From: a virus | DNA length: 56,369 nucleotides | IMG/VR virus record: IMGVR_UViG_3300031919_000004 | Location: 1 to 56,369 of that record | Strand: one strand, 5' to 3' | Shown here: positions 1 through 56,369 of the stretch, one piece after another | Numbering within the stretch: the stretch's first letter is position 1 | How the letters are laid out: every line of letters starts with the position of its first letter | Notes under the pieces: generated by a model | Told to the model about the DNA's origin: nothing | Seen by the model: only the letters and a program-made list of their open reading frames with translations | Database searches by the model: none | Translations under genes and position numbers: made by a program

Positions 1-1211
1 TTTCCAACCGCGCCCGTACGGATGACGAGATAGCGCAGGCATATGCAAGTGGGCAACCTTTACCAGTAGATAGATATACAACTTATAAATTAAATTTTGA
101 TGAAAATTTAAAAGTAGCTGGTTTTGGAGGTAATTATGTATCTCCAATAATTGATTTATCTTCTGTAGGAATAGCAGAAACTTCTAAAATTAAATGGGAA
201 GCAATGGCAGGAGATTTTATAAAACATGAATTTACCGACATTGGCAAGTTTGAAGATACGGGAAACGGAACAAGTCCTACTTTTAGTTATTTAACGGAGG
301 ATGGCATTAACTTTTTAAGGGTGGCTGGCGGTGAAGCGTGGTATTACTATGACGAACTTATAAAATTTGACCCGACTAAACTTTATATTATTCGGGCAAA
401 GGTACGGCAGGTATCAGACCCAACAGCAGGAGGTAAGTCTATTTATATAGGCGTTGAAGGGGTAGCTGTAGACCGTCAAACAATGATTAATATAAACGGC
501 GATACTCTCCATGATAACCAACACTATGTAGCTGCCTCCGGTGTAACATTGACAGTGGGAACAGGGTGGCAGGAGTTTATAGGGTATATTAAAGGACACG
601 GTATTCCGGCAGGAGGGCAACACAATGACCCAAATGACCCAGCAAAAATGTATCCCGGTGTTGAATTTATACGGCCTTTGTTTATCCTCAACTATAATGA
701 CGGTAACGGAACAGCAGACATTGATCTTGAAATATTAGAGTTTCCCGGTGAAGTTGAAATCCAGACTAACCTTTCACTTGATGACGGTTTCTCATGGCAA
801 GGCTGGACAGTAGCCACAAACGGTGGTATAATTAATGGTATAAATAAGGGAACAGATTTAAGTAATGCTTTATTACAAGTTAAGGCATTACTGGCTATGG
901 ATGTTGGGGTAAGTCCTGTATTGGAGAGTTTGACGGTTGAGGTGGAAAAGGAGCAAAGTGGTATTCCGGCAATAGGCTCCCAGTTAAGGGTATGGAGTTT
1001 AGATAATAAATGGCCTTACCCGGAGTATTGCACAAGTGAGGATAACGTAACTTTCACTAATTGGACACCTATTGAACCGGGCGAAGTGGTTGAAATTCCT
1101 TATCCGGGCTATTATAAGGTTCGGTCACAAGGTAAGATTGAATTTAGAAATTATAAAAAGGCATTTGATGAGACTGATGCCGTTGTGGGGAGTGTGGTTG
1201 TTGATGTTTGA
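1..1211 (+). CDS. Tail fibre / LamG-type tail protein, 3' part (5' truncated by window edge)
   Basis: An open frame runs in from the window edge (first full codon at base 3) to TGA at 1211, giving 402 residues. The first residues read SNRARTDDEIAQAYASGQPL followed by a YTTYKLNFD stretch. This is the usual junction after a concanavalin/LamG-like lectin domain in Firmicute phage tail proteins. The rest is beta-rich, low in Cys, and has no recognised catalytic motif. It is probably the C-terminal part of the gene that leaves the window at the right edge, because that gene stops inside a LamG domain. The next gene overlaps its stop. The role, host-surface binding at the tail tip, is inferred from family and position. 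Confidence 0.75.
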   Translation, partial: SNRARTDDEIAQAYASGQPLPVDRYTTYKLNFDENLKVAGFGGNYVSPIIDLSSVGIAETSKIKWEAMAGDFIKHEFTDIGKFEDTGNGTSPTFSYLTEDGINFLRVAGGEAWYYYDELIKFDPTKLYIIRAKVRQVSDPTAGGKSIYIGVEGVAVDRQTMININGDTLHDNQHYVAASGVTLTVGTGWQEFIGYIKGHGIPAGGQHNDPNDPAKMYPGVEFIRPLFILNYNDGNGTADIDLEILEFPGEVEIQTNLSLDDGFSWQGWTVATNGGIINGINKGTDLSNALLQVKALLAMDVGVSPVLESLTVEVEKEQSGIPAIGSQLRVWSLDNKWPYPEYCTSEDNVTFTNWTPIEPGEVVEIPYPGYYKVRSQGKIEFRNYKKAFDETDAVVGSVVVDV

Positions 1212-1617
1212 ACGTCTCAAGATTAAAGGCACGTGGTACTTTTACTATGATGATGGGACAGTAATTAAAGCGGAGAATGACATTTCTCCTGATGGCCTCA
1301 ATGCTATTGCCGAGGGCATTGAGGTTTTCTCCTCCCCTTTTCTTGCATTGGGGAACGATACGGCTACAGGATTTACCATGAACGAAGTATTTAGAAAAGC
1401 GGTATCGAGTGTAAGCAGGACAGCTAATGAGGTAAGGTTTAGAACACAATTACTTGCTATTGAAGCGGTGGGAGATTTTGAAAAAGCGGCTATTTATATT
1501 AACGCTTCAAGCTCGGCAGGGAGCGGAATAATGTTTAATTTGTTACGGAAAACATTTTCTAAAGCAAGTGGGACAGTTTTAACTATAGAGTGTAGAATAA
1601 CTGTTCAAGATGGATAA
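1204..1617 (+). CDS. Tail-fibre-associated structural protein
   Basis: A 137-residue protein starting at ATG 1204, inside the stop of the preceding gene, with a GGGGAG ribosome site about 12 bases upstream. The pattern (opening beta strand, then NDISPDGLNAIAEGI, then an FLALGND segment, then a C-terminal LTIECRITVQ strand) matches a common small phage protein encoded beside tail fibres, in which a predicted beta sandwich is built around an IALGTG-like loop. The overlapping start suggests translational coupling. Exact role in the tail tip is unknown. Confidence 0.7.
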   Translation: MFERLKIKGTWYFYYDDGTVIKAENDISPDGLNAIAEGIEVFSSPFLALGNDTATGFTMNEVFRKAVSSVSRTANEVRFRTQLLAIEAVGDFEKAAIYINASSSAGSGIMFNLLRKTFSKASGTVLTIECRITVQDG

Positions 1618-1631
1618 AGGAGAGTGATTAA

Positions 1632-2363
1632 ATGGTTTTAAACGCGTTTAAAGGCAATGTCTCTATAGTAGACGAGGCAACGATGAATTCGTTTTTATCA
1701 TTACAAGATTTTGTTTTAATTTATACAGGAAATGTAAAAGATAGTTTTACAGGTTCGGGAGTGTATGAGTTTAGTTGTGATGGATATAATCATGCAATAT
1801 ACTTTACAGCTTTAAATACCACAGTAATTGCACGGGCAGAATTTGAGCTTGTTAAGCATGGGAATGGGGCAGACGTAATCATTGAGATTAGGGAAGGTTT
1901 AAATATTGACGGCAGTACAGATGGAACATTGTTAAAAACAATGTGTATACCGAAAGAATTTTTACCTACAAGTTATGGATATGTAAGTGTTCCATTTGAT
2001 TTAACAGGATTGACAAGCGGAGCTAAATACTGGTTTGTGGTAAAGAAAAATGGAGACGCTACTAATCATTTCCACTTAATAGGGGAAGCCTCACAAGACG
2101 CAAATTATCCATGTTACAGAAGGTTAGAAGATACAGGACAATGGGCTCAAACATATTCTATTCATTTTAAAATGATTACAGACGATACAGGGGATTTAAA
2201 ACATGCAGTATATGGGCAAGCATATACTGATATTATCTGGAGTGGAGAATTGCCGGGAGAAATAAGGAGGTTCGTACCGCCTATTGATGGTTGGGACGGC
2301 GGTATAAGGGATAAAATGATAATTTCTTTTAACGGGGAATATCTTAAAAGAGGTGATGTTTAA
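1632..2363 (+). CDS. Tail / receptor-binding region protein
   Basis: A 243-residue protein with GGAGAG upstream of ATG 1632. Residues of about 45-165 form a beta-sandwich-like domain (IARAEFELVKHGNGADVIIEI, then SYGYVSVPFDLTGLTSGAKY, then WFVV), a domain often seen in phage tail and bacterial surface proteins that bind ligands. The C-terminal 60 residues are unrelated to anything I recognise. Codons are AT-rich. Its TAA overlaps the ATG of the next gene. Receptor binding is inferred from position between tail-fibre genes and lysis genes. Confidence 0.6.
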   Translation: MVLNAFKGNVSIVDEATMNSFLSLQDFVLIYTGNVKDSFTGSGVYEFSCDGYNHAIYFTALNTTVIARAEFELVKHGNGADVIIEIREGLNIDGSTDGTLLKTMCIPKEFLPTSYGYVSVPFDLTGLTSGAKYWFVVKKNGDATNHFHLIGEASQDANYPCYRRLEDTGQWAQTYSIHFKMITDDTGDLKHAVYGQAYTDIIWSGELPGEIRRFVPPIDGWDGGIRDKMIISFNGEYLKRGDV

Positions 2364-3022
2364 TGATTGGAATAGGTGAATTATTGTTAAGTTATCTCCG
2401 TAGACAAATAGGGTTACGGACGGATGCAAGCAGTTCCAGCGGTTCTGTTCATGCTAAGTTGGGGTATTTAAAAGATTATATATTATCGACCGGCGATTCT
2501 TTGTCAAGTGAACATTCAACTATTCAAAGTTTAGTAGAGCGTGCCCCTTGGGTAAGTGGTAAAAACGTGAATGTACTTTTTGGGTTTGATAATACGAGCA
2601 GGGATACTGGAGGTGCTTGGGGAAATGTGTTCTCTTTATCAGGGCCGATACAAGTATTTGATGGATATATTCAGATTGATACTACCAACGGTAGTTGTTA
2701 TTTTGAATTTACTATAGATAATCATGTTAAGGCTTTTAATGCTGGTGATTTAGACCTCGCTAAATATGGTGTTGAATATTGGTTTAAAGATGCCAATTAT
2801 TCAGGAGGACAAACTTCTTTTAGTTGGATAATTCCACGGTTATATAGTAATTTTTATAATTCAACAACAACATACGCAACTCCTCCATCTTTTACAAACG
2901 GTGTGATAATTTCAATACCTTTTATATATGTAAACACTTTATTGAGATTGAGATTTGGAACAAATGCAAATACTTCAGTAAATCCTTTTACTTGGTGGAG
3001 CATTTGGTACAATAATGTATAA
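2363..3022 (+). CDS. Putative tail protein, beta-rich
   Basis: A 219-residue protein whose ATG overlaps the previous stop (TAATG); GAGGTGATG upstream serves as ribosome site. Residues from about 70 onward look like a jelly-roll or lectin-type fold (alternating hydrophobic strands, many Asn, Ser and aromatic residues, for example FEFTIDNHVKAF and FTWWSIWYNNV at the C terminus). I do not recognise a named family. Sits in the distal tail operon, so a structural or carbohydrate-binding role is likely. Confidence 0.55.
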   Translation: MIGIGELLLSYLRRQIGLRTDASSSSGSVHAKLGYLKDYILSTGDSLSSEHSTIQSLVERAPWVSGKNVNVLFGFDNTSRDTGGAWGNVFSLSGPIQVFDGYIQIDTTNGSCYFEFTIDNHVKAFNAGDLDLAKYGVEYWFKDANYSGGQTSFSWIIPRLYSNFYNSTTTYATPPSFTNGVIISIPFIYVNTLLRLRFGTNANTSVNPFTWWSIWYNNV

Positions 3023-3039
3023 AAGGGGGATAATAAATA

Positions 3040-3426
3040 ATGGAAATTAAAATTGAAAAGGAAAATTATATTATTCGTGAGAAATGCTATGAAGGTGATA
3101 AATTACTTTATGAAAAGGTTATAGGTAGTGATAGAAACCTTATCATTGAAGCGGAGCAGAGAGAAGTCCAAGTAAATACTTCATTACCTATAACAGTTAC
3201 TTGGGGGTCATTTGAAGGTGAAATTTTAACAGAGGAAGAAGCTCCAATAAAAATAACTGTAGAGGCAGAAGGAGCTAATATTGCAGAATTAGAATTGACC
3301 CCTATTAGTGGAGTAGCAGGGTTTGATTTTGTAAGTGAGGTTATTGGAATTCATACCATTAAAGCTGAAGGACTGAGTGGTACATTCACGGGAGATATTA
3401 TAAAGGTGGTGGTCACTAATGCCTAA
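3040..3426 (+). CDS. Hypothetical tail-region protein with Ig-like C-terminal half
   Basis: A 128-residue protein with an AAAAGGGGG ribosome site. The second half alternates beta strands in an Ig/BIG-like pattern (PITVTWGSFEGE, then IKITVEAEG, then GIHTIKAEG, ending in a VVV strand). Such domains are common on phage virion surfaces. The end overlaps the next gene by 8 bases. No family name can be given with confidence. Confidence 0.55.
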   Translation: MEIKIEKENYIIREKCYEGDKLLYEKVIGSDRNLIIEAEQREVQVNTSLPITVTWGSFEGEILTEEEAPIKITVEAEGANIAELELTPISGVAGFDFVSEVIGIHTIKAEGLSGTFTGDIIKVVVTNA

Positions 3427-3604
3427 ACCGAAAATAGTTGTTAAAAAATCTATTAAACAAATAGAGAAGGAGCAAGCAGAAGAAAAACGGAAACAAATAA
3501 TAAATTCTATAAAACAGAAAAAGAAAAAAGGAGAAAAATTAACACTTGAGGATATAAACGATAAACTTGATATGATACTTGAATTATTGGAGGAGGGTAA
3601 ATAA
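3419..3604 (+). CDS. Small Lys-rich coiled-coil protein
   Basis: 61 residues, starting at ATG 3419 inside the end of the preceding gene, with GGTGGTG upstream. The sequence is highly charged (KQIEKEQAEEKRKQ and KQKKKKGEK) and ends in an amphipathic helix (EDINDKLDMILELLEEGK). This resembles the tiny XkdX-like proteins found between tail fibre and holin genes, but the identity is not secure. It may be a chaperone or adaptor in tail assembly. Confidence 0.5.
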   Translation: MPKPKIVVKKSIKQIEKEQAEEKRKQIINSIKQKKKKGEKLTLEDINDKLDMILELLEEGK

Positions 3605-3607
3605 AAA

Positions 3608-3808
3608 ATGAATAATATGAGAATTTTCGAGGTCAAGCTTGGCATTGACGGGGAGGTTGAAATAAGTTATCCGGAAGAAATAGCGGAAGCTATAACTCAA
3701 GAAGATTTAAAAAGAATGACTCCTCATGTAATGAAAGCTGTTAAAACCTTTTTAGATGCGTTGCAACGAAAAGCAATACAAGAACGTAAAACTATAGCAA
3801 TAAAGTAA
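3608..3808 (+). CDS. Small hypothetical protein
   Basis: 66 residues beginning three bases after the preceding stop, with GGAGGGT as ribosome site. A short beta strand pair (FEVKLGIDGEVEISYP) is followed by two helices. Not recognised. Its tight spacing puts it in the tail-lysis operon. Confidence 0.5.
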   Translation: MNNMRIFEVKLGIDGEVEISYPEEIAEAITQEDLKRMTPHVMKAVKTFLDALQRKAIQERKTIAIK

Positions 3809-3843
3809 AGGAGTAGTGCCTTTCTGTAAGGGGGGGATATTTA

Positions 3844-4035
3844 ATGGATGTGGAATTAGTAAAAGAATTAGGTTGTCTGAAAACGGAAGTAGATAACGTA
3901 AAAGAAAGACAAGACAGGTCAGACCATGTTATTGAACGGGTTGAGGTTAAAATCGACAAACTTCAATTTTGGTTTATGGTGTTTTTCGCCGGTATGGTTG
4001 TTCAAATGGGGATCATGCTTTATAACGCAAAGTAA
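3844..4035 (+). CDS. XhlA-like holin accessory membrane protein
   Basis: 63 residues: an amphipathic coiled-coil helix (about 1-38, ending IERVEVKIDKL) followed by one membrane span (about 40-60, FWFMVFFAGMVVQMGIML). This is the architecture of the haemolysin XhlA family, which in PBSX-type phages works with the holin in lysis. A strong AAGGGGGG ribosome site precedes ATG 3844. It is the last gene before a hairpin terminator and the lysis enzymes. Confidence 0.75.
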   Translation: MDVELVKELGCLKTEVDNVKERQDRSDHVIERVEVKIDKLQFWFMVFFAGMVVQMGIMLYNAK

Positions 4036-4040
4036 TTCTT

Positions 4041-4068
4041 AGTTGCTCGGTGATTAGGGCAATTTTTT
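4041..4068 (+). terminator. Intrinsic terminator between tail-fibre and lysis genes
   Basis: Stem TTGCTC (4043-4048) pairs with GGGCAA (4057-4062) including one G-U, extended by weak outer pairs, and is followed by a run of six T. It is likely leaky, since the lysis genes directly follow without an obvious promoter. Confidence 0.55.
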
Positions 4069-4085
4069 GTTAAGGGGGTTTAAAA

Positions 4086-5126
4086 ATGAAGCCATTTATT
4101 TTTTCAGCAAGCGACTACAAAGAATTTATTAAGGACAAGGATTGGCCTTGTTTCCCAAGTCCCTTCGACCCGAAAGACTATCCTTTTAGGTGGTTTTACA
4201 GGGGAGCGGAATTACCGGAAGCGGTGAACTATGAACCTTATATGCGGTTACGGTGGCAGGGTAAGTTCGGCACTTGCGTAGCTTTTGCCTCTATTCATGT
4301 TCGGAACTTGCATGAAACAAAGCAAGGAGATTTACCACAAGGCGGTTTAAGTCCTCTGTATTTGTATGTAAGGTGTAAGGATAAGGACGGTATTCCAGAC
4401 AAGGAAGGGACGTTTCCACGGGTTGCTATGGCGGTTATGCAGGGAGAGGGCACTTGTCCTGAAACGCTCATGCCTTATGATATGTTGAAGGACATTAATG
4501 TACTGCCTGAAGTCAATCCTAATTTTGTGAAAGAAGCAAACAAGTTTAAGATTAAGACTTATGCACGGGTGGAAAGTATTGAGGAGATTAAACAGGCACT
4601 TGTTGAGCAAGGCCCGGTACTGATTGGTATTTTAGTAACTGAAAGTTTTATGAAGGTTGGTGCTGATGGCATTGTCCCGGCTCCCAAAGGCTATTGGTTG
4701 GGAGGTCACGCTTTAGTTATCTGTGGATATGATGAGCGGAGAAAAGCCTTCCGAATTGCTAACAGTTGGGACGATTGGGGGCAGAATGGCTTTGCTTGGA
4801 TGCCTTACGAAGTGTTTGAATGGGAAACCACTGACACTAAAATACCGTTTGTTATGGAAGCGTGGACGCTGGTTGACATTGAATGGCAACCTGACAAGGA
4901 TGACTACATTAAGGACATTTTGAGCAAAGAAGTTGTTTTCCAGATTGGCAATAAAACTTATTGGGTAAACGGTAATCCTATTCAGATGGATGTTGCTCCA
5001 GAAATAAAAGACGGGCGTACCATGTTGCCTCTGCGGTTCTGTGCGGAAGGAATAGGCAAACTTCTGGATAAGCCTATTATTATTGATTGGAAAGCGGAAG
5101 AAAAGAAAGTTATTCTTAAAGTTTAA
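4086..5126 (+). CDS. Papain-family (C1) cysteine peptidase with copper-amine-oxidase-like stalk domain
   Basis: 346 residues. The order and spacing of papain catalytic elements is visible: Gln58 (oxyanion) and nucleophile Cys64 in QGKFGTCVAFA, His208 in GGHALVICGY and Asn226 in IANSWDDWGQNGF. No signal peptide or propeptide is evident. Residues about 275-346 (QIGNKTYWVNG, GRTMLPLRFCAEGIG, WKAEEKKVILKV) match the copper-amine-oxidase-N-like module that anchors surface proteins of Clostridia. It lies between an XhlA-like gene and a holin. The substrate is unknown; cell-wall-linked or S-layer protein is inferred. A phage-lysis C1 peptidase is unusual. Confidence 0.85.
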   Translation: MKPFIFSASDYKEFIKDKDWPCFPSPFDPKDYPFRWFYRGAELPEAVNYEPYMRLRWQGKFGTCVAFASIHVRNLHETKQGDLPQGGLSPLYLYVRCKDKDGIPDKEGTFPRVAMAVMQGEGTCPETLMPYDMLKDINVLPEVNPNFVKEANKFKIKTYARVESIEEIKQALVEQGPVLIGILVTESFMKVGADGIVPAPKGYWLGGHALVICGYDERRKAFRIANSWDDWGQNGFAWMPYEVFEWETTDTKIPFVMEAWTLVDIEWQPDKDDYIKDILSKEVVFQIGNKTYWVNGNPIQMDVAPEIKDGRTMLPLRFCAEGIGKLLDKPIIIDWKAEEKKVILKV

Positions 5127-5142
5127 AAAGGAGGGATAGCTA

Positions 5143-5436
5143 ATGGGTATGGAAATGGATAAAATCATGGAAATGCTGACCTATGCTGGCATTAGTATTC
5201 CGGCTGTAATTTTGGGTTTGGTGGCAATGGCTAACAGGCTCGGTGTGCCTAAAAAGTTTTCTCCGGTGCTTTCTCTGGCTCTTGGTATTGTTTCCGGGTT
5301 TGTGTATTTAGTTCCGACTGACCCGAAAGCGGCTGTACTATTTGGCATTGTGGCGGGTCTAATCCCTGTCGGCCTGTTTAGCGGTATTAAGAACGTGGCT
5401 GAACTGATAAAAGACGATAGAAAGAAGGTAATCTAA
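5143..5436 (+). CDS. Putative holin
   Basis: 97 residues with two strongly hydrophobic segments (about 13-30, AGISIPAVILGLVAMA, and 41-80, LSLALGIVSGFVYLVP then VLFGIVAGLIPVGLF) and a charged C terminus ending DDRKKVI. GGAGGG ribosome site. It lies directly upstream of the amidase, two bases apart, which is the normal holin-endolysin order. The identification rests on membrane topology and context rather than on a sequence signature. Confidence 0.75.
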   Translation: MGMEMDKIMEMLTYAGISIPAVILGLVAMANRLGVPKKFSPVLSLALGIVSGFVYLVPTDPKAAVLFGIVAGLIPVGLFSGIKNVAELIKDDRKKVI

Positions 5437-5437
5437 T

Positions 5438-6025
5438 ATGCCTGACAAGTCCCATATTGTTATTCACCATTCGGGAACAGATGACGGGGACGTAAACTCT
5501 TTCCGCAAATATCACGTTGAAAAATTAGGCTGGCGGGACATTGGCTATAATTGGGTGATAACAAAGGAAGGAGAAAAGCAAAAAGGCCGGGACGAGAGCG
5601 ACACGGGGGCTCATTGTAAGGGTATAATGAACTATGTGGGAATAGGCGTTTGTTTAGTGGGTAATTTTGAAAAGTACCCGCCTAATGAAAAGCAAATGCA
5701 AGCACTGAAGGAATTGATTGGAGAAATACGGGGCAGGTGGCTTATACCGTTATCAAATGTAGGAATACACAACCAATACAGACAAACGGTATGCCCCGGC
5801 AGGTATTTCCCTTATGACGAGTTGATGACCGAGCTAAAAAGAGCGGAGCAAGGTTTTAAAGACATTGAAGGACATTGGGCAGAGGATGAGATTAGGCAAG
5901 CATTTGAATTGGGCATTGTGTCCGGCGTTACAGATAGCCTATTTAAGCCTGACAGGGAAGCGACAAGGGCAGAAGTCACGGCTATTGTAATGAGGGCCAT
6001 AAACAAAATTCTAAAAGGTGAGTAA
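5438..6025 (+). CDS. N-acetylmuramoyl-L-alanine amidase endolysin with one SLH motif
   Basis: 195 residues. Residues 1-135 are a T7-lysozyme/PGRP type Ami_2 domain: zinc ligand and catalytic signatures VIHHSG near the start and HNQYRQTVCPG at about 110-120 (His and Cys zinc ligands). Residues about 144-193 form one S-layer-homology motif (FKDIEGHWAEDEIRQAFELG, then GVTDSLFKPD, then RATRAEVTAIVMR). It should cleave the amide between muramic acid and L-alanine after holin opening. The single SLH copy is odd, because three usually make a binding unit; the domain suggests a host whose wall polymer carries an S-layer. Confidence 0.93.
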   Translation: MPDKSHIVIHHSGTDDGDVNSFRKYHVEKLGWRDIGYNWVITKEGEKQKGRDESDTGAHCKGIMNYVGIGVCLVGNFEKYPPNEKQMQALKELIGEIRGRWLIPLSNVGIHNQYRQTVCPGRYFPYDELMTELKRAEQGFKDIEGHWAEDEIRQAFELGIVSGVTDSLFKPDREATRAEVTAIVMRAINKILKGE

Positions 6026-6060
6026 AGGCGGGTTGATTTGTTCGACCCGCCTTTGTTTTC
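6024..6060 (+). terminator. Strong intrinsic terminator after lysis genes
   Basis: A 12-bp stem, AAAGGCGGGTTG (6024-6035) against CGACCCGCCTTT (6043-6054) with one wobble, a 7-base loop, then GTTTTC and a T-rich tail. It overlaps the amidase stop codon. Confidence 0.9.
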
Positions 6061-6105
6061 TTTGTTTAATATTTTTTAGAGAGTATATATCTAATATTCT
6101 TTAAG

Positions 6106-6141
6106 GGACAATCTTGTCCTCTGTATAGGACAGATTTGTCC
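6106..6141. promoter_or_regulatory. Tandem operator-like palindromes GGACA-N4-TGTCC
   Basis: Two palindromes, 6106-6119 and 6128-6141, lie 22 bp apart centre to centre (about two helical turns), upstream of the amidoligase promoter. A third copy is at 27412-27425 with shared flanks (AGTATATAT and TTTAAG upstream, CTCTG downstream of site 1 and site 3). This is the look of a dimeric regulator site; the regulator is not identified. Confidence 0.55.
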
Positions 6142-6173
6142 TCCGTATTTAGGGTAATACAATCTCCCGAAGG

Positions 6174-6240
6174 GCTGGCAGGTTCAAGAAAAAATTTTCA
6201 AAAAACTTGCCATTTCTTGTTGACCATGTTTTTATTACAT
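6174..6240 (+). repeat. Direct repeat copy 1 (promoter plus A-tract upstream region)
   Basis: 67 bases that recur at 7154-7220, 980 bases away, with only two mismatches before the copies diverge near the -10. It contains A-tracts (CAAGAAAAAATTTTCAAAAAAC) typical of UP elements or bent DNA, bounded by an imperfect inverted repeat GGCAGGTT/AACTTGCC, and then the -35. Confidence 0.85.
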
Positions 6241-6248
6241 GGTAATAT
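6220..6248 (+). promoter_or_regulatory. Family A promoter of the amidoligase gene
   Basis: -35 TTGACC (6220-6225), 17-bp spacer, extended -10 TGG followed by TAATAT (6243-6248). The sequence TGGTAATATATAA is identical in the promoters at 24429, 25719 and 41018. Confidence 0.85.
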
Positions 6249-6283
6249 ATAATCAACAAGAACGAAACGGGAGGCGGTACATA

Positions 6284-7099
6284 ATGACAAACAGAACTTT
6301 CGGAGTTGAAATAGAATTTTTCGGAGTAACGAAGGAACAGGTTGCAGAAGCTCTCAACAGAGCTGGCATAGATGTAAGAGTTGAAAATTACAACCACACC
6401 ACCCGGTCGCATTGGAAGCTCGTATATGATGCAAGCGTAAACAGTGCCGGAACAGGTTGCACAAGGGGCGGTAACGAGATAGTAAGCCCGGTACTGCAAG
6501 GTGAAGAAGGACTCGAAGAACTCAAGCTGGTAGTGAAGGTTATAGAGGAAGTCGGGGGAAAAGTAGATAGGACTTGTGGAGTACACGTTCACCATGGTGC
6601 AAGCGACCTCGACCTCAACGGAATAAAGAACATAGCAAAGCTCTATACAAAATACGAACTCATCTTCGATAGCCTCGTACCGGAGAGCCGCAGGAAGAAC
6701 AACAACCGTTACTGCTGTAGCCTCACAGCAAACGAACTGCACAGCATTGAAACAGCTCAAGACCTGTGGGACATTCACGGAGAATGCATAATAAGCAGAT
6801 ACCGCAAGCTCAACGTACAAAGCTTTTTTAAATATCAGACAATCGAATTTAGACAACATGGCGGAAGCCTCAACGGTAACAAAATAGCAAACTGGATACG
6901 GCTCACCCAACAGGTAGTAGAAAAGGCGAAGGTAGCAAGGAAAGTAAATCCGATTAAAGGCGAAACAACTCTAAAGTCACAGCACAGAATGTACCAGAGA
7001 ATGAAAAAGGAACTCGGAATTGATGAAGAACTGAACAAAGAACTGCTTAAAAGAATGAAGGAACTGAATAACAGGCAAGAAGCTCGGCGGTTAGCATAG
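6284..7099 (+). CDS. Amidoligase family protein
   Basis: 271 residues from ATG 6284; an earlier in-frame ATG (6239) lies inside the promoter -10 and is rejected. GGGAGGCGG ribosome site. Family signatures: FGVEIEF at 6-12, CGVHVHH at 98-104 and IEFRQHGGSL at about 187-196, the metal/ATP-binding Glu and His motifs of the glutamine-synthetase-like amidoligase family (COOH-NH2 ligases). It should make an amide bond between a carboxylate and an amine at the expense of ATP; substrates are unknown. It stands alone between its own promoter and terminator, like a moron, and shares its promoter type with two gamma-glutamylcyclotransferase genes, which fits the known association of these families. Confidence 0.88.
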   Translation: MTNRTFGVEIEFFGVTKEQVAEALNRAGIDVRVENYNHTTRSHWKLVYDASVNSAGTGCTRGGNEIVSPVLQGEEGLEELKLVVKVIEEVGGKVDRTCGVHVHHGASDLDLNGIKNIAKLYTKYELIFDSLVPESRRKNNNRYCCSLTANELHSIETAQDLWDIHGECIISRYRKLNVQSFFKYQTIEFRQHGGSLNGNKIANWIRLTQQVVEKAKVARKVNPIKGETTLKSQHRMYQRMKKELGIDEELNKELLKRMKELNNRQEARRLA

Positions 7100-7118
7100 A
7101 CCGCCGGGGGTTTTTTTT
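7085..7118 (+). terminator. Intrinsic terminator of the amidoligase gene
   Basis: Stem CGGCGGT (7085-7091) and ACCGCCG (7100-7106) formed by the last codons of the gene and the bases after its stop, followed by GGGG and eight T. Confidence 0.9.
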
Positions 7119-7153
7119 GTTTAGCCCCAACTTGTTTCTATTTGTCGAAAGTT

Positions 7154-7220
7154 GCTGGCAGGTTCAAGAAAAAATTCTCAAAAAACTTGCCATTTCTTGT
7201 TGACTATGTTTTTATTATAG
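7154..7220 (+). repeat. Direct repeat copy 2 with degenerate family A promoter
   Basis: Second copy of the 67-bp repeat from 6174. The -35 (TTGACT, 7200-7205) is intact, but the -10 has decayed to AATTAT (7223-7228) and the extended TGG is lost. Just downstream lies a hairpin GCAAATCAC (7231-7239) with GTGCATTTGC (7243-7252). It reads as a relic or a weakened promoter. Confidence 0.7.
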
Positions 7221-7308
7221 GGAATTATAGGCAAATCACACCGTGCATTTGCTTGCCCATGTGGGTTCTGACGAGGGTTAAAGAGAGATAAAAAGAGAGA
7301 ACTAAAAT

Positions 7309-7342
7309 ACTTAACTTTTCCCTTTTTGTTGGCATATATTAT
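7309..7342 (+). promoter_or_regulatory. Family B phage promoter upstream of SNF2 helicase
   Basis: ACTTAACT (7309-7316), exactly 16 bases, then CATATATTAT (7333-7342). One of 11 sites with the same spacing. The helicase start codon is 33 bases downstream. Confidence 0.7.
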
Positions 7343-7374
7343 TACGAAATATGTCAGCAAGGAGGGAATTTTTT

Positions 7375-9030
7375 ATGCTTCAAGTGAGCAAGGGACAGGC
7401 GGTGAAACTGGACGGTGAACAATCCCTGTTTGTCAGTTTCAAATATAATCCAATGTATGTGGCAAAGATTAAGTCAATGCCTACCCGTTGGTATCACCCG
7501 GCTGACCGGACTTGGGAAATACCTGTTGAGGATTTAAACCTCTTAATTTTGAAATTCGGAGAACAGAACATACAACTGGAAGGGATTGAGGCAGAGGACA
7601 TAAGGGAAAGGTTAAGAGACATAAAACCGATTATTGATTTTAGGTTTAGAACAAAGCCTTACCCGCACCAAATAGAGGCTTTTAATTATGGCCTCCAAAA
7701 CAGGGTCTTGTTGATTGGGGATGAACAGGGACTTGGTAAGACAAAGGAAGCTATTGACGTAATGGTTGCTCGAAAGGGGCGGGACGGGATAACGGGAGTG
7801 TTGGTAATATGCGGAGTGAACAACCTTAAATATAACTGGCTGGAGGAGATTAAAACACATTCCAAGGAAAAGGCCAGAGTAATTGAGGGAAGCGCCAAAG
7901 AACGGGCGGCTATGTTAAAGAAGGACTTGGGAAAATACTTTTTTCATATTATCAATCTGGAAGCAATACGCAAAAATGAAATTGTTAGAGCGATAGTAAA
8001 ACTGATTGATGACGGGAAAATTCAAGCGGTAATTGTGGATGAAATACACAAAGCTAAAAACGGAATGTCACAGCAGGGAGAGAATTTAAGAAAGATTAAC
8101 CCGCCTATCAAGATGGCACTCACGGGAACTCCGTTAATGAATAAGCCTCACGATTTATGGAACATTTTAGTTTGGTTGGAGGTTGAAAAATCAAACTTCT
8201 ACCAATTCAGACACCGTTACTGTGTAATGGGAGGGTACAAAAATAAACAGGTTGTTGGTTATAAGAACCTTGATGAACTTTCCCATAAGTTGAACAAGGT
8301 AATGCTCCGGCGCAAAAAGGACGAGGTTCTGGATTTACCTGAAAAAATTCATTCTACCGAGTATATTGAGTTGACAGAGAGACAGAAAATAATATATAAT
8401 AATATTCGAGAGGGGATATTACAGCAGATAAACGAAATACTAACATTACCAAACCCCTTGTCGGCGTTAATACGGTTGAGACAATGCACAATAAGCCTTG
8501 ACCTGTTGGACGCTGGCAAAGACGAACCGAAACTTGACCGAGTGGTTGAGTTGGTCGAGGAAATAACGGAGGCAGGGCATAAGGTAGTAATTTTTAGTCA
8601 ATGGACGAAAGTGGTAAATAAACTAAGGAAGAAGTTAAAGAAATTCAATCCGGCGTATATTACAGGGGAAGTGAAGGTTGAGGACAGGAAAAAGATGAAA
8701 GACAAATTTCAAAAAGATAAACGCTGTAAGGTTATGATGGGAACGATAGGAGCAATGGGGACAGGGTTGACATTAACAGCGGGAAGTTATGTTATATTTA
8801 CTGATAAAGATTGGAACCAAGTGAATAATGAACAGGCAGAGGACAGACTTCACAGGATAGGACAGGACTACCCGGTAAATATAATAACCATGATAGCAAA
8901 AGGAACAATTGATGAGCGGGTTGAGGAAATATTAAAGGAGAAAGCAGAATTATTTAGGCAGGTTGTAGAAGGTGAAGCTCGAAGGGTTGACCGGAGAGTA
9001 ATTGAACGGCTATTAATGGAATTAGGATGA
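7375..9030 (+). CDS. SNF2-family DNA helicase/translocase
   Basis: 551 residues from ATG 7375, chosen because AAGGAGGG sits 8 bases upstream; an earlier ATG (7351) lies on the other side of that site. The N-terminal 60 residues (MPTRWYHPADRTWEIP) resemble the HARP-type substrate-recognition module. Superfamily 2 motifs follow: Walker A GDEQGLGKT (115-123), DEIH box in AVIVDEIHKAKN, ALTGTPLMN, and the C-terminal lobe FSQW, GAMGTGLTLT and EDRLHRIGQ. It should translocate on double-stranded DNA, perhaps to remodel forks or displace proteins in replication. First gene of the replication half, with its own family B promoter. Confidence 0.93.
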   Translation: MLQVSKGQAVKLDGEQSLFVSFKYNPMYVAKIKSMPTRWYHPADRTWEIPVEDLNLLILKFGEQNIQLEGIEAEDIRERLRDIKPIIDFRFRTKPYPHQIEAFNYGLQNRVLLIGDEQGLGKTKEAIDVMVARKGRDGITGVLVICGVNNLKYNWLEEIKTHSKEKARVIEGSAKERAAMLKKDLGKYFFHIINLEAIRKNEIVRAIVKLIDDGKIQAVIVDEIHKAKNGMSQQGENLRKINPPIKMALTGTPLMNKPHDLWNILVWLEVEKSNFYQFRHRYCVMGGYKNKQVVGYKNLDELSHKLNKVMLRRKKDEVLDLPEKIHSTEYIELTERQKIIYNNIREGILQQINEILTLPNPLSALIRLRQCTISLDLLDAGKDEPKLDRVVELVEEITEAGHKVVIFSQWTKVVNKLRKKLKKFNPAYITGEVKVEDRKKMKDKFQKDKRCKVMMGTIGAMGTGLTLTAGSYVIFTDKDWNQVNNEQAEDRLHRIGQDYPVNIITMIAKGTIDERVEEILKEKAELFRQVVEGEARRVDRRVIERLLMELG

Positions 9031-9044
9031 AAGGGGGATTGAGT

Positions 9045-9374
9045 ATGCCACGGACAGTAAACGGGCAACTTTATTACAGTATCGGAGAGGTAGCGGAGAT
9101 AGTAGGTAAGTCAATTCAAACCATACGGCTTTGGGACGTTTGGAGTGATGAAAGAGAGGAAGAAGGGCAGGAGAGATTTATACCGAAGCCTCTGCGGTTG
9201 ACGAATAGAGATGTTAGGTATTGGAATGATGAGGACATTGCTCAAATACAGGAGTTTTCAGACTCTATTAGATACGGAAGTTTGAGCAAGTATAACCGGA
9301 GGCGTTGGGGCGAAAGAGGGAAAAATATTAAAGTTGACAAGTCACTTGAACACAGGTATGCTGAAATGGTTTAA
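9045..9374 (+). CDS. MerR-like helix-turn-helix regulator
   Basis: 109 residues from ATG 9045 (AAAGGGGG 6 bases upstream; the ATG at 9027 overlaps the helicase stop but has no ribosome site). YYSIGEVAEIVGKSIQTIRLW is a MerR-type DNA-binding helix-turn-helix, followed by a recognition wing with RLTNRDVRYWNDEDIAQIQE, as in MerR or excisionase-type proteins. No effector domain. The only obvious repressor-type protein in the early region, so a candidate ligand for the palindromic operators, but that link is a guess. A terminator follows. Confidence 0.8.
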   Translation: MPRTVNGQLYYSIGEVAEIVGKSIQTIRLWDVWSDEREEEGQERFIPKPLRLTNRDVRYWNDEDIAQIQEFSDSIRYGSLSKYNRRRWGERGKNIKVDKSLEHRYAEMV

Positions 9375-9381
9375 ATTGGAG

Positions 9382-9407
9382 TACCCCCAAAGAGGGGTAT
9401 TTTTTTT
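9382..9407 (+). terminator. Intrinsic terminator after the MerR-like gene
   Basis: TACCCC (9382-9387) and GGGGTA (9394-9399) stem, six-base loop, then eight T. Confidence 0.9.
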
Positions 9408-9415
9408 GTCTAATA

Positions 9416-9449
9416 ACTTTAAAAACGGGGGGCAGTTATCGTATATATA
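9416..9449 (+). promoter_or_regulatory. Family B phage promoter
   Basis: ACTTTAAA (9416-9423), 16 bases, CGTATATATA (9440-9449). The -35 half is a weaker match than most. It lies immediately after a terminator and 20 bases before the 50-residue membrane protein gene. Confidence 0.6.
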
Positions 9450-9469
9450 TACTGAAAGGAGGTTAAAGC

Positions 9470-9622
9470 ATGACAGAGAGTTTTATCTCCGGTTTTGGAA
9501 TGGCGTTGGGAATACTGGTGGCAATAGTTGTTCCAATAACAATACTGTTCCTGTTGGGAATGGTGAGTGCTTACTTCAGGCGTAGAAGGTGGGTGAAGCG
9601 GAAAAATGCAAGAAAAGATTAG
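9470..9622 (+). CDS. Small single-span membrane protein
   Basis: 50 residues from ATG 9470 with a strong GAAAGGAGG ribosome site. One membrane helix (about 11-35, MALGILVAIVVPITILFLLG) is followed by a positively charged tail (YFRRRRWVKRKNARKD), so N-out/C-in is likely. Overlaps the next gene by 17 bases. Function unknown; possibly a host-membrane effector. Confidence 0.7.
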   Translation: MTESFISGFGMALGILVAIVVPITILFLLGMVSAYFRRRRWVKRKNARKD

Positions 9623-9986
9623 AGAGTATTATGAGCTTAACAAACAAAAGCTCAATGCGGAGGACGTACTTAAAAAACTGAATAAGGAATTGAAAAAAGA
9701 ACTCAAGGGGAAGGGGGAAATGCTTACCGAGGATGAAATTGTTGCTGTAGTCAATCAGCAGGTAAGACGGAGTATGAACGAGGAGAAACTTGCTAACCTG
9801 TTGATTGAGAAGGGGTTTGAGGAGGCTATTGAGTGGAAACCTGTACCTAAAAAGGAGAAGGTTGAGGAGCTTGCCTATGAAGGCAAGATTGGCCCGGAGG
9901 ACTTGGAAAGTTGTATTATTGAGAAGCCTGTTGAGGTCTTGCTAATTGGCAAGCGGGATAAAACAGGGAAAATTAAACCACGATAA
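9606..9986 (+). CDS. Hypothetical helical protein
   Basis: 126 residues. The first half is a strongly charged helix (LNKELKKELKGKGEMLTEDE), the second mixed. Starts inside the end of the preceding gene, so probably coupled to it; no clear ribosome site of its own. No recognised family. Confidence 0.55.
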   Translation: MQEKIREYYELNKQKLNAEDVLKKLNKELKKELKGKGEMLTEDEIVAVVNQQVRRSMNEEKLANLLIEKGFEEAIEWKPVPKKEKVEELAYEGKIGPEDLESCIIEKPVEVLLIGKRDKTGKIKPR

Positions 9987-10012
9987 AATAAAAATTAGGA
10001 GGCATATGTTAA

Positions 10013-10801
10013 ATGGCTATTATGACCAAGGGCGGATATACGCTGGAGCGGGATTTTGTTGCGGGTGACGTCGTAAAAATGGTTTCTACTGACCCGGTGT
10101 TTAAGTTTGGGGCGGTGAAAACCGGGGACATTGGAATTATTCAAATGGTTCTGCCTGATAGGTTGATTGTGAATTTCTCGACTCAATCCGGTTGGATGGG
10201 CAAGCGTGAGGAATTTGTCCTTGTTAAACCTGTCGGCGGGTTCAAAGAGGGGGACATTGTTGAGGTAATTACTAATGAACCTGTCTACGGAGCTGGCTCG
10301 GTAGGTAATGGAATGGTGGGCAGGGTTGAGCTTGTTAACGGGGAGGAATTGGTTCTCAATGTTTATGGTGTCCACCCTTGTTGGAGTTGTAAGGAGGGTG
10401 AGGTTGCTTTGGCGAAGCGGGAACTCAAGACGCCTTCTTCAAAATTTGATGTTGGGGATATTGTAATTGGCAATGACAAGAACCACTATGCAATTACCCG
10501 GAAAAATGCTTACTGTGTGGTGGTTGAGGTTCACGGTAACGGGCTTATTAGCGTAATGACGGTAGACGGTCGGAATGATACGGTTTACATGGTAAAAGAT
10601 GATATGTTTGACTACGTTACTACTATGGATGACCTTGATAGGGAAGTTGACAAGATTGAGGAAGCTATCAAGCTTGAGCGGGAAGTGCTGGAACAAGTAG
10701 CTGATCATGTTAAGCAACTGGAAGCCTTGAAACAGACGGCTCAAGGTGGCGGGGCAAGTAAGAAAATCCAGAAACACCGCATTGAAAAGGGGCTACATTG
10801 A
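10013..10801 (+). CDS. Protein with three SH3-like repeats and a C-terminal coiled coil
   Basis: 262 residues, AGGAGG 10 bases before ATG 10013. Three repeats start at about residues 15, 77 and 145 with F-x-x-GD-V/I (FVAGDVVKMVSTDPVFKFG, FKEGDIVEVITNEPVYGAG, FDVGDIVIGND), each a small beta-barrel resembling KOW/Mib-Herc2 modules. Residues 205-245 are a coiled coil (DREVDKIEEAIKLEREVLEQ). Not recognised as a named phage protein; binding to nucleic acid or protein partners is an inference from the fold type. Confidence 0.6.
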   Translation: MAIMTKGGYTLERDFVAGDVVKMVSTDPVFKFGAVKTGDIGIIQMVLPDRLIVNFSTQSGWMGKREEFVLVKPVGGFKEGDIVEVITNEPVYGAGSVGNGMVGRVELVNGEELVLNVYGVHPCWSCKEGEVALAKRELKTPSSKFDVGDIVIGNDKNHYAITRKNAYCVVVEVHGNGLISVMTVDGRNDTVYMVKDDMFDYVTTMDDLDREVDKIEEAIKLEREVLEQVADHVKQLEALKQTAQGGGASKKIQKHRIEKGLH

Positions 10802-10830
10802 GGAAATGAAAGCTCAAGAGGATGGCGGCA

Positions 10831-10966
10831 ATGAGGTATCCTTTATAGCACGGGCAAACGTAACGGTCTGTTTAGTGCAGAACGGCACAGTCACGGGCAT
10901 TCGATTTGTTCACCGGAGGATGAATTTGACGAGTTGACCGGGCGGCAGACAAAGACCACGAAGTAA
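10831..10966 (+). pseudogene. Possible small gene broken by a +1 shift
   Basis: From ATG 10831 the frame gives MRYPL and stops at TAG 10846. One base over, an open frame continues to TAA 10966 with protein-like sequence (YSTGKRNGLFSAERHSHG, then SPEDEFDELTGRQTKTTK). Removing one T from the TTT at 10842-10844 would join them into about 45 residues. AAGAGGA precedes the ATG at a good distance. An alternative reading is a 43-residue frame from ATG 10806 to 10937. Either a consensus indel, a true lesion, or chance. Confidence 0.35.
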
Positions 10967-10982
10967 AGGAGTTGTGTATATA

Positions 10983-11180
10983 ATGCCACGGGTGAAGGAA
11001 ATTAAGGTTGGTTTAGGGGTATCACTTGACACGGGAGAGGCATGGGTAAAGCCTCATGCCGAACTCGTCCTTGAACTGGACGTTGATGATACTCCGCAAA
11101 ACAGAAAAAAATATTGGGAAAAAGCATGGGCAGAGATACAAGAACAGGTAAGCAAACAACTGAACGAGCTGACGAATTAA
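10983..11180 (+). CDS. Small hypothetical protein
   Basis: 65 residues from ATG 10983 (AAAGGAG about 12 bases upstream; an in-frame GTG at 10974 is less likely). N-terminal beta hairpin with VGLGVSLDTGEAWVKP, then an amphipathic helix (KYWEKAWAEIQEQVSKQLNE). This pattern is common among small phage early proteins of unknown role. Followed directly by a terminator. Confidence 0.6.
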   Translation: MPRVKEIKVGLGVSLDTGEAWVKPHAELVLELDVDDTPQNRKKYWEKAWAEIQEQVSKQLNELTN

Positions 11181-11206
11181 GTCCCGCAAGGGGCTTAATT
11201 TTTTAT
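11175..11206 (+). terminator. Intrinsic terminator with GCAA tetraloop
   Basis: 11-bp stem AATTAAGTCCC (11175-11185) with GGGGCTTAATT (11190-11200), GNRA-type loop GCAA, then six T. The 3' arm contains the -35-like GCTTAATT of the next promoter. Confidence 0.9.
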
Positions 11207-11226
11207 GTCGCTTTGTTATACATAAT
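11193..11226 (+). promoter_or_regulatory. Family B phage promoter, overlapping a terminator
   Basis: GCTTAATT (11193-11200), 16 bases ending TTTGT, then TATACATAAT (11217-11226). The -35 element is the 3' arm of the preceding terminator hairpin. Confidence 0.65.
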
Positions 11227-11245
11227 TCTAAAGGAGGGATGAGGT

Positions 11246-11428
11246 TTGACCAATGAAGAAAAGAGCAGGGATCTAATGAGGAACATGGGTGAAGTTGTGG
11301 GATTGGTGGGAGGCGTAACATTTATGCTGGCCTCTGGCACTCCGACAAAGACCAAGATTGTCAAAAAATTAAGGGAGGCAGTTAAATTACTACAACAAGT
11401 AGTAAAGGATATTGAAGGAGGTAGGTAG
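11246..11428 (+). CDS. Small hypothetical protein
   Basis: 60 residues from TTG 11246, with AAAGGAGGG about 8 bases upstream; no better start exists. Predicted helix-rich, with a short hydrophobic stretch (EVVGLVGGVTFMLASG) and a C-terminal amphipathic helix (KLREAVKLLQQVVKDIE). First gene of the replication-initiation operon. Function not recognised. Confidence 0.6.
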   Translation: MTNEEKSRDLMRNMGEVVGLVGGVTFMLASGTPTKTKIVKKLREAVKLLQQVVKDIEGGR

Positions 11429-11429
11429 C

Positions 11430-12218
11430 TTGGAGAGCGGATTTACAGTATTACCGACAGTGGTTCTGGAATGTCCTTCATTAAGTCCACAGGCTAAAAT
11501 TGTGTATGCTAAAATAATAGATTTTGCCTTTAATGGATTGTATAGTTATCCCTCACAGGAGACTATTGCTGAACGGTTGAAAGTGCATGAAAGAACGGTT
11601 AGAAGGGCAGTCCAAGAGCTGTTAGAGTTTGGCCTTATTAAAGTCTATAGGAGCAAGGCTTTTGGGAATAATGTGTATGTTCTCGTTCCTCTGGAAAAGG
11701 TCGAAAACCTGCAAGGAGAGTTTAAGCCTGTTGACAAGGGAGAGCAGTATTTATCTCAAAAGGAATTTGATGTTATAGTAAGGAAAGCAGATAGGTTCTT
11801 TAATAGGTACGGGGGCAGGGAGGCGATTGTCTCAGATACATGGGAACAGGCACAGAACAAGATTGAGGCCGAGAATTGGGATGAAATGACTCCGGCTGAT
11901 TTTTGTGTTTACTTTGCACTCAAATTTAAGGGGCAATTCAATGACAACTACGGTATTAGCTGGCGGTATGATACAGCGACCATTAAAAATTTCCTGTTTG
12001 ATGCAGATATAAAAGGGGATGATGCTAAATTCCTCATAGATTGGTTTATTGAGAATTACAATAAGCATTTTGCTAATGACAAGTACAGAACGCCCAGAAT
12101 AGGCCATTTTAAGGTTAACTGGATACGGGAAAAGATTTATAGGTTAATCATGCAGGAGCAGGAAGCCGAGGAATTACAGGAGCAGAATGAGGGAGGTGAG
12201 TATGTTGACCAGTTTTAA
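11430..12218 (+). CDS. Replication initiator-like winged-helix protein
   Basis: 262 residues from TTG 11430, chosen because GAAGGAGGT lies directly upstream; the earlier TTG (11412) is inside that site. Residues about 20-85 are a winged helix of the helix_turn_helix_36 type (LSPQAKIVYAKIIDF, PSQETIAERLKVHERTVRRA, LLEFGLIKVYRS), as in phage replisome organisers. The C-terminal part is helical and acidic. It overlaps the helicase-loader gene, as expected for an initiator that recruits a DnaC/DnaI-type loader. Origin DNA is probably within or near this gene, but I could not identify iterons. Confidence 0.75.
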   Translation: MESGFTVLPTVVLECPSLSPQAKIVYAKIIDFAFNGLYSYPSQETIAERLKVHERTVRRAVQELLEFGLIKVYRSKAFGNNVYVLVPLEKVENLQGEFKPVDKGEQYLSQKEFDVIVRKADRFFNRYGGREAIVSDTWEQAQNKIEAENWDEMTPADFCVYFALKFKGQFNDNYGISWRYDTATIKNFLFDADIKGDDAKFLIDWFIENYNKHFANDKYRTPRIGHFKVNWIREKIYRLIMQEQEAEELQEQNEGGEYVDQF

Positions 12219-12891
12219 GTGTTGGGCGGATGACACTTGCAAGAAGCCTCACGAATGTACTGAATTTTGTCCGGGGCATGTATTGCTCAAGGCGTTGTAT
12301 TTACAAAGTAACATGCCTCCTATTTATCAGCATGACTTCAAAATTAATGTAGACAAACGGGACATTGAAGCCTTCAAAATACTTAAAGACTATAGGGATG
12401 ATGTAATAAATAATGTTGAGAGGGGCAGGGGGCTTTATATCTACGGTAAAAACACGGGGACGGGTAAAACTTCGGCGACTTGCAAGATAATGAATGCCTA
12501 TTTTAAGAAAATGGCATTTAGAAGTAACTTAAATTGTCTTGGCGTATTTATTAACGTCCCAATGTTTTTAGAGGATATTAGAAAGAGCTTTGACGGTGAC
12601 AAGGAGGAAATTGAGTCTTTGATTGACCGGCTTATGGACGCTCCGCTGGCTATATTTGATGATATAGGGGCAGAGAAGCCTTCTGATTGGGTACGGGAAA
12701 GGCTTTATACCCTGATTAATGAGAGGGTGGTTAAAGGGTTTGCTAATATTTTTACAAGTAACATGAGCCTCAAGGAATTGGAGGAGGTTCTTGGTCATAG
12801 GATTTCCAGTAGGATATACGGTACTACAAGGCAGATACATTTAAAAGGTGCTGACTATCGAAAGAGTAAAGAAGGTGCTGTCACATGGTGA
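12202..12891 (+). CDS. DnaC/DnaI-like helicase loader
   Basis: 229 residues from ATG 12202 (GAGGGAGGTGAG upstream). Cys7, Cys13, Cys19 and Cys23 form a likely N-terminal zinc-binding knuckle, as in DnaI-type loaders. Walker A is GKNTGTGKT (82-90), Walker B LAIFDDIG, sensor-1 TSNMS and an arginine-finger-like HRISSRIYG. It loads the replicative helicase encoded at 13163 using ATP. Overlaps both neighbours. Confidence 0.9.
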   Translation: MLTSFKCWADDTCKKPHECTEFCPGHVLLKALYLQSNMPPIYQHDFKINVDKRDIEAFKILKDYRDDVINNVERGRGLYIYGKNTGTGKTSATCKIMNAYFKKMAFRSNLNCLGVFINVPMFLEDIRKSFDGDKEEIESLIDRLMDAPLAIFDDIGAEKPSDWVRERLYTLINERVVKGFANIFTSNMSLKELEEVLGHRISSRIYGTTRQIHLKGADYRKSKEGAVTW

Positions 12892-13169
12892 AAAAACTTG
12901 TTGTAAATGGTGGGTTTGTATGGGTTGATAATATAGATTTTGAATATTTGAGCCAAATTGACGGCAATAAGAAGAATAATACAAGAGCTAATTTAAGGGT
13001 ATGCACTCAATCAGAGAACCTTAAAAATAGTAAGCTCCGTGGTAAGGGTTACTTTTTTGATAAAGGAAAAGGTAAATGGAGAGTCATGTTTAAGGGCAAG
13101 CATGTTGCCTATTGCACCACGGAGGAGGAAGCTATTAAGTTGGTGAGGGGGACGAGAAAAGGATGGTAG
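12885..13169 (+). CDS. Shortened HNH/AP2-type homing-endonuclease-like protein
   Basis: 94 residues, ATG overlapping the loader's end. The segment SQIDGNKKNNTRANLRVCTQ followed by SENLKNSK matches the second half of the HNH_3 motif (usually HIDGN-K-NN...ENLR), but the first His is Gln. The C-terminal 40 residues (GYFFDKGKGKWRVMFKGKHV, then TEEEAIKLV) look like an AP2 DNA-binding module. The N-terminal strand region is much shorter than in active enzymes. Likely a decayed or domesticated mobile endonuclease that has become part of the replication operon. Catalysis is doubtful because of the missing His. Confidence 0.7.
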   Translation: MVKKLVVNGGFVWVDNIDFEYLSQIDGNKKNNTRANLRVCTQSENLKNSKLRGKGYFFDKGKGKWRVMFKGKHVAYCTTEEEAIKLVRGTRKGW

Positions 13170-14413
13170 AACTTCAGTTGATAAACAAAATTCTTGAGGA
13201 GAAGTCACTTAATGTACTGAAGCGGAACAATTTGGACGAGAACCACTTTAATATTGAGCAGAATAAAATTGAATATATCATTGACCATTTTAAGCGGTGG
13301 GGAACGATTCCTGATTTTGCTACCTTCATGGAAAAGTTTCCTGATTTTGAACGGTTGGAGGTAAGTGAGTCCGAGGAATACCTTGCCTACAAGTTGAAAG
13401 AGGCTAAACTTTATGAACAGTTAGTCCCGGTGATAAAACAGGCCGGGGAGAAGTTGAGGGAGGACAGCCTTGAGGCATTACTGTTCCTGAAGGATAACCT
13501 CAATTCAATGGCGCGGAGCCTTGAAATTGGCGAAGGTTCCGACATTGTAAAAGGGGCAGATGCGAGGCTTGCGGAGTACGAGAAGCGGAGGGAAGTTGAA
13601 GGAATTTTAGGTATTTCCACGGGTATCCAACAGTTAGACAGGTTAACTCATGGGTGGATGAAGGAGGATTTAATTACCATATTCGCCCGGACGAATGAGG
13701 GCAAGTCTTGGATATTATTGTTTTTCCTTATGATGGCATGGAGGCAGGGCAAGCGGGTACTCATGTACTCCGGCGAAATGTCAAAGGACATTACCGGGTT
13801 TAGGTTCGACACGTTGAACGCAAACTTCTCAAATATGGGGTTGATGTTGGGAGCAGATAACCTCGGCAGGGGAGAGGAAGAAGTAACCGCAGAGGACTAC
13901 GCTCAATATATACAGGAACTCAAGGAAAGGGAGAGTTTTATTGTTATCACACCGAAGGACTTGGGAGGAAGGAGGCCAACGGTGGATGATATAAGGCGAT
14001 TTGCTGAAAGGTATGAGGCCGATATTATAGGCATTGACCAAATAACCTTGATGGATGACAGGAGAAGGGGCGAAAATAAGCGGATAAGATACACTAACAT
14101 TACCGAGGACTTGTTTGCTTTATCGGAGGACTTGGAGATACCAGTAATGGCGGTAACACAGGCGAACAGGGAAGCGGTAAGAAGTGAACGCTCACCGGAA
14201 TTACACCAAGTTGGAGAGAGTGACGGAATTGCTCAAAACAGTACAAGGGTATTTAGTATGAAGGTAGTTGATAACGTCCTACGGTTAAGTATTAAAAAGA
14301 ACAGATATGGCCTAAATAACCAAGATGTTGTAATGCTTTGGGACATTAACCACGGCATAATTAAACCGTTAGTCAATAATGAGACAGTACATGAGGAGGA
14401 CTACGGTTTCTAA
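13163..14413 (+). CDS. DnaB-like replicative helicase
   Basis: 416 residues. N-terminal helical domain (1-130), then a RecA-fold core: ISTGIQQLDRLTHGWMKEDL, Walker A-like FARTNEGKS, an SGEMS motif, DIIGIDQITLM (Walker B), VMAVTQANRE, and a QNSTRVFSM region with the R-finger motif SIKKNRYG. It should form a hexamer that unwinds DNA 5' to 3' ahead of the polymerase encoded at 17741, loaded by the 12202 product. Start ATG overlaps the preceding gene. Confidence 0.92.
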   Translation: MVELQLINKILEEKSLNVLKRNNLDENHFNIEQNKIEYIIDHFKRWGTIPDFATFMEKFPDFERLEVSESEEYLAYKLKEAKLYEQLVPVIKQAGEKLREDSLEALLFLKDNLNSMARSLEIGEGSDIVKGADARLAEYEKRREVEGILGISTGIQQLDRLTHGWMKEDLITIFARTNEGKSWILLFFLMMAWRQGKRVLMYSGEMSKDITGFRFDTLNANFSNMGLMLGADNLGRGEEEVTAEDYAQYIQELKERESFIVITPKDLGGRRPTVDDIRRFAERYEADIIGIDQITLMDDRRRGENKRIRYTNITEDLFALSEDLEIPVMAVTQANREAVRSERSPELHQVGESDGIAQNSTRVFSMKVVDNVLRLSIKKNRYGLNNQDVVMLWDINHGIIKPLVNNETVHEEDYGF

Positions 14414-14435
14414 AAGGCCGAGAGGGGCAGGGGTA

Positions 14436-14555
14436 ATGAAGAACTATTATGAAGTACATGGGGAGAAAATATTTATTAGGTTGGATAGGAAAGACGGTTC
14501 TCATGACCTTGAAAGGTGGTTACAGGATTTAAAAACTTGGAAGGAGGCAGATTAA
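14436..14555 (+). CDS. Tiny protein resembling the N terminus of HNH endonucleases
   Basis: 39 residues from ATG 14436 (GGGGCAGGGG upstream); TAA overlaps the next ATG. The sequence NYYEVHGEKIFIRLDRKDGS resembles the strand-rich N-terminal segment that precedes HNH/AP2 modules in Firmicute endonucleases. It could be a detached fragment related to the 94-residue protein on the other side of the helicase gene. This is a recollection-based similarity, not a computed one. Confidence 0.45.
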   Translation: MKNYYEVHGEKIFIRLDRKDGSHDLERWLQDLKTWKEAD

Positions 14556-15166
14556 TGTTTATTAAAAATACTCAAGTTTACGGGCTGAAGGAAAGCATTA
14601 TTAGGAGTGGATATCCAATGTCACTTGATGCCGACACGGTGGAAACGGAAGGAGTAGAAATAACTGAACAGGATATAAACAGGGCTAAAAGGTTGGCACA
14701 AGTAAAAACTGGGACGGGGCATGATTGTTTCCTAAAGGGGATTATTGTTCAAGCGGATATAACGGCTCCTCAATATTGGTGGTTACAATTTGAACGGTAT
14801 CACTTTTGGGACACTATAAGTAGTATGTCTACAATGCACAGGATTGACCACATGGATATATCGAAGCAATGTAACCAATGGGTAGATGAGCGGGTAATTG
14901 AGGTTCTGAAGGAAAAGGTTGAGGCGTACAATGAAGCGGTCAAAGCATGTTTACCGAAAGAGGTTAGGCAGTTAGCCTTTCAAGAAGTAATTTCAAATGT
15001 TCCAGAGGGGCTAATGCTGACCAAGGGCATATATACGAATTACCTACAGCTCAAGACCATTTATTTTCAGCGGAAGGGACACAAGCTCAAGGAGTGGGAA
15101 ATTTTTAATGATTGGGTAATTTGTTTACCCATGTTCGCTGACCTAATTTTCAAGTACGAAGAATAA
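14555..15166 (+). CDS. Conserved phage protein, possibly ThyX-like fold
   Basis: 203 residues from ATG 14555 (GGAAGGAGG upstream). Conserved-looking features are TGTGHDCFLKGIIVQADI, QYWWLQFERYHFWD with SSMSTMHRI, and a C-terminal LTKGIYTNYLQLKTIYFQRK. I recall this family as widespread in Firmicute phages with no assigned function. The ERYHF...SSMSTMHR region is reminiscent of the RHR...S motif of flavin-dependent thymidylate synthase, but the canonical residues are not all present. Its place among replication genes would suit a nucleotide role. Confidence 0.55.
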   Translation: MFIKNTQVYGLKESIIRSGYPMSLDADTVETEGVEITEQDINRAKRLAQVKTGTGHDCFLKGIIVQADITAPQYWWLQFERYHFWDTISSMSTMHRIDHMDISKQCNQWVDERVIEVLKEKVEAYNEAVKACLPKEVRQLAFQEVISNVPEGLMLTKGIYTNYLQLKTIYFQRKGHKLKEWEIFNDWVICLPMFADLIFKYEE

Positions 15167-15188
15167 TTTTTTTTTTTCCTGAACTACT

Positions 15189-15237
15189 GCATCTTGAGAT
15201 AAATACTATCATATATTATCTTAAGATGCTTTTCTTA
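15189..15237 (+). terminator. Intrinsic terminator before the primase gene
   Basis: 14-bp stem GCATCTTGAGATAA (15189-15202) with TTATCTTAAGATGC (15216-15229), one wobble, 13-base loop, then TTTTCTT. The loop contains CATATAT, which explains a false promoter match. Confidence 0.85.
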
Positions 15238-15252
15238 TGAGGAGGTGAAACC

Positions 15253-16254
15253 TTGATTTTCGTATGGGGTAAATTAATAATGGCAACGATGGACGAGATT
15301 TTTGAGCATTTACGGGATGAGGTTGACGCAAGAGGGCTACCTTATTTTGAAACGGTGAAATATTCCGGCAGGAATATAATGACTAATTGCATTGTTCATA
15401 AAGGAGGCATGGAACAACACCCCTCAATGGGCATTTCACGGGAAGAAGTTGAACGGAACGGCAAGAAGTATCCGGCAGGAATGGTAAACTGTTTTAAGTG
15501 CGGTTATTCGGTTGACCTACCTACATTTATAGCTGACACGTTGAATTTAGGGAACCCGACAGAAGGCTACAAATGGCTAATTTCTAACTTTGTGTATGGT
15601 GTAGATAGCAAGAGGTCTGAATTGAATATAGACCTAACACGGGAAAAATCAGTATCCAAGACCTTTGATAGAACTGATGTTTCATATTATTATAGTAAGA
15701 GAAAGCAGTATCCACGGGCAACCGAATATCTTACGAAGGAACGGGGTCTAAAGGAGGAGGTACTGAATAGGTTTGAAATAGGGTACAATCCGGCTCATAA
15801 CAGTGTCGTATTTCCGGTGATGGATAGGAAAGGAAATGTTTTATTTTTTAAGGAAAAACCATTGAACAAAGCAGACCAAAGGTATTATAATGAAAGGGGT
15901 GTTGAGAAGTCCAAGACGTTGTACGGAATACATGAGATAAAGCCGGGAGATGTGGTCTATTTAGTGGAGGGGGAAATTGACGCTTTAACTATTTGGGGGT
16001 GGGGATACCCGGCCTGTGCTATTATGGGTTCGGTTATGTTCGAGGAGCAGGTAAAAGAACTCATAAGAGCAGGAATTGACCGGGTAATATTGGCCTTTGA
16101 CAATGATGAGGCTGGACGGAAGGTAACACAGCAAGCAAAGGATCTACTCATTAAAAAAGGAGTCCGAGTTTACTACTTCTATTGGGGCAGCAGGGCAGAA
16201 AAGGACGTTAACGAATTGGATGAAATTGTATTTAAGAATTGTCGAATTTTATGA
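15253..16254 (+). CDS. DnaG-type primase
   Basis: 333 residues from TTG 15253 (AGGAGGTG 6 bases upstream; ATG 15280 is the alternative). N-terminal zinc finger of the CxxH...CxxC kind (TNCIVHKGG, VNCFKCGYS) followed by a toprim domain: YLVEGEIDALTIW (catalytic Glu) and VILAFDNDEAGRK (DxD-like). It synthesises RNA primers on single-stranded template for lagging-strand replication, alongside the DnaB-like helicase. Confidence 0.9.
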   Translation: MIFVWGKLIMATMDEIFEHLRDEVDARGLPYFETVKYSGRNIMTNCIVHKGGMEQHPSMGISREEVERNGKKYPAGMVNCFKCGYSVDLPTFIADTLNLGNPTEGYKWLISNFVYGVDSKRSELNIDLTREKSVSKTFDRTDVSYYYSKRKQYPRATEYLTKERGLKEEVLNRFEIGYNPAHNSVVFPVMDRKGNVLFFKEKPLNKADQRYYNERGVEKSKTLYGIHEIKPGDVVYLVEGEIDALTIWGWGYPACAIMGSVMFEEQVKELIRAGIDRVILAFDNDEAGRKVTQQAKDLLIKKGVRVYYFYWGSRAEKDVNELDEIVFKNCRIL

Positions 16255-16284
16255 CATTAAATGGGGCTTGTGGATAACTTTACA

Positions 16285-16313
16285 TTGAAATTTCTCAAAC
16301 GGGGCGTTATAAT
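16285..16313 (+). promoter_or_regulatory. Host-type sigma-A promoter of the phage sigma gene
   Basis: TTGAAA (16285-16290), 17-bp spacer, TATAAT (16308-16313): a near-consensus vegetative promoter. About 110 bases of leader follow, with a small hairpin TGCGG/CCGCA near 16350-16366. Confidence 0.85.
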
Positions 16314-16431
16314 GGATTAGGTTACATATTTAGGAATTATTTATAGGTAGATGCGGAAACCCCGCAGGTGTCTAATTAACTTTTTAATCCTTTTTAAGAA
16401 AAATAAAAATTTTGGGGAGGTATCACTTCTA

Positions 16432-16989
16432 ATGTCAAAAAGTTTGGAAATGTTGGCACGGGAGTATAAAGCGGGTTCTGTTGAGGCTTTTGAGGAACTG
16501 GTAGGTAATGATAAGGTTCAAGCAATGCTTAATCATATTTGTTATACCGAGCAGGTCTGCGGGCATGAACCTGATGATTTGAAACAAGAAATTTTACTAA
16601 AGTTTACTTCGGCATTACAGAATTATGACCCGGAAAAAGCAGGAGTAACTACCTACCTTGGTATTATAGCAAGAACGCAAGTCCACGTTTTACGCCGGAC
16701 GGCTAATTACAACAAACGGAAAGCAAACAACTTCAATATTAGCATAGAGGGAGGACAGAAAGAATACGGCTTTGATATTATTGACAGTAGGGCAGAGGAT
16801 GACTACAGGGAGATTGAGGGTCTTGATTATGTGAACAGGGTTGAACTGACTGAAATGGAAAAACGGATTTGTGACTTATTTATACAGGGTTATCCCAAGT
16901 CAGAGGTTGCTAAACGGTGCGGAATTACTGCAAGTGCTGTGAGGTATTACGTCAAACGATTGCAGAAAAAATTTAAAACTGCCGTCTAA
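16432..16989 (+). CDS. Phage-encoded sigma-70 family factor
   Basis: 185 residues from ATG 16432 (GGGGAGG 12 bases upstream; the longer frame from 16351 has no ribosome site). Region 2: DDLKQEILLKFTSALQNYDP, then VTTYLGIIARTQVHVLRR, covering the core-binding and -10 recognition helices. Region 4: MEKRICDLFIQGYPKSEVAK, then GITASAVRYYVKRLQ, a helix-turn-helix for -35 recognition. Region 3 is short, as in group 4 and phage sigma factors. Transcribed from a host-type promoter and lying just before a family B promoter, it is the natural candidate to read family B sites. Confidence 0.88.
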   Translation: MSKSLEMLAREYKAGSVEAFEELVGNDKVQAMLNHICYTEQVCGHEPDDLKQEILLKFTSALQNYDPEKAGVTTYLGIIARTQVHVLRRTANYNKRKANNFNISIEGGQKEYGFDIIDSRAEDDYREIEGLDYVNRVELTEMEKRICDLFIQGYPKSEVAKRCGITASAVRYYVKRLQKKFKTAV

Positions 16990-16990
16990 C

Positions 16991-17024
16991 ACTTAACTAT
17001 TTAGGCGATAATGTCATATATAAC
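16991..17024 (+). promoter_or_regulatory. Family B phage promoter of the SSB gene
   Basis: ACTTAACT (16991-16998), 16 bases ending ATGT, CATATATAAC (17015-17024). One of the closest matches to the family consensus; there is no terminator hairpin here. Confidence 0.75.
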
Positions 17025-17057
17025 CTATGAAAATATTAAGAAGGGAGAAATAAATAA

Positions 17058-17660
17058 ATGGCTAAAGTTAAAGGTATTCAGAACATTAAAAAGAAAATGG
17101 AACAGTTTAAAGGCAAAGGTAGAACGGGGTTCTTCAAGTTGGAGGATGATGGAGACAGCTGCCTTGTAAGGTTTCTACACGCTGACGAGGATGACTTCGA
17201 AATTTACATTGTCCATAAGGTAAAAATTCAAGGAAAAGACCGTTGGGTTGAGTGTACCGAAGATGAAACTTGCCCACTCTGTCAGTCCGGCAATAAACCT
17301 CAATTAAGAATGTTCCTATATATGATTGACCGCAGGGATGGAGAGGTAAAACTATGGGAACGTGGGCAGACCTTTATCCCGCTAATTCTGGACAATATTG
17401 CTGAATACGGCAAACTGAATGAACGTGACTTCAAGATTGTCCGGCACGGCAAGAAAGGTGATACCCAAACTACCTATACACTGTTCCCGAAAGACAAGAA
17501 GGTTGAGGATGACCTGCCTGAACGTCCTCAAGTGTGCGGGGAGAATGGTTTTATCTTGAGTAAGTCCCATGAGGACATGGTTAAAATTGCAAAAGGCACT
17601 TACACTCCTTCGAATAATGGAGGTGACGAGGACAGGGAAACAGGCACGGACATTTTTTAG
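17058..17660 (+). CDS. Phage single-stranded DNA-binding protein
   Basis: 200 residues, AAGGGAG before ATG 17058. Begins with a basic helix, then an OB-like strand pattern (TGFFKLEDDGDSCLVRFLHA) and a likely zinc site (WVECTEDETCPLC), as in gp32-like phage SSBs, and ends in an acidic tail (GGDEDRETGTDIF) of the kind used to recruit replication partners. Sits directly before the DNA polymerase. Identity rests on layout and position more than on strong motifs. Confidence 0.75.
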   Translation: MAKVKGIQNIKKKMEQFKGKGRTGFFKLEDDGDSCLVRFLHADEDDFEIYIVHKVKIQGKDRWVECTEDETCPLCQSGNKPQLRMFLYMIDRRDGEVKLWERGQTFIPLILDNIAEYGKLNERDFKIVRHGKKGDTQTTYTLFPKDKKVEDDLPERPQVCGENGFILSKSHEDMVKIAKGTYTPSNNGGDEDRETGTDIF

Positions 17661-17680
17661 GAGGTAGTGACAAACAGGAG

Positions 17681-17712
17681 GCCGGGAGTGTTTAATTTCC
17701 CGGCTATTCTTG
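17681..17712 (+). terminator. Terminator hairpin after SSB gene
   Basis: GCCGGGA (17681-17687) with TCCCGGC (17698-17704), ten-base loop, then TATTCTTGTT. The loop and 3' arm overlap the following promoter. Confidence 0.75.
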
Positions 17713-17723
17713 TTGTATATAGA
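17690..17723 (+). promoter_or_regulatory. Family B phage promoter of the DNA polymerase gene
   Basis: GTTTAATT (17690-17697) in the loop of the SSB terminator, 16 bases ending CTTGT, then TGTATATAGA (17714-17723). Confidence 0.65.
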
Positions 17724-17740
17724 AGTAAGGGAGGAATTAC

Positions 17741-19867
17741 ATGAGACGGGGGATTACTTTGGATTTGGCAAGGCGTAAGACGGATACCAGCGACATATTG
17801 AAGCGGTTGAACACCAAAAAGGAATGTAATATTACCGTAAAGCGAACTAAAAACAAGATTTTACAGGCTATTGAGGCATGTAATGAGTTGTTAAGGTCTG
17901 GAAGATTGGTAGATGACGGGACTACTGAAGTGGTCACAGACCTTGACAGGCTAAAAGCATATTGCAAGACAATCGAGGAGAACGGTATTTATGCCTTTGA
18001 CGTTGAGACTACGGGACTTAATCCTTGGGCTGATATTTTTGTAGGGTTCTCATTTTACACACCGGGAGAGAAAGCAATATATGTACCATTGAACCATACG
18101 GATGTAAATAATGAGCGGGTATCCGGGCAGTTGGAATTAAAAGAGGTAGTACCAATTATTAAGCTCATTTTAGAGAGCGGGGAGCTCAAGGGCATAATGC
18201 ACAATGCAAAGTTTGAATTTAAGGTAATGCGGTTGCAAGCAGGGGTAAAAACCAAGTGGGTATATTGGGATACTCAAATAGCCGCCTGTTTGTTGAACGA
18301 GAATGAAAATCACGAATTGAAAAAGCTATATGCGAAGTACATTGAAAAGGGTTCAAAAGGCGAAGGTTTCAAGGAGTTGTTTGGTACTTCGGTTCCTTTC
18401 AACTATACGCCTCTTAATGTGGCGGGAATATACGGGGCGGGGGACTCCTACAAGACATTTAAACTGTATGAGTTCCAAAAAGGGTTTATTCACAGCGAGC
18501 GGGAGGATATGAAAGCTATTGTTCACGTTATGCACGATATTGAAATGCCGTTGCTCCCGGCAGTGGTTGAAATGGAACTCCGTGGGGTACAGATTGACAA
18601 AGACTTTGCTAAGCAGTTGGAGGAACAATATTCCGACATGTTGGCAGAGGTCAAGAGCAGACTTGATGTCTTTGTTAGTAAGTACGAGGATAGAATAAAG
18701 GCTCACCCGGTATTGAAGCGGTTGGCGGTAAACAAAGAAGGTAAAGCGGAGATTAATTATAACTCGCCAAAGCAATTACAGCCTTTCATTTATGATGTTT
18801 TAGAGTGTCCAGCAGTTGAATTTAAGTGGGTACAGGGGCAGAAAACAGAGGACAAAGGAACGGGGGAAGAAATACTCAAGAAATTACAAACGAAATTTCC
18901 TAAAATTACATTCTTCAGCGATTTGTTAGAATATAGGGGCATTAATAAGTTGTTGACAACGTATATCTGCAAAATACCTGAAACGGTGAACCCGGACACA
19001 AATGCCGTACATTGCCAGTTTAAGCAATGCGGAGCAAGGACGGGGCGGTTTTCTTCGGCAAACCCGAACCTGCAAAACATTCCTTCAAAGAATAAGGACA
19101 TAAGGAAAATATTTGTAGCAAGGGAAGGGTATTTATTAGTAAGTGTTGACTATTCACAGATTGAGCCGAGGATTTTGGCAAGTCTGTCTGGCGACTCAAT
19201 TATGAGGGAAGCCTATAACGCTGGCAGGGATTTATATGCTGAACTGGCCTCTGTTATCTTTGAAAAACCTGCGGAGGAGTGCGGGGATGGTACAGAGGAG
19301 AGGAGCATTACCAAGGGTATCCTGTTAGGCTTAATGTACGATATGCAAGCAGAGAGCATTGCCGAGAAATTCCGCAAGCCTAAACGGTGGGGGCAGATGA
19401 TTTACAATACATTCTTTCATAAGTTCCCGCTGGTGAAAAGGTTTGTTGATTTGGCGGTTGCAATGGCTGAAGAAACCGGCTATATCACTACGATCGATGG
19501 CAGGAAACGGAGGTTGCCGGATATTAAGAAAGACCCACGGACTCCGGCATATAAACAGGCTCACAGGCAAGTTGTGAACTCAATCATTCAAGGTTCTTCG
19601 GCAGACATTACCAAAAAAGCAATGATTAAGATTGGCACTAATGAAGAACTCAAGCAAATGGGCGTAACGATGTTAATTACAGTCCATGACGAAATTATAA
19701 GCGAAGTGCCGAAAGAGTATATCAAGCAAGCAGTACCGATTATTTTAGTTTGCATGAGAGAGGCCGCAGAGGAAACCATTGACATTCCGGTTAAGATGGA
19801 CGTTGAAATTACTGACCGTTGGTATGGGGAACTATTCAATGACGAATACTTAAAGGAGGTTTGCTAA
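17741..19867 (+). CDS. polA: Family A DNA polymerase with 3'-5' exonuclease
   Basis: 708 residues, AAGGGAGG before ATG 17741. The N-terminal 75 residues are unassigned; there is no 5' nuclease domain. Exonuclease: FDVETTGLN with Asp87 and Glu89. Polymerase: motif A VSVDYSQIEPR (Asp about 470), motif B beginning at Arg521 (RSITKGILLGLMYD) and motif C TVHDEI (His649, Asp650). In motif B the residue aligned with E. coli Phe762 is Leu, and the usual final Gly is Asp, so nucleotide selectivity and speed may differ from Pol I. It is the replicative polymerase, working with the DnaB-like helicase and SSB. Confidence 0.95.
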   Translation: MRRGITLDLARRKTDTSDILKRLNTKKECNITVKRTKNKILQAIEACNELLRSGRLVDDGTTEVVTDLDRLKAYCKTIEENGIYAFDVETTGLNPWADIFVGFSFYTPGEKAIYVPLNHTDVNNERVSGQLELKEVVPIIKLILESGELKGIMHNAKFEFKVMRLQAGVKTKWVYWDTQIAACLLNENENHELKKLYAKYIEKGSKGEGFKELFGTSVPFNYTPLNVAGIYGAGDSYKTFKLYEFQKGFIHSEREDMKAIVHVMHDIEMPLLPAVVEMELRGVQIDKDFAKQLEEQYSDMLAEVKSRLDVFVSKYEDRIKAHPVLKRLAVNKEGKAEINYNSPKQLQPFIYDVLECPAVEFKWVQGQKTEDKGTGEEILKKLQTKFPKITFFSDLLEYRGINKLLTTYICKIPETVNPDTNAVHCQFKQCGARTGRFSSANPNLQNIPSKNKDIRKIFVAREGYLLVSVDYSQIEPRILASLSGDSIMREAYNAGRDLYAELASVIFEKPAEECGDGTEERSITKGILLGLMYDMQAESIAEKFRKPKRWGQMIYNTFFHKFPLVKRFVDLAVAMAEETGYITTIDGRKRRLPDIKKDPRTPAYKQAHRQVVNSIIQGSSADITKKAMIKIGTNEELKQMGVTMLITVHDEIISEVPKEYIKQAVPIILVCMREAAEETIDIPVKMDVEITDRWYGELFNDEYLKEVC

Positions 19868-20664
19868 TGGGCGGTTATAGTGGATTAATACGGGCGATTA
19901 AAAAGGCGAAGGAAGAAAAGAAAACGGAAATTAAGATTGAGGACAGGTTCCTACATGAGTTTAACGAAACACTCAAGGTTATCGAAATGGAAAGGGCTCA
20001 ACCGATACCAACGGAGTATTTAAGGCCTTCCATGATGTATGGCTGTGTCCGTATGTTGTGGGCGGCTCGGAAGGGGATTAAGCCTGACGAGGGGACACTT
20101 GACCCGATATTGATAGGCATACAGGAGAGCGGAACTGACAGGCATGAGCGGATACAAAAAGTTATTAGCAAAATGCCTAATGTTGAAATGGTGGACGTTG
20201 AGGCTCAAGTTAAGCAAGCGAATCTAATGGGCATAAATACGAAGTTTGTTAATTGGGACAGTTCTGGCTATGAGGCACGGTGTTTAAACAAGGATTTGGG
20301 CATTTTCTTCAAGCCTGACGGGGTAATAAGGTATTTTGACTACAAATGTATTCTGGAGATTAAAACAGAGAGCATTTACAAGTTTTCAAAGCGGTTCTTT
20401 ATTGAGCCTAAACACAAAATACAGGCAACCTGCTACGCTATGGGGTTGGGGTTGGATCATGTTCTCTTTTTGTATGAGGACAGGAACTTCACTCAAAAGA
20501 AAATTTACCTGTGGAAAGTAGAGGACGAGATAAAAGAGGAGATATTCCACAAGGTTGAAACGGTCAATAATTACTTGTCAATTGATGAAGTGCCTCCGAA
20601 AGATGAATCTAAAGAAGCCTGTCAATACTGTGCATTTAAAACATTTTGCAAGGAGGAGGGTTAA
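19867..20664 (+). CDS. PD-(D/E)XK nuclease, Cas4/AddB-like iron-sulphur type
   Basis: 265 residues from ATG 19867 (TAATG overlap, AGGAGG upstream). Layout of a RecB-type nuclease: early Cys in MMYGCVRMLWA, a GTDRHERIQK helix, active-site KPDGVI and ILEIKTE (D...E-x-K), a Q-x-x-x-Y motif in KIQATCYAMG, and a C-terminal CQYCAFKTFC. The one early plus three late cysteines are the 4Fe-4S arrangement of Cas4 and AddB. There are no CRISPR repeats or other cas genes nearby, so a role in replication or recombination end processing is more likely. Confidence 0.85.
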   Translation: MGGYSGLIRAIKKAKEEKKTEIKIEDRFLHEFNETLKVIEMERAQPIPTEYLRPSMMYGCVRMLWAARKGIKPDEGTLDPILIGIQESGTDRHERIQKVISKMPNVEMVDVEAQVKQANLMGINTKFVNWDSSGYEARCLNKDLGIFFKPDGVIRYFDYKCILEIKTESIYKFSKRFFIEPKHKIQATCYAMGLGLDHVLFLYEDRNFTQKKIYLWKVEDEIKEEIFHKVETVNNYLSIDEVPPKDESKEACQYCAFKTFCKEEG

Positions 20665-20665
20665 A

Positions 20666-20794
20666 ATGCCGTTTAGGGGGTTTGGGATTTGTATAGGGTG
20701 CAGATATTATGATATTACTCGTTACCGTTGTCGTTATTGGGACATGTCTACGGAACGGCGGGGGTCTTGCGGTCATTACAAAAAACGGGAATAG
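20666..20794 (+). CDS. Small zinc-ribbon protein
   Basis: 42 residues from ATG 20666 with AAGGAGGAGGG upstream. Four cysteines (GICIGCRYYD, YRCRYWD, GSCGHYKKRE) give a CxxC...C...C zinc site. Last gene of the polymerase operon, ending in a strong terminator. Function unknown. Confidence 0.7.
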   Translation: MPFRGFGICIGCRYYDITRYRCRYWDMSTERRGSCGHYKKRE

Positions 20795-20823
20795 TGCCTC
20801 ACCGGAGGCACTTCATTTTTTCC
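20793..20823 (+). terminator. Intrinsic terminator of the polymerase operon
   Basis: AGTGCCTC (20793-20800) and GAGGCACT (20805-20812), loop ACCG, then TCATTTTTTCC. The 3' arm carries the -35 of the next promoter. Confidence 0.9.
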
Positions 20824-20843
20824 TATGTTTTGTCATATATACT
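20810..20843 (+). promoter_or_regulatory. Family B phage promoter before the methyltransferase
   Basis: ACTTCATT (20810-20817), 16 bases ending TTTTGT, CATATATACT (20834-20843). Confidence 0.7.
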
Positions 20844-20861
20844 TATGAAGGGGGGTATAGT

Positions 20862-20921
20862 ATGACCTTAAATGGGGGAAAGAAAACTTGGAAAAACCAT
20901 ATACCGATATACAATTTTTAA
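20862..20921 (+). CDS. Possible 19-residue leader peptide
   Basis: ATG 20862 follows GAAGGGGGG; the frame encodes 19 residues ending NHIPIYNF and closes 15 bases before the methyltransferase ATG, inside its ribosome-site region. Could couple translation. Only the ribosome site and spacing support it. Confidence 0.35.
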   Translation: MTLNGGKKTWKNHIPIYNF

Positions 20922-20935
20922 AGGAGGTATAATTA

Positions 20936-22093
20936 ATGGTTCCTGAAGAAAAAATGACAACATCGTATACAGTAAATGATTTGTTTTGTGGCTGTGGCGG
21001 CATAGGACTGGGCTTCAAACAGGCAGGTTATATCACAACGGGGGCCTGGGACATAGATAAATATGCCGTAATGAGTTATAAAGAAAACGTAGATGATATA
21101 GCAACACAGGCAGATATAACTAAAATGACTTACAAAGACCTACCAAAAGCTGATGTATGGACTTTCGGCTTTCCTTGTCAAGACCTTAGCGTAGCAGGAA
21201 CACAAGAGGGGCTATTCAGAGGTAAGCGCAGCGGTTTATTTTTTGAAGTAATGCGTTTATTAGATGAAACCAGAGGATACGCACCCGAAAACCTCCCAGC
21301 TGTAATTATGGCTGAAAATGTGAAGGGGCTTAAAAAATACCTTTCAGTATTAGAAGAAGAATATATAAAGCGGGGTTATAAGTATTATTGTACACTTTAT
21401 AATTCTAAGTATTGGTACGTACCGCAAAATCGCGAAAGATATTTTATAATAGGCGTAAGAGATGACATAAAAAAGGAATTTGTATTCCCTACCGAACAGC
21501 ACGACTTTGTACCGGCACTTAGTACAATGCTGGAAAAAGAAGTAGACGAAAAATACTATATTGCAGATGACAAAGCACAGGCTGTTATAGAACAAGTTTA
21601 TAAAAACTATAGTCCCACATTACGTAGTAGGCAAGGGCAGAAAGTAATACAAGCTATAGACCATAGTATAGACGTAATAGGAAGGCTGAATATGAAAAGT
21701 AATGACTGTAATAGACGTGTTTATAATCCAACAGGAATAAGCCCGACATTAACAACTTCACAGGGCGGGAATACGCAACCTAAAATTATAGACTATACCA
21801 AATATAGGGTAAGAAAACTTACGCCAACAGAATACGGAAGGTTACAGGGCTTCCCTATGGACACATGGAAACAAGTAGTAAGTGATAATCAAGCGTATAA
21901 ACAATTCGGTAACGCTGTAACAGTAACCATAGCTAAAGCTTTAGCAGCGGCCATAAAGGGCACGATTTCCCACAAAGTAAGACGGGGCCACGCCTCAAAA
22001 GAAAAAAACGTCGAGTGGACGGCAGTTGCACGCGCCGATTCACAAAAAGGGAGGAGGAATATGATGCGCTATATCCTATATATCCTGCGCTGA
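20936..22093 (+). CDS. C5-cytosine DNA methyltransferase
   Basis: 385 residues; AAAGGAGG before ATG 20936. All main motifs are present: I (DLFCGCGGIGLGF), IV (GFPCQDLS, catalytic Cys), VI (AENVKGL), VIII (PQNRERYFIIG), IX (KLTPTEYGRLQGFP) and X (QFGNAVTVTIAKALAAAI). It should methylate cytosine at C5 in a short site read by the target-recognition domain (about 200-285), probably protecting phage DNA; no partner endonuclease is adjacent. The gene is AT-rich with ATA, AGA and TTA codons unlike its neighbours, suggesting recent transfer. The last 40 residues after motif X are not methyltransferase-like and run through the start of the next small gene. Confidence 0.95.
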   Translation: MVPEEKMTTSYTVNDLFCGCGGIGLGFKQAGYITTGAWDIDKYAVMSYKENVDDIATQADITKMTYKDLPKADVWTFGFPCQDLSVAGTQEGLFRGKRSGLFFEVMRLLDETRGYAPENLPAVIMAENVKGLKKYLSVLEEEYIKRGYKYYCTLYNSKYWYVPQNRERYFIIGVRDDIKKEFVFPTEQHDFVPALSTMLEKEVDEKYYIADDKAQAVIEQVYKNYSPTLRSRQGQKVIQAIDHSIDVIGRLNMKSNDCNRRVYNPTGISPTLTTSQGGNTQPKIIDYTKYRVRKLTPTEYGRLQGFPMDTWKQVVSDNQAYKQFGNAVTVTIAKALAAAIKGTISHKVRRGHASKEKNVEWTAVARADSQKGRRNMMRYILYILR

Positions 22094-22237
22094 ATGGCCC
22101 TGGCCGTTCCTGGAGTGTGGTTCCTGATGCAGATACAAGGCGTAATTGAAAATACATACCTGGCGATGATTACAAGTCAGGGGGTATTAGGTGCCTTGGT
22201 GTATTTTATAGATAAACAGATATTTAGAAAGCCTTAG
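22061..22237 (+). pseudogene. Small membrane protein interrupted by an in-frame TGA
   Basis: A GGGAGGAGGAAT ribosome site precedes ATG 22061. The frame reads MMRYILYILR, TGA (22091-22093), then MALAVPGVWFLMQIQGVIE and LGALVYFIDKQIF to TAG 22237. Treated as one gene it is a 58-codon membrane protein with two hydrophobic segments, where TGA stands where a Trp would be natural. It shares the reading frame of the upstream methyltransferase tail. Either a nonsense mutation, a base error, or two separate pieces; TGA is a normal stop elsewhere in the window. Confidence 0.5.
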
Positions 22238-22338
22238 AAGCAAAAAAGGGCTGAATCGAAGTTGAGCAAGGTTAAACTTAGGATGGAGAGGGGCAGAGTT
22301 GATTAAACCAGTTAGTAATAATAAAGGAGGTGGTTAGC

Positions 22339-22825
22339 TTGCCTACTAATCCCGGCAAGCTGTTTTGAACAGGATTTTGAGAAGTCGATTCCAGAGGATA
22401 TGTACCACAAACGGGAGAAGGATGACACCGCAGGGTTTAGAGGGGTTCATAATACCCATGACTATACTTTATATAGGTTCCCTAACCTTTGCCTAATGGA
22501 ATTAAAGAGCGTAAAAGGCAAATCCATCCCTTTTAGTAATATAACTAATAATCAACTGGAGGGATTATATAATGAAGGTTTTAAATGTGGTATTATTGCT
22601 GGTTTTTTGTTCAATTTTCGAGCTGTGGGACAGACCTACTTTATTGAAGTGGGGAAAGTATGGGACTATATAAAAACTGCGGAAAGAAGGTCTATCCCGT
22701 TTGATTGGTGCAAGGAGAATGGAATTTTATTGAAAGGGAGGAAAAGGCGTACCCGTTGGCGGTATGATGTTGATGGCCTAATAAGAAAACTAAGGGGGGA
22801 GGGTCTGGATGGCAAAAGACATTAA
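22339..22825 (+). CDS. recU: RecU-like Holliday junction resolvase, frame interrupted (+1)
   Basis: From TTG 22339 (AAAGGAGG upstream) the frame gives MPTNPGKLF, then TGA at 22366. Shifting +1 at the TTTT run continues EQDFEKSIPEDMYHKRE and the whole RecU body: LCLMELKSVKGKSIPF (E-x-K catalytic motif), NQLEGLY, GFLFNFR and AERRSIPFDW, to 22825; total about 161 residues. The site UUU-UGA permits Phe-tRNA to slip one base, as in prfB. It may be programmed frameshifting or a homopolymer error. The product would cut four-way junctions in recombination and packaging, next to RecA. Confidence 0.8.
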
Positions 22826-23351
22826 AGAGGTAAGGGAGTACATTGAGCGGAACAGTGAGACAGTTGAGAAGATTATTGCCGAGATTGTTGGCAAGTACAG
22901 CGAGGAGCTTGACAATTTTATTAGGGTTATAAAGACGGTACTCGATAGGGTAAAGGCGGGGGAAATGGATGATTATCCTGACCATGCACTTGAAATGCAG
23001 ACAATTAAATTGCCTATTCTCATGTATTATGCAGGTACAGGACTTGAAAATTTAGGGGCAGAGGGTGACGTTGCTAAGGCTCACCGTGCAGAGGAGTATA
23101 ATAAAATGTTGATGAAAGTGACAGGGACAATTCCAGACAAACAGGCGAAGGCTGAACAGGCAACCATCACCGAGGCAATAATGGAGCAGGTTTATTTAAG
23201 GGCATATAAGATGCTCAAAATAAAATTTGAAACGGCAGACAAACTTTTCTCCGCACTCAAAAAGGTGTTATCCAAGCGGATACAGGAAATTGACATTGGA
23301 CGGAGAGAAGCAGGACTACCAAATAGTGGAGGTGTAAACTATGATGACTAA
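22809..23351 (+). CDS. Hypothetical recombination-region protein
   Basis: 180 residues, ATG overlapping the RecU end, GGGGGGAGGG upstream. Almost all helical, with NFIRVIKTVLDRVKAGEMDD, YYAGTGLENLG and KLFSALKKVLSKRIQEID. Lies between RecU and RecA. Position would suit a recombinase mediator comparable to T4 UvsY, but no sequence motif shows this. Confidence 0.6.
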   Translation: MAKDIKEVREYIERNSETVEKIIAEIVGKYSEELDNFIRVIKTVLDRVKAGEMDDYPDHALEMQTIKLPILMYYAGTGLENLGAEGDVAKAHRAEEYNKMLMKVTGTIPDKQAKAEQATITEAIMEQVYLRAYKMLKIKFETADKLFSALKKVLSKRIQEIDIGRREAGLPNSGGVNYDD

Positions 23352-24381
23352 AGATGAATTAAAGGGCATTATTGAGACATTCAACAAGAAGCACGGCAGG
23401 GAGATTATCTTTTTAGGTTCACAAATGAAAAAGATTAGCTTTATCCCATTCAGTAGTCCGAAAGCAAACTGGTTGACAAGGGGAGGCATTGCAAGGAATA
23501 GGCTGTCCGAGTTTGTTGGGGCAGAGGAGAGCGGAAAGACCACTTCAAGCCTCGATATAGTGAAGAATTTCCAACAGATTGATGACCGGGCGGTACTATT
23601 CGTTGATGCGGAGAACAGTATTGACTTTGAATGGGCTACCTTACTTGGGGTGGACATTGACCGGGTAATATGGATTAAGCCTGATGATGAGTATGCAGAG
23701 CAGGTTCTACAAATGGTAATTGACATGATTAAGTCCGGCAAGATTGGTCTTGTGGTCATTGACAGTATTCCTTATTTAGTGCCAAAGACGGTATATGAAG
23801 GGGATATGGAAGCACAAAGCTACTGCGGTAACGCAGGGGTACTGACGAAGTTTGCTCAAAAAATCACGGGCATACTCACTAAATATGAATGTACTATGAT
23901 AATGATTAATCAACTCCGTGACAAGATAGGAACGCCTTACACGGCGTATAATACGCCGGGGGGCAGAGCTTTGAAACACGCTTATTCACAAAGGTTGTTT
24001 TTTAGCAAAGGGAAATTTATTGACGAGAATTGCAATGAACTGGTAAACCGTACAGACCTTGCCTACGGGAATATTGTTGACATCAGGATAATGAAAAACA
24101 AGGTAACAAAGCCTGACCGGAGGCTTGGTAGTTATACGTTAACGTATTCTAATGGTATCCATGTTATTAATGACACGATACAGGCAGGATTACTCACCGG
24201 GATAATTTTACAGTCGGGAGCATGGTTTTCCATTGTTGACAAGAGTACCGGGGAAATACTGTCAGAGGCAGGAGGGGTACTGAAATTTCAAGGCAAGGCT
24301 AAACTCATTAAGAAGTTGGAGGAGGATGACGAACTGTTCAATACTGTCTATGAAATGATAAACGAAGAAGTCATTAAATAA
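23341..24381 (+). CDS. RecA-family recombinase
   Basis: 346 residues. Walker A GAEESGKTT (60-68), a VLFVDAENSID motif, Walker B VVIDSIPYL and the L2-like MIMINQLRDKIG region are visible; core length matches RecA, and the last 90 residues replace the usual C-terminal domain. It forms filaments on single-stranded DNA for strand exchange, with RecU resolving products. Its ATG overlaps the preceding gene and a terminator follows. Confidence 0.92.
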   Translation: MMTKDELKGIIETFNKKHGREIIFLGSQMKKISFIPFSSPKANWLTRGGIARNRLSEFVGAEESGKTTSSLDIVKNFQQIDDRAVLFVDAENSIDFEWATLLGVDIDRVIWIKPDDEYAEQVLQMVIDMIKSGKIGLVVIDSIPYLVPKTVYEGDMEAQSYCGNAGVLTKFAQKITGILTKYECTMIMINQLRDKIGTPYTAYNTPGGRALKHAYSQRLFFSKGKFIDENCNELVNRTDLAYGNIVDIRIMKNKVTKPDRRLGSYTLTYSNGIHVINDTIQAGLLTGIILQSGAWFSIVDKSTGEILSEAGGVLKFQGKAKLIKKLEEDDELFNTVYEMINEEVIK

Positions 24382-24408
24382 TTGGGGCGATTTTGCCTCA
24401 ATTTTTTT
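24381..24408 (+). terminator. Intrinsic terminator of the recombination operon
   Basis: TTGGGGC (24382-24388) and GCCTCAA (24395-24401), one wobble, then seven T. Confidence 0.85.
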
Positions 24409-24428
24409 GTCTTTTTTACTAATTTTTG

Positions 24429-24457
24429 TTGACTGGCATTTTATTATATGGTAATAT
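24429..24457 (+). promoter_or_regulatory. Family A promoter
   Basis: TTGACT (24429-24434), 17 bp, TGG then TAATAT (24452-24457), with TGGTAATATATAA as in the amidoligase promoter. Drives the 24497 gene and the two cyclotransferases. Confidence 0.85.
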
Positions 24458-24496
24458 ATAAACGTGAGGAGGAAAAAAATTAAGGAGGCAGATAAA

Positions 24497-24799
24497 ATGA
24501 CTAAAGAACAAATGCAGGTAGCACTTCAACAATGGATGGCAATTAATCCGAAAGCACCGAGGGGGCATAAGCAAGCGAACTTAGCAGACAACGGCAGGTT
24601 AATTATCAAGTATTATAAAACGGATAAAAAGACTTTTGACGTAATGGGGACTCAATTCATTATCGAATTAGACGAAGGACAAGACCTTTACAATGTGACA
24701 GTAGAAAAATATAGAAATTGTGATATAATAGCCAGAAAGAAGGTAAGCGGGTTATTCTTCGATATGTTAGACACAAAAACATTAACTTACAACCTATAA
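24497..24799 (+). CDS. Hypothetical protein of the family A regulon
   Basis: 100 residues from ATG 24497 (TAAGGAGGCAG upstream; upstream in-frame starts precede the ribosome site). Mixed alpha/beta, with NLADNGRLIIKYYKTDKK and TQFIIELDEGQDLYNVTVEK. No family recognised. First gene after a family A promoter and just upstream of two cyclotransferases, with a GC-rich hairpin in between, so it may belong to the same pathway. Confidence 0.65.
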   Translation: MTKEQMQVALQQWMAINPKAPRGHKQANLADNGRLIIKYYKTDKKTFDVMGTQFIIELDEGQDLYNVTVEKYRNCDIIARKKVSGLFFDMLDTKTLTYNL

Positions 24800-24806
24800 G
24801 TAAAAA

Positions 24807-24828
24807 GCCGGGGGCTCCGGCTCCCGGT
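24807..24828 (+). other. GC-rich hairpin without T-tract
   Basis: CCGGGGGC and GCTCCCGG fold around a short TCCG loop between the 24497 and 24853 genes. No run of T follows, so it may adjust RNA stability or attenuate rather than terminate. Confidence 0.45.
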
Positions 24829-24852
24829 CAAATAAAAAAGGAGGCGGTAAGA

Positions 24853-25278
24853 GTGTTATACTTTGCATTTGGAAGTAATTTGAGCATAGAGCAAATGCTA
24901 ACAAGGTGTCCGAACAGCGTACCGTTGACAAAGGCGAAACTTCGAAACTATGAATTGACATATAGAGCGAACCCAGGAGGTAAAGGGGTCGCTACAATAG
25001 TAAGGAAGAAAGGGGCGGTAGTCCACGGGGCGTTGTATCAATGTCCAGAGCAGGACATAAAGACGCTGGATAGATACGAAGGGGTAAAGGTTGGGGTTTA
25101 TTATAAGGCAACCGTAACAGTTGAAACCGAGTGGGGCAAGCTGGAGGCATTGACCTACATAATGTGCAAGGAACACGACCAGCCTAAAAACCCATCAGCG
25201 GAATATATTAGCAGGATACAGCAAGGCTATTGGAATTGGAAACTACCACTAAAAAAGTTGCCTATCAAGGCGAAATAA
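24853..25278 (+). CDS. Gamma-glutamylcyclotransferase-like protein (GGCT type)
   Basis: 141 residues from GTG 24853 with AAAGGAGGCGGTAAGA directly upstream. LYFAFGSNLSIEQML is the YGSN-type substrate loop at the N terminus, followed by KLRNYELTY, VVHGALYQC and the catalytic-Glu segment TLDRYEGV. Such enzymes release gamma-glutamyl groups as 5-oxoproline from gamma-glutamyl amines or peptides. Shares its promoter with a second, different cyclotransferase 14 bases downstream, and its promoter type with the amidoligase at 6284. Substrate unknown. Confidence 0.88.
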   Translation: MLYFAFGSNLSIEQMLTRCPNSVPLTKAKLRNYELTYRANPGGKGVATIVRKKGAVVHGALYQCPEQDIKTLDRYEGVKVGVYYKATVTVETEWGKLEALTYIMCKEHDQPKNPSAEYISRIQQGYWNWKLPLKKLPIKAK

Positions 25279-25292
25279 GGGAGGCGTTACGA

Positions 25293-25679
25293 ATGGAAAA
25301 ACAATTACCAATTTTTGTTTACGGGACATTAAAGGAAGGGGAGCATAATTTTAGGCTCCTCGAAGGAAGGTTGGACGGGGTGGAAACAGCGGAGCTACGG
25401 GGGTTTGAAATGTATTCAGTACATGGAATGTTCCCGGCGATTATGGAAGGTAAGGGGGCGGTGAAAGGTCAGTTGATATATATTCACCCTGAATTGTATC
25501 ACAAGGTAATGAGGAAAGTTGACAGGTTAGAGGGATATTCCGAGAACAATCCAGGAGCGTCCATGTACGTTAGAAAGCAGGTCTTTGTTATCAATAGCGA
25601 AGGAAACACCGAACCTGCATGGGTGTACATTTGGAACAGGAAAGCACCGGGCAAAAAGATACCGTCTGGCGAATGGTGA
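25293..25679 (+). CDS. Gamma-glutamylcyclotransferase-like protein (AIG2/BtrG type)
   Basis: 128 residues from ATG 25293 (GGGAGGCGTTACGA upstream; the earlier in-frame codons overlap the preceding gene and have no site). PIFVYGTLKEGEHNFRLL is the YGTL substrate loop of the AIG2-like branch, then FPAIMEGKGAVKGQLIYI, and the catalytic Glu region KVDRLEGY. It differs clearly from its neighbour, so the pair is not a recent duplication. It may remove a gamma-glutamyl or related acyl group. Confidence 0.88.
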   Translation: MEKQLPIFVYGTLKEGEHNFRLLEGRLDGVETAELRGFEMYSVHGMFPAIMEGKGAVKGQLIYIHPELYHKVMRKVDRLEGYSENNPGASMYVRKQVFVINSEGNTEPAWVYIWNRKAPGKKIPSGEW

Positions 25680-25708
25680 GGGGGTTGAAAAACTCCTCAT
25701 TTTTTTTT
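25676..25708 (+). terminator. Intrinsic terminator after the cyclotransferase pair
   Basis: TGAGGGGGTT and AACTCCTCA pair across the stop codon, followed by nine T. Some pairs are wobble or mismatched. Confidence 0.8.
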
Positions 25709-25718
25709 ATTTACGGGG

Positions 25719-25747
25719 TTGACCATATTAATATTGTTTGGTAATAT
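25719..25747 (+). promoter_or_regulatory. Family A promoter
   Basis: TTGACC (25719-25724), 17 bp, TGG then TAATAT (25742-25747); TGGTAATATATAATCAA identical in part to the sites at 6220 and 41018. Confidence 0.85.
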
Positions 25748-25777
25748 ATAATCAAACAACGGAACGGGGGCGGTAAG

Positions 25778-25939
25778 ATGGAAAGACGGAAACCTTGGGA
25801 AATAGAGTGGATAGACAGACAGGGAAGGCCGAACTTGGATAGGTTCATGTTGACAGAGACCGAGCTGGAGGATAAAACGGAGAACATTCAGCAGGACGGG
25901 GGCGAAGTCCTGAACGTGGAGGAGGTTGATAGAGTATGA
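25778..25939 (+). CDS. Small hypothetical protein
   Basis: 53 residues from ATG 25778, GGGGGCGGTAAG upstream, a ribosome site of the same style as in the cyclotransferase genes. Acidic second half (LTETELEDKTENIQQDGGE). Stop overlaps the next ATG (ATGA). Not recognised. Confidence 0.65.
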   Translation: MERRKPWEIEWIDRQGRPNLDRFMLTETELEDKTENIQQDGGEVLNVEEVDRV

Positions 25940-26544
25940 TGTCAGTTATAATCAGCGGCGGGACGTACCACGCAAGGGAACGACTGAAGGAGAAGGGGTT
26001 TAAATGGAAGCCGAACAAAAAGCACTGGATACGGGAATTTACTAATACAGAGAAATTCAAGGCATTTGATACGGATGAACTGGAGCTTGAGGATTGTTTA
26101 GTGGTCAAGAAAAGGTTTCATCGGGTTGTATGGTGGAGAGAGTACAAAGGGGATAAGCCGGAAGGAGAACAGGAAGGAAATAGGAAACAGCGGAGAGCGG
26201 TGAGAATAACGATTCCGGCATGGTTGGCAAGACAGCACGGAGTAACAAGGGAATTGGAAGGGTATATTTTAAGGTACAGCCGGAGAGGAATATATTTTGA
26301 AGGACATGCCACCACGGGCGATTTTGTACGGTGTGCAAGGTGCGGAAGGGCATTAACAAATGATGTTTCAAGGCTTATCGGTATCGGCCCGGAATGTTGT
26401 GCAAAGTTGGGGATTGGCCGGAGCGAATATGAGCAACTGGCACGGACGGAAGAAGGACAAGAGCAATTAAGGCAACAGATACGGCAGATTAGATTAGAAA
26501 CATGGTTGCCGAGGAACCGAGTGGAGATTGAATACATGGATTAA
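25936..26544 (+). CDS. DUF5710-like / DUF6011-like zinc protein
   Basis: 202 residues. The N-terminal 50 (SGGTYHARERLKEKGFKWKP then KKHWIREF) resemble the short DUF5710-type module found at termini of plasmid and phage enzymes, which binds nucleic acid or folds against it. The C-terminal half has CARCGRALTND, then SRLIGIGPECCAKLG, the cysteine pattern of DUF6011, a likely zinc finger. Basic middle (NRKQRRAVRITIP). Second gene of a family A transcript, with its own terminator. Function unknown; DNA or RNA binding is inferred. Confidence 0.7.
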   Translation: MMSVIISGGTYHARERLKEKGFKWKPNKKHWIREFTNTEKFKAFDTDELELEDCLVVKKRFHRVVWWREYKGDKPEGEQEGNRKQRRAVRITIPAWLARQHGVTRELEGYILRYSRRGIYFEGHATTGDFVRCARCGRALTNDVSRLIGIGPECCAKLGIGRSEYEQLARTEEGQEQLRQQIRQIRLETWLPRNRVEIEYMD

Positions 26545-26567
26545 GGGCTAAAAAGTCCTCTTTTTTT
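26544..26567 (+). terminator. Intrinsic terminator
   Basis: AGGGCT (26544-26549) with AGTCCT (26554-26559), AAAA loop, then C and seven T. Confidence 0.8.
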
Positions 26568-26568
26568 A

Positions 26569-26597
26569 TTGTGAGGACGGGCATATTTTGGTATAAT
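26569..26597 (+). promoter_or_regulatory. Host-type promoter with extended -10
   Basis: TTGTGA (26569-26574), 17 bp, TTGG then TATAAT (26592-26597). Drives the membrane-anchored protein at 26630. Confidence 0.75.
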
Positions 26598-26629
26598 TAA
26601 GATACAAAATAAAGCGAAGGGGGAATATT

Positions 26630-27013
26630 ATGAGGACAGTAGAGAGAAAGAAAAAATTTGGCTCAAAGCATGTTTTAATTATCCTTGCAGTATTTTTCAT
26701 AATGGCAATAGCAGGGGTAGGAGCGGGAACGGATGACGGGACGAAGCAGGACACAAACAGGGCATATCCATCTGAAGCGGCGATAGCGGCAGAGGAGTTT
26801 GTTAAAGACATACTTAAAGCACCCGGAACGGCAGAGTTTAACTCTTATGACCCGGACAAAGTAACAGAGATTGAGAAGAATAGGTTTAAAGTAACGGGAT
26901 GGGTTGATGCCGAAAATAGTTTTGGAGCAAAGATAAGGAGTAGGTATTTAGCTGTTGTGAGGTATGAGCCGACTGACGGTAAATGGTGTTTAGAAGAAAT
27001 TAGCATAAACTAA
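26630..27013 (+). CDS. Membrane-anchored extracellular protein (moron-like)
   Basis: 127 residues, GAAGGGGG before ATG 26630. A basic N terminus and one membrane segment (about 13-33, HVLIILAVFFIMAIAGVGAG) are followed by an extracytoplasmic domain with ILKAPGTAEFNSYDPDKV and VDAENSFGAKIRSRYLAVV. I recall similar short domains in secreted Firmicute proteins, with no known function. It has its own host-type promoter and terminator, so it can be expressed without phage functions. Superinfection exclusion or envelope change is a guess. Confidence 0.65.
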   Translation: MRTVERKKKFGSKHVLIILAVFFIMAIAGVGAGTDDGTKQDTNRAYPSEAAIAAEEFVKDILKAPGTAEFNSYDPDKVTEIEKNRFKVTGWVDAENSFGAKIRSRYLAVVRYEPTDGKWCLEEISIN

Positions 27014-27018
27014 AAAAG

Positions 27019-27044
27019 CGGACTGAAAAGTCCGTTATTTTTTT
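27019..27044 (+). terminator. Intrinsic terminator of the membrane-protein gene
   Basis: CGGACT (27019-27024) and AGTCCG (27029-27034) with a GAAA loop, then TTATTTTTTT. Confidence 0.9.
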
Positions 27045-27090
27045 GTCCCTTGTCAAGAGCATTTAATACTCATCCCTCCAGAAATAATAA

Positions 27091-27120
27091 TTGACAGGGG
27101 ACTTGATATTTAATTTTAAT
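27091..27120 (+). promoter_or_regulatory. Possible promoter TTGACA-N18-TTTAAT
   Basis: A perfect -35 hexamer (27091-27096), with a -10 TTTAAT (27115-27120) at 18 bp that is a weak match. A transcript would begin a few bases before the 9-bp hairpin at 27129. Confidence 0.4.
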
Positions 27121-27274
27121 ATGTAGTTAGCCGGGGTGGGAGGCGTTTCTACCCCGGCTTTTATATTGTGGAGGCGTAAGAGGTGGAGGGAGGTGCTTGG
27201 AGGATACCACCGGTAAGTGGAACCCACCCTGTAATTATATTACCATAAGTCCTAAAGAAATGCAACCCATTTAA

Positions 27275-27365
27275 TTGAAAAAGCCTAAAAAATTTGTTAT
27301 AATATAAATACCCCGGTAAGGTCAAGGGCAACTATATAACCCCTATGTTGTCCTTGTTTCTATTT
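27275..27365 (+). ncRNA. Candidate short RNA with its own promoter and terminator
   Basis: Promoter TTGAAA (27275-27280), 17 bp, TATAAT (27298-27303) with extended TG. From about 27310 the RNA would contain the hairpin CAAGGGCAAC (27323-27332) and GTTGTCCTTG (27347-27356), then TTTCTATTT, giving a product near 55-60 bases. No start codon with a ribosome site lies within it. It could instead be an attenuator for the operon at 27519. No known RNA family recognised. Confidence 0.5.
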
Positions 27366-27411
27366 AGTCTAATATAATTTATTATAGGTATTTATATAGT
27401 ATATATTTAAG

Positions 27412-27425
27412 GGACAGATTTGTCC
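27412..27425. promoter_or_regulatory. Operator-like palindrome GGACA-N4-TGTCC (third copy)
   Basis: GGACAGATTTGTCC, identical to the copy at 6128-6141. It lies about 45 bases upstream of the family B promoter of the nrdG-nrdD operon. Confidence 0.55.
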
Positions 27426-27456
27426 TCTGGAGAAACAATTCTGACAATTTAACCAA

Positions 27457-27490
27457 ACTTCATATTCCAAGTCCTTTTGTAGTATATATT
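27457..27490 (+). promoter_or_regulatory. Family B phage promoter of the nuclease-nrdG-nrdD operon
   Basis: ACTTCATA (27457-27464), 16 bases ending TTTTGT, AGTATATATT (27481-27490). Confidence 0.65.
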
Positions 27491-27518
27491 TTAAAGGATT
27501 ATTTAGGGAGGGTACTGC

Positions 27519-27941
27519 ATGAGAAAACATTCAAACAAGCAGGAAAAGAGGGTAAGTAAATTTGTAGGAGGGAGGAAGAAAGCGAACAGCGGGGCGACTC
27601 CGTTTGACCCCGGTGACGTTGGGCTTGATGATGCCTTGATTGAGTGCAAAACCAAGGCGAAGCCGAGCAAGAGCATAACGCTAAAGGAGGAGTTTTTTAG
27701 AAAGATAAGGGAGGAGGCAACCTTAAAGGGTAAGCCTTTTGCCTTTGTTACATTTAGCTTTGACAATATAACGGACTATTACAGCATGGACGCTCACCAA
27801 TGGAAGGCATTATACCAAGCCTACCGGACGTTGGGGCGGATTATTGCCGAGGCGTTGGACGGGGAAATAAATGATATGGTGGAGGATGACGAGTTGACAT
27901 TACTCCTGAAGCGAATTATTAGAGAGGAGGGGGGCCATTGA
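27519..27941 (+). CDS. PD-(D/E)XK-type phage endonuclease
   Basis: 140 residues; AGGGAGG upstream of ATG 27519. After a basic N terminus comes SGATPFDPGDVGLDDALIEC followed by KTK: the Asp and E-x-K residues of a restriction-fold nuclease, then SITLKEEFFRKIREEA and PFAFVTFSFD. This is the pattern of small Holliday-junction-resolvase-like or nicking nucleases in phages. First gene of the reductase operon. Could act on host DNA to supply nucleotides or on replication intermediates; the substrate is not evident. Confidence 0.75.
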   Translation: MRKHSNKQEKRVSKFVGGRKKANSGATPFDPGDVGLDDALIECKTKAKPSKSITLKEEFFRKIREEATLKGKPFAFVTFSFDNITDYYSMDAHQWKALYQAYRTLGRIIAEALDGEINDMVEDDELTLLLKRIIREEGGH

Positions 27942-28417
27942 GGTTTAGACTTGGAGGCATTAATGATTTTTCAACTATTGACGGTGACGGGATTGCTTTT
28001 GTGGTCTTTTTTCAAGGTTGCCGGAAGCGGTGTAAAGGGTGTCATAACCCAGAGCTACAGCCTTTTGATGGTGGCAGGGAAGTAGATACCGAGGAAATTA
28101 TCCACCTGATACGGGACTACGGAGAGGACTATGACTCCGTGGTGTTTCAAGGTGGGGAACCTTTGGAACAGGTTGAGCCTTTAAGGGAAATGATGCAAGC
28201 CGTAAGGCAAATGGGTTTGAGGGTTTGGCTATATACGGGATACGAATTACAAGAGGTTCCAGAGGAAGTTCTGCGGCTATGTGATGTGGTTGTTGCAGGG
28301 GAGTATAAGGAGGGGCTGGCTACGGGCAGGTTCCCGGCAAGTAGTAACCAAGCGGTAGTTCATGTGTATGTTGATAGAATAGGAGGGATTTATTTTGCTA
28401 ATTGGTCTGACGTTTGA
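27938..28417 (+). CDS. nrdG: Anaerobic ribonucleotide reductase activating protein
   Basis: 159 residues from TTG 27938 overlapping the preceding stop. Radical-SAM cluster motif CRKRCKGC (Cys28, Cys32, Cys35), then VVFQGGEPLEQ (SAM-binding GGEP). It uses S-adenosylmethionine and a 4Fe-4S cluster to make the glycyl radical on NrdD. Overlaps nrdD by 23 bases. Presence of this oxygen-sensitive pair supports an anaerobic host. Confidence 0.95.
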   Translation: MRFRLGGINDFSTIDGDGIAFVVFFQGCRKRCKGCHNPELQPFDGGREVDTEEIIHLIRDYGEDYDSVVFQGGEPLEQVEPLREMMQAVRQMGLRVWLYTGYELQEVPEEVLRLCDVVVAGEYKEGLATGRFPASSNQAVVHVYVDRIGGIYFANWSDV

Positions 28418-30308
28418 AAGCGATTTTGAAAAACTGTATTATAACTATGCAAAAGACCCGGACAGGGTGAAATTATTGGATTTGGACGGAATAAGTCCGA
28501 GGAAGGTTGACGTTGGGCAAATGTCACATAATTACTTCACAAAGAAGTTGTCTGATACTTCGGTTGATATGAACGCTAACGCAAATGAGGAATTAAGTGC
28601 CAATAATTACCAAGCGGAAGTAACCAAGGGTATTTTGAAGCTGGAGGGGTATTATCTACTGTGGAGGTATGCTAAAAAGCGGTTCGGATTACAGCGGGCA
28701 AATGAGTTTATCTCCGCTATTTTAGATGGGAAGGTATATTTCCATGATGCTTCCGGGCATGGGGTGCAGGTTCCTTATTGTTTTGCTTATTCTACAAGTC
28801 ATTTAATGACGGAGGGCAGGCCATACGGACAATTGCAAAGCGTACCGCCTAAACGGGCAGATAGTTTTATTGCTCAGGTTATTGAAACTACAATGGATAT
28901 GTCTCAAGAATTTGTCGGGGCGGTAGCACCGGGGGATTTGATTGTAAACTTGTGTTATTACCTTAAAAAAGAAGGAATTGACCCGGATACGGAAGAAGGG
29001 GCTAAATATGTCCGCAACCAGTGGCAGAAATTTGTTCACGTTATGAATAATAAATTTAGGGTGAGCGGTCAAAGTCCTTTCACGAATGTCTCTATTTTTG
29101 ATAGGGAAAACCTGCGAAAATTGTTTAAGGAGTATAGGTATCCAGACGGTTCCGAGGTTGATATTGAGTATATAATGAAAGTCCAAAAGATTTGTGCAGG
29201 ATTTTTTAGTAAGGGCGACCCGTCAAGCGGTTTACCGTATAGGTTCCCGGTAATAACGGCTAATGTTAGCGTTGATGAGAATAGAAGGCCGCTGGATGAG
29301 GATTTTGTTGATTTCATAGCACAGACTAACTGTGAAAATGGAGTCTACAATATTTACGCAAATGAAGGTTCTAAAATTGCTATGTGTTGCAGGTTTATTA
29401 ATGACACGGAGAGGATGGAATACCGGGCTGATACCTTTGGTAACGGTGGCTTAAATATAGGTTCCCATAGGGTTGTGACAATTAATCTGCCCCGGATAGC
29501 ACTTGAAGCACGGGGCGACAAGGAGAAATTTTTCAATATTTTAGAGGAACGGCTACAAATAGCAAAAGAGTTGTTGTTGGTTCATAGGGAGGAAATTCTC
29601 CGGCGTAGAATTGAACGGGGGTTCCTGAAATTCTTTAATCCCTTGAAGTGGTTTAACCTTAATATGTTTTTTAGCACCATTGGTATCAACGGAGTATATG
29701 AGGCTTGCTATTTCATGGGATTGCCTATGGAGAAGGAGGAAGGACAAGAGTTTGCAGAAAGCGTTCTAATGGCAATGGAAAAAAGAGCTTTGGAATTCAG
29801 CAAGGAGACAGGAAACTCATTTAATACAGAGGAGATTCCGGCAGAGTCCACGGCTATTACGTTGGCACGGAAAGACAAACTGCTGTTTGGCGATAGGCAG
29901 GTCTTTGAATTATACAGCAACCAATACTTGCCTCTTATAGCTGATGTTACTATGATGGAACGAATTAAGCTGTCTGGCAAGTTTATGAAAATATTGAGCG
30001 GTGGCGGGATAATGCACTTGAATGTCCAAGAGAAAGTAAAAAATCCCGAAACAATGAAAAAGCTCATCATGGTTGTTTTAAAATACGGGGTTGAACACTT
30101 CGCAGTAAACTACGGTTTTGGCGAATGTGAGAACGGGCATACTTCGGTAGTAGGTACAGAGAAAACCTGTCCTATCTGTGCTGGCAAGATAACGGATTAC
30201 TATACAAGGGTTATCGGATATTTTACACGGGTAAGCTCATGGGGCGAAGTGCGGAGAGAATTTGAATACCCACGGAGGAAGTTTAAAAATGTTCGAGTGG
30301 GGGGCTAA
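28395..30308 (+). CDS. nrdD: Anaerobic (class III) ribonucleoside-triphosphate reductase
   Basis: 637 residues from TTG 28395 (ATAGGAGGG upstream). Lacks the ATP-cone regulatory domain that starts many host NrdDs and begins directly near the barrel (MSHNYFTKKLSDTSVD). Features include the ASGHGVQVPYCFAYST region, QTNCENGVYNIYANEGSK, a zinc ribbon of the C...C/CPIC kind near residues 575-598, and the glycyl-radical motif TRVIGYF (Gly608). It reduces ribonucleotides to deoxyribonucleotides for phage replication, activated by NrdG. Missing the ATP cone suggests weak dATP inhibition. Confidence 0.95.
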   Translation: MLIGLTFESDFEKLYYNYAKDPDRVKLLDLDGISPRKVDVGQMSHNYFTKKLSDTSVDMNANANEELSANNYQAEVTKGILKLEGYYLLWRYAKKRFGLQRANEFISAILDGKVYFHDASGHGVQVPYCFAYSTSHLMTEGRPYGQLQSVPPKRADSFIAQVIETTMDMSQEFVGAVAPGDLIVNLCYYLKKEGIDPDTEEGAKYVRNQWQKFVHVMNNKFRVSGQSPFTNVSIFDRENLRKLFKEYRYPDGSEVDIEYIMKVQKICAGFFSKGDPSSGLPYRFPVITANVSVDENRRPLDEDFVDFIAQTNCENGVYNIYANEGSKIAMCCRFINDTERMEYRADTFGNGGLNIGSHRVVTINLPRIALEARGDKEKFFNILEERLQIAKELLLVHREEILRRRIERGFLKFFNPLKWFNLNMFFSTIGINGVYEACYFMGLPMEKEEGQEFAESVLMAMEKRALEFSKETGNSFNTEEIPAESTAITLARKDKLLFGDRQVFELYSNQYLPLIADVTMMERIKLSGKFMKILSGGGIMHLNVQEKVKNPETMKKLIMVVLKYGVEHFAVNYGFGECENGHTSVVGTEKTCPICAGKITDYYTRVIGYFTRVSSWGEVRREFEYPRRKFKNVRVGG

Positions 30309-30333
30309 ATTTTTAGCTCCTTACTTAACTTTT
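30301..30333 (+). terminator. Terminator-like hairpin at the end of nrdD
   Basis: GGGGCTAAA (30301-30309) and TTTAGCTCC (30312-30320) with a very short loop, overlapping the stop codon; the tail TTACTTAACTTTT is only moderately T-rich and contains the next promoter's -35. Confidence 0.6.
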
Positions 30334-30356
30334 AAGAGTGGTTTGTAATAAATACT
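30323..30356 (+). promoter_or_regulatory. Family B phage promoter
   Basis: ACTTAACT (30323-30330), 16 bases ending TTTGT, AATAAATACT (30347-30356). The -10 half is the most divergent of the family, but the -35 and spacing are exact. Confidence 0.6.
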
Positions 30357-30385
30357 AACAAGAACATTAAAGAGGAGGTAAGAGA

Positions 30386-30712
30386 ATGGACGAAAAAGGG
30401 TACAGTTTACTTGTTTATCTGGCAAAGGATTGCAGAGGAAAAGGAAGGGCGGTGAGAGGAAAGCACTTGGCAACCATTTTTAATTTGAACGGTACGGCTG
30501 AAGTGCGGAAGCTGGTGAATAGTTTAAGGGCGCAGGGTTACCCGGTTGGGAGTTGTAACACAGGTTATTACTTCATGTCCAGCTCTCAAGAAGTGGAGGA
30601 GACACTTGCGGGTTTATGGGGTAGAATTGATGCTATGATGTTGGCGGTGAATGGTTTGGAGCAAGCAAGAGCAAAGATGCTCAATAATTTAAAAATTAAG
30701 GAGGTTGTTTAA
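30386..30712 (+). CDS. Winged-helix DNA-binding protein
   Basis: 108 residues; AGAGGAGG before ATG 30386. RGKHLATIFNLNGTAEVRKL, then SLRAQGYPVGSCNTGYYF, is a winged-helix pattern known from small phage regulators. The C-terminal 40 residues are a helix (AGLWGRIDAMMLAVNGLEQA) for dimerisation. Second candidate, after the MerR-like protein, for binding the GGACA palindromes. Confidence 0.7.
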   Translation: MDEKGYSLLVYLAKDCRGKGRAVRGKHLATIFNLNGTAEVRKLVNSLRAQGYPVGSCNTGYYFMSSSQEVEETLAGLWGRIDAMMLAVNGLEQARAKMLNNLKIKEVV

Positions 30713-30717
30713 AAGTG

Positions 30718-30957
30718 ATGGGAGATAAGCTGACTAAAAATGGGAAGGCGGTTCAAAGCGTGGAGTCTGTACTTTCAATCTTCACGGACATTGTAAACAA
30801 GTTGAAACAGTAGAGGGCGGTTCTGTCGGAGACTTACGTCGAGAACGTGGCTATCATTGATAAGGCTACGGATATGAATAATTACATTGCAGAGGAGGTT
30901 AAAAAGATTGATGCTGTTACTGAAAAGATTGAAAACCTTGTCGGGTCTCAAGGATAA
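30718..30957 (+). pseudogene. Coiled-coil protein gene interrupted by in-frame TAG
   Basis: AAGGAGG precedes ATG 30718. The frame encodes 31 residues (ending FTDIVNKLKQ), TAG at 30811-30813, then continues for 47 residues in the same frame (SETYVENVAIIDKATDMNNY, then EEVKKIDAVTEKIENL) to TAA 30957. The two halves have the same composition and coiled-coil spacing, as if one 79-residue protein had acquired a stop. TAG is used as a normal stop by other genes here. The 3' end overlaps the dUTPase start. Confidence 0.5.
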
Positions 30958-31390
30958 AGTAAAGGTAAAATACTTCGACCCGGCACTTCCCGGAATCCAA
31001 ATAACCGAGAAAGGTGATTGGATTGACCTGCGGAGCCGGATTGATGTTGAGTACAAAGCCGGGGACTATGTGAAAATTCCATTGGGAATTGCAATGAAGT
31101 TGCCGGAGGGAAAAGAGGCTTGGGTTGTTTCAAGGGGTTCAACCTTTAAGAAGTTCGGTATCATTCAAGCTAATTCTCCCGGCATTGTGGACAACAGTTT
31201 CTGCGGTGACGGGGACGAATGGCACTTCTTTGGGATCGCATTAAGGGACGGGCGAATTGCTAAAACGGACAGAATTTGTCAGTTCCGCATAATTGATAAA
31301 ATGGACGTAAATCCACCTTCGGTATTTGAAACGGTGCAATATTTGGGGAACCCGGATAGAGGTATGCAGGGTTCCACGGGATATAAATAA
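30911..31390 (+). CDS. dut: dUTPase (trimeric type)
   Basis: 159 residues from ATG 30911 (GAGGAGG 12 bases upstream). Family motifs: DWIDLRSRIDVEY near the N terminus, VVSRGSTFKKFGIIQANSPG (motif 2 region), GIVDNSFCGDGDEW (motif 3, catalytic Asp), DRICQFRII (motif 4) and the C-terminal RGMQGSTGYK (motif 5, Arg and Gly-rich arm). It converts dUTP to dUMP, lowering uracil in DNA and supplying dTMP precursor. The gene sits beside the reductase operon. Confidence 0.9.
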   Translation: MLLLKRLKTLSGLKDKVKVKYFDPALPGIQITEKGDWIDLRSRIDVEYKAGDYVKIPLGIAMKLPEGKEAWVVSRGSTFKKFGIIQANSPGIVDNSFCGDGDEWHFFGIALRDGRIAKTDRICQFRIIDKMDVNPPSVFETVQYLGNPDRGMQGSTGYK

Positions 31391-31405
31391 GGGGAGGCAA
31401 TGTAA

Positions 31406-32026
31406 ATGAAATTTAAGCCAGGTGATAAGGTTGAGGCGGTAAAGGATATTTGTGACGGAATGTTCTCTACCTACGGTAAGCGGGGGGAAGTTAAGGCAGT
31501 TGAGAACCGTTGGTATGCAGTTGAATTTTTTGAGTATGTTGATGGGCATGAGTGTAACGGACGTACCAAAAGTGGTCACGGGGTATGGTGTATAGATAGT
31601 GATCTAAAAAGATTGGAGTATCCTCGCCTTGAATTCTTTATTAGGGATAGGGTACTGACATACCTCAAGAAGAACGCAGACTACGGGGATTCTTTCAACA
31701 AGTCTCTTGAAAAGTTCGGAGAAGTGGCCCATAAGGTGAGAGCATTTGACAAGGTGAACAGGATTCTGAATTTGGCAGATGGTAAAAAGGCGAATGTTGA
31801 GGATGAGGATATGAGGCAGACCTTACTTGATCTGTTCAACTATACCGTAATGACAAAGATGTTCTTTGAGGATAGGAATACAATTCTTGATTTCATTGAG
31901 ATTGCGAACTTCTTTGCAGAGAACCCGGACAATTTCATACAGTACCTTGAAACGGTCGGCGTACTTGACGAGACACCGGAAATATTTTATACTATAGTTA
32001 AGGAGAATATTCCAGGTAAACAATAA
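31406..32026 (+). CDS. SH3-like plus DUF1599-like protein
   Basis: 206 residues, GGGGAGG before ATG 31406. Residues 1-70 are a small beta barrel (MKFKPGDKVEAVKDICDG, then YGKRGEVKAVENRWYAVEFF) resembling a KOW/SH3 module. Residues about 75-150 (NADYGDSFNKSLEKFGEVAH, then VNRILNLADGK and DMRQTLLDLFNYTVM) match DUF1599, a helical phage domain also called nucleotide-modification-associated domain 1, related in pattern to MazG-type pyrophosphatases. Its place after dUTPase supports a nucleotide pool role. The fusion is notable. Confidence 0.7.
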   Translation: MKFKPGDKVEAVKDICDGMFSTYGKRGEVKAVENRWYAVEFFEYVDGHECNGRTKSGHGVWCIDSDLKRLEYPRLEFFIRDRVLTYLKKNADYGDSFNKSLEKFGEVAHKVRAFDKVNRILNLADGKKANVEDEDMRQTLLDLFNYTVMTKMFFEDRNTILDFIEIANFFAENPDNFIQYLETVGVLDETPEIFYTIVKENIPGKQ

Positions 32027-32048
32027 GACACGAAAGGAGGGGACGACC

Positions 32049-32465
32049 CTGGGAAAGTCCCGTGATGTAACCCATGACAGTTTAATGAACGCTGTGGACT
32101 ACTCAAGTGTCCGTTCCCTCAAACGGGCAATATCAAGTTTGCCCTTTTTCGAGGAGCTGGCGGGTAAGGGAAACCTGTCAGCTATGGTTATTCTTATCGA
32201 CTTGAAAAAGGCGTTGGGATTGTACGAAGGGGGACGGGGAGCAGTAACAGATAAACAACGGCAAGCCATTTTTAGTGTCTATGTATGCGGAAAGACACAG
32301 GAACAAGCTGCTCAAGAAATGGGCTTGACCCGGCAGGGGGTTGGCTTTTTGATTATTTCCGGCCTGAAATTGATACAGAAGTATTTACTTGAGGGGAAGG
32401 TTGGAAACGTATATTTAGACGAGAACGAAAAGAAATTCTTTGTTGATTACTACCATAGATTGTAG
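32049..32465 (+). CDS. Sigma region-4-like transcriptional regulator
   Basis: 138 residues if CTG 32049 starts the gene; the strong AAAGGAGGGG at 32034-32041 fits that codon and not the first ATG (32085). The N terminus would read GKSRDVTHDSLMNAVDYSSV. Residues about 75-125 (LTDKQRQ-like VTDKQRQAIFSVYVCGKTQE, then QAAQEMGLTRQGVGFLIISG) form a sigma-70 region 4 helix-turn-helix without region 2. Such proteins (ArpU/RinA-like) activate late genes in Firmicute phages. It lies just before the first family C promoter. A CTG start is unusual. Confidence 0.7.
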   Translation: MGKSRDVTHDSLMNAVDYSSVRSLKRAISSLPFFEELAGKGNLSAMVILIDLKKALGLYEGGRGAVTDKQRQAIFSVYVCGKTQEQAAQEMGLTRQGVGFLIISGLKLIQKYLLEGKVGNVYLDENEKKFFVDYYHRL

Positions 32466-32477
32466 GGGGTGAGATGG

Positions 32478-32684
32478 TTGGAGGACATTGTAACTCAATG
32501 GTTAAGGGATAATGATCCCTATTATACAAGCCGGGACTCTGATAAACGAGCAAAAGAGGAGTATCCATATTTGACAGAGCGGAGGCAGCGGAGGGTAAAA
32601 GAAAAAGAGATTCCAATGAGCCAAATACACCCAACGCACTTGGAAAGCAGTATTTCAGAAGAAGATTTGAGCCTGTTTGAATAA
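32478..32684 (+). CDS. Small hypothetical protein
   Basis: 68 residues from TTG 32478 (TAGGGGGTGAGA upstream; GTG 32469 is an alternative too close to the site). Begins EDIVTQWLRDNDPYYTSRDS and is highly charged (RRQRRVKEKE), ending EEDLSLFE. Last gene before a terminator. Not recognised. Confidence 0.5.
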   Translation: MEDIVTQWLRDNDPYYTSRDSDKRAKEEYPYLTERRQRRVKEKEIPMSQIHPTHLESSISEEDLSLFE

Positions 32685-32717
32685 TTACCCTTTAAGTTCA
32701 ATGAGGGTAATTTTTTA
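32683..32717 (+). terminator. Intrinsic terminator
   Basis: AATTACCC (32683-32690) and GGGTAATT (32705-32712), 14-base loop, T-run 32711-32717. Confidence 0.85.
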
Positions 32718-32726
32718 TTGCATTTT

Positions 32727-32764
32727 ACTTGCATTTTGGTTTCTAACGTGGGTTATCTATTGAA
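32727..32764 (+). promoter_or_regulatory. Family C promoter before the ParB-like genes
   Basis: ACTTGCATTTT (32727) followed by GGTTATCTATTGAAGGG ending at about 32767. The block matches 44933 and, more loosely, 42487. A second GCATTTT lies directly upstream (32720-32726). Confidence 0.5.
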
Positions 32765-32793
32765 GGGAACTATAACCATAAGGCGGTGAGGTC

Positions 32794-33417
32794 ATGGAAC
32801 TGAAAAAAGTACGGACGGAGGAACTGCGCCCTAATGAATATAATCCAAACAAAATGAGCGGGGCAAAATATGAGGTTATGAAAAGCAATATAGCCGAGGA
32901 AGGTATGCTACAACCTTTACTTGTCAATGAGGATATGACTATCATTGATGGCTACCATAGGTGGAAGGCTTGTAAGGAGTTAGGCATTGAGGAGGTCTGG
33001 GCGGTTATTATCTCAGACGGTGAGGAGAGGGCAAAGTTAAAGACTTTGGCAATGAATAAGATAAGGGGTAAAAATAATCCGGTATTATTTGCAGACCTCT
33101 TGAAAAGCCTGTTGGAGCAGGACGAATTTGACGAGGAGTTTATCTCCGTTAACACGGGTATTGATGTATCTGACATAAATGACATTATCAAGTTAAGCGA
33201 ACTGGATGACAATTTTGATTTTGACGACTTCTTTAATGATGACGAGGAGGAGTCTGTAAGGATTTCTGAAATTTTAGGCAAGAGCAAGCTACCTGCCCGG
33301 ATAGGGAGAGTGATTGCTGACGGGATTGAGGTACTGGATGCTATGGGGTACGAGTTGGAGGCTTGGCAGATAATGTACTTGTACCTTAAACTTTACTTGG
33401 AGGAGTTGGAAGCATGA
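32794..33417 (+). CDS. ParB/Srx-fold nucleoid-type protein, copy 1
   Basis: 207 residues. Residues 1-100 are a ParB N-terminal-like domain: RPNEYNPNKM, GMLQPLLVNEDMTIIDGYHR, then WKACKELGIEEVWAV; the GYHRW motif is the family's nucleotide/phosphate site. The C-terminal half is acidic and helical (DDNFDFDDFFNDDEEE). Stop overlaps the paralogue's ATG. No ParA is present, so plasmid-type partition is unlikely; phage ParB-like proteins are thought to act in DNA binding, nicking or regulation. Confidence 0.8.
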   Translation: MELKKVRTEELRPNEYNPNKMSGAKYEVMKSNIAEEGMLQPLLVNEDMTIIDGYHRWKACKELGIEEVWAVIISDGEERAKLKTLAMNKIRGKNNPVLFADLLKSLLEQDEFDEEFISVNTGIDVSDINDIIKLSELDDNFDFDDFFNDDEEESVRISEILGKSKLPARIGRVIADGIEVLDAMGYELEAWQIMYLYLKLYLEELEA

Positions 33418-34130
33418 TTGTAAAGAAATTACCTGTAACGGAAATAAAACCGAATAATTATAATCCTAACAGGATGGAACAGGAGCAATATGAGAGCCTA
33501 AAGCATGCCATACAAAAATATGGCATGTTACAGCCTATTTTAGTCCGGCAGGATATGACCATAATTGACGGGTACCATAGGTGGAAAGCAAGTAAGGAAG
33601 TAGGGCTATCTGAAATTTGGGCGGTAGTGGTGGAGAGTGGCCACGAAGAAGCGAAGCTCAAAACGATAGCCTTTAATAATTTGCGGGGCAGTAATGATGA
33701 TGAACTCCTTGGTTCTATTATGGATGAATTGACCAATTACTTCAGTATTGATGAGATTATCATTGAAACGGGCTTCACTTATGATGAGATAAAGGACATC
33801 TTTGCTTTCAATGACTTGGATATGGCCATTTTTGAGGAAATGGAACAGGCGACACGGCTCACGGATGAGGATGACGGGGAAGATGGGCCGGAGGATAATG
33901 ACGAGGATAAGGAAGAAAAAGAGAAGGAAGTCCAATTCTCTGTCTCCGGTTTATTTGGTAGCAAGTTAATACCGAAGAAAATAGCGAATAAGTTGTTGTT
34001 GATGTTCGAGGAGATTGCCGCCTATGATGATGCCTCAAATGATGTTATCTTGGCTCATGCAGTAGAGAAGTGCCGGGATAAGATAAGGCAGGTGGATATT
34101 AACAATTATTTAGAGGAGTTGAAACCATGA
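33414..34130 (+). CDS. ParB/Srx-fold protein, copy 2
   Basis: 238 residues, tandem paralogue of the preceding gene. Same order of motifs: KPNNYNPNRM, GMLQPILVRQDMTIIDGYHR, then WKASKEVGLSEIWAV. The middle is very acidic (TDEDDGEDGPEDNDEDKEEK). The C-terminal 70 residues (SGLFGSKLIPKKIANKLLLM) parallel a shorter segment in copy 1. The pair may form a heterodimer. Overlaps both neighbours by 4 bases. Confidence 0.8.
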   Translation: MIVKKLPVTEIKPNNYNPNRMEQEQYESLKHAIQKYGMLQPILVRQDMTIIDGYHRWKASKEVGLSEIWAVVVESGHEEAKLKTIAFNNLRGSNDDELLGSIMDELTNYFSIDEIIIETGFTYDEIKDIFAFNDLDMAIFEEMEQATRLTDEDDGEDGPEDNDEDKEEKEKEVQFSVSGLFGSKLIPKKIANKLLLMFEEIAAYDDASNDVILAHAVEKCRDKIRQVDINNYLEELKP

Positions 34131-34510
34131 CTAAAGAAAGGATAGGCTTCAAGCCTGAAGAAGAACGGGGAATACAACGGATTGAAGAAGAACCGAAGGT
34201 AAGCTCTTTACCGAAAAAGTTGATTATAGGCAGTAATGTCTATGAGGTTGAGGAGTCTAACGGGGTAATTATTCTGGAGGGACAGCAATGCTCCGGCCTG
34301 ATTGATATTGGTTTTGGGAAAATTGTGGTTGATAGGCAGTTGAGCGAAGGGGCAAAGAGGAATACACTCATGCACGAAGTAACTCACGGCATTGATGAAT
34401 TTTTAGAGATTGGTCTAAACGAGGCAAAGACTGATAAGGTGGCAAAGGGTATGCTAATGGTATTGAGGCAGAACCCGGCCTTGGTTGACTACTTGTTAAG
34501 GGAGGAATAA
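34127..34510 (+). CDS. ImmA/IrrE-like metallopeptidase domain protein
   Basis: 127 residues. Zinc-peptidase helix TLMHEVTHGIDEF (HExxH) with a downstream Glu in IGLNEAKTDKVAKGML as the third ligand, preceded by a strand-loop-strand (GLIDIGFGKIVVDRQLSEGA). This is the compact phage form of the ImmA/IrrE-type zincin. In other phages similar proteins cleave repressors; here there is no obvious repressor target. Coupled to the ParB-like genes by overlap. Confidence 0.75.
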   Translation: MTKERIGFKPEEERGIQRIEEEPKVSSLPKKLIIGSNVYEVEESNGVIILEGQQCSGLIDIGFGKIVVDRQLSEGAKRNTLMHEVTHGIDEFLEIGLNEAKTDKVAKGMLMVLRQNPALVDYLLREE

Positions 34511-34512
34511 GC

Positions 34513-35892
34513 ATGGTTGTATTGACCTATCCTATGTTCTCAGTCAAGAACTGTTTGAACAAGGATAGTAACTATATATTTTTAAGGAACACGATACAAG
34601 AAATGCTCCGGCAGAGGGATGACATATATTTCTTATTTGTATTTCCTTCAAATAAGGGATGGAAATATGAGCCTGACCCGGAGTTTTGGAACCATTCGAG
34701 AATTATTCCCGTGCCTATCAAGTTGCCAACGGGGAAGCGGGAAAATGTTGTTCACTTTGATTATTACACATGGAAGCGTATTTTTGACAAATACACGCCG
34801 GATATTATCTGGAACCAAGTGACTGAGATAGGGCACCTATTGAAATACTTTATTAGTACGTTTAATCCGAAGTGTCGGCCTGTGGTCATTAATCAGCACC
34901 ATTATGTTATTCATAAGACCTTGCCTTACTCCGGCATGGAGCATATAAGGGATATGCAACTAATTGGTACGAAGTTGGTTGATTTTAACGTATTCAATAC
35001 CGAATACACTCGGAAAATGTTTGAGGAGACAGCTCATGACCAATTCGATGACGGGTACAGTTACACGGGGGATGTTATTAAATTCGGTCTGTTAAAGCGG
35101 GAATTGTTTGAGCGGTTTGACGTTGGTGACAAGTTTGACACGTTTACCATTATTTACAATCACAGGTTACAGGCGTACAAGAACTACAAAGACACCTTTG
35201 ACCTGTTATATGAGCTTTATAGGGAAGGGTTGAAATTTAAGGCAGTTGTGACGGGGGAAGGTAGCAGGTCACAGCTTTCCGGTTATCCATTCATTGAATT
35301 TAAAGAGGACTTATATGCCTATGAGGATTATATTACTTATATTTCCCAAGGGCATTTAAACGTAACCAACAGTCAATATGAAACATTCTGTATTACAGGT
35401 ATTGAAAGCATGGCACTCGGTCAAGTATTGGTTGCACCAAACGGGGTGACATTCCCTGAATTGGTCAAGCCGGGGTATGAATACCTGTTTAAGAGCAAGA
35501 TTGAACAAAAGGAGAAAATACGGGATCTAATTAATCTGTGGTATGAGGACAGGAAGAAGTTTATTGAGTTGGTGGCTAATATCAAGGAGTACACGCTGGA
35601 CAATTTTACTATTGAGGCGTTTGTTGCTCGTTATTTAGAGCTGTTTGACAGGATGACGTTCTTTGATATGAAGAACAGTCTCAAGCCTCAAAACAAACGG
35701 CACGTTGTAGAGTACCTAAAAAAGAACAAGGTTGCCGTTGATAAATTGCACAATATCTGGCGGGGTTTAATTGATGGGCATTTTGGTGCTCAAGCATTCC
35801 CGCCGTTGAAAATTAAGCGGATACTGAATGAAATGGGGTACAAGGATACTTTCTTCAATAAAGAACAGTATCTAATGCTAAAAAAGGACTGA
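34513..35892 (+). CDS. GT-B glycosyltransferase (group 1/GT4-like)
   Basis: 459 residues. N-terminal Rossmann half (LTYPMFSVKNCL, DDIYFLFVFPSN, YTPDIIWNQVTEIGHLL), then the C-terminal half with TFTIIYNHRLQAYKNYKD, KAVVTGEGSRS and the donor-site segment SQYETFCITGIESMALGQVL followed by VAPNGVTFPELV, typical of GT4 enzymes (E-x7-E). It should transfer a sugar from a nucleotide donor to an acceptor: phage DNA base, virion protein or host wall are all possible. Followed by a kinase and a nucleotidyltransferase, which would make the donor. Confidence 0.85.
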   Translation: MVVLTYPMFSVKNCLNKDSNYIFLRNTIQEMLRQRDDIYFLFVFPSNKGWKYEPDPEFWNHSRIIPVPIKLPTGKRENVVHFDYYTWKRIFDKYTPDIIWNQVTEIGHLLKYFISTFNPKCRPVVINQHHYVIHKTLPYSGMEHIRDMQLIGTKLVDFNVFNTEYTRKMFEETAHDQFDDGYSYTGDVIKFGLLKRELFERFDVGDKFDTFTIIYNHRLQAYKNYKDTFDLLYELYREGLKFKAVVTGEGSRSQLSGYPFIEFKEDLYAYEDYITYISQGHLNVTNSQYETFCITGIESMALGQVLVAPNGVTFPELVKPGYEYLFKSKIEQKEKIRDLINLWYEDRKKFIELVANIKEYTLDNFTIEAFVARYLELFDRMTFFDMKNSLKPQNKRHVVEYLKKNKVAVDKLHNIWRGLIDGHFGAQAFPPLKIKRILNEMGYKDTFFNKEQYLMLKKD

Positions 35893-35897
35893 ACAGG

Positions 35898-35931
35898 ACT
35901 TAAAAAATAGGGGCAGTTTGTTTTATATACA
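35898..35931 (+). promoter_or_regulatory. Family B phage promoter
   Basis: ACTTAAAA (35898-35905), 16 bases ending GTTTGT, TTTATATACA (35922-35931), directly after the glycosyltransferase stop. Confidence 0.65.
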
Positions 35932-35960
35932 GGTAAGACATAACAAAGGGGAAACCAAAG

Positions 35961-36437
35961 ATGGAAAATGAACCTGTATTAAGTATGCTGATGGGACTCC
36001 CGGCAAGCGGTAAGGATACCTTCATTGAAGCAAGTAACCTAATTAAGCCGGGGGAAAAGGTGATTGAGGTTTGCCCGGACAAAATAAGGCGGGAACATTT
36101 CAACGTCCAATTTGACCCATGCGTTGAGGAGGAAGTCTGGAAAACAGCGTATGAAATGACTGACGAATACCTTGGATTAGGGTGGGAGGTCATTATTAAC
36201 GCTACCAATGTAACACGGGCAAGACGGAAACCGTTTTTGGACATTGCAAAGAAGCATGATGCTTATGTATGCGGAGTGTACTTTGATGTCCCCGAAGAAG
36301 TTTGTCTGGAGCGGAACGCAAAGAGGCCGGACGGGGAAAGGGTTCCAGAGTTTGTGATAAAGCGAATGGCTCAAATGTTGGAACTACCCCAAAAGTCAGA
36401 AGGATTTAATTTTCTAACGGTGATGGGAGGAATATGA
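35961..36437 (+). CDS. P-loop kinase of the polynucleotide-kinase/zeta type
   Basis: 158 residues. Walker A MGLPASGKDT at about 13-22, the NATN motif in VIINATNVTRARR and the lid Arg segment EEVCLERNAKRPDGERVP, as in T4 polynucleotide kinase, zeta toxin and related kinases. It phosphorylates a nucleic-acid end, nucleoside or small molecule; the neighbours (glycosyltransferase, sugar nucleotidyltransferase) make a sugar or modified-nucleotide substrate conceivable. Stop overlaps the next ATG. Confidence 0.8.
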   Translation: MENEPVLSMLMGLPASGKDTFIEASNLIKPGEKVIEVCPDKIRREHFNVQFDPCVEEEVWKTAYEMTDEYLGLGWEVIINATNVTRARRKPFLDIAKKHDAYVCGVYFDVPEEVCLERNAKRPDGERVPEFVIKRMAQMLELPQKSEGFNFLTVMGGI

Positions 36438-37318
36438 TGGTTGAAGCGGTTGTATTGGCAGGAGGTAAAGGAGAAAGGTTAAGAGAATTAACGGGCGATA
36501 GGATACCAAAGCCTATGGTTGAGATTAAAGGAGTGCCTTTTCTCCATGCGGTACTAAACAAACTGCGGAGAGAAGGAATACATAGGGTTGTCTTGAGTGT
36601 GGGACACTTGAAAGAAGTCATAATTGACCACTTCGGACACGATTTTTGCGGGATGAAAATTGAATATTGTGTTGAGGATGAACCCCTTGGAACGGGGGGA
36701 GCATTGAAGCAAGCGGGGCAAATGATCAAAAGCAGTAATTTTTTAGTCATTTATGGGGACACGTTACACCGAGCAAATACTGACTCCTTGGTATATATGC
36801 ACGAAACCTATGACCCGTTAATAACAATGCTAACGCCCGTGAGGGAAGGGGGAGACTTCGGAAGGGCAATATATGAGAGTTGGGAAAGTCCTTATATTAC
36901 CCAATTTATTGAAAAGAGTGAGGACGGTTCTCTATTCATTAACGGGGCGACTATGATTGTCAACAAAAAAGTTTTGGAAAGAATACCGGAAGGAAAAAGC
37001 GATTTTAGCTATGATGTATTGCCCATATTAGCGGAGGAACGGCAGATTGTAGGATACCGATATAATGGGTTCTTTGTTGATATAGGGACACCGGAGGCGG
37101 TTGAGGCACTGAAAAAAGAGTTGGGGGAGAGGGGAAGCGTAATGTATAAAGGTTGTGATGAATGTACTGACGGATATAACCATTTTGTTGAAAAAGAGTG
37201 CGGTAAATGCAAACACGCAAAGGTAGCAACCTATAATCCCCCTTATAGGGAGTGCGAAGGATTTGACCTATTTGAACTAAAAGAGGAGGAGGAAAAAAAT
37301 GTGCCAATCTTGCGGTGA
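36434..37318 (+). CDS. Sugar-1-phosphate nucleotidyltransferase with Cys-rich C-terminal tail
   Basis: 294 residues. Signature AVVLAGGKGERLRELTGDRI followed by PKPMVEIKG, and GTGGALKQ, FLVIYGDT and GFFVDIGTPEAVE: the NTP_transferase fold used for mannose-, glucose- or heptose-1-phosphate activation. Residues about 237-285 carry six cysteines (YKGCDECTDG, KECGKCKHA, YRECEGF), a zinc-ribbon-like tail not normal in this family, which may be a fused small protein (an ATG lies at 37141 after GAGAGGGG). Likely makes the donor for the 34513 glycosyltransferase. Confidence 0.85.
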   Translation: MMVEAVVLAGGKGERLRELTGDRIPKPMVEIKGVPFLHAVLNKLRREGIHRVVLSVGHLKEVIIDHFGHDFCGMKIEYCVEDEPLGTGGALKQAGQMIKSSNFLVIYGDTLHRANTDSLVYMHETYDPLITMLTPVREGGDFGRAIYESWESPYITQFIEKSEDGSLFINGATMIVNKKVLERIPEGKSDFSYDVLPILAEERQIVGYRYNGFFVDIGTPEAVEALKKELGERGSVMYKGCDECTDGYNHFVEKECGKCKHAKVATYNPPYRECEGFDLFELKEEEEKNVPILR

Positions 37319-37457
37319 AGAAAGAAAGTTCAAGTGTGACCTGTCCTGTGATAGTTGTAAATATGAGGATCTGCACGTCTGCGGTCATAAGGACAGGGAC
37401 AAAGAGGATGAGCCTTGTAAATACTGCATGGACTTTGATGAGTGGCAATCTCGATGA
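37299..37457 (+). CDS. Small cysteine-rich zinc-ribbon protein
   Basis: 52 residues from ATG 37299 (GAGGAGGAGG upstream). Eight cysteines in CxxC and CxxxC groups (MCQSCGEE, FKCDLSCDSCKYE, EPCKYCMDF). Overlaps the end of the nucleotidyltransferase by 20 bases. Resembles the Cys-rich tail of its neighbour, so the two may be related. Function unknown. Confidence 0.65.
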   Translation: MCQSCGEERKFKCDLSCDSCKYEDLHVCGHKDRDKEDEPCKYCMDFDEWQSR

Positions 37458-37644
37458 GCGACAACCTCAACCGGATATTCACCAAAGTTCGATCTTTGAT
37501 GGACTACGGGAGCAGGTACTTCAAATGAAAGACCGGGCAGACTATGAATTTAATGACGAGGATACCAGACTCGCCGCAAAGGCAGCCTACGGGAATGTAC
37601 TGATGGCTATTGATGATATTATCCTCGGAAAAAGCAGGGGGTGA
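37438..37644 (+). CDS. Small hypothetical helical protein
   Basis: 68 residues from ATG 37438, within the end of the zinc-ribbon gene and without a clear ribosome site. FDGLREQVLQMKDRADYEFN and RLAAKAAYGNVLMAIDDIIL form two helices. The start is uncertain, the reading frame itself looks real. Confidence 0.5.
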   Translation: MSGNLDERQPQPDIHQSSIFDGLREQVLQMKDRADYEFNDEDTRLAAKAAYGNVLMAIDDIILGKSRG

Positions 37645-37650
37645 AAATAA

Positions 37651-37818
37651 ATGCCTTTACCTACACCGAAGCGAGGAGAGAAAAGACAGGATTTTATAAA
37701 AAGATGTATGGATAACAGCGTAATGAAAAGGGAATTTAAGGACAAAGACCAGCGATTGGCGGTATGTCATAGTGTTTGGAGTGACAAGAAAGGAGACAGG
37801 AGCCGAAAGGGGCGTTGA
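37651..37818 (+). CDS. Small phage protein with C...C motif near packaging genes
   Basis: 55 residues from ATG 37651 (GGGGGTGA upstream). DFIKRCMDNSVMKREFKDKD followed by QRLAVCHSVW is a short motif I recall at the start of many phage head or protease proteins (FISRCM...EFPD..QR.AVC). Here it exists alone as a tiny protein. Role unknown. Confidence 0.6.
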   Translation: MPLPTPKRGEKRQDFIKRCMDNSVMKREFKDKDQRLAVCHSVWSDKKGDRSRKGR

Positions 37819-37864
37819 TGAGGGACAATGAGGAGGAAGGCCTATAAAAGAGGGGAGGTAAGAA

Positions 37865-37951
37865 ATGTTCACAGAATTACAACAGGTATTACTACTAATA
37901 GCATTATACTGTCTTGTATTGGTGGCAATATTAGAGGCCGGGGGGAAATAA
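37865..37951 (+). CDS. 28-residue single-span membrane peptide
   Basis: ATG 37865 has a very good AGGGGAGGTAAGAA ribosome site. Residues 8-24 (VLLLIALYCLVLVAILE) form one membrane helix. Followed directly by a terminator whose 5' arm is the end of the gene. Too short for most gene callers; function unknown. Confidence 0.6.
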   Translation: MFTELQQVLLLIALYCLVLVAILEAGGK

Positions 37952-37966
37952 TCCTCCGGCTATTTT
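37937..37966 (+). terminator. Intrinsic terminator
   Basis: GCCGGGGG (37937-37944) and CCTCCGGC (37953-37960), one wobble, then TATTTT. Confidence 0.8.
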
Positions 37967-37982
37967 AATGGGAGAGGTGGCC

Positions 37983-38156
37983 ATGAACAAAATAAAGGAC
38001 ACCATTGAGAGATTGGTGTTTAGTCCTACCTTTCAGACATGGATGAGAATAGAATCAGCAAAAAGGCGGGGACTAATAGAGAAGATAAATAAAAAGGTTG
38101 ATAATTGGATGAAGGAAGAAACCCTAAAGGTAGAGTATTACACACCTTCAGAATAA
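37983..38156 (+). CDS. Small hypothetical protein before the terminase
   Basis: 57 residues from ATG 37983 (GAGAGGTGG upstream; ATG 37968 lies ahead of that site). Basic and helical (KDTIERLVFSPTFQTWMRIE). No family recognised. Lies alone between a terminator and the small terminase gene. Confidence 0.55.
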   Translation: MNKIKDTIERLVFSPTFQTWMRIESAKRRGLIEKINKKVDNWMKEETLKVEYYTPSE

Positions 38157-38220
38157 TTTTCCAATTATTACCGTACTATAAAGGTTCAATTACATTTCCA
38201 TAGAAAGGGGGTTGAGTTCA

Positions 38221-38757
38221 ATGGGGCGACCAAAAGAAGGTGAAACACTTCGTCACAAGGAAGCATTTGAGTATTATTATACTCTTGGCCCAGATAGAAA
38301 CTTAAAGAAGGTAGCAGAACACTTCGGAGTATCCCTCCGTTCCGTAGGTAACTGGAGCAAGAAATATAACTGGATGGAACGGGTAAAACAAAGGGACATT
38401 GAACTCGCTCAAGAAATGCAAGAGCGGAACAATGAAGAAATACTTTCTGAAAAGGCCAAGATAAGAACAATCCTCAAAGCCTTATACAATCAATTGGTAA
38501 AAGACCTGAAAGAAGGCAAGGTCAAGATTAAGAGCGTGAGCGACTTGGAGAAGGTTATTAAATTAGACCTTATGCTTATGGGAGAACCGACAGAGGTTGT
38601 TGATAATAGGGTTGGCCTGACGGTAGAGGATAGAGAAGCCATTGATAAGATGCGGGAAGCGATATGGGCAGATGTTACTGGAGGCAGAACGGAGGACGAA
38701 ATACTTGAAGAAGAAAGCGAAAAGGGGGAGCCGGATGACGGAGAGGGAACTGACTGA
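38221..38757 (+). CDS. Terminase small subunit
   Basis: 178 residues from ATG 38221 (AAAGGGGG upstream; in-frame TTG 38212 is less likely). N-terminal MGRPKEGE and a helix-turn-helix (KKVAEHFGVSLRSVGNWSKK, then YNWMERV) as in Firmicute phage TerS proteins, then a coiled-coil middle and an acidic tail. It recognises the packaging start site and recruits the large subunit encoded at 39456. Confidence 0.82.
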   Translation: MGRPKEGETLRHKEAFEYYYTLGPDRNLKKVAEHFGVSLRSVGNWSKKYNWMERVKQRDIELAQEMQERNNEEILSEKAKIRTILKALYNQLVKDLKEGKVKIKSVSDLEKVIKLDLMLMGEPTEVVDNRVGLTVEDREAIDKMREAIWADVTGGRTEDEILEEESEKGEPDDGEGTD

Positions 38758-38944
38758 AATAGAGGTTGTCTATTTTGGTGAGGGAACAGGCAGATTATGT
38801 GGGGATAAAGAAAGGCGTACTCGTTATGTAGAATTTCCTAACGGGAAGCTATTGCGATTTGATGAGGCCAAGAGTTTAATTTGGAAGTATAAAATAGGAC
38901 GAGTGGTGCTGGACGGGGATTACAAACCGAAAATATTTTGTTAA
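38735..38944 (+). CDS. Small hypothetical protein
   Basis: 69 residues from ATG 38735, AAAGGGGG nine bases upstream, overlapping the TerS end by 23 bases. Beta-rich (IEVVYFGEGTGRLCGDKERR, then YVEFPNGKLLRFDEAKSL). Not recognised. Confidence 0.55.
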   Translation: MTERELTEIEVVYFGEGTGRLCGDKERRTRYVEFPNGKLLRFDEAKSLIWKYKIGRVVLDGDYKPKIFC

Positions 38945-38949
38945 AATGG

Positions 38950-38983
38950 GCTTAAATACGGGAGGCGTTTTGTCATATAAGAC
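38950..38983 (+). promoter_or_regulatory. Family B phage promoter
   Basis: GCTTAAAT (38950-38957), 16 bases ending TTTTGT, CATATAAGAC (38974-38983). Confidence 0.65.
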
Positions 38984-39014
38984 AATAGGAATAAAAACAA
39001 CAGGAGGGAGAAAG

Positions 39015-39380
39015 ATGGGAGCTAAAATGGTAGGTTGTGACACTTGCAGGTACATTGGGAACAATTCAGCTTGTGAATTCTGCGGGGACGAGAAAAGCGA
39101 ATACAAGCCAAGAGAGGTATCAATGAAACTCAAGTTTTTAGGGAATATGTTTCTGGATGGATTTATTGAAAAGTTGCTGGAGTTAAAGCTCAAGGTTGGA
39201 GGGCACTGGCACGTTGAAACATTCAAAGACAGTGAGGGCAGAATATACGCTGATTTAATGTTAGACGGACTACAACTGAAGGAAATCTTTGAAAAGATTT
39301 TCATTGATGAAGGGGAGCCGGAGGAGGCAGAGGAACAGGACGAAGGTGAGCCGGAAGAATACACCGAAGTGGTAAAGTAA
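39015..39380 (+). CDS. Hypothetical zinc-ribbon protein
   Basis: 121 residues from ATG 39015 (AGGAGGG upstream), downstream of a family B promoter. VGCDTCRYIGNNSACEFCGD is a CxxC...CxxC ribbon. The middle is a beta segment with VGGHWHVETFKD and LMLDGLQLKEIF, the end very acidic (EPEEAEEQDEGEPEEY). Lies between small and large terminase. Function unknown. Confidence 0.6.
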   Translation: MGAKMVGCDTCRYIGNNSACEFCGDEKSEYKPREVSMKLKFLGNMFLDGFIEKLLELKLKVGGHWHVETFKDSEGRIYADLMLDGLQLKEIFEKIFIDEGEPEEAEEQDEGEPEEYTEVVK

Positions 39381-39412
39381 GGGAATAATAAAAGAGAAAA
39401 CAAGGAAGCACT

Positions 39413-39446
39413 CCTTAATTTTGAGGGGGCTTTTTTCATATATAAG
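39413..39446 (+). promoter_or_regulatory. Family B phage promoter of the large terminase gene
   Basis: CCTTAATT (39413-39420), 16 bases ending CTTTTTT, CATATATAAG (39437-39446). The spacer is the T-tract of a weak hairpin (AGCACTCC with GAGGGGGCT). Confidence 0.65.
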
Positions 39447-39455
39447 GCAGGTGAT

Positions 39456-40883
39456 ATGATGGGCGTATATGCAAAAGACGGATTATACCAAACAGATAGA
39501 AATATATACACGGTGGTAATGTACGGAGATTTCCTTACTGCATGGTGGACGGTGAGCAAGTTTATAACCAAGCGGGAGTTAGAGAAAATACACAAGAACA
39601 TTATGCTCAATATTGTCCTTAATCCCTATACTTTAGATTTAGCTCCCCGTGGTTTTGGTAAGTCAACAATAGGGGATGTTGATTATTGCATTACCAAAAT
39701 ACTCCGTAATCCGGACACAAGGATATTGATAGGCAGTAAAACACAGACACAGGCAGAGGCGTTTGTAAAAGAGGTTAGGACTCATTTAGAACAAAACGAG
39801 GATTTAATTAGGATATTTGGGGGCATGGTTGGCTACCCTTGGAAGGATAAAGAATTTACCGTAAAGAAGCGGAAGCATATTAAGAAGGAAGCGACACTCA
39901 CAGCCTTGGGAGCCAGCGGAGCGGTTATCTCAAAACACTTTGACATTATCATTGCTGATGACTTGGTTGGTTTTGAGAACGCAAGGACGGAGACACAGAG
40001 GGAGAAGCTAAAGGAATGGTTTTATAGTTCATTATTGCCGACATTGGAGCCTGAAGGGGAACTCCATATATTAGGGACACGGTATAACCCGCTTGATTTG
40101 TATGAGGATTTAATCAAGTCTGGCAATTACCGGGCACAGATACAAAGGGCAATACAGCCGGACGGGACGAGTCTTTGGGAGGATAAATTCTCAATCAAAA
40201 AGCTGCGGCAGATTGAAGCGGAGTCTGGTAAGATTATTTTCTCCATGCAGTACCAGAACGAAACGGAACTGGCGAAAGGTTCAATTTTCAAATATAAATA
40301 CTTCAAGTATTATGATGACTACGAGATTGACAGGAGCGGGAATGTATATGTTTCTTACCAAGACAATAACGGCAAGAAATTCAAGAAACCTGTTACTGTC
40401 TATTTTGGGGTTGACTTGGCGATTGAGCAAAAAGAGACTGATGACTTTTATGTTCTTATGGTCATTGGAATTGACGAGGAGAAGAACGTCTTTGTCCTTG
40501 ATTATGTCAGGGATAGGCTAACATTCAATCAGCAATTAAATACGGTTCTACGGTATGCAGATAAGTTTCCAGCGGTGGAGAGGATAGGCATAGAGGCAAA
40601 CGCTTACCAAGCCGCAATGGTGCAGGAATTAAAGAGGCAGACATTATTACCAGTAGTGGGATTAAAGACGGTCAAGGACAAAGTAACGAGGGCAATGAGA
40701 AGGTCAGCAATATTTGAGAACGGCAAGGTCTATTTTAGAACTAATATGGGAGACTTCGAGGAGGAGTTGTTACTATTCCCAGGGGTTGACCATGATGACC
40801 GTTTTGACGCTTTCGACTTTGCCTGTCAAACAAGCGAGAAATCCAGAATACGGGTTTTGGACAGGAGCAAGTTTTCTGTATAA
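39456..40883 (+). CDS. terL: Terminase large subunit
   Basis: 475 residues. ATPase: Walker A LAPRGFGKST (62-71), Walker B FDIIIADD (168-169), coupling motif ILGTRYNP. Nuclease: first Asp in YFGVDLAIE (Asp320), later EANAY and a final HDDRFDAFDF acidic cluster, the RNase H-like fold. It pumps DNA into the prohead and cuts it. Circularly permuted ends, suggested by the map, would fit headful packaging, but the subtype cannot be assigned by eye. Confidence 0.94.
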   Translation: MMGVYAKDGLYQTDRNIYTVVMYGDFLTAWWTVSKFITKRELEKIHKNIMLNIVLNPYTLDLAPRGFGKSTIGDVDYCITKILRNPDTRILIGSKTQTQAEAFVKEVRTHLEQNEDLIRIFGGMVGYPWKDKEFTVKKRKHIKKEATLTALGASGAVISKHFDIIIADDLVGFENARTETQREKLKEWFYSSLLPTLEPEGELHILGTRYNPLDLYEDLIKSGNYRAQIQRAIQPDGTSLWEDKFSIKKLRQIEAESGKIIFSMQYQNETELAKGSIFKYKYFKYYDDYEIDRSGNVYVSYQDNNGKKFKKPVTVYFGVDLAIEQKETDDFYVLMVIGIDEEKNVFVLDYVRDRLTFNQQLNTVLRYADKFPAVERIGIEANAYQAAMVQELKRQTLLPVVGLKTVKDKVTRAMRRSAIFENGKVYFRTNMGDFEEELLLFPGVDHDDRFDAFDFACQTSEKSRIRVLDRSKFSV

Positions 40884-40963
40884 AATTAAAATTAAAGAGG
40901 AATTTGGCAGTATTGATGAGGAGGACATTGAGGGATTAAAGCAAATATTTAGCATGTAAGGGA

Positions 40964-40995
40964 AGGAGAGGTTAAAACCTCTCCTAAAATTTTTC
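40964..40995 (+). terminator. Intrinsic terminator after the large terminase
   Basis: AGGAGAGGTT (40964-40973) and AACCTCTCCT (40976-40985), then AAAATTTTT. The 80 bases between the terminase stop and this hairpin hold only a 24-codon open stretch without a start. Confidence 0.8.
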
Positions 40996-41017
40996 CTAAA
41001 AACTTTTGTAAGATGGG

Positions 41018-41047
41018 TTGACGGGATAATATATTATTTGGTAATAT
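41018..41047 (+). promoter_or_regulatory. Family A promoter
   Basis: TTGACG (41018-41023), 18 bp, TGG then TAATAT (41042-41047), continuing ATAATCAA as at 6243 and 25742. Drives the zincin gene at 41081. Confidence 0.85.
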
Positions 41048-41080
41048 ATAATCAATAAAACAAACGGGAGGCGTTAAAAC

Positions 41081-41557
41081 ATGAGAAACCCACTTTACAA
41101 AGACTACAAGCATAAGCCGGAGGCGATTAAAAGAGTACGGGCGGTTATTAAGGATGGGTATTACAGGAAGAACGAGCGGGGACAACTGAATATGCTGACT
41201 CAACTGCTCAATGAGATATGCGACATTTACGGAGCGACACCGCCGAGCGTAAACTACGGGACACAGCACTTCGGAGCATTTGGAAGCTACAATCCCGGTA
41301 CTCAAACAATCAACCTTTCAAATACAAGCATAGTTACAGCACTCCATGAACTCCGTCATCATTTTCAGCATGCCGAAGGGTTTGGACGAAACGGATACCA
41401 CAGCGAACAGGACGCTCACGGTTGGAGCATAGGACTTTTTGCCAAGGCAGTACCGAAAATGTTCGAGAAAGCGGTAAAAGAGGGCAAGATTGCCGCCTTG
41501 GTATGGGACGAAGAACGGGGAGCGGTAAACAACCCGCACTACCCGCAAATACAATAA
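41081..41557 (+). CDS. Zincin-like metallopeptidase of the family A regulon
   Basis: 158 residues, GGGAGGCGTTAAAAC before ATG 41081, the same ribosome-site style as the cyclotransferase genes. TALHELRHHFQHAEGF holds HExxH, and HSEQDAHGWSIGLFAK supplies a possible third ligand (Glu or His). N-terminal helical basic segment. A free-standing unit with its own promoter and terminator inserted between terminase and PhoH. Substrate unknown; sharing a promoter type with amidoligase and cyclotransferases suggests a common programme. Confidence 0.75.
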   Translation: MRNPLYKDYKHKPEAIKRVRAVIKDGYYRKNERGQLNMLTQLLNEICDIYGATPPSVNYGTQHFGAFGSYNPGTQTINLSNTSIVTALHELRHHFQHAEGFGRNGYHSEQDAHGWSIGLFAKAVPKMFEKAVKEGKIAALVWDEERGAVNNPHYPQIQ

Positions 41558-41564
41558 GAAAACA

Positions 41565-41592
41565 AGGCCGGGGGCAAACGCCTCCGGCTTTC
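41565..41592 (+). terminator. Hairpin terminator of the zincin gene
   Basis: GCCGGGGGC (41567-41575) and GCCTCCGGC (41580-41588) with an AAAC loop and one wobble; the T tail is short (TTTCAC). Confidence 0.7.
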
Positions 41593-41608
41593 ACATAGGA
41601 GGTGAATT

Positions 41609-41764
41609 TTGCAGACAACTAAAAATGTAGCAAGGTATAAACATAGACCCGGAGAGCAGGCCTATTTTTATGCACATTTTGAGAATAGGGGGTTTACAAA
41701 TGGTTTACCTACAAAACATCACTTACGAGGGATTAGCGGAATATTACCGAAGCGGGATTCCTGA
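41609..41764 (+). CDS. Possible small protein overlapping phoH
   Basis: 51 residues from TTG 41609, which has an excellent AGGAGGTG site. Reads KNVARYKHRPGEQAYFYAHF then ENRGFTNGLPTKHH. It overlaps the start of the PhoH gene by 65 bases in another frame, so either it is a short coupled leader or the overlap region is fortuitous. Confidence 0.4.
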   Translation: MQTTKNVARYKHRPGEQAYFYAHFENRGFTNGLPTKHHLRGISGILPKRDS

Positions 41765-42461
41765 AAGTTTTGTACCTAATGTAAAGTTTAGAACAGAGGA
41801 AGGACACATATTAAAGGGGCAAGACGGGGAACTCATTGAGATTCACCCTTATAACTTATGGGGAATAAGCACAAAACACAATCCAGAGCAGAGCACGGCT
41901 CTTGCTGATATATTGGATGACAGCATTAATCTTATTGCATTGACGGGACACGCAGGGACAGGGAAAACATTTATAGCATTGTTAGGGGCGTTATGGACAG
42001 GGTACAGCAATATTATATTTACAAGGGAAGTCCAGCAGGTGGGAAAAGAAATGGGTTTTTTGAAGGGGGGCATTAATGAAAAGTTTATGCCTTATTTAAG
42101 GCCATTCTTTGATAATATAGAGGTCATTGAGCAATACGCAGGGAAACCGCTGAAGGAGAGAATAACACTTGAGCCTTTACAGTTTATGAGAGGCTCAAGT
42201 TTATTAGATACAGTTTTGATTGTTGACGAAGCTCAAAACTGTTCGGCCGAGACTCTAAAAATGGCAATAAGCCGAGCGGGGAAAGGGAGCAAGGTAATTC
42301 TTTCCGGTTCATTGAACCAAATAGACGGAAACTTTACAAGGGACAATAATGGGCTGGCAACTGTCATAAGGGCATTTACAGGGCAGAGGCTATTTAGCCA
42401 CGTTCATTTAATACATGATGAAAGGAGTGAACTGGCACGATTAGCTGACGAATTACTATAA
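41700..42461 (+). CDS. phoH: PhoH-like ATPase
   Basis: 253 residues from ATG 41700 (ATAGGGGG upstream). Walker A GHAGTGKT (83-90), ITLEPLQFMRGSSL and Walker B LIVDEAQN, VILSGSLNQID: the PhoH helicase-like core without the N-terminal PIN domain. Common in phages; its role is unsettled (RNA or DNA metabolism under stress). Placed between packaging and portal genes. Confidence 0.9.
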   Translation: MVYLQNITYEGLAEYYRSGIPESFVPNVKFRTEEGHILKGQDGELIEIHPYNLWGISTKHNPEQSTALADILDDSINLIALTGHAGTGKTFIALLGALWTGYSNIIFTREVQQVGKEMGFLKGGINEKFMPYLRPFFDNIEVIEQYAGKPLKERITLEPLQFMRGSSLLDTVLIVDEAQNCSAETLKMAISRAGKGSKVILSGSLNQIDGNFTRDNNGLATVIRAFTGQRLFSHVHLIHDERSELARLADELL

Positions 42462-42486
42462 ACATGGTTACAATTTAGGTTAAATT

Positions 42487-42526
42487 ACTTGCGTTTTTAC
42501 TTCAAAACTGGTCAATACTATTGAAA
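42487..42526 (+). promoter_or_regulatory. Family C promoter before the portal
   Basis: ACTTGCGT (42487-42494), then about 23 bases, then CTATTGAAAGG. It matches the 32727 site at both ends, but the interval is a base longer and the centre differs. Confidence 0.45.
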
Positions 42527-42540
42527 GGAGTGAAGTATGT

Positions 42541-43974
42541 ATGGTGATGGAAATAAGCACCGACTACGACACGGGGCAAGACTTGGAAATTGAAAAGTTT
42601 GACCCGTACCTGATAAGTGATGCGGTTAAGGACTTTTCTTCCTCGATTATACAGGACTTCATTGAGGAGCATGAGAGCAAGGTTGCTAAATTCGCAAAAC
42701 TTGAGGATTTATATATTGGCAACCATGATATTATTTACAGGCAGGGGGAACCGAACAAGCCTAATAATAGGTTGGTCAATGACTACTACGGGCAGATTAT
42801 TGATACCGTGGTTGGTTATTTTATAGGCAGGCCCATTAACTTTAATGTGAATGATGAAGAATATGATGAGGCATTAAAGCAGGTGTTCTTTGATAACCAT
42901 ATTGAGGACTTGAATATGGAATTGGTGAAGGAGTTTAGTATTAAGGGGATGGTGGCTGTCCTTGTGTACCAAGATGAGAACGGGAGTACAAGGTTAGCAC
43001 AATTGCCACCTGATGAGGTCATATTTATTTATGACTCCAGCAAGACAGATAAGCTCCGTTATGTGCTGAGATATTATACGGTAAGGGACGTTATCTCGGA
43101 CGAGGAAACTAAACACGTTGAAATTTACTCGGATAAGGACGTTACTTATTGGATTCAAACAGCGTCCAACGGCGAATACGTCCTTGATCATGGCAAGGAA
43201 GGGGGAGCAGTTCAGCCTCATATTTTTGGAGAGGTTCCGGTTGTTCCATTTTATAATAACAGGTATGAAATGGGCGACTTTGAGAAAATTGTGACCTTGG
43301 TTGAGAACTTCAATAAAGTCTTGTCGGACGCTTCAAACGAACACGAAGCATATAGACGGGCGTATTTAGTATTGAAGAATATGTCTGTAGGTTCGGACAC
43401 TTTGGAGCGATTAAAGCAAGAGGGTATTATTGAAGTTGATGAGGACGGGGACGCTAAATTCTTGACAAAAGACCTCCCCACTAATGCGGTAACGGCTCAT
43501 TTGGAGAGGTTAGATAAGCAAATATATAAATTTGCAAGAGTGCCTAACCTCGATGATGAGGAGTTCGCCGGGAATTTGTCAGGGGTGGCAATTAAGTTTA
43601 AGTTGTTCGGCCTTGAAACAAAGTGTATTGAGAAAGAGCGGAAAATGACCAAAGGGTTGAGACAGTTGCTCCGGCTCATCACTGTACCACTTAATATAAA
43701 GTACAGTAAGGCATGGGACGCTAATGACGTTGAAATTGTATTCAAGCGGAATATCCCGCCTAACATTGTGGAACAGGCAACCATTGTAAGTCAGCTTCAA
43801 GGTATTTTAGATACTCAAACCTTGTTAAGCCTGTTACCGTTCATTGATGACCCGGCTACGGTCATGAAGCGAATGGAGGAAGAAGGTCTACTGCCTACGC
43901 CTGACCGAGAGATTGAGGTTGAGGATAACTCCATGCCGGAAGTACCGGAGGATGATGAGGGAGAGGAGGAATAA
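42541..43974 (+). CDS. Portal protein (SPP1 gp6-like)
   Basis: 477 residues, AAGGAGTG before ATG 42541. Segments such as LYIGNHDIIYRQG, NRLVNDYYGQIIDTVVGYFI, FGEVPVVPFYNNRYEMGDFE and LSGVAIKFKLFGLETKC are characteristic of SPP1-type portals. The acidic C terminus (EVEDNSMPEVPEDDEGEEE) is typical. Twelve copies form the DNA entry vertex and motor dock for TerL. Confidence 0.93.
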   Translation: MVMEISTDYDTGQDLEIEKFDPYLISDAVKDFSSSIIQDFIEEHESKVAKFAKLEDLYIGNHDIIYRQGEPNKPNNRLVNDYYGQIIDTVVGYFIGRPINFNVNDEEYDEALKQVFFDNHIEDLNMELVKEFSIKGMVAVLVYQDENGSTRLAQLPPDEVIFIYDSSKTDKLRYVLRYYTVRDVISDEETKHVEIYSDKDVTYWIQTASNGEYVLDHGKEGGAVQPHIFGEVPVVPFYNNRYEMGDFEKIVTLVENFNKVLSDASNEHEAYRRAYLVLKNMSVGSDTLERLKQEGIIEVDEDGDAKFLTKDLPTNAVTAHLERLDKQIYKFARVPNLDDEEFAGNLSGVAIKFKLFGLETKCIEKERKMTKGLRQLLRLITVPLNIKYSKAWDANDVEIVFKRNIPPNIVEQATIVSQLQGILDTQTLLSLLPFIDDPATVMKRMEEEGLLPTPDREIEVEDNSMPEVPEDDEGEEE

Positions 43975-43990
43975 GAAAGGGGACAATTAA

Positions 43991-44905
43991 ATGAACTTGG
44001 AAAATAGACTACGGCTCATGGTTGACACTGATGATGACCGTTGGAGGCGGGACACGGAGAGGCTGGAGGGGGAAATTGCCAGAAAGTATAACCGTTCAAT
44101 GAATAAGATTGTAAGGGAGGTAAATAAACTTTACGACAGGTATGCTGATGATGAAGGTGTACTCAATTATGGTGAAATTCGGAGGCGTAAAGCATGGGAT
44201 AAACTTTACAAGTTAATCAAAAAAGAGGGGGACAGGTTAGCGGAGGCAGAGCAAAGGTTATTCCGGCGGGGATTGGAAACAGAACTAAAAAAGGCGTATT
44301 ACTTGCGGGTGTATCAGTTGGCAAAGTTGGCAGTTATTCCTAATCCTAAATGGAAAAAGGTAACGGAGCGGATAATTGATGTTGTTTTAGCTTTCCCTTG
44401 GAGCGGGGCTCAATTTTCAGACCGTATTTGGGACAACAGGGATAAATTAGTAAAGACTATCCGCAGGGAACTCACTCAAAGTTTTATCAATGGGGAACAT
44501 TCTGACAAGGTTGCTAAAGTCCTTAAAAAGCGTTTCCAGACCTCAACTTTCAATGCTCGAAGGTTGGCAAGGACGGAAATGGCAAGGGTGAATTATGAAG
44601 CTCACAGGCGGGTATATAGGGAAAACAAGGTTAAGGAAGTAATGTGGATTGCTACCCATGATGAGCGTACCTGTAAAATATGTGGGCCGAGGGATGGCAG
44701 ACGGTATGAATTTGGAAATGAACCTCCACTCCCGGCTCATCCTCAATGTAGGTGTGATGTAGCTCCTGTACCGCCTGATACTGATTTTAATTTAAGGCGA
44801 CATAACCAAAAAGATGAAACAGGAATTAAGCCTACAAAGCGGGGAGAGGTAAGAGCATATAACAGTTATGAGGAATGGATTGAAGCTAATGGGATACGAA
44901 TTTAA
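43991..44905 (+). CDS. Minor head protein, MuF type
   Basis: 304 residues; AAAGGGG before ATG 43991. The MuF signature lies in the last third: RLARTEMARVNYEAHRRVYR, then HDERTCKICGPRDGRRYEF and LPAHPQCRCDVAPV (Cys and His residues of the fold). The first two thirds are helical and basic. In SPP1 the equivalent gp7 sits on the portal and aids DNA ejection. The gene order portal-MuF-scaffold-capsid is standard. Confidence 0.92.
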   Translation: MNLENRLRLMVDTDDDRWRRDTERLEGEIARKYNRSMNKIVREVNKLYDRYADDEGVLNYGEIRRRKAWDKLYKLIKKEGDRLAEAEQRLFRRGLETELKKAYYLRVYQLAKLAVIPNPKWKKVTERIIDVVLAFPWSGAQFSDRIWDNRDKLVKTIRRELTQSFINGEHSDKVAKVLKKRFQTSTFNARRLARTEMARVNYEAHRRVYRENKVKEVMWIATHDERTCKICGPRDGRRYEFGNEPPLPAHPQCRCDVAPVPPDTDFNLRRHNQKDETGIKPTKRGEVRAYNSYEEWIEANGIRI

Positions 44906-44932
44906 CTTTTTTAGAAATTTTTAATGAAATTT

Positions 44933-44971
44933 ACTTGCATTTCATGGCCTAAATTGGCCTATCTATTAGAG
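44933..44971 (+). promoter_or_regulatory. Family C promoter before scaffold and capsid
   Basis: ACTTGCAT (44933-44940), 19 bases, TATCTATTAGAGGG from 44960. Same length and ends as the site at 32727. Confidence 0.5.
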
Positions 44972-44977
44972 GGGGTA

Positions 44978-45043
44978 ATGCCGTTGAACCTTACCGGGGG
45001 CAATGACGTTACAACCGAGAAAAGGAGGAATTTAAATGGATAA
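44978..45043 (+). CDS. 21-residue leader peptide overlapping the scaffold start
   Basis: ATG 44978 follows AGAGGGGG. The frame encodes 21 residues (PLNLTGGNDVTTEKRRN in the middle) and ends with TAA overlapping codons 2-3 of the scaffold gene, reading through its ribosome site. This suggests translational coupling to a highly expressed gene. Confidence 0.45.
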   Translation: MPLNLTGGNDVTTEKRRNLNG

Positions 45044-45824
45044 GCTCTTTAATGATTCGTTTGGTGTTAAGAGTTCGGATGATGAGCCGATGGTGGGGAG
45101 CGGTGCTGGCTCTGGAGCTGGTGACGGCGGCGACTCCGGCAACGATGGCGGGGACGCTAACAAGGGTGACAAAGACAAGGGCCAAGAACCCGGAGCAACT
45201 CCTAATGATAAGGATAAAGGAGGGGCAGACGGTGATAAGGGCCAAGATGGGGACAAGGACGGTAAGGACGGTAAGGATGGTAAGGATGAAGGCATTTTTA
45301 CCAAGGATGAGGTTCTTGACCTCGTACAACGTGAAGCTGACAGGCGGGTTACTGACGCTCTGAAAAAAGCACGTAAGAAGTGGGAAGAAGAACTCAAGGA
45401 GAAGGAACGCCTTGAGAAAATGACCCAAGAGGAACGGGAAAAAGAACTCCTTGAAAAGACGAGAAAGGAAATCGAAGCTCGTGAAAATGAGCTTCAATTG
45501 AAGCAACTGCGGCTTGATACCATTGATTTAGCCAAGGAAATGGATATGCCACTTGAGTTTATTGACTTCGTGATGGCAGAGGATTTATCTTCGACCAAGG
45601 AAAGGGCAAAGAAGCTCAAGGAGGTATTCAAGCAAGCGGTTGAAAAAGCCGTTAAGGATGAGAAAGAAAGAATCCTGAAGGGCTCTACCCCTGAACATCT
45701 GGATGATAAGGGTGGTAAACAGAAGCAACACCCGAAACCCGAATACGAGAAGGAAAAGGAAAAAGCCGAGAAAACGGGTAATGTACTTGGCCTGTTGAGG
45801 CACAAGTTTGTTTCAAGCGATTAA
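45036..45824 (+). CDS. Scaffold protein
   Basis: 262 residues; AAAAGGAGG before ATG 45036. N-terminal 95 residues are low-complexity Gly, Asp and Lys repeats (DGDKGQDGDKDGKDGKDGKD), followed by KDEVLDLVQREADRRV, a long charged coiled coil (about 115-165) and a basic end. This matches DUF4355-type scaffolds located just before capsid genes. It guides capsid assembly and leaves before packaging. Confidence 0.88.
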   Translation: MDKLFNDSFGVKSSDDEPMVGSGAGSGAGDGGDSGNDGGDANKGDKDKGQEPGATPNDKDKGGADGDKGQDGDKDGKDGKDGKDEGIFTKDEVLDLVQREADRRVTDALKKARKKWEEELKEKERLEKMTQEEREKELLEKTRKEIEARENELQLKQLRLDTIDLAKEMDMPLEFIDFVMAEDLSSTKERAKKLKEVFKQAVEKAVKDEKERILKGSTPEHLDDKGGKQKQHPKPEYEKEKEKAEKTGNVLGLLRHKFVSSD

Positions 45825-45871
45825 TATTAAAAATTAACCATATTTAGTTTATGGAAAGGAGAGGATTTTAA

Positions 45872-46777
45872 ATGACTATAAAGAAGTCTACTGATTTCCT
45901 GACTGGGGAAGTTATTGACCTTTCGACCGAAATTGCTCTGGTAGCACCGACTGATACTCCGCTATATACTATGGTGGCCGGTCGTGGTCAGATTGTGCAA
46001 GCGAAAGACGTTACTGTTACTTGGAGGGAAAAGGAACTGGATAGCAACCGTGGTACTCTGAAGCTGGAAGGTGCGGAGGCAGGTTCTCCGATTAAGTCCA
46101 GCCGTACCATGTTCGACAATTACTGTCAGATTCTCGAAAAGGTGGTTTCCGTTTCCGGTACTGCCCGTGTTATTAAAGCCAAGGGTGTAGGTGACGAGTT
46201 CCTGAACGAGATTAATGACAGGTTGGTTGAGTTGAAGCGGGACGTTGAATGGTACTTCCTGCAAGGTACGAAAACTGCGGAGGTCACTGGCACTTCCACT
46301 CCTCGTCAGATGGACGGTATCATTAACCTTGTAAATGCGAATAACGTGGTTAATGCGGCTGCTACCGCTTTGACCGAGAATATGATTCTGGATATGCTCC
46401 AAAAGATTTGGGAAGCCGGGGCGTTGGGTTCCTACACCTGCTTTATGAACGCCTCCGAAAAGCGGGCTTTTAATAACATCTTCAAGAGCGCCAACAACGT
46501 GCGTCTGTTGATTGACCAGACTACCAACGAATTCGGCGTAAGCGTTCAGCGTTACGACTCTGACTTTGGTCGGATTGAAGTTGTGCTAAACCGCTGGATG
46601 CCTGCTGGCACTGTGCTGGCGGTTGACCTTGGTTTTGTAGAAATTGCCGAGCTTCGTCCTGCGTTTTATGAGGACTTGGCTAAAACTGGCGACTACTTCC
46701 AAGGTCATGTGGTGGTTGAGAACACTATTAAACTGCTGAACAGTAAAGCGGCTGGTAAGATTATCAACCTTGCCTAA
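45872..46777 (+). CDS. Major capsid protein, SU10/DUF5309-like
   Basis: 301 residues; GAAAGGAGAGG before ATG 45872. FLTGEVIDLSTEIALVAPTD followed by TPLYTM, VTWREKELDSNRG and WYFLQGTK agree with the SU10-type HK97-fold capsid family. GC-richer and with stronger codon preference (GGT, CTG, CGT) than neighbours, as expected for the most abundant protein. It is followed by a weak hairpin that may reduce downstream expression. Confidence 0.9.
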   Translation: MTIKKSTDFLTGEVIDLSTEIALVAPTDTPLYTMVAGRGQIVQAKDVTVTWREKELDSNRGTLKLEGAEAGSPIKSSRTMFDNYCQILEKVVSVSGTARVIKAKGVGDEFLNEINDRLVELKRDVEWYFLQGTKTAEVTGTSTPRQMDGIINLVNANNVVNAAATALTENMILDMLQKIWEAGALGSYTCFMNASEKRAFNNIFKSANNVRLLIDQTTNEFGVSVQRYDSDFGRIEVVLNRWMPAGTVLAVDLGFVEIAELRPAFYEDLAKTGDYFQGHVVVENTIKLLNSKAAGKIINLA

Positions 46778-46810
46778 TTTTTAGGTCACGGTTGAACGAG
46801 TAAACAAGGG

Positions 46811-46840
46811 GGAGAGGTTACAAAGCCTCTTCCTCTTTTC
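46811..46840 (+). terminator. Weak terminator after the capsid gene
   Basis: GGAGAGG (46811-46817) pairs with CCTCTTCC (46826-46833) with bulge/wobble; tail TCTTTTC. Probably partial. Confidence 0.5.
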
Positions 46841-46876
46841 GTGAAATTCTACAGAATTTAATAGGAGGTAGAGACA

Positions 46877-47125
46877 ATGGCTAAATTTAAGTTTGTCAGT
46901 AAACACCGTAATCCTTATGTATATTATGGCGAATGTGGGGCTCAATTTATGAAGGGTGAGTTCCAGACTGATGACGAGCGGGTTGCTAAATACCTGCGTA
47001 TACGTGAGGATATTGAGGAAGTAAAAGTTCTGCCGAGTGAGCGGGAAGCTGAATTTAACGCTATGAAGGAAAAGACAGAGAAGGCCGAAGCGAAGGCGAA
47101 GGAAACAAAGGACGCTAAAAAGTAA
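46877..47125 (+). CDS. Small head protein
   Basis: 82 residues; AGGAGG before ATG 46877. FVSKHRNPYVYYGECGAQFM then KGEFQTDDERVAKYLR resembles small proteins found between capsid and connector genes (a strand then a T-x-x-x-x-x-A-x-x-L helix). The Lys/Glu/Ala tail is a free helix. Exact role unknown. Confidence 0.6.
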   Translation: MAKFKFVSKHRNPYVYYGECGAQFMKGEFQTDDERVAKYLRIREDIEEVKVLPSEREAEFNAMKEKTEKAEAKAKETKDAKK

Positions 47126-47139
47126 AGGGGGCGATATAA

Positions 47140-47496
47140 ATGGCTGTCCCCATTCCTGATGCAGACAAACAGCAGATAATTACCAACGTAAAAACCTTGT
47201 TAGGTATTACGGACATAAGCAAGGACGTTTTACTTGACCTGTTGCTGAATAAGACCTACAGCGATTGGCTTGACTATACGTTGTGGGATGAGAAAGATAA
47301 GGACACGGGTGAGTATATAATCCCTAACGGTATTTATTCCTCTTGGGAGGATTATATGATTTATAGATACCGGAAAATGGGGTTGGAAGGTTATAACTCC
47401 TTTGGTGAAGGTTCCTTGAGTATTACTCCTGCGGGGGAAATACCGAAGGACATTAAACAGGTCTGGAATAAATATAAAAGGATGAGGTTCCATTGA
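47140..47496 (+). CDS. Head-tail connector (adaptor) protein
   Basis: 118 residues; AAAGGGGGCG before ATG 47140. Begins DADKQQIITNVKTLLGITDI with LLDLLLNKTYSDWLDYT, the helical start of gp15/gp6-like adaptors that bind under the portal. Overlaps the next gene. Confidence 0.75.
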   Translation: MAVPIPDADKQQIITNVKTLLGITDISKDVLLDLLLNKTYSDWLDYTLWDEKDKDTGEYIIPNGIYSSWEDYMIYRYRKMGLEGYNSFGEGSLSITPAGEIPKDIKQVWNKYKRMRFH

Positions 47497-47789
47497 TTAG
47501 AGATAAGCAAGCAAGCCTTTTAACTTCGACAAAGACAAGGACGAGTGAGGCAATGACAAAACTCACTTGGACAGAGGAGACTACCTTCCTTTGCAGGATT
47601 GAGCCTATGGGTGGACAGATAGCTCGGAGAATGTACGGGATTAGTGAGGAAACTACCCATAGGTTGTTCTGTGACCCGGAGGTTCCTATCACCAAAGGCA
47701 AACGGGTTGAGATTGACGGGGAGACTTATGAAGTTGTGTATATAGCTTCATTTAGATTTGAAAAGGAAGTCTCCTTGATAAAGGTTTAA
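47493..47789 (+). CDS. Head-tail joining / stopper protein
   Basis: 98 residues from TTG 47493 overlapping the previous stop. Beta-rich second half (LFCDPEVPITKGKRVEIDGE, then YEVVYIASF) matches the small beta-barrel stopper proteins (SPP1 gp16 type) that close the portal channel. The assignment uses order and fold pattern. Confidence 0.7.
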   Translation: MIRDKQASLLTSTKTRTSEAMTKLTWTEETTFLCRIEPMGGQIARRMYGISEETTHRLFCDPEVPITKGKRVEIDGETYEVVYIASFRFEKEVSLIKV

Positions 47790-47803
47790 GGTGGTGATGC
47801 CTT

Positions 47804-48244
47804 TTGATTAATTCACGAATAAGTACCAATTCCAATGATTTAATGCGGGAATTTAACGGGATGGAGGAAGAACTACTCACACAGCTTGAGGAGGAATTGA
47901 ACGAGGCGGGGCAAATGGTAGCGACACAAGCTAAACTGTTGGCTCCGGTGGACACGGGACGCTTGCGGAGGTCAATTACTTGGCGTAACGAGCGTACCAA
48001 TGATGGCCCGGTTGTTCATGTAGGCACTACGGTTAAATATGCTAAATTTGTTGAATTTGGAACAGGCGTATTTACTCCCGGTGGTAGACAAACGCCTTGG
48101 ACGTTTAGAAACCTTGACGGGGAGTACATTACCACAAGAGGGCAAAAGCCTCAACCGTTTTTGGAGCCTGCCTTCGAGGAGAAAAAGCGGGAGATTGAGC
48201 GTAGAATTGGGCGTATGTTGGAAAGGGTGTTGAACCGTGGTTAA
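47804..48244 (+). CDS. HK97 gp10-like tail closure protein
   Basis: 146 residues from TTG 47804 (AAGGTGGTG upstream). LLAPVDTGRLRRSITWR, then TVKYAKFVEFGTG and QPFLEPAFEEKKREI are the gp10 family marks. It forms the neck or tail completion ring. Its end overlaps the next gene by 8 bases. Confidence 0.9.
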   Translation: MINSRISTNSNDLMREFNGMEEELLTQLEEELNEAGQMVATQAKLLAPVDTGRLRRSITWRNERTNDGPVVHVGTTVKYAKFVEFGTGVFTPGGRQTPWTFRNLDGEYITTRGQKPQPFLEPAFEEKKREIERRIGRMLERVLNRG

Positions 48245-48611
48245 TATTAAGGATTATTTAGTAAGTACCTTGACGGGCAATGCTGAATTAATGGCATTGA
48301 TTAACGGAGAGGGTAATCTACATTATGGCATACCGCCTGTTGATGCGACATTTCCTTGCTTGTCGTACTATGAAATTTCAAACGTACCGAGACTGTTAGG
48401 GGACGATAAGGAACTGGCTTCTGAAATTGTTGTGCAGGTCGATGTTTGGAATGAGGAGGGCTCAACTTCGGATATTGCTTTAAAGGTAAATGAAGTCCTG
48501 CAAAATGCAGGATTTAGGCGAACACAAGCACAGGATTTAGACCAAGAAGGCCAAAGTCCTGTTATTAGGCGAAAAGCCATGAGATTTAAAATATCGAAAG
48601 GGGTTGAATAA
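48237..48611 (+). CDS. Tail terminator / completion protein
   Basis: 124 residues from GTG 48237. HYGIPPVDATFPCLSYYEIS, VVQVDVWNEEGSTSDIALKV and NEVLQNAGFRR match the gp17/DUF3168-type tail terminator fold. It caps the growing tail tube at the head side. Confidence 0.8.
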   Translation: MVNIKDYLVSTLTGNAELMALINGEGNLHYGIPPVDATFPCLSYYEISNVPRLLGDDKELASEIVVQVDVWNEEGSTSDIALKVNEVLQNAGFRRTQAQDLDQEGQSPVIRRKAMRFKISKGVE

Positions 48612-48613
48612 CT

Positions 48614-49156
48614 ATGGCACTTGGGCCGACTAAAGTGTTTGGTATAGATGATGCGAAAATTGCTCCGTTGACTGCGGATGACGGTGCTTTGCTGTCTTAC
48701 GGGACTCTAATTGATACTCCCGGTATTCAAACCATTAGCCTGTCTCCTTCGTATGTTGAAAAGGAACTGCGTGGGGATGAAAAGCTGATGGATGTTTATA
48801 CCAAGTTGGAGTTTATTGAGTGGAATTTTACCAATGCAAAGTTAAGTTTGGAGGTACTGGAAGCTCTGTTAGGTGGTAGCCTTGAAAGCACGGGGATTAC
48901 TCCTAATGTGGTAGATACCTTCACGCTGGCAGGTTCGGACATTCCGGGTTATTTCAAGCTGGAGGGTCAAGTCAAGTACACTGACGCTGGTGACCTGCAC
49001 GTTGTTCTATATAAGTGTAAAGCTAACAGCGTGGAATTTGAACTACAAGGCGAAGAATATGCTGTTGTAACTGCAAGCGGTAAGGCTCTGGCTACCGATA
49101 CTGATGACAAGGTTCTGGATATTGTCATTAACGAAACTGCAACGGGTATCAGCTAA
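48614..49156 (+). CDS. Major tail (tube) protein
   Basis: 180 residues, AAAGGGG upstream. TQ-like tube features: IDTPGIQTISLSPSYVEKEL, then RGDEKLMDVYTKLEFIEWNF, a beta-rich Ig-like body and DLHVVLYKCKANSVEFEL. Position between the terminator and tape-measure chaperones supports it. It polymerises around the tape measure to form the tube. Confidence 0.85.
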   Translation: MALGPTKVFGIDDAKIAPLTADDGALLSYGTLIDTPGIQTISLSPSYVEKELRGDEKLMDVYTKLEFIEWNFTNAKLSLEVLEALLGGSLESTGITPNVVDTFTLAGSDIPGYFKLEGQVKYTDAGDLHVVLYKCKANSVEFELQGEEYAVVTASGKALATDTDDKVLDIVINETATGIS

Positions 49157-49183
49157 TGCAGATTAATTTAAGGGGGTTTTAAG

Positions 49184-49513
49184 ATGGCTCAATTAAGCGT
49201 TCAAGGTATCAGCAGGGACGGACTTTCCCCCTCTTTCCAAGCGGCTGGCTCTGGTGGGGATAGTTTTGCCAATGATGGTAAAGTTTTTCTCCACGTTAAA
49301 AACGGAGACACGGTTAACCATGTGGTGACGGTGAACGCCGCTAAACCGTGTAATTATGGTACTTACCACAATTTAGTAGTAACCGTTCCGGCGGGGGAAG
49401 AACGGATAATTGGCCTGTTTCCTACTTACAGGTTCAATGACGATAACGAAAACGTACAGGTCAGCTATGACGGTGTTACTTCGGTAACGGTTGCCGTATT
49501 CAGCGTTGATTAA
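49184..49513 (+). CDS. Beta-sandwich virion protein, possible decoration protein
   Basis: 109 residues; AAGGGGG before ATG 49184. Strand pattern FANDGKVFLHVKNGDTVNHV, then NLVVTVPAGEERIIGLF and VTSVTVAVFSVD. I recall this short family next to capsid or tail genes; it may decorate the capsid or tail. No firm name. Confidence 0.6.
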   Translation: MAQLSVQGISRDGLSPSFQAAGSGGDSFANDGKVFLHVKNGDTVNHVVTVNAAKPCNYGTYHNLVVTVPAGEERIIGLFPTYRFNDDNENVQVSYDGVTSVTVAVFSVD

Positions 49514-49536
49514 ATTTAATTAAGGGGGTATTATGA

Positions 49537-49746
49537 ATGGCCTTTGATGCGAATAAAGAAAGTGCTGTAAATAATATGTGTCCTGTGGCGAACAAGGAAG
49601 GTCTTGGGACAGAGATTAAAGCCTTGGCTGATAGGGTAGCTGCTGCTCAAGCGGACAGCACGGCTATTGATGTGGCGGGGCTTGTTGCAGACTTCAATGC
49701 TCTGCTTCGAAAACTGCGGGATGCTGGACTGATGGCAAGCTCGTAA
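49537..49746 (+). CDS. Small virion-operon protein
   Basis: 69 residues; AAGGGGG upstream of ATG 49537. Mostly helical, Ala-rich (IKALADRVAAAQADSTAIDV then LVADFNALLRKL). Ends the capsid-tail tube operon before a strong terminator. Not recognised. Confidence 0.55.
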   Translation: MAFDANKESAVNNMCPVANKEGLGTEIKALADRVAAAQADSTAIDVAGLVADFNALLRKLRDAGLMASS

Positions 49747-49773
49747 TTAAATATAGGAGCGATTTTTAAAGAT

Positions 49774-49820
49774 TGGGAAGGGATAAACGCTCAAATATCC
49801 CTTCCCATTATTTTTATTTT
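49774..49820 (+). terminator. Strong terminator between tail tube and tail chaperone
   Basis: Perfect 12-bp stem TGGGAAGGGATA (49774-49785) and TATCCCTTCCCA (49796-49807), then TTATTTTTATTTT. It separates abundant structural genes from the tail assembly genes. Confidence 0.92.
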
Positions 49821-49821
49821 A

Positions 49822-49830
49822 TGCTATAAT
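49822..49830 (+). promoter_or_regulatory. Extended -10 promoter
   Basis: TGCTATAAT (49822-49830) directly after the terminator, with no good -35 at 17-18 bp. Restarts transcription for the tail chaperone, tape measure and fibres. Confidence 0.6.
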
Positions 49831-49871
49831 GAGAATACAACAGGAAACTAATTATAAGGAGGATGAATTTA

Positions 49872-50180
49872 ATGAGTGTACCAGTAATTCAATTTATGGA
49901 CGGGAGAGAATTTAAGGCGGTAAGACCTTCTACGGGTCTGTGGAGAAAGATGCTGAAGTTCATGGGGGATAATGTGGACATTACAACCGAGGAAGGTTTT
50001 GACGAGGCTCAAGACTTGATTATTAAGGCATTTGGTAAACAGTTTACAGCGGAGGAGCTTGAAGATGATGACGGACTTCCTTTGGAGGATTGGATACCTA
50101 CCCTGAACGAAGTGGCTCAATACATTAATGAGGTCGTGAGTAAGAAGTCAAAGGAGAAGAAGCCGGGAAAAAACAAGTAA
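49872..50180 (+). CDS. Tail assembly chaperone, short form (gpG-like)
   Basis: 102 residues from ATG 49872 (ATAAGGAGG 10 bases upstream; ATG 49863 is too close). IQFMDGREFKAVRPSTGLWR and an acidic middle are typical of Firmicute gpG-like chaperones preceding tape-measure genes. A slippery heptamer sits four codons before its stop; see next entry. Confidence 0.85.
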   Translation: MSVPVIQFMDGREFKAVRPSTGLWRKMLKFMGDNVDITTEEGFDEAQDLIIKAFGKQFTAEELEDDDGLPLEDWIPTLNEVAQYINEVVSKKSKEKKPGKNK

Positions 50181-50446
50181 CGCCCAAAGGCGAGGAAGGG
50201 GAGGATGATTTACCTCTCCATTTGTTTTTAGTGAAGCAATATTACTATTTATCTCGTACCTTTGGGTGGACTCCGGGAGAAATTGATGACATAGAGCTTG
50301 AAATGTTTTTTGACTATATGACGGTGGCTGGAGTAGTTGCCGAGGAAGAAAAGGACAAAGACGGTAAGCCTTCAAAGAGGGCAGAGAGCGGGACAGCACA
50401 GGACTTATTTATGATGGTTCGAGGCCAGAAAGGGGTGAGTAAGTAA
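49872..50446 (+). CDS. Tail assembly chaperone, frameshifted long form (gpGT-like)
   Basis: The short form ends CCG GGA AAA AAC AAG TAA. A AAA AAC (50168-50174) is a canonical -1 slippery heptamer, and GGGAAAA (50165-50171) overlaps it. In the -1 frame translation continues without stop through VTPKGEEGEDDLPLHLFLV, then YYYLSRTFGWTPGEIDDIEL to TAA 50446, giving about 191 residues. The T part lacks its own ribosome site. A G/GT pair made by -1 frameshifting just before the tape measure is standard in long-tailed phages; the ratio of forms is needed for tail assembly. Confidence 0.88.
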
Positions 50447-50449
50447 CCA

Positions 50450-53400
50450 ATGGCTGAAAATAAAGAGTTTAAAATTACTATACGGGCGGTAACTGACCAA
50501 TTTGAGTCTGCTATGAGGCGTACAAAGGATTCCTTTAGGGAAGCTAACCAATCTTTTAGACAGGGTATGCAGGAAAGTAATGGTTTCCTCAATGACATGG
50601 CTAATAATCTTGGTAAAAGTATGGGGGTATTGCTTAACCCGGTCACTCTTGCCACGGCAGGGATAGCGGCTTTAGGTGCTGGAGCGGTGGCGGCTGGTGT
50701 TAAAGGTATGCAGATGGCTATGGAATTTGAGGACGCTGGAAATAAACTGCAAGCCTCTTTAGGATTGGCGACAGAGGAAACGGAAGAATTTAAGGCAAGG
50801 ATGGAGGAGTCTTTTGCTGATGCACGGGGAACTGTGCAGGAGATACAAGAGGCTTACAGGATGGTCGCCTCTACAATGCAGACCGGGGCAGAGGAAACGG
50901 GCAGACTTGCTGATAAAGCGTTAGTATTGCAAGAAGCGTTTGGCCTTGATGTGACGAGTTCCATTAAAGCTGTAGATACAATGACGAAAAATTTAGGCAT
51001 TGACGGAGATAAGGCTTTTGATATTATTGCAACCACAGCACAAAAAGCGGGAGATAAAGCGGATGATTTATTAGACACTTTTTGGGAGTATTCAAACCAG
51101 TTTGCTGAAATGGGGTTAGACGCTGAACAGTTTGCAGGGATATTAACAACCGCCTCTGAGGAAGGCGTTTATAATTTTGATAAAGTTGCTGACGCTGTTA
51201 AAGAATTTAATATTAGGATAAAAGACGGTAGTAAAACTACTGTTGAATCCATGCAAATGCTCCTCGGTGACGGTGCAACGGAAGTCTTTAACAAGATGAA
51301 AAGCGGAGCAATGACCGGGGCAGAGGCTATGCAATTAGTCTTGACGGAACTCCAAAAGATTGATGACCCTTTAAAGCGGGAACAAATAGCTGTCGGTCTT
51401 TTTGGCACTCAGTGGGAGGATGTTGGCGACAAGGCTATGTTGGCAATGACTAAAGGCATGGAAGGTCTTGAAGGTTTTGAAGGGGCAATGGATAAAGCGA
51501 CTGACGCTGTGGATGACTCTTTTAGTAAGCAGATAGAGAGAATAGGTAATCAATTCTCTTTACTGGCTAAAGATGTTGCAGAGCAGTTGTTACCATACCT
51601 CAAGCAATTCGCTGATTTCATTGAGGACAATATGCCGAAAATACAACGTACCGTTGAAACGGCTATTGATGTGGTTAAGTTTGTATTCACTGACTTGGCA
51701 GTGGTGTTGAAAAATGCGTGGGAAATATTTAAGTTAGGCTACACGATAGTCAAGGAAACGGTTGGCCTAATTGTAGATGTATTAACTGGCGACTTTGAGG
51801 GAGCAAAGCAGAGAGTAATTAATATTTTTGAAGCAATTAAAACAGCAATTAGCGATATCTTTGATAATATCCTTGGAGCGGTAAAGACTAAATTTAATAT
51901 CATTAAGGAGCATATAACCGATAAGGGTAAGGATATTGTAAATGGTTTGTGGGAAGGTTTACAGGAGAAAACAGAATGGCTCAAGGGAAAGGTGACTGAA
52001 TGGATTAAAGCAGTATTACCCGGCCCGATTGAAAAAGCTCTTGGTATTGCTTCTCCTTCAAAGGTAATGAAGGTAATAGGTCAACAATCTGCGGAGGGTC
52101 TTGCTCTTGGCGTAGTAGATGGGAAAAGTAAGGTACAGCAAGCAGTTACTCAGTTAGCGGTTGTTATGGGCGAATCTGTAAAAACTATGACCGATAAATA
52201 TAATAAGACATTATACCAAATGGAATTGCAATTTTCCAAGGAACGAATGAAGCTTAGAGTTGAAGAAATGCAGAAGGAAATTGAGCGAACCCAAACGGAA
52301 GTCCAAGAGTCTGAAAAACGAATTGAACAACTCAAGAAGGAATTGAAAGAGTATAAAAAGGGCAGTGAGGACTACGAAAAGATAAGCGAGGATATAAGGA
52401 GAGAGACTGAAAATCTTGCAAAAGTACAGGAACGAGCGGCTAAAGCAAGGGCTAACGCTGAACAACAGGCAAAGTCTTTGGTTATCTCCGCATTACAACA
52501 ACAGCGGAACATTTTAGAGGACGTTCAAGACGTTTGGGAGCGGCACCATCAGGCTTTAGCAGAGGCAAAAGAGGAGTACCAACGCAGGGTAAGAGAGGTA
52601 AATAGGCAATTAGCCGAGGATGAACGGAGGCTCACGGAGGACTTAAAACGGCAGATTGAGCAAAGGGCTCAAGATTTAATGAACTGGACGGGACTTTTTG
52701 ATGTAGTAAGTTTCTCTGGTGAGGGGATCACAGGCGGGGAGTTATTAGGCAACCTGCGTGACCAAGTTAATGCCTTTGATGAGTGGCAAGAGCAAATAGG
52801 TTTATTAGCTCAAAAGGGCGTTGATGAGGGGCTTATTAAGGAATTACAGAAAATGGGGCCGAAGGCTCTGCCTCAAATAAAAGCCTTAAATAAATTGTCT
52901 GATGAGGAATTAACAGAATACGTTAACCTATATAGGATGAAAGCACAGCAAGCAAGAGAAGAAGCAATGAGGCAATTGGAACAGCAAAGACGAGAAACTC
53001 AAATGAAGCTCATGGAAATTAGGGCAAACGCTTATAGACAGCTTGAAATGTACCGTCAAAAGTGGGCAGAAAAGCAAAAAGAGATTAGGAAAAATACAAT
53101 GGAAGAACTGGACGCTATCGAAAGGCGGTATAAGCAAATGGCTGAAAATTCCACTCATTATGGGGTTTCTTTAATGGAAAACTTTATTGGCGGGGTTCGG
53201 AGTAGGTTTGGTGTCTTGAGAAGTACGCTTGAGCAAATGATGGAAATGGTTGATATGTATATGCCTCATAGCCCCGCAAAAGTTGGGCCTTTGAAGAAGT
53301 TGGATGAATACGGCCCGGCAATGGTTCAAGAAATTGCAAGAGGTATTCAAGGAAGTCTGCCGACATTGGAAAGGGCAGTTAATCAGATGGCTCAAGTGCC

Positions 53401-53554
53401 GAGCATGGCGGTTGTCGGCGGTGGCGGCGGAGGTTCGACAACGAATAATTCTCATACTACCAACTACTTTAATATTAGCATTGAGAGCGGTAACGCTGAA
53501 GAAGTTTGGGAGAAACTTCAAGACGAACTTCACAGGAGGGGGTTTGACTTATAA
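50450..53554 (+). CDS. Tail tape measure protein
   Basis: 1034 residues, the longest complete gene. N-terminal helix, then a hydrophobic Gly/Ala stretch (about 62-90, NPVTLATAGIAALGAGAVAA), a phage tape-measure core with AFGLDVTSSIKAVDTMTKNL, a second hydrophobic/aromatic segment (VIKFVFTDLAVVLKN-like, about 400-450), a long charged coiled coil (about 580-730 and 840-900), and a Gly/Asn C terminus. MPHSPAKVGPL and IASPSKVMKVIG are recurrent motifs of the family. Length sets the tail length; at about 1.5 angstrom per residue it would be roughly 150 nm. Confidence 0.94.
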   Translation: MAENKEFKITIRAVTDQFESAMRRTKDSFREANQSFRQGMQESNGFLNDMANNLGKSMGVLLNPVTLATAGIAALGAGAVAAGVKGMQMAMEFEDAGNKLQASLGLATEETEEFKARMEESFADARGTVQEIQEAYRMVASTMQTGAEETGRLADKALVLQEAFGLDVTSSIKAVDTMTKNLGIDGDKAFDIIATTAQKAGDKADDLLDTFWEYSNQFAEMGLDAEQFAGILTTASEEGVYNFDKVADAVKEFNIRIKDGSKTTVESMQMLLGDGATEVFNKMKSGAMTGAEAMQLVLTELQKIDDPLKREQIAVGLFGTQWEDVGDKAMLAMTKGMEGLEGFEGAMDKATDAVDDSFSKQIERIGNQFSLLAKDVAEQLLPYLKQFADFIEDNMPKIQRTVETAIDVVKFVFTDLAVVLKNAWEIFKLGYTIVKETVGLIVDVLTGDFEGAKQRVINIFEAIKTAISDIFDNILGAVKTKFNIIKEHITDKGKDIVNGLWEGLQEKTEWLKGKVTEWIKAVLPGPIEKALGIASPSKVMKVIGQQSAEGLALGVVDGKSKVQQAVTQLAVVMGESVKTMTDKYNKTLYQMELQFSKERMKLRVEEMQKEIERTQTEVQESEKRIEQLKKELKEYKKGSEDYEKISEDIRRETENLAKVQERAAKARANAEQQAKSLVISALQQQRNILEDVQDVWERHHQALAEAKEEYQRRVREVNRQLAEDERRLTEDLKRQIEQRAQDLMNWTGLFDVVSFSGEGITGGELLGNLRDQVNAFDEWQEQIGLLAQKGVDEGLIKELQKMGPKALPQIKALNKLSDEELTEYVNLYRMKAQQAREEAMRQLEQQRRETQMKLMEIRANAYRQLEMYRQKWAEKQKEIRKNTMEELDAIERRYKQMAENSTHYGVSLMENFIGGVRSRFGVLRSTLEQMMEMVDMYMPHSPAKVGPLKKLDEYGPAMVQEIARGIQGSLPTLERAVNQMAQVPSMAVVGGGGGGSTTNNSHTTNYFNISIESGNAEEVWEKLQDELHRRGFDL

Positions 53555-56369
53555 TGGCTCGTAGTTTGAAAATTGCAGGAGTTGAACGGTGGAAAGACTA
53601 TATAGGGAATTCCCTTGACATTAAACTGGGGCTTACGAGTGAGATTAATACCGCCTCATTTAAGGTCAGAGGGGTTCAGCCTTCCGAAGGTGAGGAGGTT
53701 ATAATCGAGGACTCCGGCGTTGGAAGAATGTTTGCTGGTATTATCAATAAGGTGACAATGGAAGAAAAGATGCCGGGGGCAAATGTAGCGGTCTGGAAGT
53801 GTGATTGTGACGACTATACATTTATGTTGAATAAACGTCTTGCGGTGGAGGTATATGAGGGATACTCCGCTGACCAGATTATTATTGACCTCATTAATAA
53901 ATACGGTAATGGAGAATTTACCACCAATGGCGTTAGGACAGGGGCTCCAACAGTTGAAAAATTAGTCTTTGACTATGTTCCCATTGCGGAAGCGTTTAAG
54001 AAGGTTGCTGAATATGTAAATTGGGAATGGGACGTTAATTTTTACAGGGATATACAATTTTTTAACCCAATGGAAAAGCAGGAAGAAGCACCAATGACAT
54101 TAACCCCGGGCGGGTATTTTAGGAAGTTTACCCATTCGGTCAATACAAGAGGATTAAGGAACCGGGTATATGTGCGGGGCGGTAAGACACTATCTAACCC
54201 GTGGACTTATGAGATTGCGGCTGATGGTAAAGCACGGGCTTGGGTATTGCCTCACAAGCCTCATAATTTAAGCATAACTGTTTCCGGTTCACCTGTAACG
54301 GTGGGCATTGAGAACGTACACGACCCGGCTAATTATGACGTACTAATGAATTACCATGAAAAAAGGGTTGTGGCTACGGATAACCTGACTACGCCTGTTG
54401 ATGGGGCAACCTTGGCTTTCACTTATCAATATGGTATTGATGTTATCACTATGGTTGAGGATACTGCCTCACAGGAGGAGCTTAAAAAGGTTCAAGGCGG
54501 GGACGGGGTCTATGAACACGTTATTATTAATGAACAGTTAGACTCCATTGAGGCCGCAGAGGTAGCCGCAAAGAATGACATTATCGAACACGGGAACCCG
54601 GTTGTTCAAGGAACATTTGAAACTGAAGTACCGGGATGGAAGCCGGGGCAGTTGGTAACAGTCAACCTGCCGGAGAGGGGCGTTAATAATACTTTTTTAG
54701 TACGGAAGGTATCAATAAAACCTGTTACTAATGATAAATGGACTTATAAGGTTCAATACGGCGGCAAGTTGTTAGGCATTGCCGATTATCTCAAGGCAAT
54801 TTACAGTAAAACGCAAGAAAAAGACCTTGCAGAGACTACTACTTTACACAAATTTATTTATTGGGACGAGACGGCGTTAATCAATGACGAATTATATCTA
54901 ACAGTAAAAGAATTGCCTTGGAAAGTTGAAGAAAGCATAGAATTTAAACAAAAACAGGATGAAATAAAATTAATTGATAAAATTTATCATATTGGGTTAC
55001 AGTTTAATGGAGTTGACGGTAAAGTACAAATACCTAATGATTCAAGCATTAATGATGGCGGGCCTTGGGCAAAAAAGACAATTTTAATTAAATTTGAAAC
55101 GGCAGATGATATAAGCACAATGCAATTTTTATATGAAGAAGGTGAAGCAACCAGAGGACTTAATATATTTATTAATAGCGGTTATTTATATGTTACAGGA
55201 TGGAATAACTATGATGATGATGGAGGAGCTACAACGCCGTGGGGTGTTTTATATGTAAAAACGCCTATTGAAGCAAATAAAGTTTATTATGCAGGATTGA
55301 TTTATTCTCATTCAGGAAATCTAAGTGATGGAAAAACTGGATATATAATGGGTTTTTTAAACGGTAAAATTTTTGGACGTGTTGGAGGGGCAGGGTTACT
55401 TTATAATCATACGGGTGATGTTACTTTTGGAGGAGATGCTGATAGTCTTTTACCTGACGGGTTAACTGCAAGCGGTTGTTGGTTTAAAGGTAAAATTTTT
55501 GAAGGTAGTTACTGGAATGGGGTGGCATTAACAGCAGAAGAAATTAATGAATATAAACATTTAACAGGTAATGAACCTGGACTTACTTTTTGGTGGCCTA
55601 TGAGGGATGGGACAGGGTCAATAGTAACTGAAAAGATTAATGGTCTTGATGGAACAATTTTAGGGGGAGTCGCTTGGGTTACAACTAATATAATAGGTGT
55701 AGATAATAGAGGTTTACAATTACAATACACCTCTAAAGATGAGCCTATATTTACACGTTCTTCTACGGCTTATAAACAAGATGGGTCTGAAGTAGCGGCA
55801 GATGTTCCACGTTTTGAGCTTGGCAAATTTAGCCAGGCGATAATGGTGGAGGAGGGGACAACAAATCTACTGCCTGCTGCAAGCAATTGGACAGATAAAA
55901 CTAGCGGGCATGGAACCATTTTATCTGATTACGAAGTTTCTATTACTCCTGGTAGTAATTACTTTTATCAGTGTTATACTCCCATAACTGCTGGATTAAA
56001 TTATAGTCTTTCAGGGGAAAAATTTACAGGCACAGGTAGGATTTATTTGTATTTTTGTGATAGCAATAAAGTCAGAATAAGTAGTGACATGATAGCTCCT
56101 TGTTCGGGCATCGCTCCTGAAAATGCTGTATATGCCGAGGTTATACTGCATAATTTAAATGACGCAAACACGGTTGTTTTGGGGAAATGGCAACTCGAAC
56201 AAAAACCCTACGTCACCTCCTTCATCGACGGCACCCGCTCCCCCGAGACCCTGACCATCCCCACGGCGGGGGTTCTGAACCCGCAGGAGGGGACGGTGGA
56301 ATTTTGGATAAAGGCACAAGATTTGTATAGTCGAAGAAGAGACATGTTCACTATCAATACATCATCTAG
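53554..56369 (+). CDS. Tail hub / tail fibre protein with LamG-like domains (3' truncated by window edge)
   Basis: ATG 53554 overlaps the tape-measure stop; 938 codons run to the window edge without a stop. Residues about 1-430 look like a prophage endopeptidase-tail or baseplate hub domain (IEDSGVGRMFAGIINKVTME, VNTRGLRNRVYVRGG, PGWKPGQLVTVNLPERGVN). From about 430, sugar-binding LamG/concanavalin-like domains follow (GLQFNGVDGKVQIPNDSSIN, YWNGVALTAEEINEYKHLTG), then a second beta domain and SFIDGTRSPETLTIPTAGVL, the usual start of another LamG. The gene probably continues at the left edge of the window. It adsorbs to the host surface. Confidence 0.88.
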   Translation, partial: MARSLKIAGVERWKDYIGNSLDIKLGLTSEINTASFKVRGVQPSEGEEVIIEDSGVGRMFAGIINKVTMEEKMPGANVAVWKCDCDDYTFMLNKRLAVEVYEGYSADQIIIDLINKYGNGEFTTNGVRTGAPTVEKLVFDYVPIAEAFKKVAEYVNWEWDVNFYRDIQFFNPMEKQEEAPMTLTPGGYFRKFTHSVNTRGLRNRVYVRGGKTLSNPWTYEIAADGKARAWVLPHKPHNLSITVSGSPVTVGIENVHDPANYDVLMNYHEKRVVATDNLTTPVDGATLAFTYQYGIDVITMVEDTASQEELKKVQGGDGVYEHVIINEQLDSIEAAEVAAKNDIIEHGNPVVQGTFETEVPGWKPGQLVTVNLPERGVNNTFLVRKVSIKPVTNDKWTYKVQYGGKLLGIADYLKAIYSKTQEKDLAETTTLHKFIYWDETALINDELYLTVKELPWKVEESIEFKQKQDEIKLIDKIYHIGLQFNGVDGKVQIPNDSSINDGGPWAKKTILIKFETADDISTMQFLYEEGEATRGLNIFINSGYLYVTGWNNYDDDGGATTPWGVLYVKTPIEANKVYYAGLIYSHSGNLSDGKTGYIMGFLNGKIFGRVGGAGLLYNHTGDVTFGGDADSLLPDGLTASGCWFKGKIFEGSYWNGVALTAEEINEYKHLTGNEPGLTFWWPMRDGTGSIVTEKINGLDGTILGGVAWVTTNIIGVDNRGLQLQYTSKDEPIFTRSSTAYKQDGSEVAADVPRFELGKFSQAIMVEEGTTNLLPAASNWTDKTSGHGTILSDYEVSITPGSNYFYQCYTPITAGLNYSLSGEKFTGTGRIYLYFCDSNKVRISSDMIAPCSGIAPENAVYAEVILHNLNDANTVVLGKWQLEQKPYVTSFIDGTRSPETLTIPTAGVLNPQEGTVEFWIKAQDLYSRRRDMFTINTSS

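Follow-up and report, generated by a model that had tools for sequence, protein, structure and literature searches.

The C1A family of papain-family peptidases includes Cwp84 of C. difficile, and spanins and LysB are known as additional lysis proteins, each adapted to one type of outer envelope layer. The cysteine protease Cwp84 cleaves the S-layer protein SlpA (PMC4414356). Phage acquisitions of xylellain-type C1A peptidases have been noted (PMC10380794), and PHROG 16701, which covers such peptidases, is placed in the category 'other'; no lysis role for the xylellain type was found in the literature searched. For C1A peptidases in general, the literature yielded no lysis role except for the papain-family N5 domain of mycobacteriophage LysA, a C39-like N-terminal endolysin domain (PMC3314691). 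PF07833 domains are frequent in wall hydrolases (PMC4137172). S-layers hinder the binding and access of endolysins from outside (PMC9368847, PMC12285257), and the second of these reports described in 2025 an SLH-bearing endolysin, LysBT1. C1A peptidases in phages, papain-family domains in LysA and an SLH endolysin were thus already known. No report of a C1A peptidase fused to a copper-amine-oxidase-like domain (C1A-CuAO) as a conserved lysis-cassette member was found in the literature searched, and it is this component that appears to be new.

The window, that is, the whole stretch analysed here, is viral DNA of 56,369 nucleotides (IMGVR_UViG_3300031919_000004). Its plus-strand ORF at 4086-5126, with an ATG start and the ribosome-binding site AAGGGGG, encodes a 346-aa protein in which a C1A papain-family peptidase is followed by a C-terminal CuAO 'stalk' domain. 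Both Pfam matches exceed the curated cut-offs (PF00112, E = 4.7e-13, 50.2 bits against 20.7; PF07833, E = 6e-14, 52.4 bits against 24.2), and the protein matches PHROG 16701 'peptidase' (E = 2.9e-21). The C1 peptidase domain spans approximately residues 40-263 (4203-4874, plus strand), and the copper-amine-oxidase-N-like domain approximately residues 276-346 (4911-5123, plus strand; Pfam match 255-326); a homologue of the latter is present in the viral C1A-CuAO relatives. An earlier note on this DNA, made from the letters alone, had claimed that Gln58, Cys64, His208 and Asn226 are in place and that a copper-amine-oxidase-like module is appended. The PF07833 match bears out the module, and all four residues were found at these positions (plus-strand codons 4257-4259, 4275-4277, 4707-4709 and 4761-4763), and the quartet is conserved without exception in 36/36 aligned relatives; when very distant phage C1A sequences were aligned, no usable conserved stretch was obtained. 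In the AlphaFold model, pLDDT was above 90 across most of the C1 domain, while the CuAO part had low to moderate confidence. The best PDB match of the model in Foldseek was xylellain (3ois, E = 1.9e-19, TMt 0.78), consistent with a papain fold. Residue conservation and the predicted fold thus gave no sign of a blocked active site, an objection that the note itself had raised, and the product is apparently a xylellain-type C1A peptidase, active as judged by residues and fold. No transmembrane segment was predicted in the protein and no signal peptide was evident.

The same note had placed this gene in a lysis cassette beside an SLH-bearing amidase, and the members of this cassette lie on the plus strand. 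An XhlA-like membrane protein of 63 aa with one transmembrane segment (42-60) opens the cassette (3844-4035; PF10779 E = 0.0026, below the cut-off) and resembles the neighbour of the C1A-CuAO gene in contig L194 (34% over 44 aa, pairwise E = 8e-10). It is followed by C1A-CuAO, then by a 97-aa holin with three transmembrane segments (5143-5436; phrog_1299, E = 4e-17; 31% to the L202 cassette holin), and finally by an endolysin (5438-6025) that combines Amidase_2 (PF01510, E = 9e-17) with one C-terminal SLH (PF00395, E = 1.3e-11; approximately 5855-5977). The gaps between the four genes are 50, 16 and 1 nt, and the holin and endolysin genes adjacent to C1A-CuAO place it within a lysis module. 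No match to an I42 inhibitor was found among the neighbouring genes of the window. Directly 3' of the cassette lies an Amidoligase_2 gene (6239-7099, E = 5e-44), and at 28395-30308 the window encodes the large subunit of an anaerobic ribonucleotide reductase (NrdD-like), which fits an anaerobic host. The record may represent a circularly permuted genome that was opened inside the tail region, because a long ORF beyond the tape measure gene (53554-56367) is truncated by the window end and further tail-like genes are present at the start.

The window protein shares its fold, its catalytic quartet and a short N-terminal region with xylellain-type C1A peptidases, but differs from them in its fusion to PF07833 and its position in a lysis cassette. 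It resembles Cwp84 as a cysteine protease that would act on S-layer protein at the cell surface, a substrate that is only proposed for C1A-CuAO; Cwp84, however, is a host housekeeping enzyme exported by a signal peptide, whereas the window protein is a phage protein that has no evident one and carries CuAO. LysBT1 combines an amidase with SLH as the window endolysin does, but the available part of its description (PMC12285257) mentions no C1A partner. Mycobacteriophage LysA likewise has a papain-family domain within a lysis protein, but as part of the endolysin and not as a separate C1A-CuAO protein (PMC3314691).

A single-protein scan of viral contigs and a megablast of the first 25 kb of the window against phage records returned no relatives. 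Eleven C1A-CuAO contigs (L193-L203, L200 being redundant to L199) came from a family-aware scan of viral contigs, and a second viral scan, based on another alignment, added seven new loci. The architecture was thereby found in 17 further non-redundant viral contigs, plus cassettes in two Bacillota genomes (G001 and G416). C1A-CuAO lies beside an XhlA-like gene in L194 and is followed by a holin (phrog_36209) in the Mu-like contig L193, by Amidase_2 and a transmembrane protein in L196, by Amidase_3+SLH and Phage_holin_4_1 in L198, by two small proteins and Amidase_3 in L199, by a glucosaminidase and a phrog_1299-like holin in L202, and by a transmembrane protein and a glucosaminidase in L203; in L195 the order is XhlA-like, C1A-CuAO, Amidase_3 and a holin (phrog_9987). 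An amidase homologue lies within three genes of C1A-CuAO in L253, L254, L257 and L259; that of L257 also bears a CuAO segment, and the C-terminal end of that of L254 resembles one, although the profile reported no match. Among the cassette endolysins checked, only those of the window and L198 had a Pfam SLH match. In G001, an XhlA-like gene precedes a full-length relative of the window protein (41%) and an Amidase_3 that itself carries CuAO, with Phage_holin_1 close by; this cassette could be what is left of a prophage or a release cassette that has been domesticated. In this region (L173, G001:C34:158000-177000), several paralogous genes and a very large protein that looks repetitive lie upstream of the cassette, and no homologues of the other proteins encoded by the window were found nearby. 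In G416, C1A is followed by a CuAO segment in an overlapping frame, an Amidase_2 and a holin (phrog_263); the different frames of C1A and CuAO (L190, 4469-5406) could reflect a true split, a frameshift or an assembly error. Two related proteins (36% over 241 aa) are encoded after C1A-CuAO at L167 5462-6166 and L264 6531-7487. They look glycoside-hydrolase-like by eye, the L264 copy has an SLH-like tail and the L167 protein has no Pfam match; they are possibly an unannotated endolysin type.

We asked how often lysis genes lie near C1A genes, taking lysin and holin seeds solely from other loci and counting a lysis homologue within three genes. One was present at 7/11 non-redundant viral C1A-CuAO loci (window included) but at only 4/130 viral C1A loci that lack CuAO (Fisher P = 5e-7). 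The second sample gave 5/7 C1A-CuAO loci against 2/41 viral C1A loci without CuAO (P = 2e-4); these counts use our own ORF calls and seed lysins mostly of Gram-positive cassettes, so other lysin types beside C1A-only genes may be missed. As a partial independent check, Pfam was run on 148 genes neighbouring C1A genes in a pattern-based viral sample, with control genes also examined; this gave about three lysozyme-like matches among the best 25 of 66 families. Given the rarity of lysozyme-like families among these 148 neighbours, a general membership of viral C1A genes in lysis was rejected. Both comparisons, together with these rare lysozyme-like neighbours, indicate that the association with lysis is a feature of C1A-CuAO and of some isolated other cases, and does not extend to viral C1A genes overall. 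In addition, holin and endolysin types vary among the cassettes, while C1A-CuAO is constant. Because of this enrichment, the exchangeable holins and endolysins and the fully conserved quartet, C1A-CuAO is a recurrent member of lysis cassettes in Bacillota phages and is predicted to be an accessory lysis enzyme.

It is highly improbable that C1A-CuAO is instead a virion or moron protein that lies beside lysis genes only because these follow tail genes. Several phages do have C1A-CuAO directly after tail-like genes, and no recognised endolysin or holin adjoins it in L197 and L256; L197 is a truncated contig in which it adjoins a terminase-like gene. L201, where it adjoins a 3D-domain gene, is a further exception to the lysis context. 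Against a virion or moron role, L259 carries C1A-CuAO downstream of its amidase homologue, viral C1A genes without CuAO rarely adjoin lysis genes, and the pair of C1A-CuAO and holin in L193 lies between GemA upstream and Mu gp27 and terminase downstream. Since L193 is Mu-like, the pairing there is independent of nearness to tail genes.

Most phage C1A-CuAO proteins form one clade (support 90/90). A second clade contains stand-alone chromosomal C1A-CuAO genes together with the phage copies of L201 and L202 and with L167 of genome G110, and because these phage copies nest among chromosomal ones, exchange of C1A-CuAO genes between host and phage has probably occurred. The chromosomal copies have ordinary gene neighbours, no lysis genes recognised near them and no evident signal peptide; the C1A-CuAO architecture is therefore not lysis-specific. 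Three chromosomal C1A proteins with a different C-terminal tail (L164, L165 and L191) group with a protein of phage THSA-485A (100/100), likely another host-phage exchange. The earlier note had held that relatives lying away from lysis genes would tell against its reading; this applies to C1A without CuAO and to chromosomal C1A-CuAO, whereas the majority of phage C1A-CuAO genes do lie near lysis genes. It had also proposed a search for C1 peptidases beside holins in other Clostridia phages; cassettes with both a C1A gene and a holin are present, for example, in L193, L195, L198, L202 and THSA-485A.

C1A genes without CuAO also occur in named phages, and in three of them, THSA-485A, Lilbeanie and MMB025, the context is still one of lysis. 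In THSA-485A (Thermoanaerobacterium), the C1A gene, Tsac_2838, lies between a GH25/PG_binding_1 endolysin and a holin (phrog_13712), and the C1A protein and endolysin have a common short C-terminal motif (10/23 residues, pairwise E = 0.003). Burkholderia phage FLC9 and Streptomyces phages Sycamore and BillNye have C1A with no annotated lysis gene near. On a Priestia megaterium plasmid (NZ_CP085450.1; L249, 6019-7213), a C1 family peptidase gene, a relative at 35%, is followed at once by an I42 inhibitor gene, possibly a self-protection pair; the I42 family inhibits protein-cutting C1A peptidases.

The main rival to a protein-cutting role is that the C1A domain is an endolysin-type endopeptidase acting on peptidoglycan stem peptides or cross-links, with CuAO binding the wall, which we regard as unlikely. 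The L193 locus has no other recognised lysin in the interval between GemA and gp27/terminase, near which the lysis genes lie in the Mu gene order; in Gordonia phage Lilbeanie, C1A lies between lysin A and holin, with lysin B also nearby, and we know of no S-layer in Gordonia; and Alicyclobacillus phage MMB025 fuses C1A to an Rv2525c-like glycoside-hydrolase-like domain and PG_binding_1 in a 753-aa 'endolysin', that is, to a glycan-side enzyme. These three cases raise doubt about a protein substrate, and papain-family domains are known in LysA (PMC3314691). On the other hand, L193 is only 5 kb long, so its lysin may lie elsewhere. A protein substrate is favoured because C1A protein peptidases, and not NlpC/P60 or CHAP, are what the enzyme matches in sequence and fold, because most cassettes already include a peptidoglycan hydrolase, and because the Priestia relative is paired with a protease-inhibitor gene. 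It is also favoured because G001 and G416, both of which bear the cassette, are rich in SLH-type surface proteins (77 and 28 PF00395 matches, respectively) and in PF07833 (67 and 14 matches), and because with Cwp84 there is already a cysteine protease that acts on S-layer protein (PMC4414356). The earlier note had stated that lysis cassettes are not normally directed at proteins. This is qualified by the papain-family domains already known in mycobacteriophage LysA (PMC3314691).

We give roughly even chances to a dedicated third lysis enzyme that is released by the holin, held in the wall by CuAO and cuts wall-anchored proteins. From the gene order and the missing export signals, C1A-CuAO would accumulate in the cytosol alongside the amidase and would need the holin for exit, since no signal peptide is evident; once the holin opens the membrane, both enzymes would leave together. 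Cytosolic synthesis and the tight operon also fit a protease that activates or removes holin, antiholin, endolysin or host autolysin within the cytosol. We consider such a processing role improbable, given that the partner holins and endolysins are unrelated among cassettes and so offer no common substrate, and that a wall-associated C-terminal domain would serve no purpose there. For the third lysis enzyme, CuAO would instead retain the protease in the wall, as SLH would for the amidase; CuAO is also found on the cassette amidases of G001 and L257.

The C1A domain would then cleave proteins anchored in the wall, with SLH-anchored S-layer proteins or other surface proteins as the likeliest targets, and after peptidoglycan cleavage the coat would be unable to hold the cell or the progeny together. 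S-layer protein is a plausible substrate, and the suggestion of the earlier note that the enzyme could strip the protein coat of an S-layer host during lysis is consistent with the findings. Against this reading, the S-layer lies outside the wall, so a protease is possibly unneeded once the peptidoglycan is cut, and a Pfam SLH match is limited to two of the cassette endolysins checked. Removal of S-layer-borne phage receptors, by which progeny would avoid binding debris or infecting lysed cells, has a low probability in our view; some Bacillus phages require the S-layer for infection (PMC9703825), and release with the lysis enzymes would put the protease on debris, but no receptor is known for these phages and the effect would be indistinguishable from plain coat removal. 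That phages of S-layered Bacillota share a third, conserved and distinct kind of lysis enzyme, namely a C1A protease anchored in the wall that takes off the protein coat, we judge a tentative proposal, somewhat short of an even chance.

If true, coat removal by C1A would parallel the way in which spanins and LysB deal with outer membranes, a working analogy only, as spanins and LysB are not proteases and share no common family with C1A-CuAO. Phage lysis models cover the inner membrane, the peptidoglycan and, in some hosts, the outer membrane or mycolate layer, and have yet to explain how phages get past a crystalline protein coat. S-layered cells are shielded from endolysins, and C1A-CuAO may be one enzyme to combine with these against such cells. 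A conserved lysis-cassette protease would also provide a defined protein for the study of passage through the coat.

Follow-up and report, generated by a model that had tools for sequence, protein, structure and literature searches.

Four units of accessory genes lie scattered over the phage DNA analysed here (IMG/VR virus record IMGVR_UViG_3300031919_000004, 1-56,369; hereafter the window, 56,369 nucleotides in all), and each is preceded by a near-identical promoter. The units contain an amidoligase; a protein without family plus two cyclotransferases; a 53-residue protein plus a DUF6011 protein; and a zincin-like protein. Does this likeness mark one co-regulated set, or do the units merely share a strong promoter?

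The four units and their promoter

We found the string TGGTAATATATAA exactly four times in the window, always on the + strand (6240, 24449, 25739, 41039), with no copy on the reverse strand or read backwards. The TTGAC starts belonging to these sites lie at 6220, 24429, 25719 and 41018, with 17, 17, 17 and 18 bases between the TTGAC hexamer and TAATAT, so that the earlier assignment of one identical promoter to each unit is confirmed in coordinates and exact matches. All four promoters listed below carry the exact 13-mer and were recovered by the promoter scan.

6220-6252, +: promoter 1, TTGACC-17-TAATAT with TGG extended -10; in the top four of a matrix made only from the relative G006
6284-7099, +: amidoligase, 271 aa, ribosome site GGGAGGCGG (PF12224 E 4e-44; phrog_2443 E 4.5e-57)
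7083-7108, +: unit 1 terminator, 10-pair stem and T run
24429-24461, +: promoter 2; also found by the G006-only matrix
24497-24799, +: first gene of unit 2, 100 aa, without family
24853-25278, +: cyclotransferase GGCT1, GTG start, ribosome site GGAGGCGG (PF06094 E 1.5e-13; phrog_2520 E 2e-27)
25293-25679, +: cyclotransferase GGCT2 (PF06094 E 3.3e-24)
25680-25697, +: unit 2 terminator (terminator scan)
25719-25751, +: promoter 3; also found by the G006-only matrix
25778-25939, +: 53-aa protein, without family
25936-26544, +: DUF6011 protein, 202 aa (PF19474 E 1.4e-10)
26544-26559, +: unit 3 terminator (terminator scan)
41018-41051, +: promoter 4, spacer 18, with a perfect 8+8 dyad ATATATTA-TTTGG-TAATATAT (dyad test)
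41081-41557, +: zincin-like protein, 158 aa, HELRHH (DUF6782 E 5e-5, below cut-off)
41567-41588, +: hairpin 3' of the zincin gene, without T run, read by eye

The amidoligase belongs to Amidoligase_2 (PF12224) by its profile match and by EIE, HxHH and EFRQH, important motifs of that family, which are invariant in all eight aligned sequences. Both GGCT proteins match the gamma-glutamyl cyclotransferases (PF06094), whose hallmark is a glycine-rich loop with an acidic residue, and FGSNL/YGTL and YEG/LEG are present in their sequences. In the zincin-like protein, H89, E90, H93, E109 and D111 are invariant in five of five aligned sequences, all with HExRH and a distal E; its model reaches pLDDT 86, and its PDB fold matches are not significant (best E 0.014). 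The first protein of unit 2 had no match in Pfam, PHROG or PADLOC, the 53-aa protein none in the family profile searches, and PADLOC returned no match for eight of nine window proteins tested.

A promoter of its own precedes every unit, and a terminator-like site follows three of the four (7083, 25680, 26544), the zincin unit having the hairpin only, which agrees with the preliminary description that each unit ends in a terminator or hairpin. The ribosome-site style said there to be rare elsewhere in the window is so in a hand-chosen gene list: GGAGGCG lies within 20 nt of the start in 4/7 set genes vs 0/74 others, and the broader GGRGGCG/GGCGGTA in 5/7 vs 1/74.

The promoter element stands on all four units and is rare elsewhere in the window. 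With up to two mismatches, TGGTAATATATAA occurs 7 times against 3.2 expected, a count reached in 6 of 100 shuffles, which leaves the exact matches as the one class that stands out; TTGAC-N15-TGGTAATAT, a pattern that leaves out the 41018 site with its 18-base spacer, occurs 16 times with up to three mismatches (7.5 expected; three exact). Pairwise, the four upstream regions share best ungapped 30-base matches of 21-26, and a leader AATCAA...ACGGG is common to three of the sites.

Could these be ordinary constitutive promoters for the host sigma factor, alike because, in a phage rich in A+T, strong promoters with an extended -10 converge, and served by no regulator? We regard this as unlikely. 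Each of the sites could plausibly act as a sigma-A promoter, and the exact TGGTAATATATAA also occurs in 12 other IMG/VR stretches (four of them the same sequence), in some shortly before the following ORF and in none of the 12 in a record with an amidoligase; we thus rejected the exact string as a marker across phages, and only its sharing inside one genome is diagnostic. The identity in the window, however, spans spacer, 13-mer and leader, and is rarely reached by control pairs from the window's other intergenic gene starts (6/372 reach 21; mean 17.4, maximum 24). A megablast of window bases 1-25000 against cultured phages found no close DNA relative.

The same gene families in other phages

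The comparison of the window with G006, a distant relative whose terminase is 57% identical, was the decisive test for a co-regulated set. A matrix built from the window's four sites only ranks highest, in G006, the promoters of the corresponding units there: 37301 (ORF-zincin-GGCT), 21657 (amidoligase) and 38939 (DUF6011), with scores of 23.0, 20.0 and 19.0 and the next at 16.0. In the reverse test, a matrix from G006's three sites recovers exactly the window's four (20.7-16.0; next 13.8). The chance that the top three in G006 are these units is 1 in 14,190 for a random draw among 45 intergenic starts, and only 1/585 control pairs reaches 23, where the G006 unit pairs match at 23-28; the corresponding chance figures for the window and G041, being post hoc, were left out of account. 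In the 20-kb G006 piece that holds the units (L082), the dyad GAATATTA-N5-TAATATTC occurs seven times with up to two mismatches, against 0.01 expected; three copies lie upstream of a sigma-like gene, at least one of them without an obvious -35.

In several other phages and prophages the same gene families likewise stand under one promoter string per genome, and the string differs by lineage. There are three such units each in G004, G041 and G039, and fewer and weaker ones elsewhere. The G041 string TTCCGTAATATAATA, with up to two mismatches, has only three occurrences in 34 kb, one each in front of zincin, GGCT1 and amidoligase; the G004 string TTACGTAATATAATAC is found at zincin and amidoligase and, with one mismatch, at GGCT1; the G039 string (up to three mismatches) precedes the amidoligase, the GGCT operon and the zincin among nine places. 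Unit pairs match at 23-27 in G041 (reached by 1/396 intergenic control pairs), 23-26 in G004 (3/619) and 22-28 in G039 (13/690, controls that include other carriers of the string), and a single pair in G047 at 23 (4/370). Pairs in G005 and L051 are weak, being reached by 9/187 and 3/65 control pairs. We did not count the G045 pair (26 of 30), which lies largely in an A-rich stretch. G043 has no shared string, its pair being reached by 95/1476 random pairs, and by eye none was seen on set units of G042, G046 or two G050 units; the amidoligase promoters of G043 and G050 instead resemble those of other genes. De novo clustering of intergenic starts gave a clean set group only in G006. It joined three of the four window units together with two unrelated starts, and two of three in G041; the groups in G039 and G047 also hold unrelated likenesses, and none of the set was grouped in G004 or G005. 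Of the 16 tblastn queries, two (G006 fused cyclotransferase, L025 DUF6011) were misframed fragments of 27 and 15 residues, so the cyclotransferase and DUF6011 finds are lower bounds.

The idea of one functional set, as put forward in the preliminary description, is thus supported at the level of sequence by the cross-test and by the genome-specific string on the same families in several lineages. Against convergence of constitutive promoters speak the lineages that conserve different strings, spacer included, on the same families, and the dyad that recurs near the G006 sigma-like gene.

The preliminary description also held that the units were inserted separately, which our data support in part. 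The position of the zincin unit varies from genome to genome, and the amidoligase of G039 and G032 adjoins TerL, where the window has the zincin. Units 2 and 3, by contrast, occupy corresponding positions in the window and in G006, between the UvsX-like recombinase and anaerobic reductase genes, and the codon usage of the set is not deviant: the comparison with the core gave ranks of 11-76 of 81. The GC content of the seven set genes is 0.36-0.50, against a mean of 0.42 (sd 0.036), and neither codon usage nor base composition marks the units as foreign. Units that the window keeps apart are joined in other genomes, the zincin with fused cyclotransferases in G006, and the amidoligase lies near a cyclotransferase in G004 and G005.

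Recent recombination may alternatively have spread promoter copies along with the units, as cassettes or morons, in which case the likeness would reflect ancestry and not regulation. Phage morons are promoter-gene-terminator units thought to be independently expressed, and the window units resemble them in having their own promoters and, in three of four cases, a terminator; they differ in that several share one control sequence, and a further promoter-gene-terminator unit, at 26630-27013 of the window, is headed by a different promoter. The mobile zincin unit and the common ribosome-site style would fit such a spread, as would a 76-nt repeat, 92% identical, that flanks the amidoligase gene (6174-6249, recurring downstream at 7154-7229). 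Beyond this one duplication, however, the likeness seen ends at promoter and leader, codon usage is unremarkable as described, and the possession of an own string by each of G006, G004, G041 and G039 calls for continued joint upkeep; we therefore consider this explanation very unlikely.

Wider membership and candidate regulators

The downstream copy of the repeat places a fifth, degenerate promoter region ahead of a further gene pair, and one of its genes is a candidate regulator.

7154-7232, +: degenerate fifth promoter-region copy, TTGACT-17-AATTAT, ahead of the SNF2 helicase (repeat D4; promoter-like match at 7200)
7375-9030, +: SNF2-family helicase (PF00176 E 6e-32)
9045-9374, +: MerR-like HTH protein, candidate regulator (PF13411 E 1.7e-4, 22.1 bits against a cut-off of 21.6)
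16432-16989, +: phage sigma-factor-like gene (Sigma70_r2 E 1.2e-6; phrog_1740 E 6e-11, scanned as 16351-16986)

This fifth copy, which the preliminary description does not mention, is absent from the best 18 matrix matches listed. The helicase also matches defence helicases in PADLOC, probably through the shared helicase domain only. In relatives the promoter class is wider still: the G039 string also precedes an SNF2 helicase (named from the start of its sequence only), MerR-like and ParB-like/PAPS-reductase operons, the G047 string SNF2 helicase, MerR-like and scaffold operons, and several other operons lie behind the shared promoter of Bacillus phage 035JT001. A restriction of the promoter to accessory genes is therefore not borne out; judged by the promoters, with the degenerate copy at the window's own helicase-MerR pair among them, such a description is too narrow. 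The preliminary description had counted a promoter string before unrelated core genes in relatives against its reading, and this is found in part, because the strings of G039, G047 and 035JT001 precede other operons.

By sequence and fold the MerR-like protein qualifies as MerR-type HTH, its top Foldseek PDB matches being MerR-family proteins (E 0.008-0.03, none at 0.001; TM about 0.4). It has relatives in G006, G039 and G047, whose scores, like that of the window protein, follow by construction from a search profile built on these four; the G039 relative lies below the PF13411 cut-off. The gene itself bears the shared site in G006 and G039. MerR sites usually have the dyad centre in mid-spacer, whereas the G006 dyad is centred at the edge of the -10. 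No relative was found in G004, G005 or L051, and in G041 only a 10-bit match at a contig end; not being found in several carriers, the protein cannot regulate throughout, and we rejected it as a universal regulator for this group.

Recognition of the sites by the sigma-like factor that the phage itself encodes is very improbable: the window and G006 both have the gene, which is also annotated in GR1, and the three dyad copies lie upstream of it in G006, but the elements resemble primary-sigma hexamers, the window has another shared upstream sequence, ahead of ParB-like and scaffold genes, that is as good a candidate, and the protein has no tblastn relative in the fetched sequence of G004, G041, G005 or G039, where the arrangement is nevertheless present, for which reason it too was rejected as universal regulator there.

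Proposed control and its meaning

We consider it probable that the set (Family A) forms one phage regulon, in which a host-sigma promoter carries an embedded phage operator for one putative phage regulator. What the DNA itself shows is the sharing of the sites, their correspondence with those on this gene set elsewhere, and the wider membership in relatives. Each unit would be read from a strong promoter for the host primary sigma factor (TTGAC, 17-18 bp, TGG-TAATAT), and the lineage-specific short sequence in the spacer and -10 region is a probable operator. Dyad symmetry of single sites stands out in only two of 13 (41018 and the G004 zincin, reached by at most 7/300 shuffles), the rest being mostly like shuffled sequence, so the operator proposal rests on G006 and on conservation. 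The regulator, possibly the MerR-like protein, would turn amidoligase, both cyclotransferases, DUF6011 protein and zincin on or off jointly; the genes are probably switched on together, since near-identical promoters occur here and distant relatives have their own shared promoter on the same genes. The SNF2 helicase-MerR pair probably once belonged to the regulon, and its promoter copy in the window would have decayed. Going by family membership, the enzymes probably form and break amide bonds, gamma-glutamyl or other, on a peptide, a protein or a cell-surface polymer of the host.

A bolder reading, quite unlikely in our estimate, is that many Gram-positive phages keep a dispersed programme for forming and cleaving an amide bond (ligase, cyclotransferases, zincin and DUF6011 protein, scattered or clustered differently per genome) under one genome-specific operator that evolves as a unit, and that the zincin may be a sensor that cuts the regulator and so switches the set on. 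Weak fold matches of the zincin include the repressor-cleaving proteases CapP and PprI.

The closest precedent appears to be the ESAS of cluster K mycobacteriophages, where inverted-repeat elements (ESAS/SAS) stand immediately before scattered genes, a gene family with a site in one genome has it in others (one exception is told), and the repeat differs at some positions between subclusters (PMC3203893). The window lineages likewise repeat an element upstream of scattered genes, by gene family. The ESAS, as described there, consists of 17-bp repeats with a variable spacer, tied to a translation-start element (PMC3203893), whereas the short element of the window lies inside a TTGAC/TAATAT promoter, heads a defined set of enzymes and occurs in another group of phages. 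In the cluster A mycobacteriophages L5 and TipsytheTRex, a repressor acts at dispersed operators or stoperators over the genome (PMC9283540), similar to the one phage protein at many places that we propose; those sites, however, are asymmetric 13-mers, 26 in TipsytheTRex, located partly in promoters and partly in short gaps between genes (PMC9283540), compared with four promoter-bound sites and a putative regulator in the window. Amidoligase and gamma-glutamyl cyclotransferase genes are reported from prophages and phages, with the same PHROGs as here (phrog_2443, phrog_2520; PMC11318856), and as a pair in Arthrobacter cluster AL (PMC5513430), in the portions of these accounts used here without shared control and without zincin and DUF6011 partners. 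Among the matches listed, the titles and opening abstract lines of the phage-amidoligase literature do not treat shared control of these genes.

Common control points to a common function whatever the order of the genes. In several lineages it ties zincin-like and DUF6011 proteins to the amidoligase-cyclotransferase pair, and thereby turns enzymes of unknown purpose into a testable pathway. The promoter can also serve to search for missing members of this pathway, because every lineage keeps a string of its own on these families. In the cultured Bacillus subtilis phage 035JT001, a shared promoter element stands before amidoligase and cyclotransferase genes, so that this shared control can be tested in a laboratory strain.

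A shared promoter string at the unit starts

The proposal in the preliminary description that one promoter string recurs four times, each copy heading a unit, is borne out by an exact 13-mer.

Exact 13-mer of the family A promoters, located by string search of the window
6240, plus strand, exact 13-mer ahead of the amidoligase (unit 1)
24449, plus strand, exact 13-mer ahead of an ORF and two cyclotransferases, GGCT1 and GGCT2 (unit 2)
25739, plus strand, exact 13-mer ahead of a 53-aa protein and a DUF6011 protein (unit 3)
41039, plus strand, exact 13-mer ahead of the zincin-like protein (unit 4)

At these sites TTGAC and TAATAT are separated by 17, 17, 17 and 18 bases, and TGG precedes TAATAT; judged by sequence against the established consensus, all four are normal extended -10 promoters for the primary sigma factor. 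With up to two mismatches, the 13-mer has 7 matches in the window against 3.2 expected, a number reached by 6 of 100 shuffles. Since this count lies within the range of chance, we place the weight on exact identity, fixed spacing and position at unit starts. Pairwise, the four upstream regions have 21-26 of 30 bases in common, compared with a mean of 17.4 and a maximum of 24 among 372 control pairs of other intergenic starts in the window (at least 21 in 6 pairs). A 29-position matrix, built from the four window sites and three sites of a related phage and hence including the tested sites, scores the four at 32.6-34.3 and the next window site at 14.0.

The set also has its own ribosome-site style, as first described: GGAGGCG precedes 4 of 7 set genes and 0 of 74 others. 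These sites include both cyclotransferase genes of unit 2, which are internal and lack a family A promoter of their own. In two unrelated prophages, the GGCT1 ribosome sites CGGGAGGCGG (L238 in G005, at the GGCT1 start) and CGGGGGCGG (L051, near 10600) resemble the set-specific site of the window, a possible translational element.

A direct repeat (92% over 76 nt) lies on both sides of the amidoligase gene, at 6174-6249 and 7154-7229. Its second copy, with an altered -10, stands directly ahead of SNF2 helicase and MerR-like genes and, given the wider membership of the string in other genomes, looks like a decayed fifth member of family A; alternatively, it may be a by-product of the insertion or duplication of the amidoligase unit.

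Two other elements were seen in the window. A second shared upstream sequence (32709-32767 and 44915-44973; 73% over 59 nt, core TTACTTGCATTT) precedes ParB-like genes and the gene of the head scaffold, and may represent a further promoter class of the phage. Outside family A, a single-gene unit at 26569-27036 (127 aa, hydrophobic N-terminus) comes with a separate extended -10 promoter (TTGTGA-17-TATAAT) and a terminator.

The set in related phages and other lineages

The check proposed earlier, a promoter search in a related phage with a list of the families that follow, was carried out on G006 (phage record IMGVR_UViG_3300050587_000146), whose large terminase is 57% identical to that of the window; 32 window ORFs, some of them not real genes, match G006 ORFs (blastp, E 1e-4). 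With a matrix from the four window sites only, the top three matches on both G006 strands were promoters of same-family units, namely an ORF-zincin-GGCT unit, amidoligase and DUF6011, and the reverse matrix, from those three sites only, gave exactly the four family A sites as best window matches. Both cyclotransferases, separate in the window, are fused in one protein in G006 (L082:18002-18832) and G039 (L209:7023-8156).

Amidoligase loci were gathered from IMG/VR and GTDB genomes (80 kept out of 523 relatives), and set members were located by tblastn in 18 records, with 2 of 16 queries mis-framed. In G041, one 15-mer (up to two mismatches) stands ahead of zincin, GGCT1 and amidoligase only, within 34 kb. 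The G004 string is a 16-mer that stands ahead of zincin, of amidoligase and, at one mismatch, of GGCT1; every match at up to two mismatches falls at one of these three. G039 carries its string at amidoligase, the GGCT operon and zincin; G047 at amidoligase and DUF6011, in A+T-rich sequence that 4 of 370 control pairs equal. TTGAC-YTCAGTAAACTATT is common to amidoligase and GGCT in Bacillus phage 035JT001. In Geobacillus phage GR1, the sequence upstream of amidoligase matches, at 25 of 26 bases, the one ahead of a gene that stands two places upstream of zincin, a likeness that extends to other operons. Related strings, weak in the pair test, occur at amidoligase and GGCT1 in Desulfotruncus arcticus (G005; L050 appears to be this contig too) and a Desulfoscipio MAG (L051). 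No shared string was found among set units in G043 (by statistics) or in G042, G046 and two G050 units (by eye), and G045 was not counted, its likeness lying largely inside an A-rich stretch. The string thus differs between lineages, yet it heads the same gene families. Cruder de novo clustering of starts recovered the set cleanly in G006, partially in the window (3 of 4 units) and G041 (2 of 3), together with other starts in G039 and G047, and grouped no set units in G004 and G005.

That the string marks accessory units only, as initially supposed, is not supported by several relatives. G039 carries it at nine places (up to three mismatches), among them SNF2 helicase, MerR-like and ParB-like/PAPS-reductase operons, and G047 at seven (up to two mismatches), including SNF2-MerR and scaffold operons. 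In G006 it is also found at the genes for MerR-like and sigma-like proteins and at a series of small ORFs, and 035JT001 has similar elements ahead of several further operons. This wider membership accounts for single set-to-control likenesses of up to 26 of 30 (G006), 27 (G039) and 28 (G047). As searched, the string does not go beyond the set in the window, G041 or G004.

A putative operator and its candidate regulator

The element is best read as a putative operator embedded in a host promoter, because conservation of the spacer and the -10 flank goes further than sigma requires and because a dyad, GAATATTA-N5-TAATATTC, recurs in G006 (7 copies in one 20-kb piece versus 0.01 expected); dyad symmetry at individual sites is weak. 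Three of these copies lie within ~120 bp upstream of the sigma-like gene of G006 (L082:8758-8879), and one or more of them lack an obvious -35. An actin-like gene and, after it, a ParR-like gene, both named by eye (L083:7637-8983 of G006), suggest plasmid-type partitioning; an actin-like gene is annotated in GR1 as well.

The best candidate regulator in the window group is the MerR-like protein (9045-9371), whose structure model resembles MerR proteins and whose own gene is marked by the string in both G006 and G039; the sigma-like protein of the window is a less likely candidate. The MerR-like protein is present in the window, G006, G039 and G047, from which the search profile was built; this profile matches G037 and G040, relatives without amidoligase, weakly (35-36 bits) and gave no convincing match in the remaining 13 of the 19 genomes or records covered (best 13.8 bits). 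Profile search did not find it in the G004/G041 group, which must depend on something different.

Probable co-regulation and possible function

Family A is real and, in all likelihood, co-regulated: of the original idea, one functional set inserted as promoter-gene-terminator units, the set stands as likely co-regulation, on the held-out G006 test and the same families under each lineage-specific string. Repeats that are conserved and specific to a genome have been described at dispersed phage genes before, for cluster K ESAS (PMC3203893) and cluster A operators/stoperators (PMC9283540). The joint occurrence of amidoligase and cyclotransferase genes in phages is already known (PMC11318856 and PMC5513430); in literature mainly outside subscription, we found neither shared control of these genes nor a zincin/DUF6011 link reported.

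Amidoligase, the two gamma-glutamyl cyclotransferases and DUF6011 are Pfam names, and the zincin is named for HELRHH and a conserved distal acidic pair. Its fold matches, all non-significant, were headed by a Mycobacterium tuberculosis regulator (the first three and several more), followed by CapP, PprI and small metallopeptidases. In B. subtilis phage 035JT001, which also has amidoligase and cyclotransferase, gene 55 of MN176226 (L246:21246-21884) is annotated as a poly-gamma-glutamate hydrolase, a hint at the substrate chemistry. For phage amidoligases, host-surface modification that blocks rival phages has been suggested (PMC11318856). It is a natural guess that one enzyme of the set makes, and others break, gamma-glutamyl-type amide bonds.
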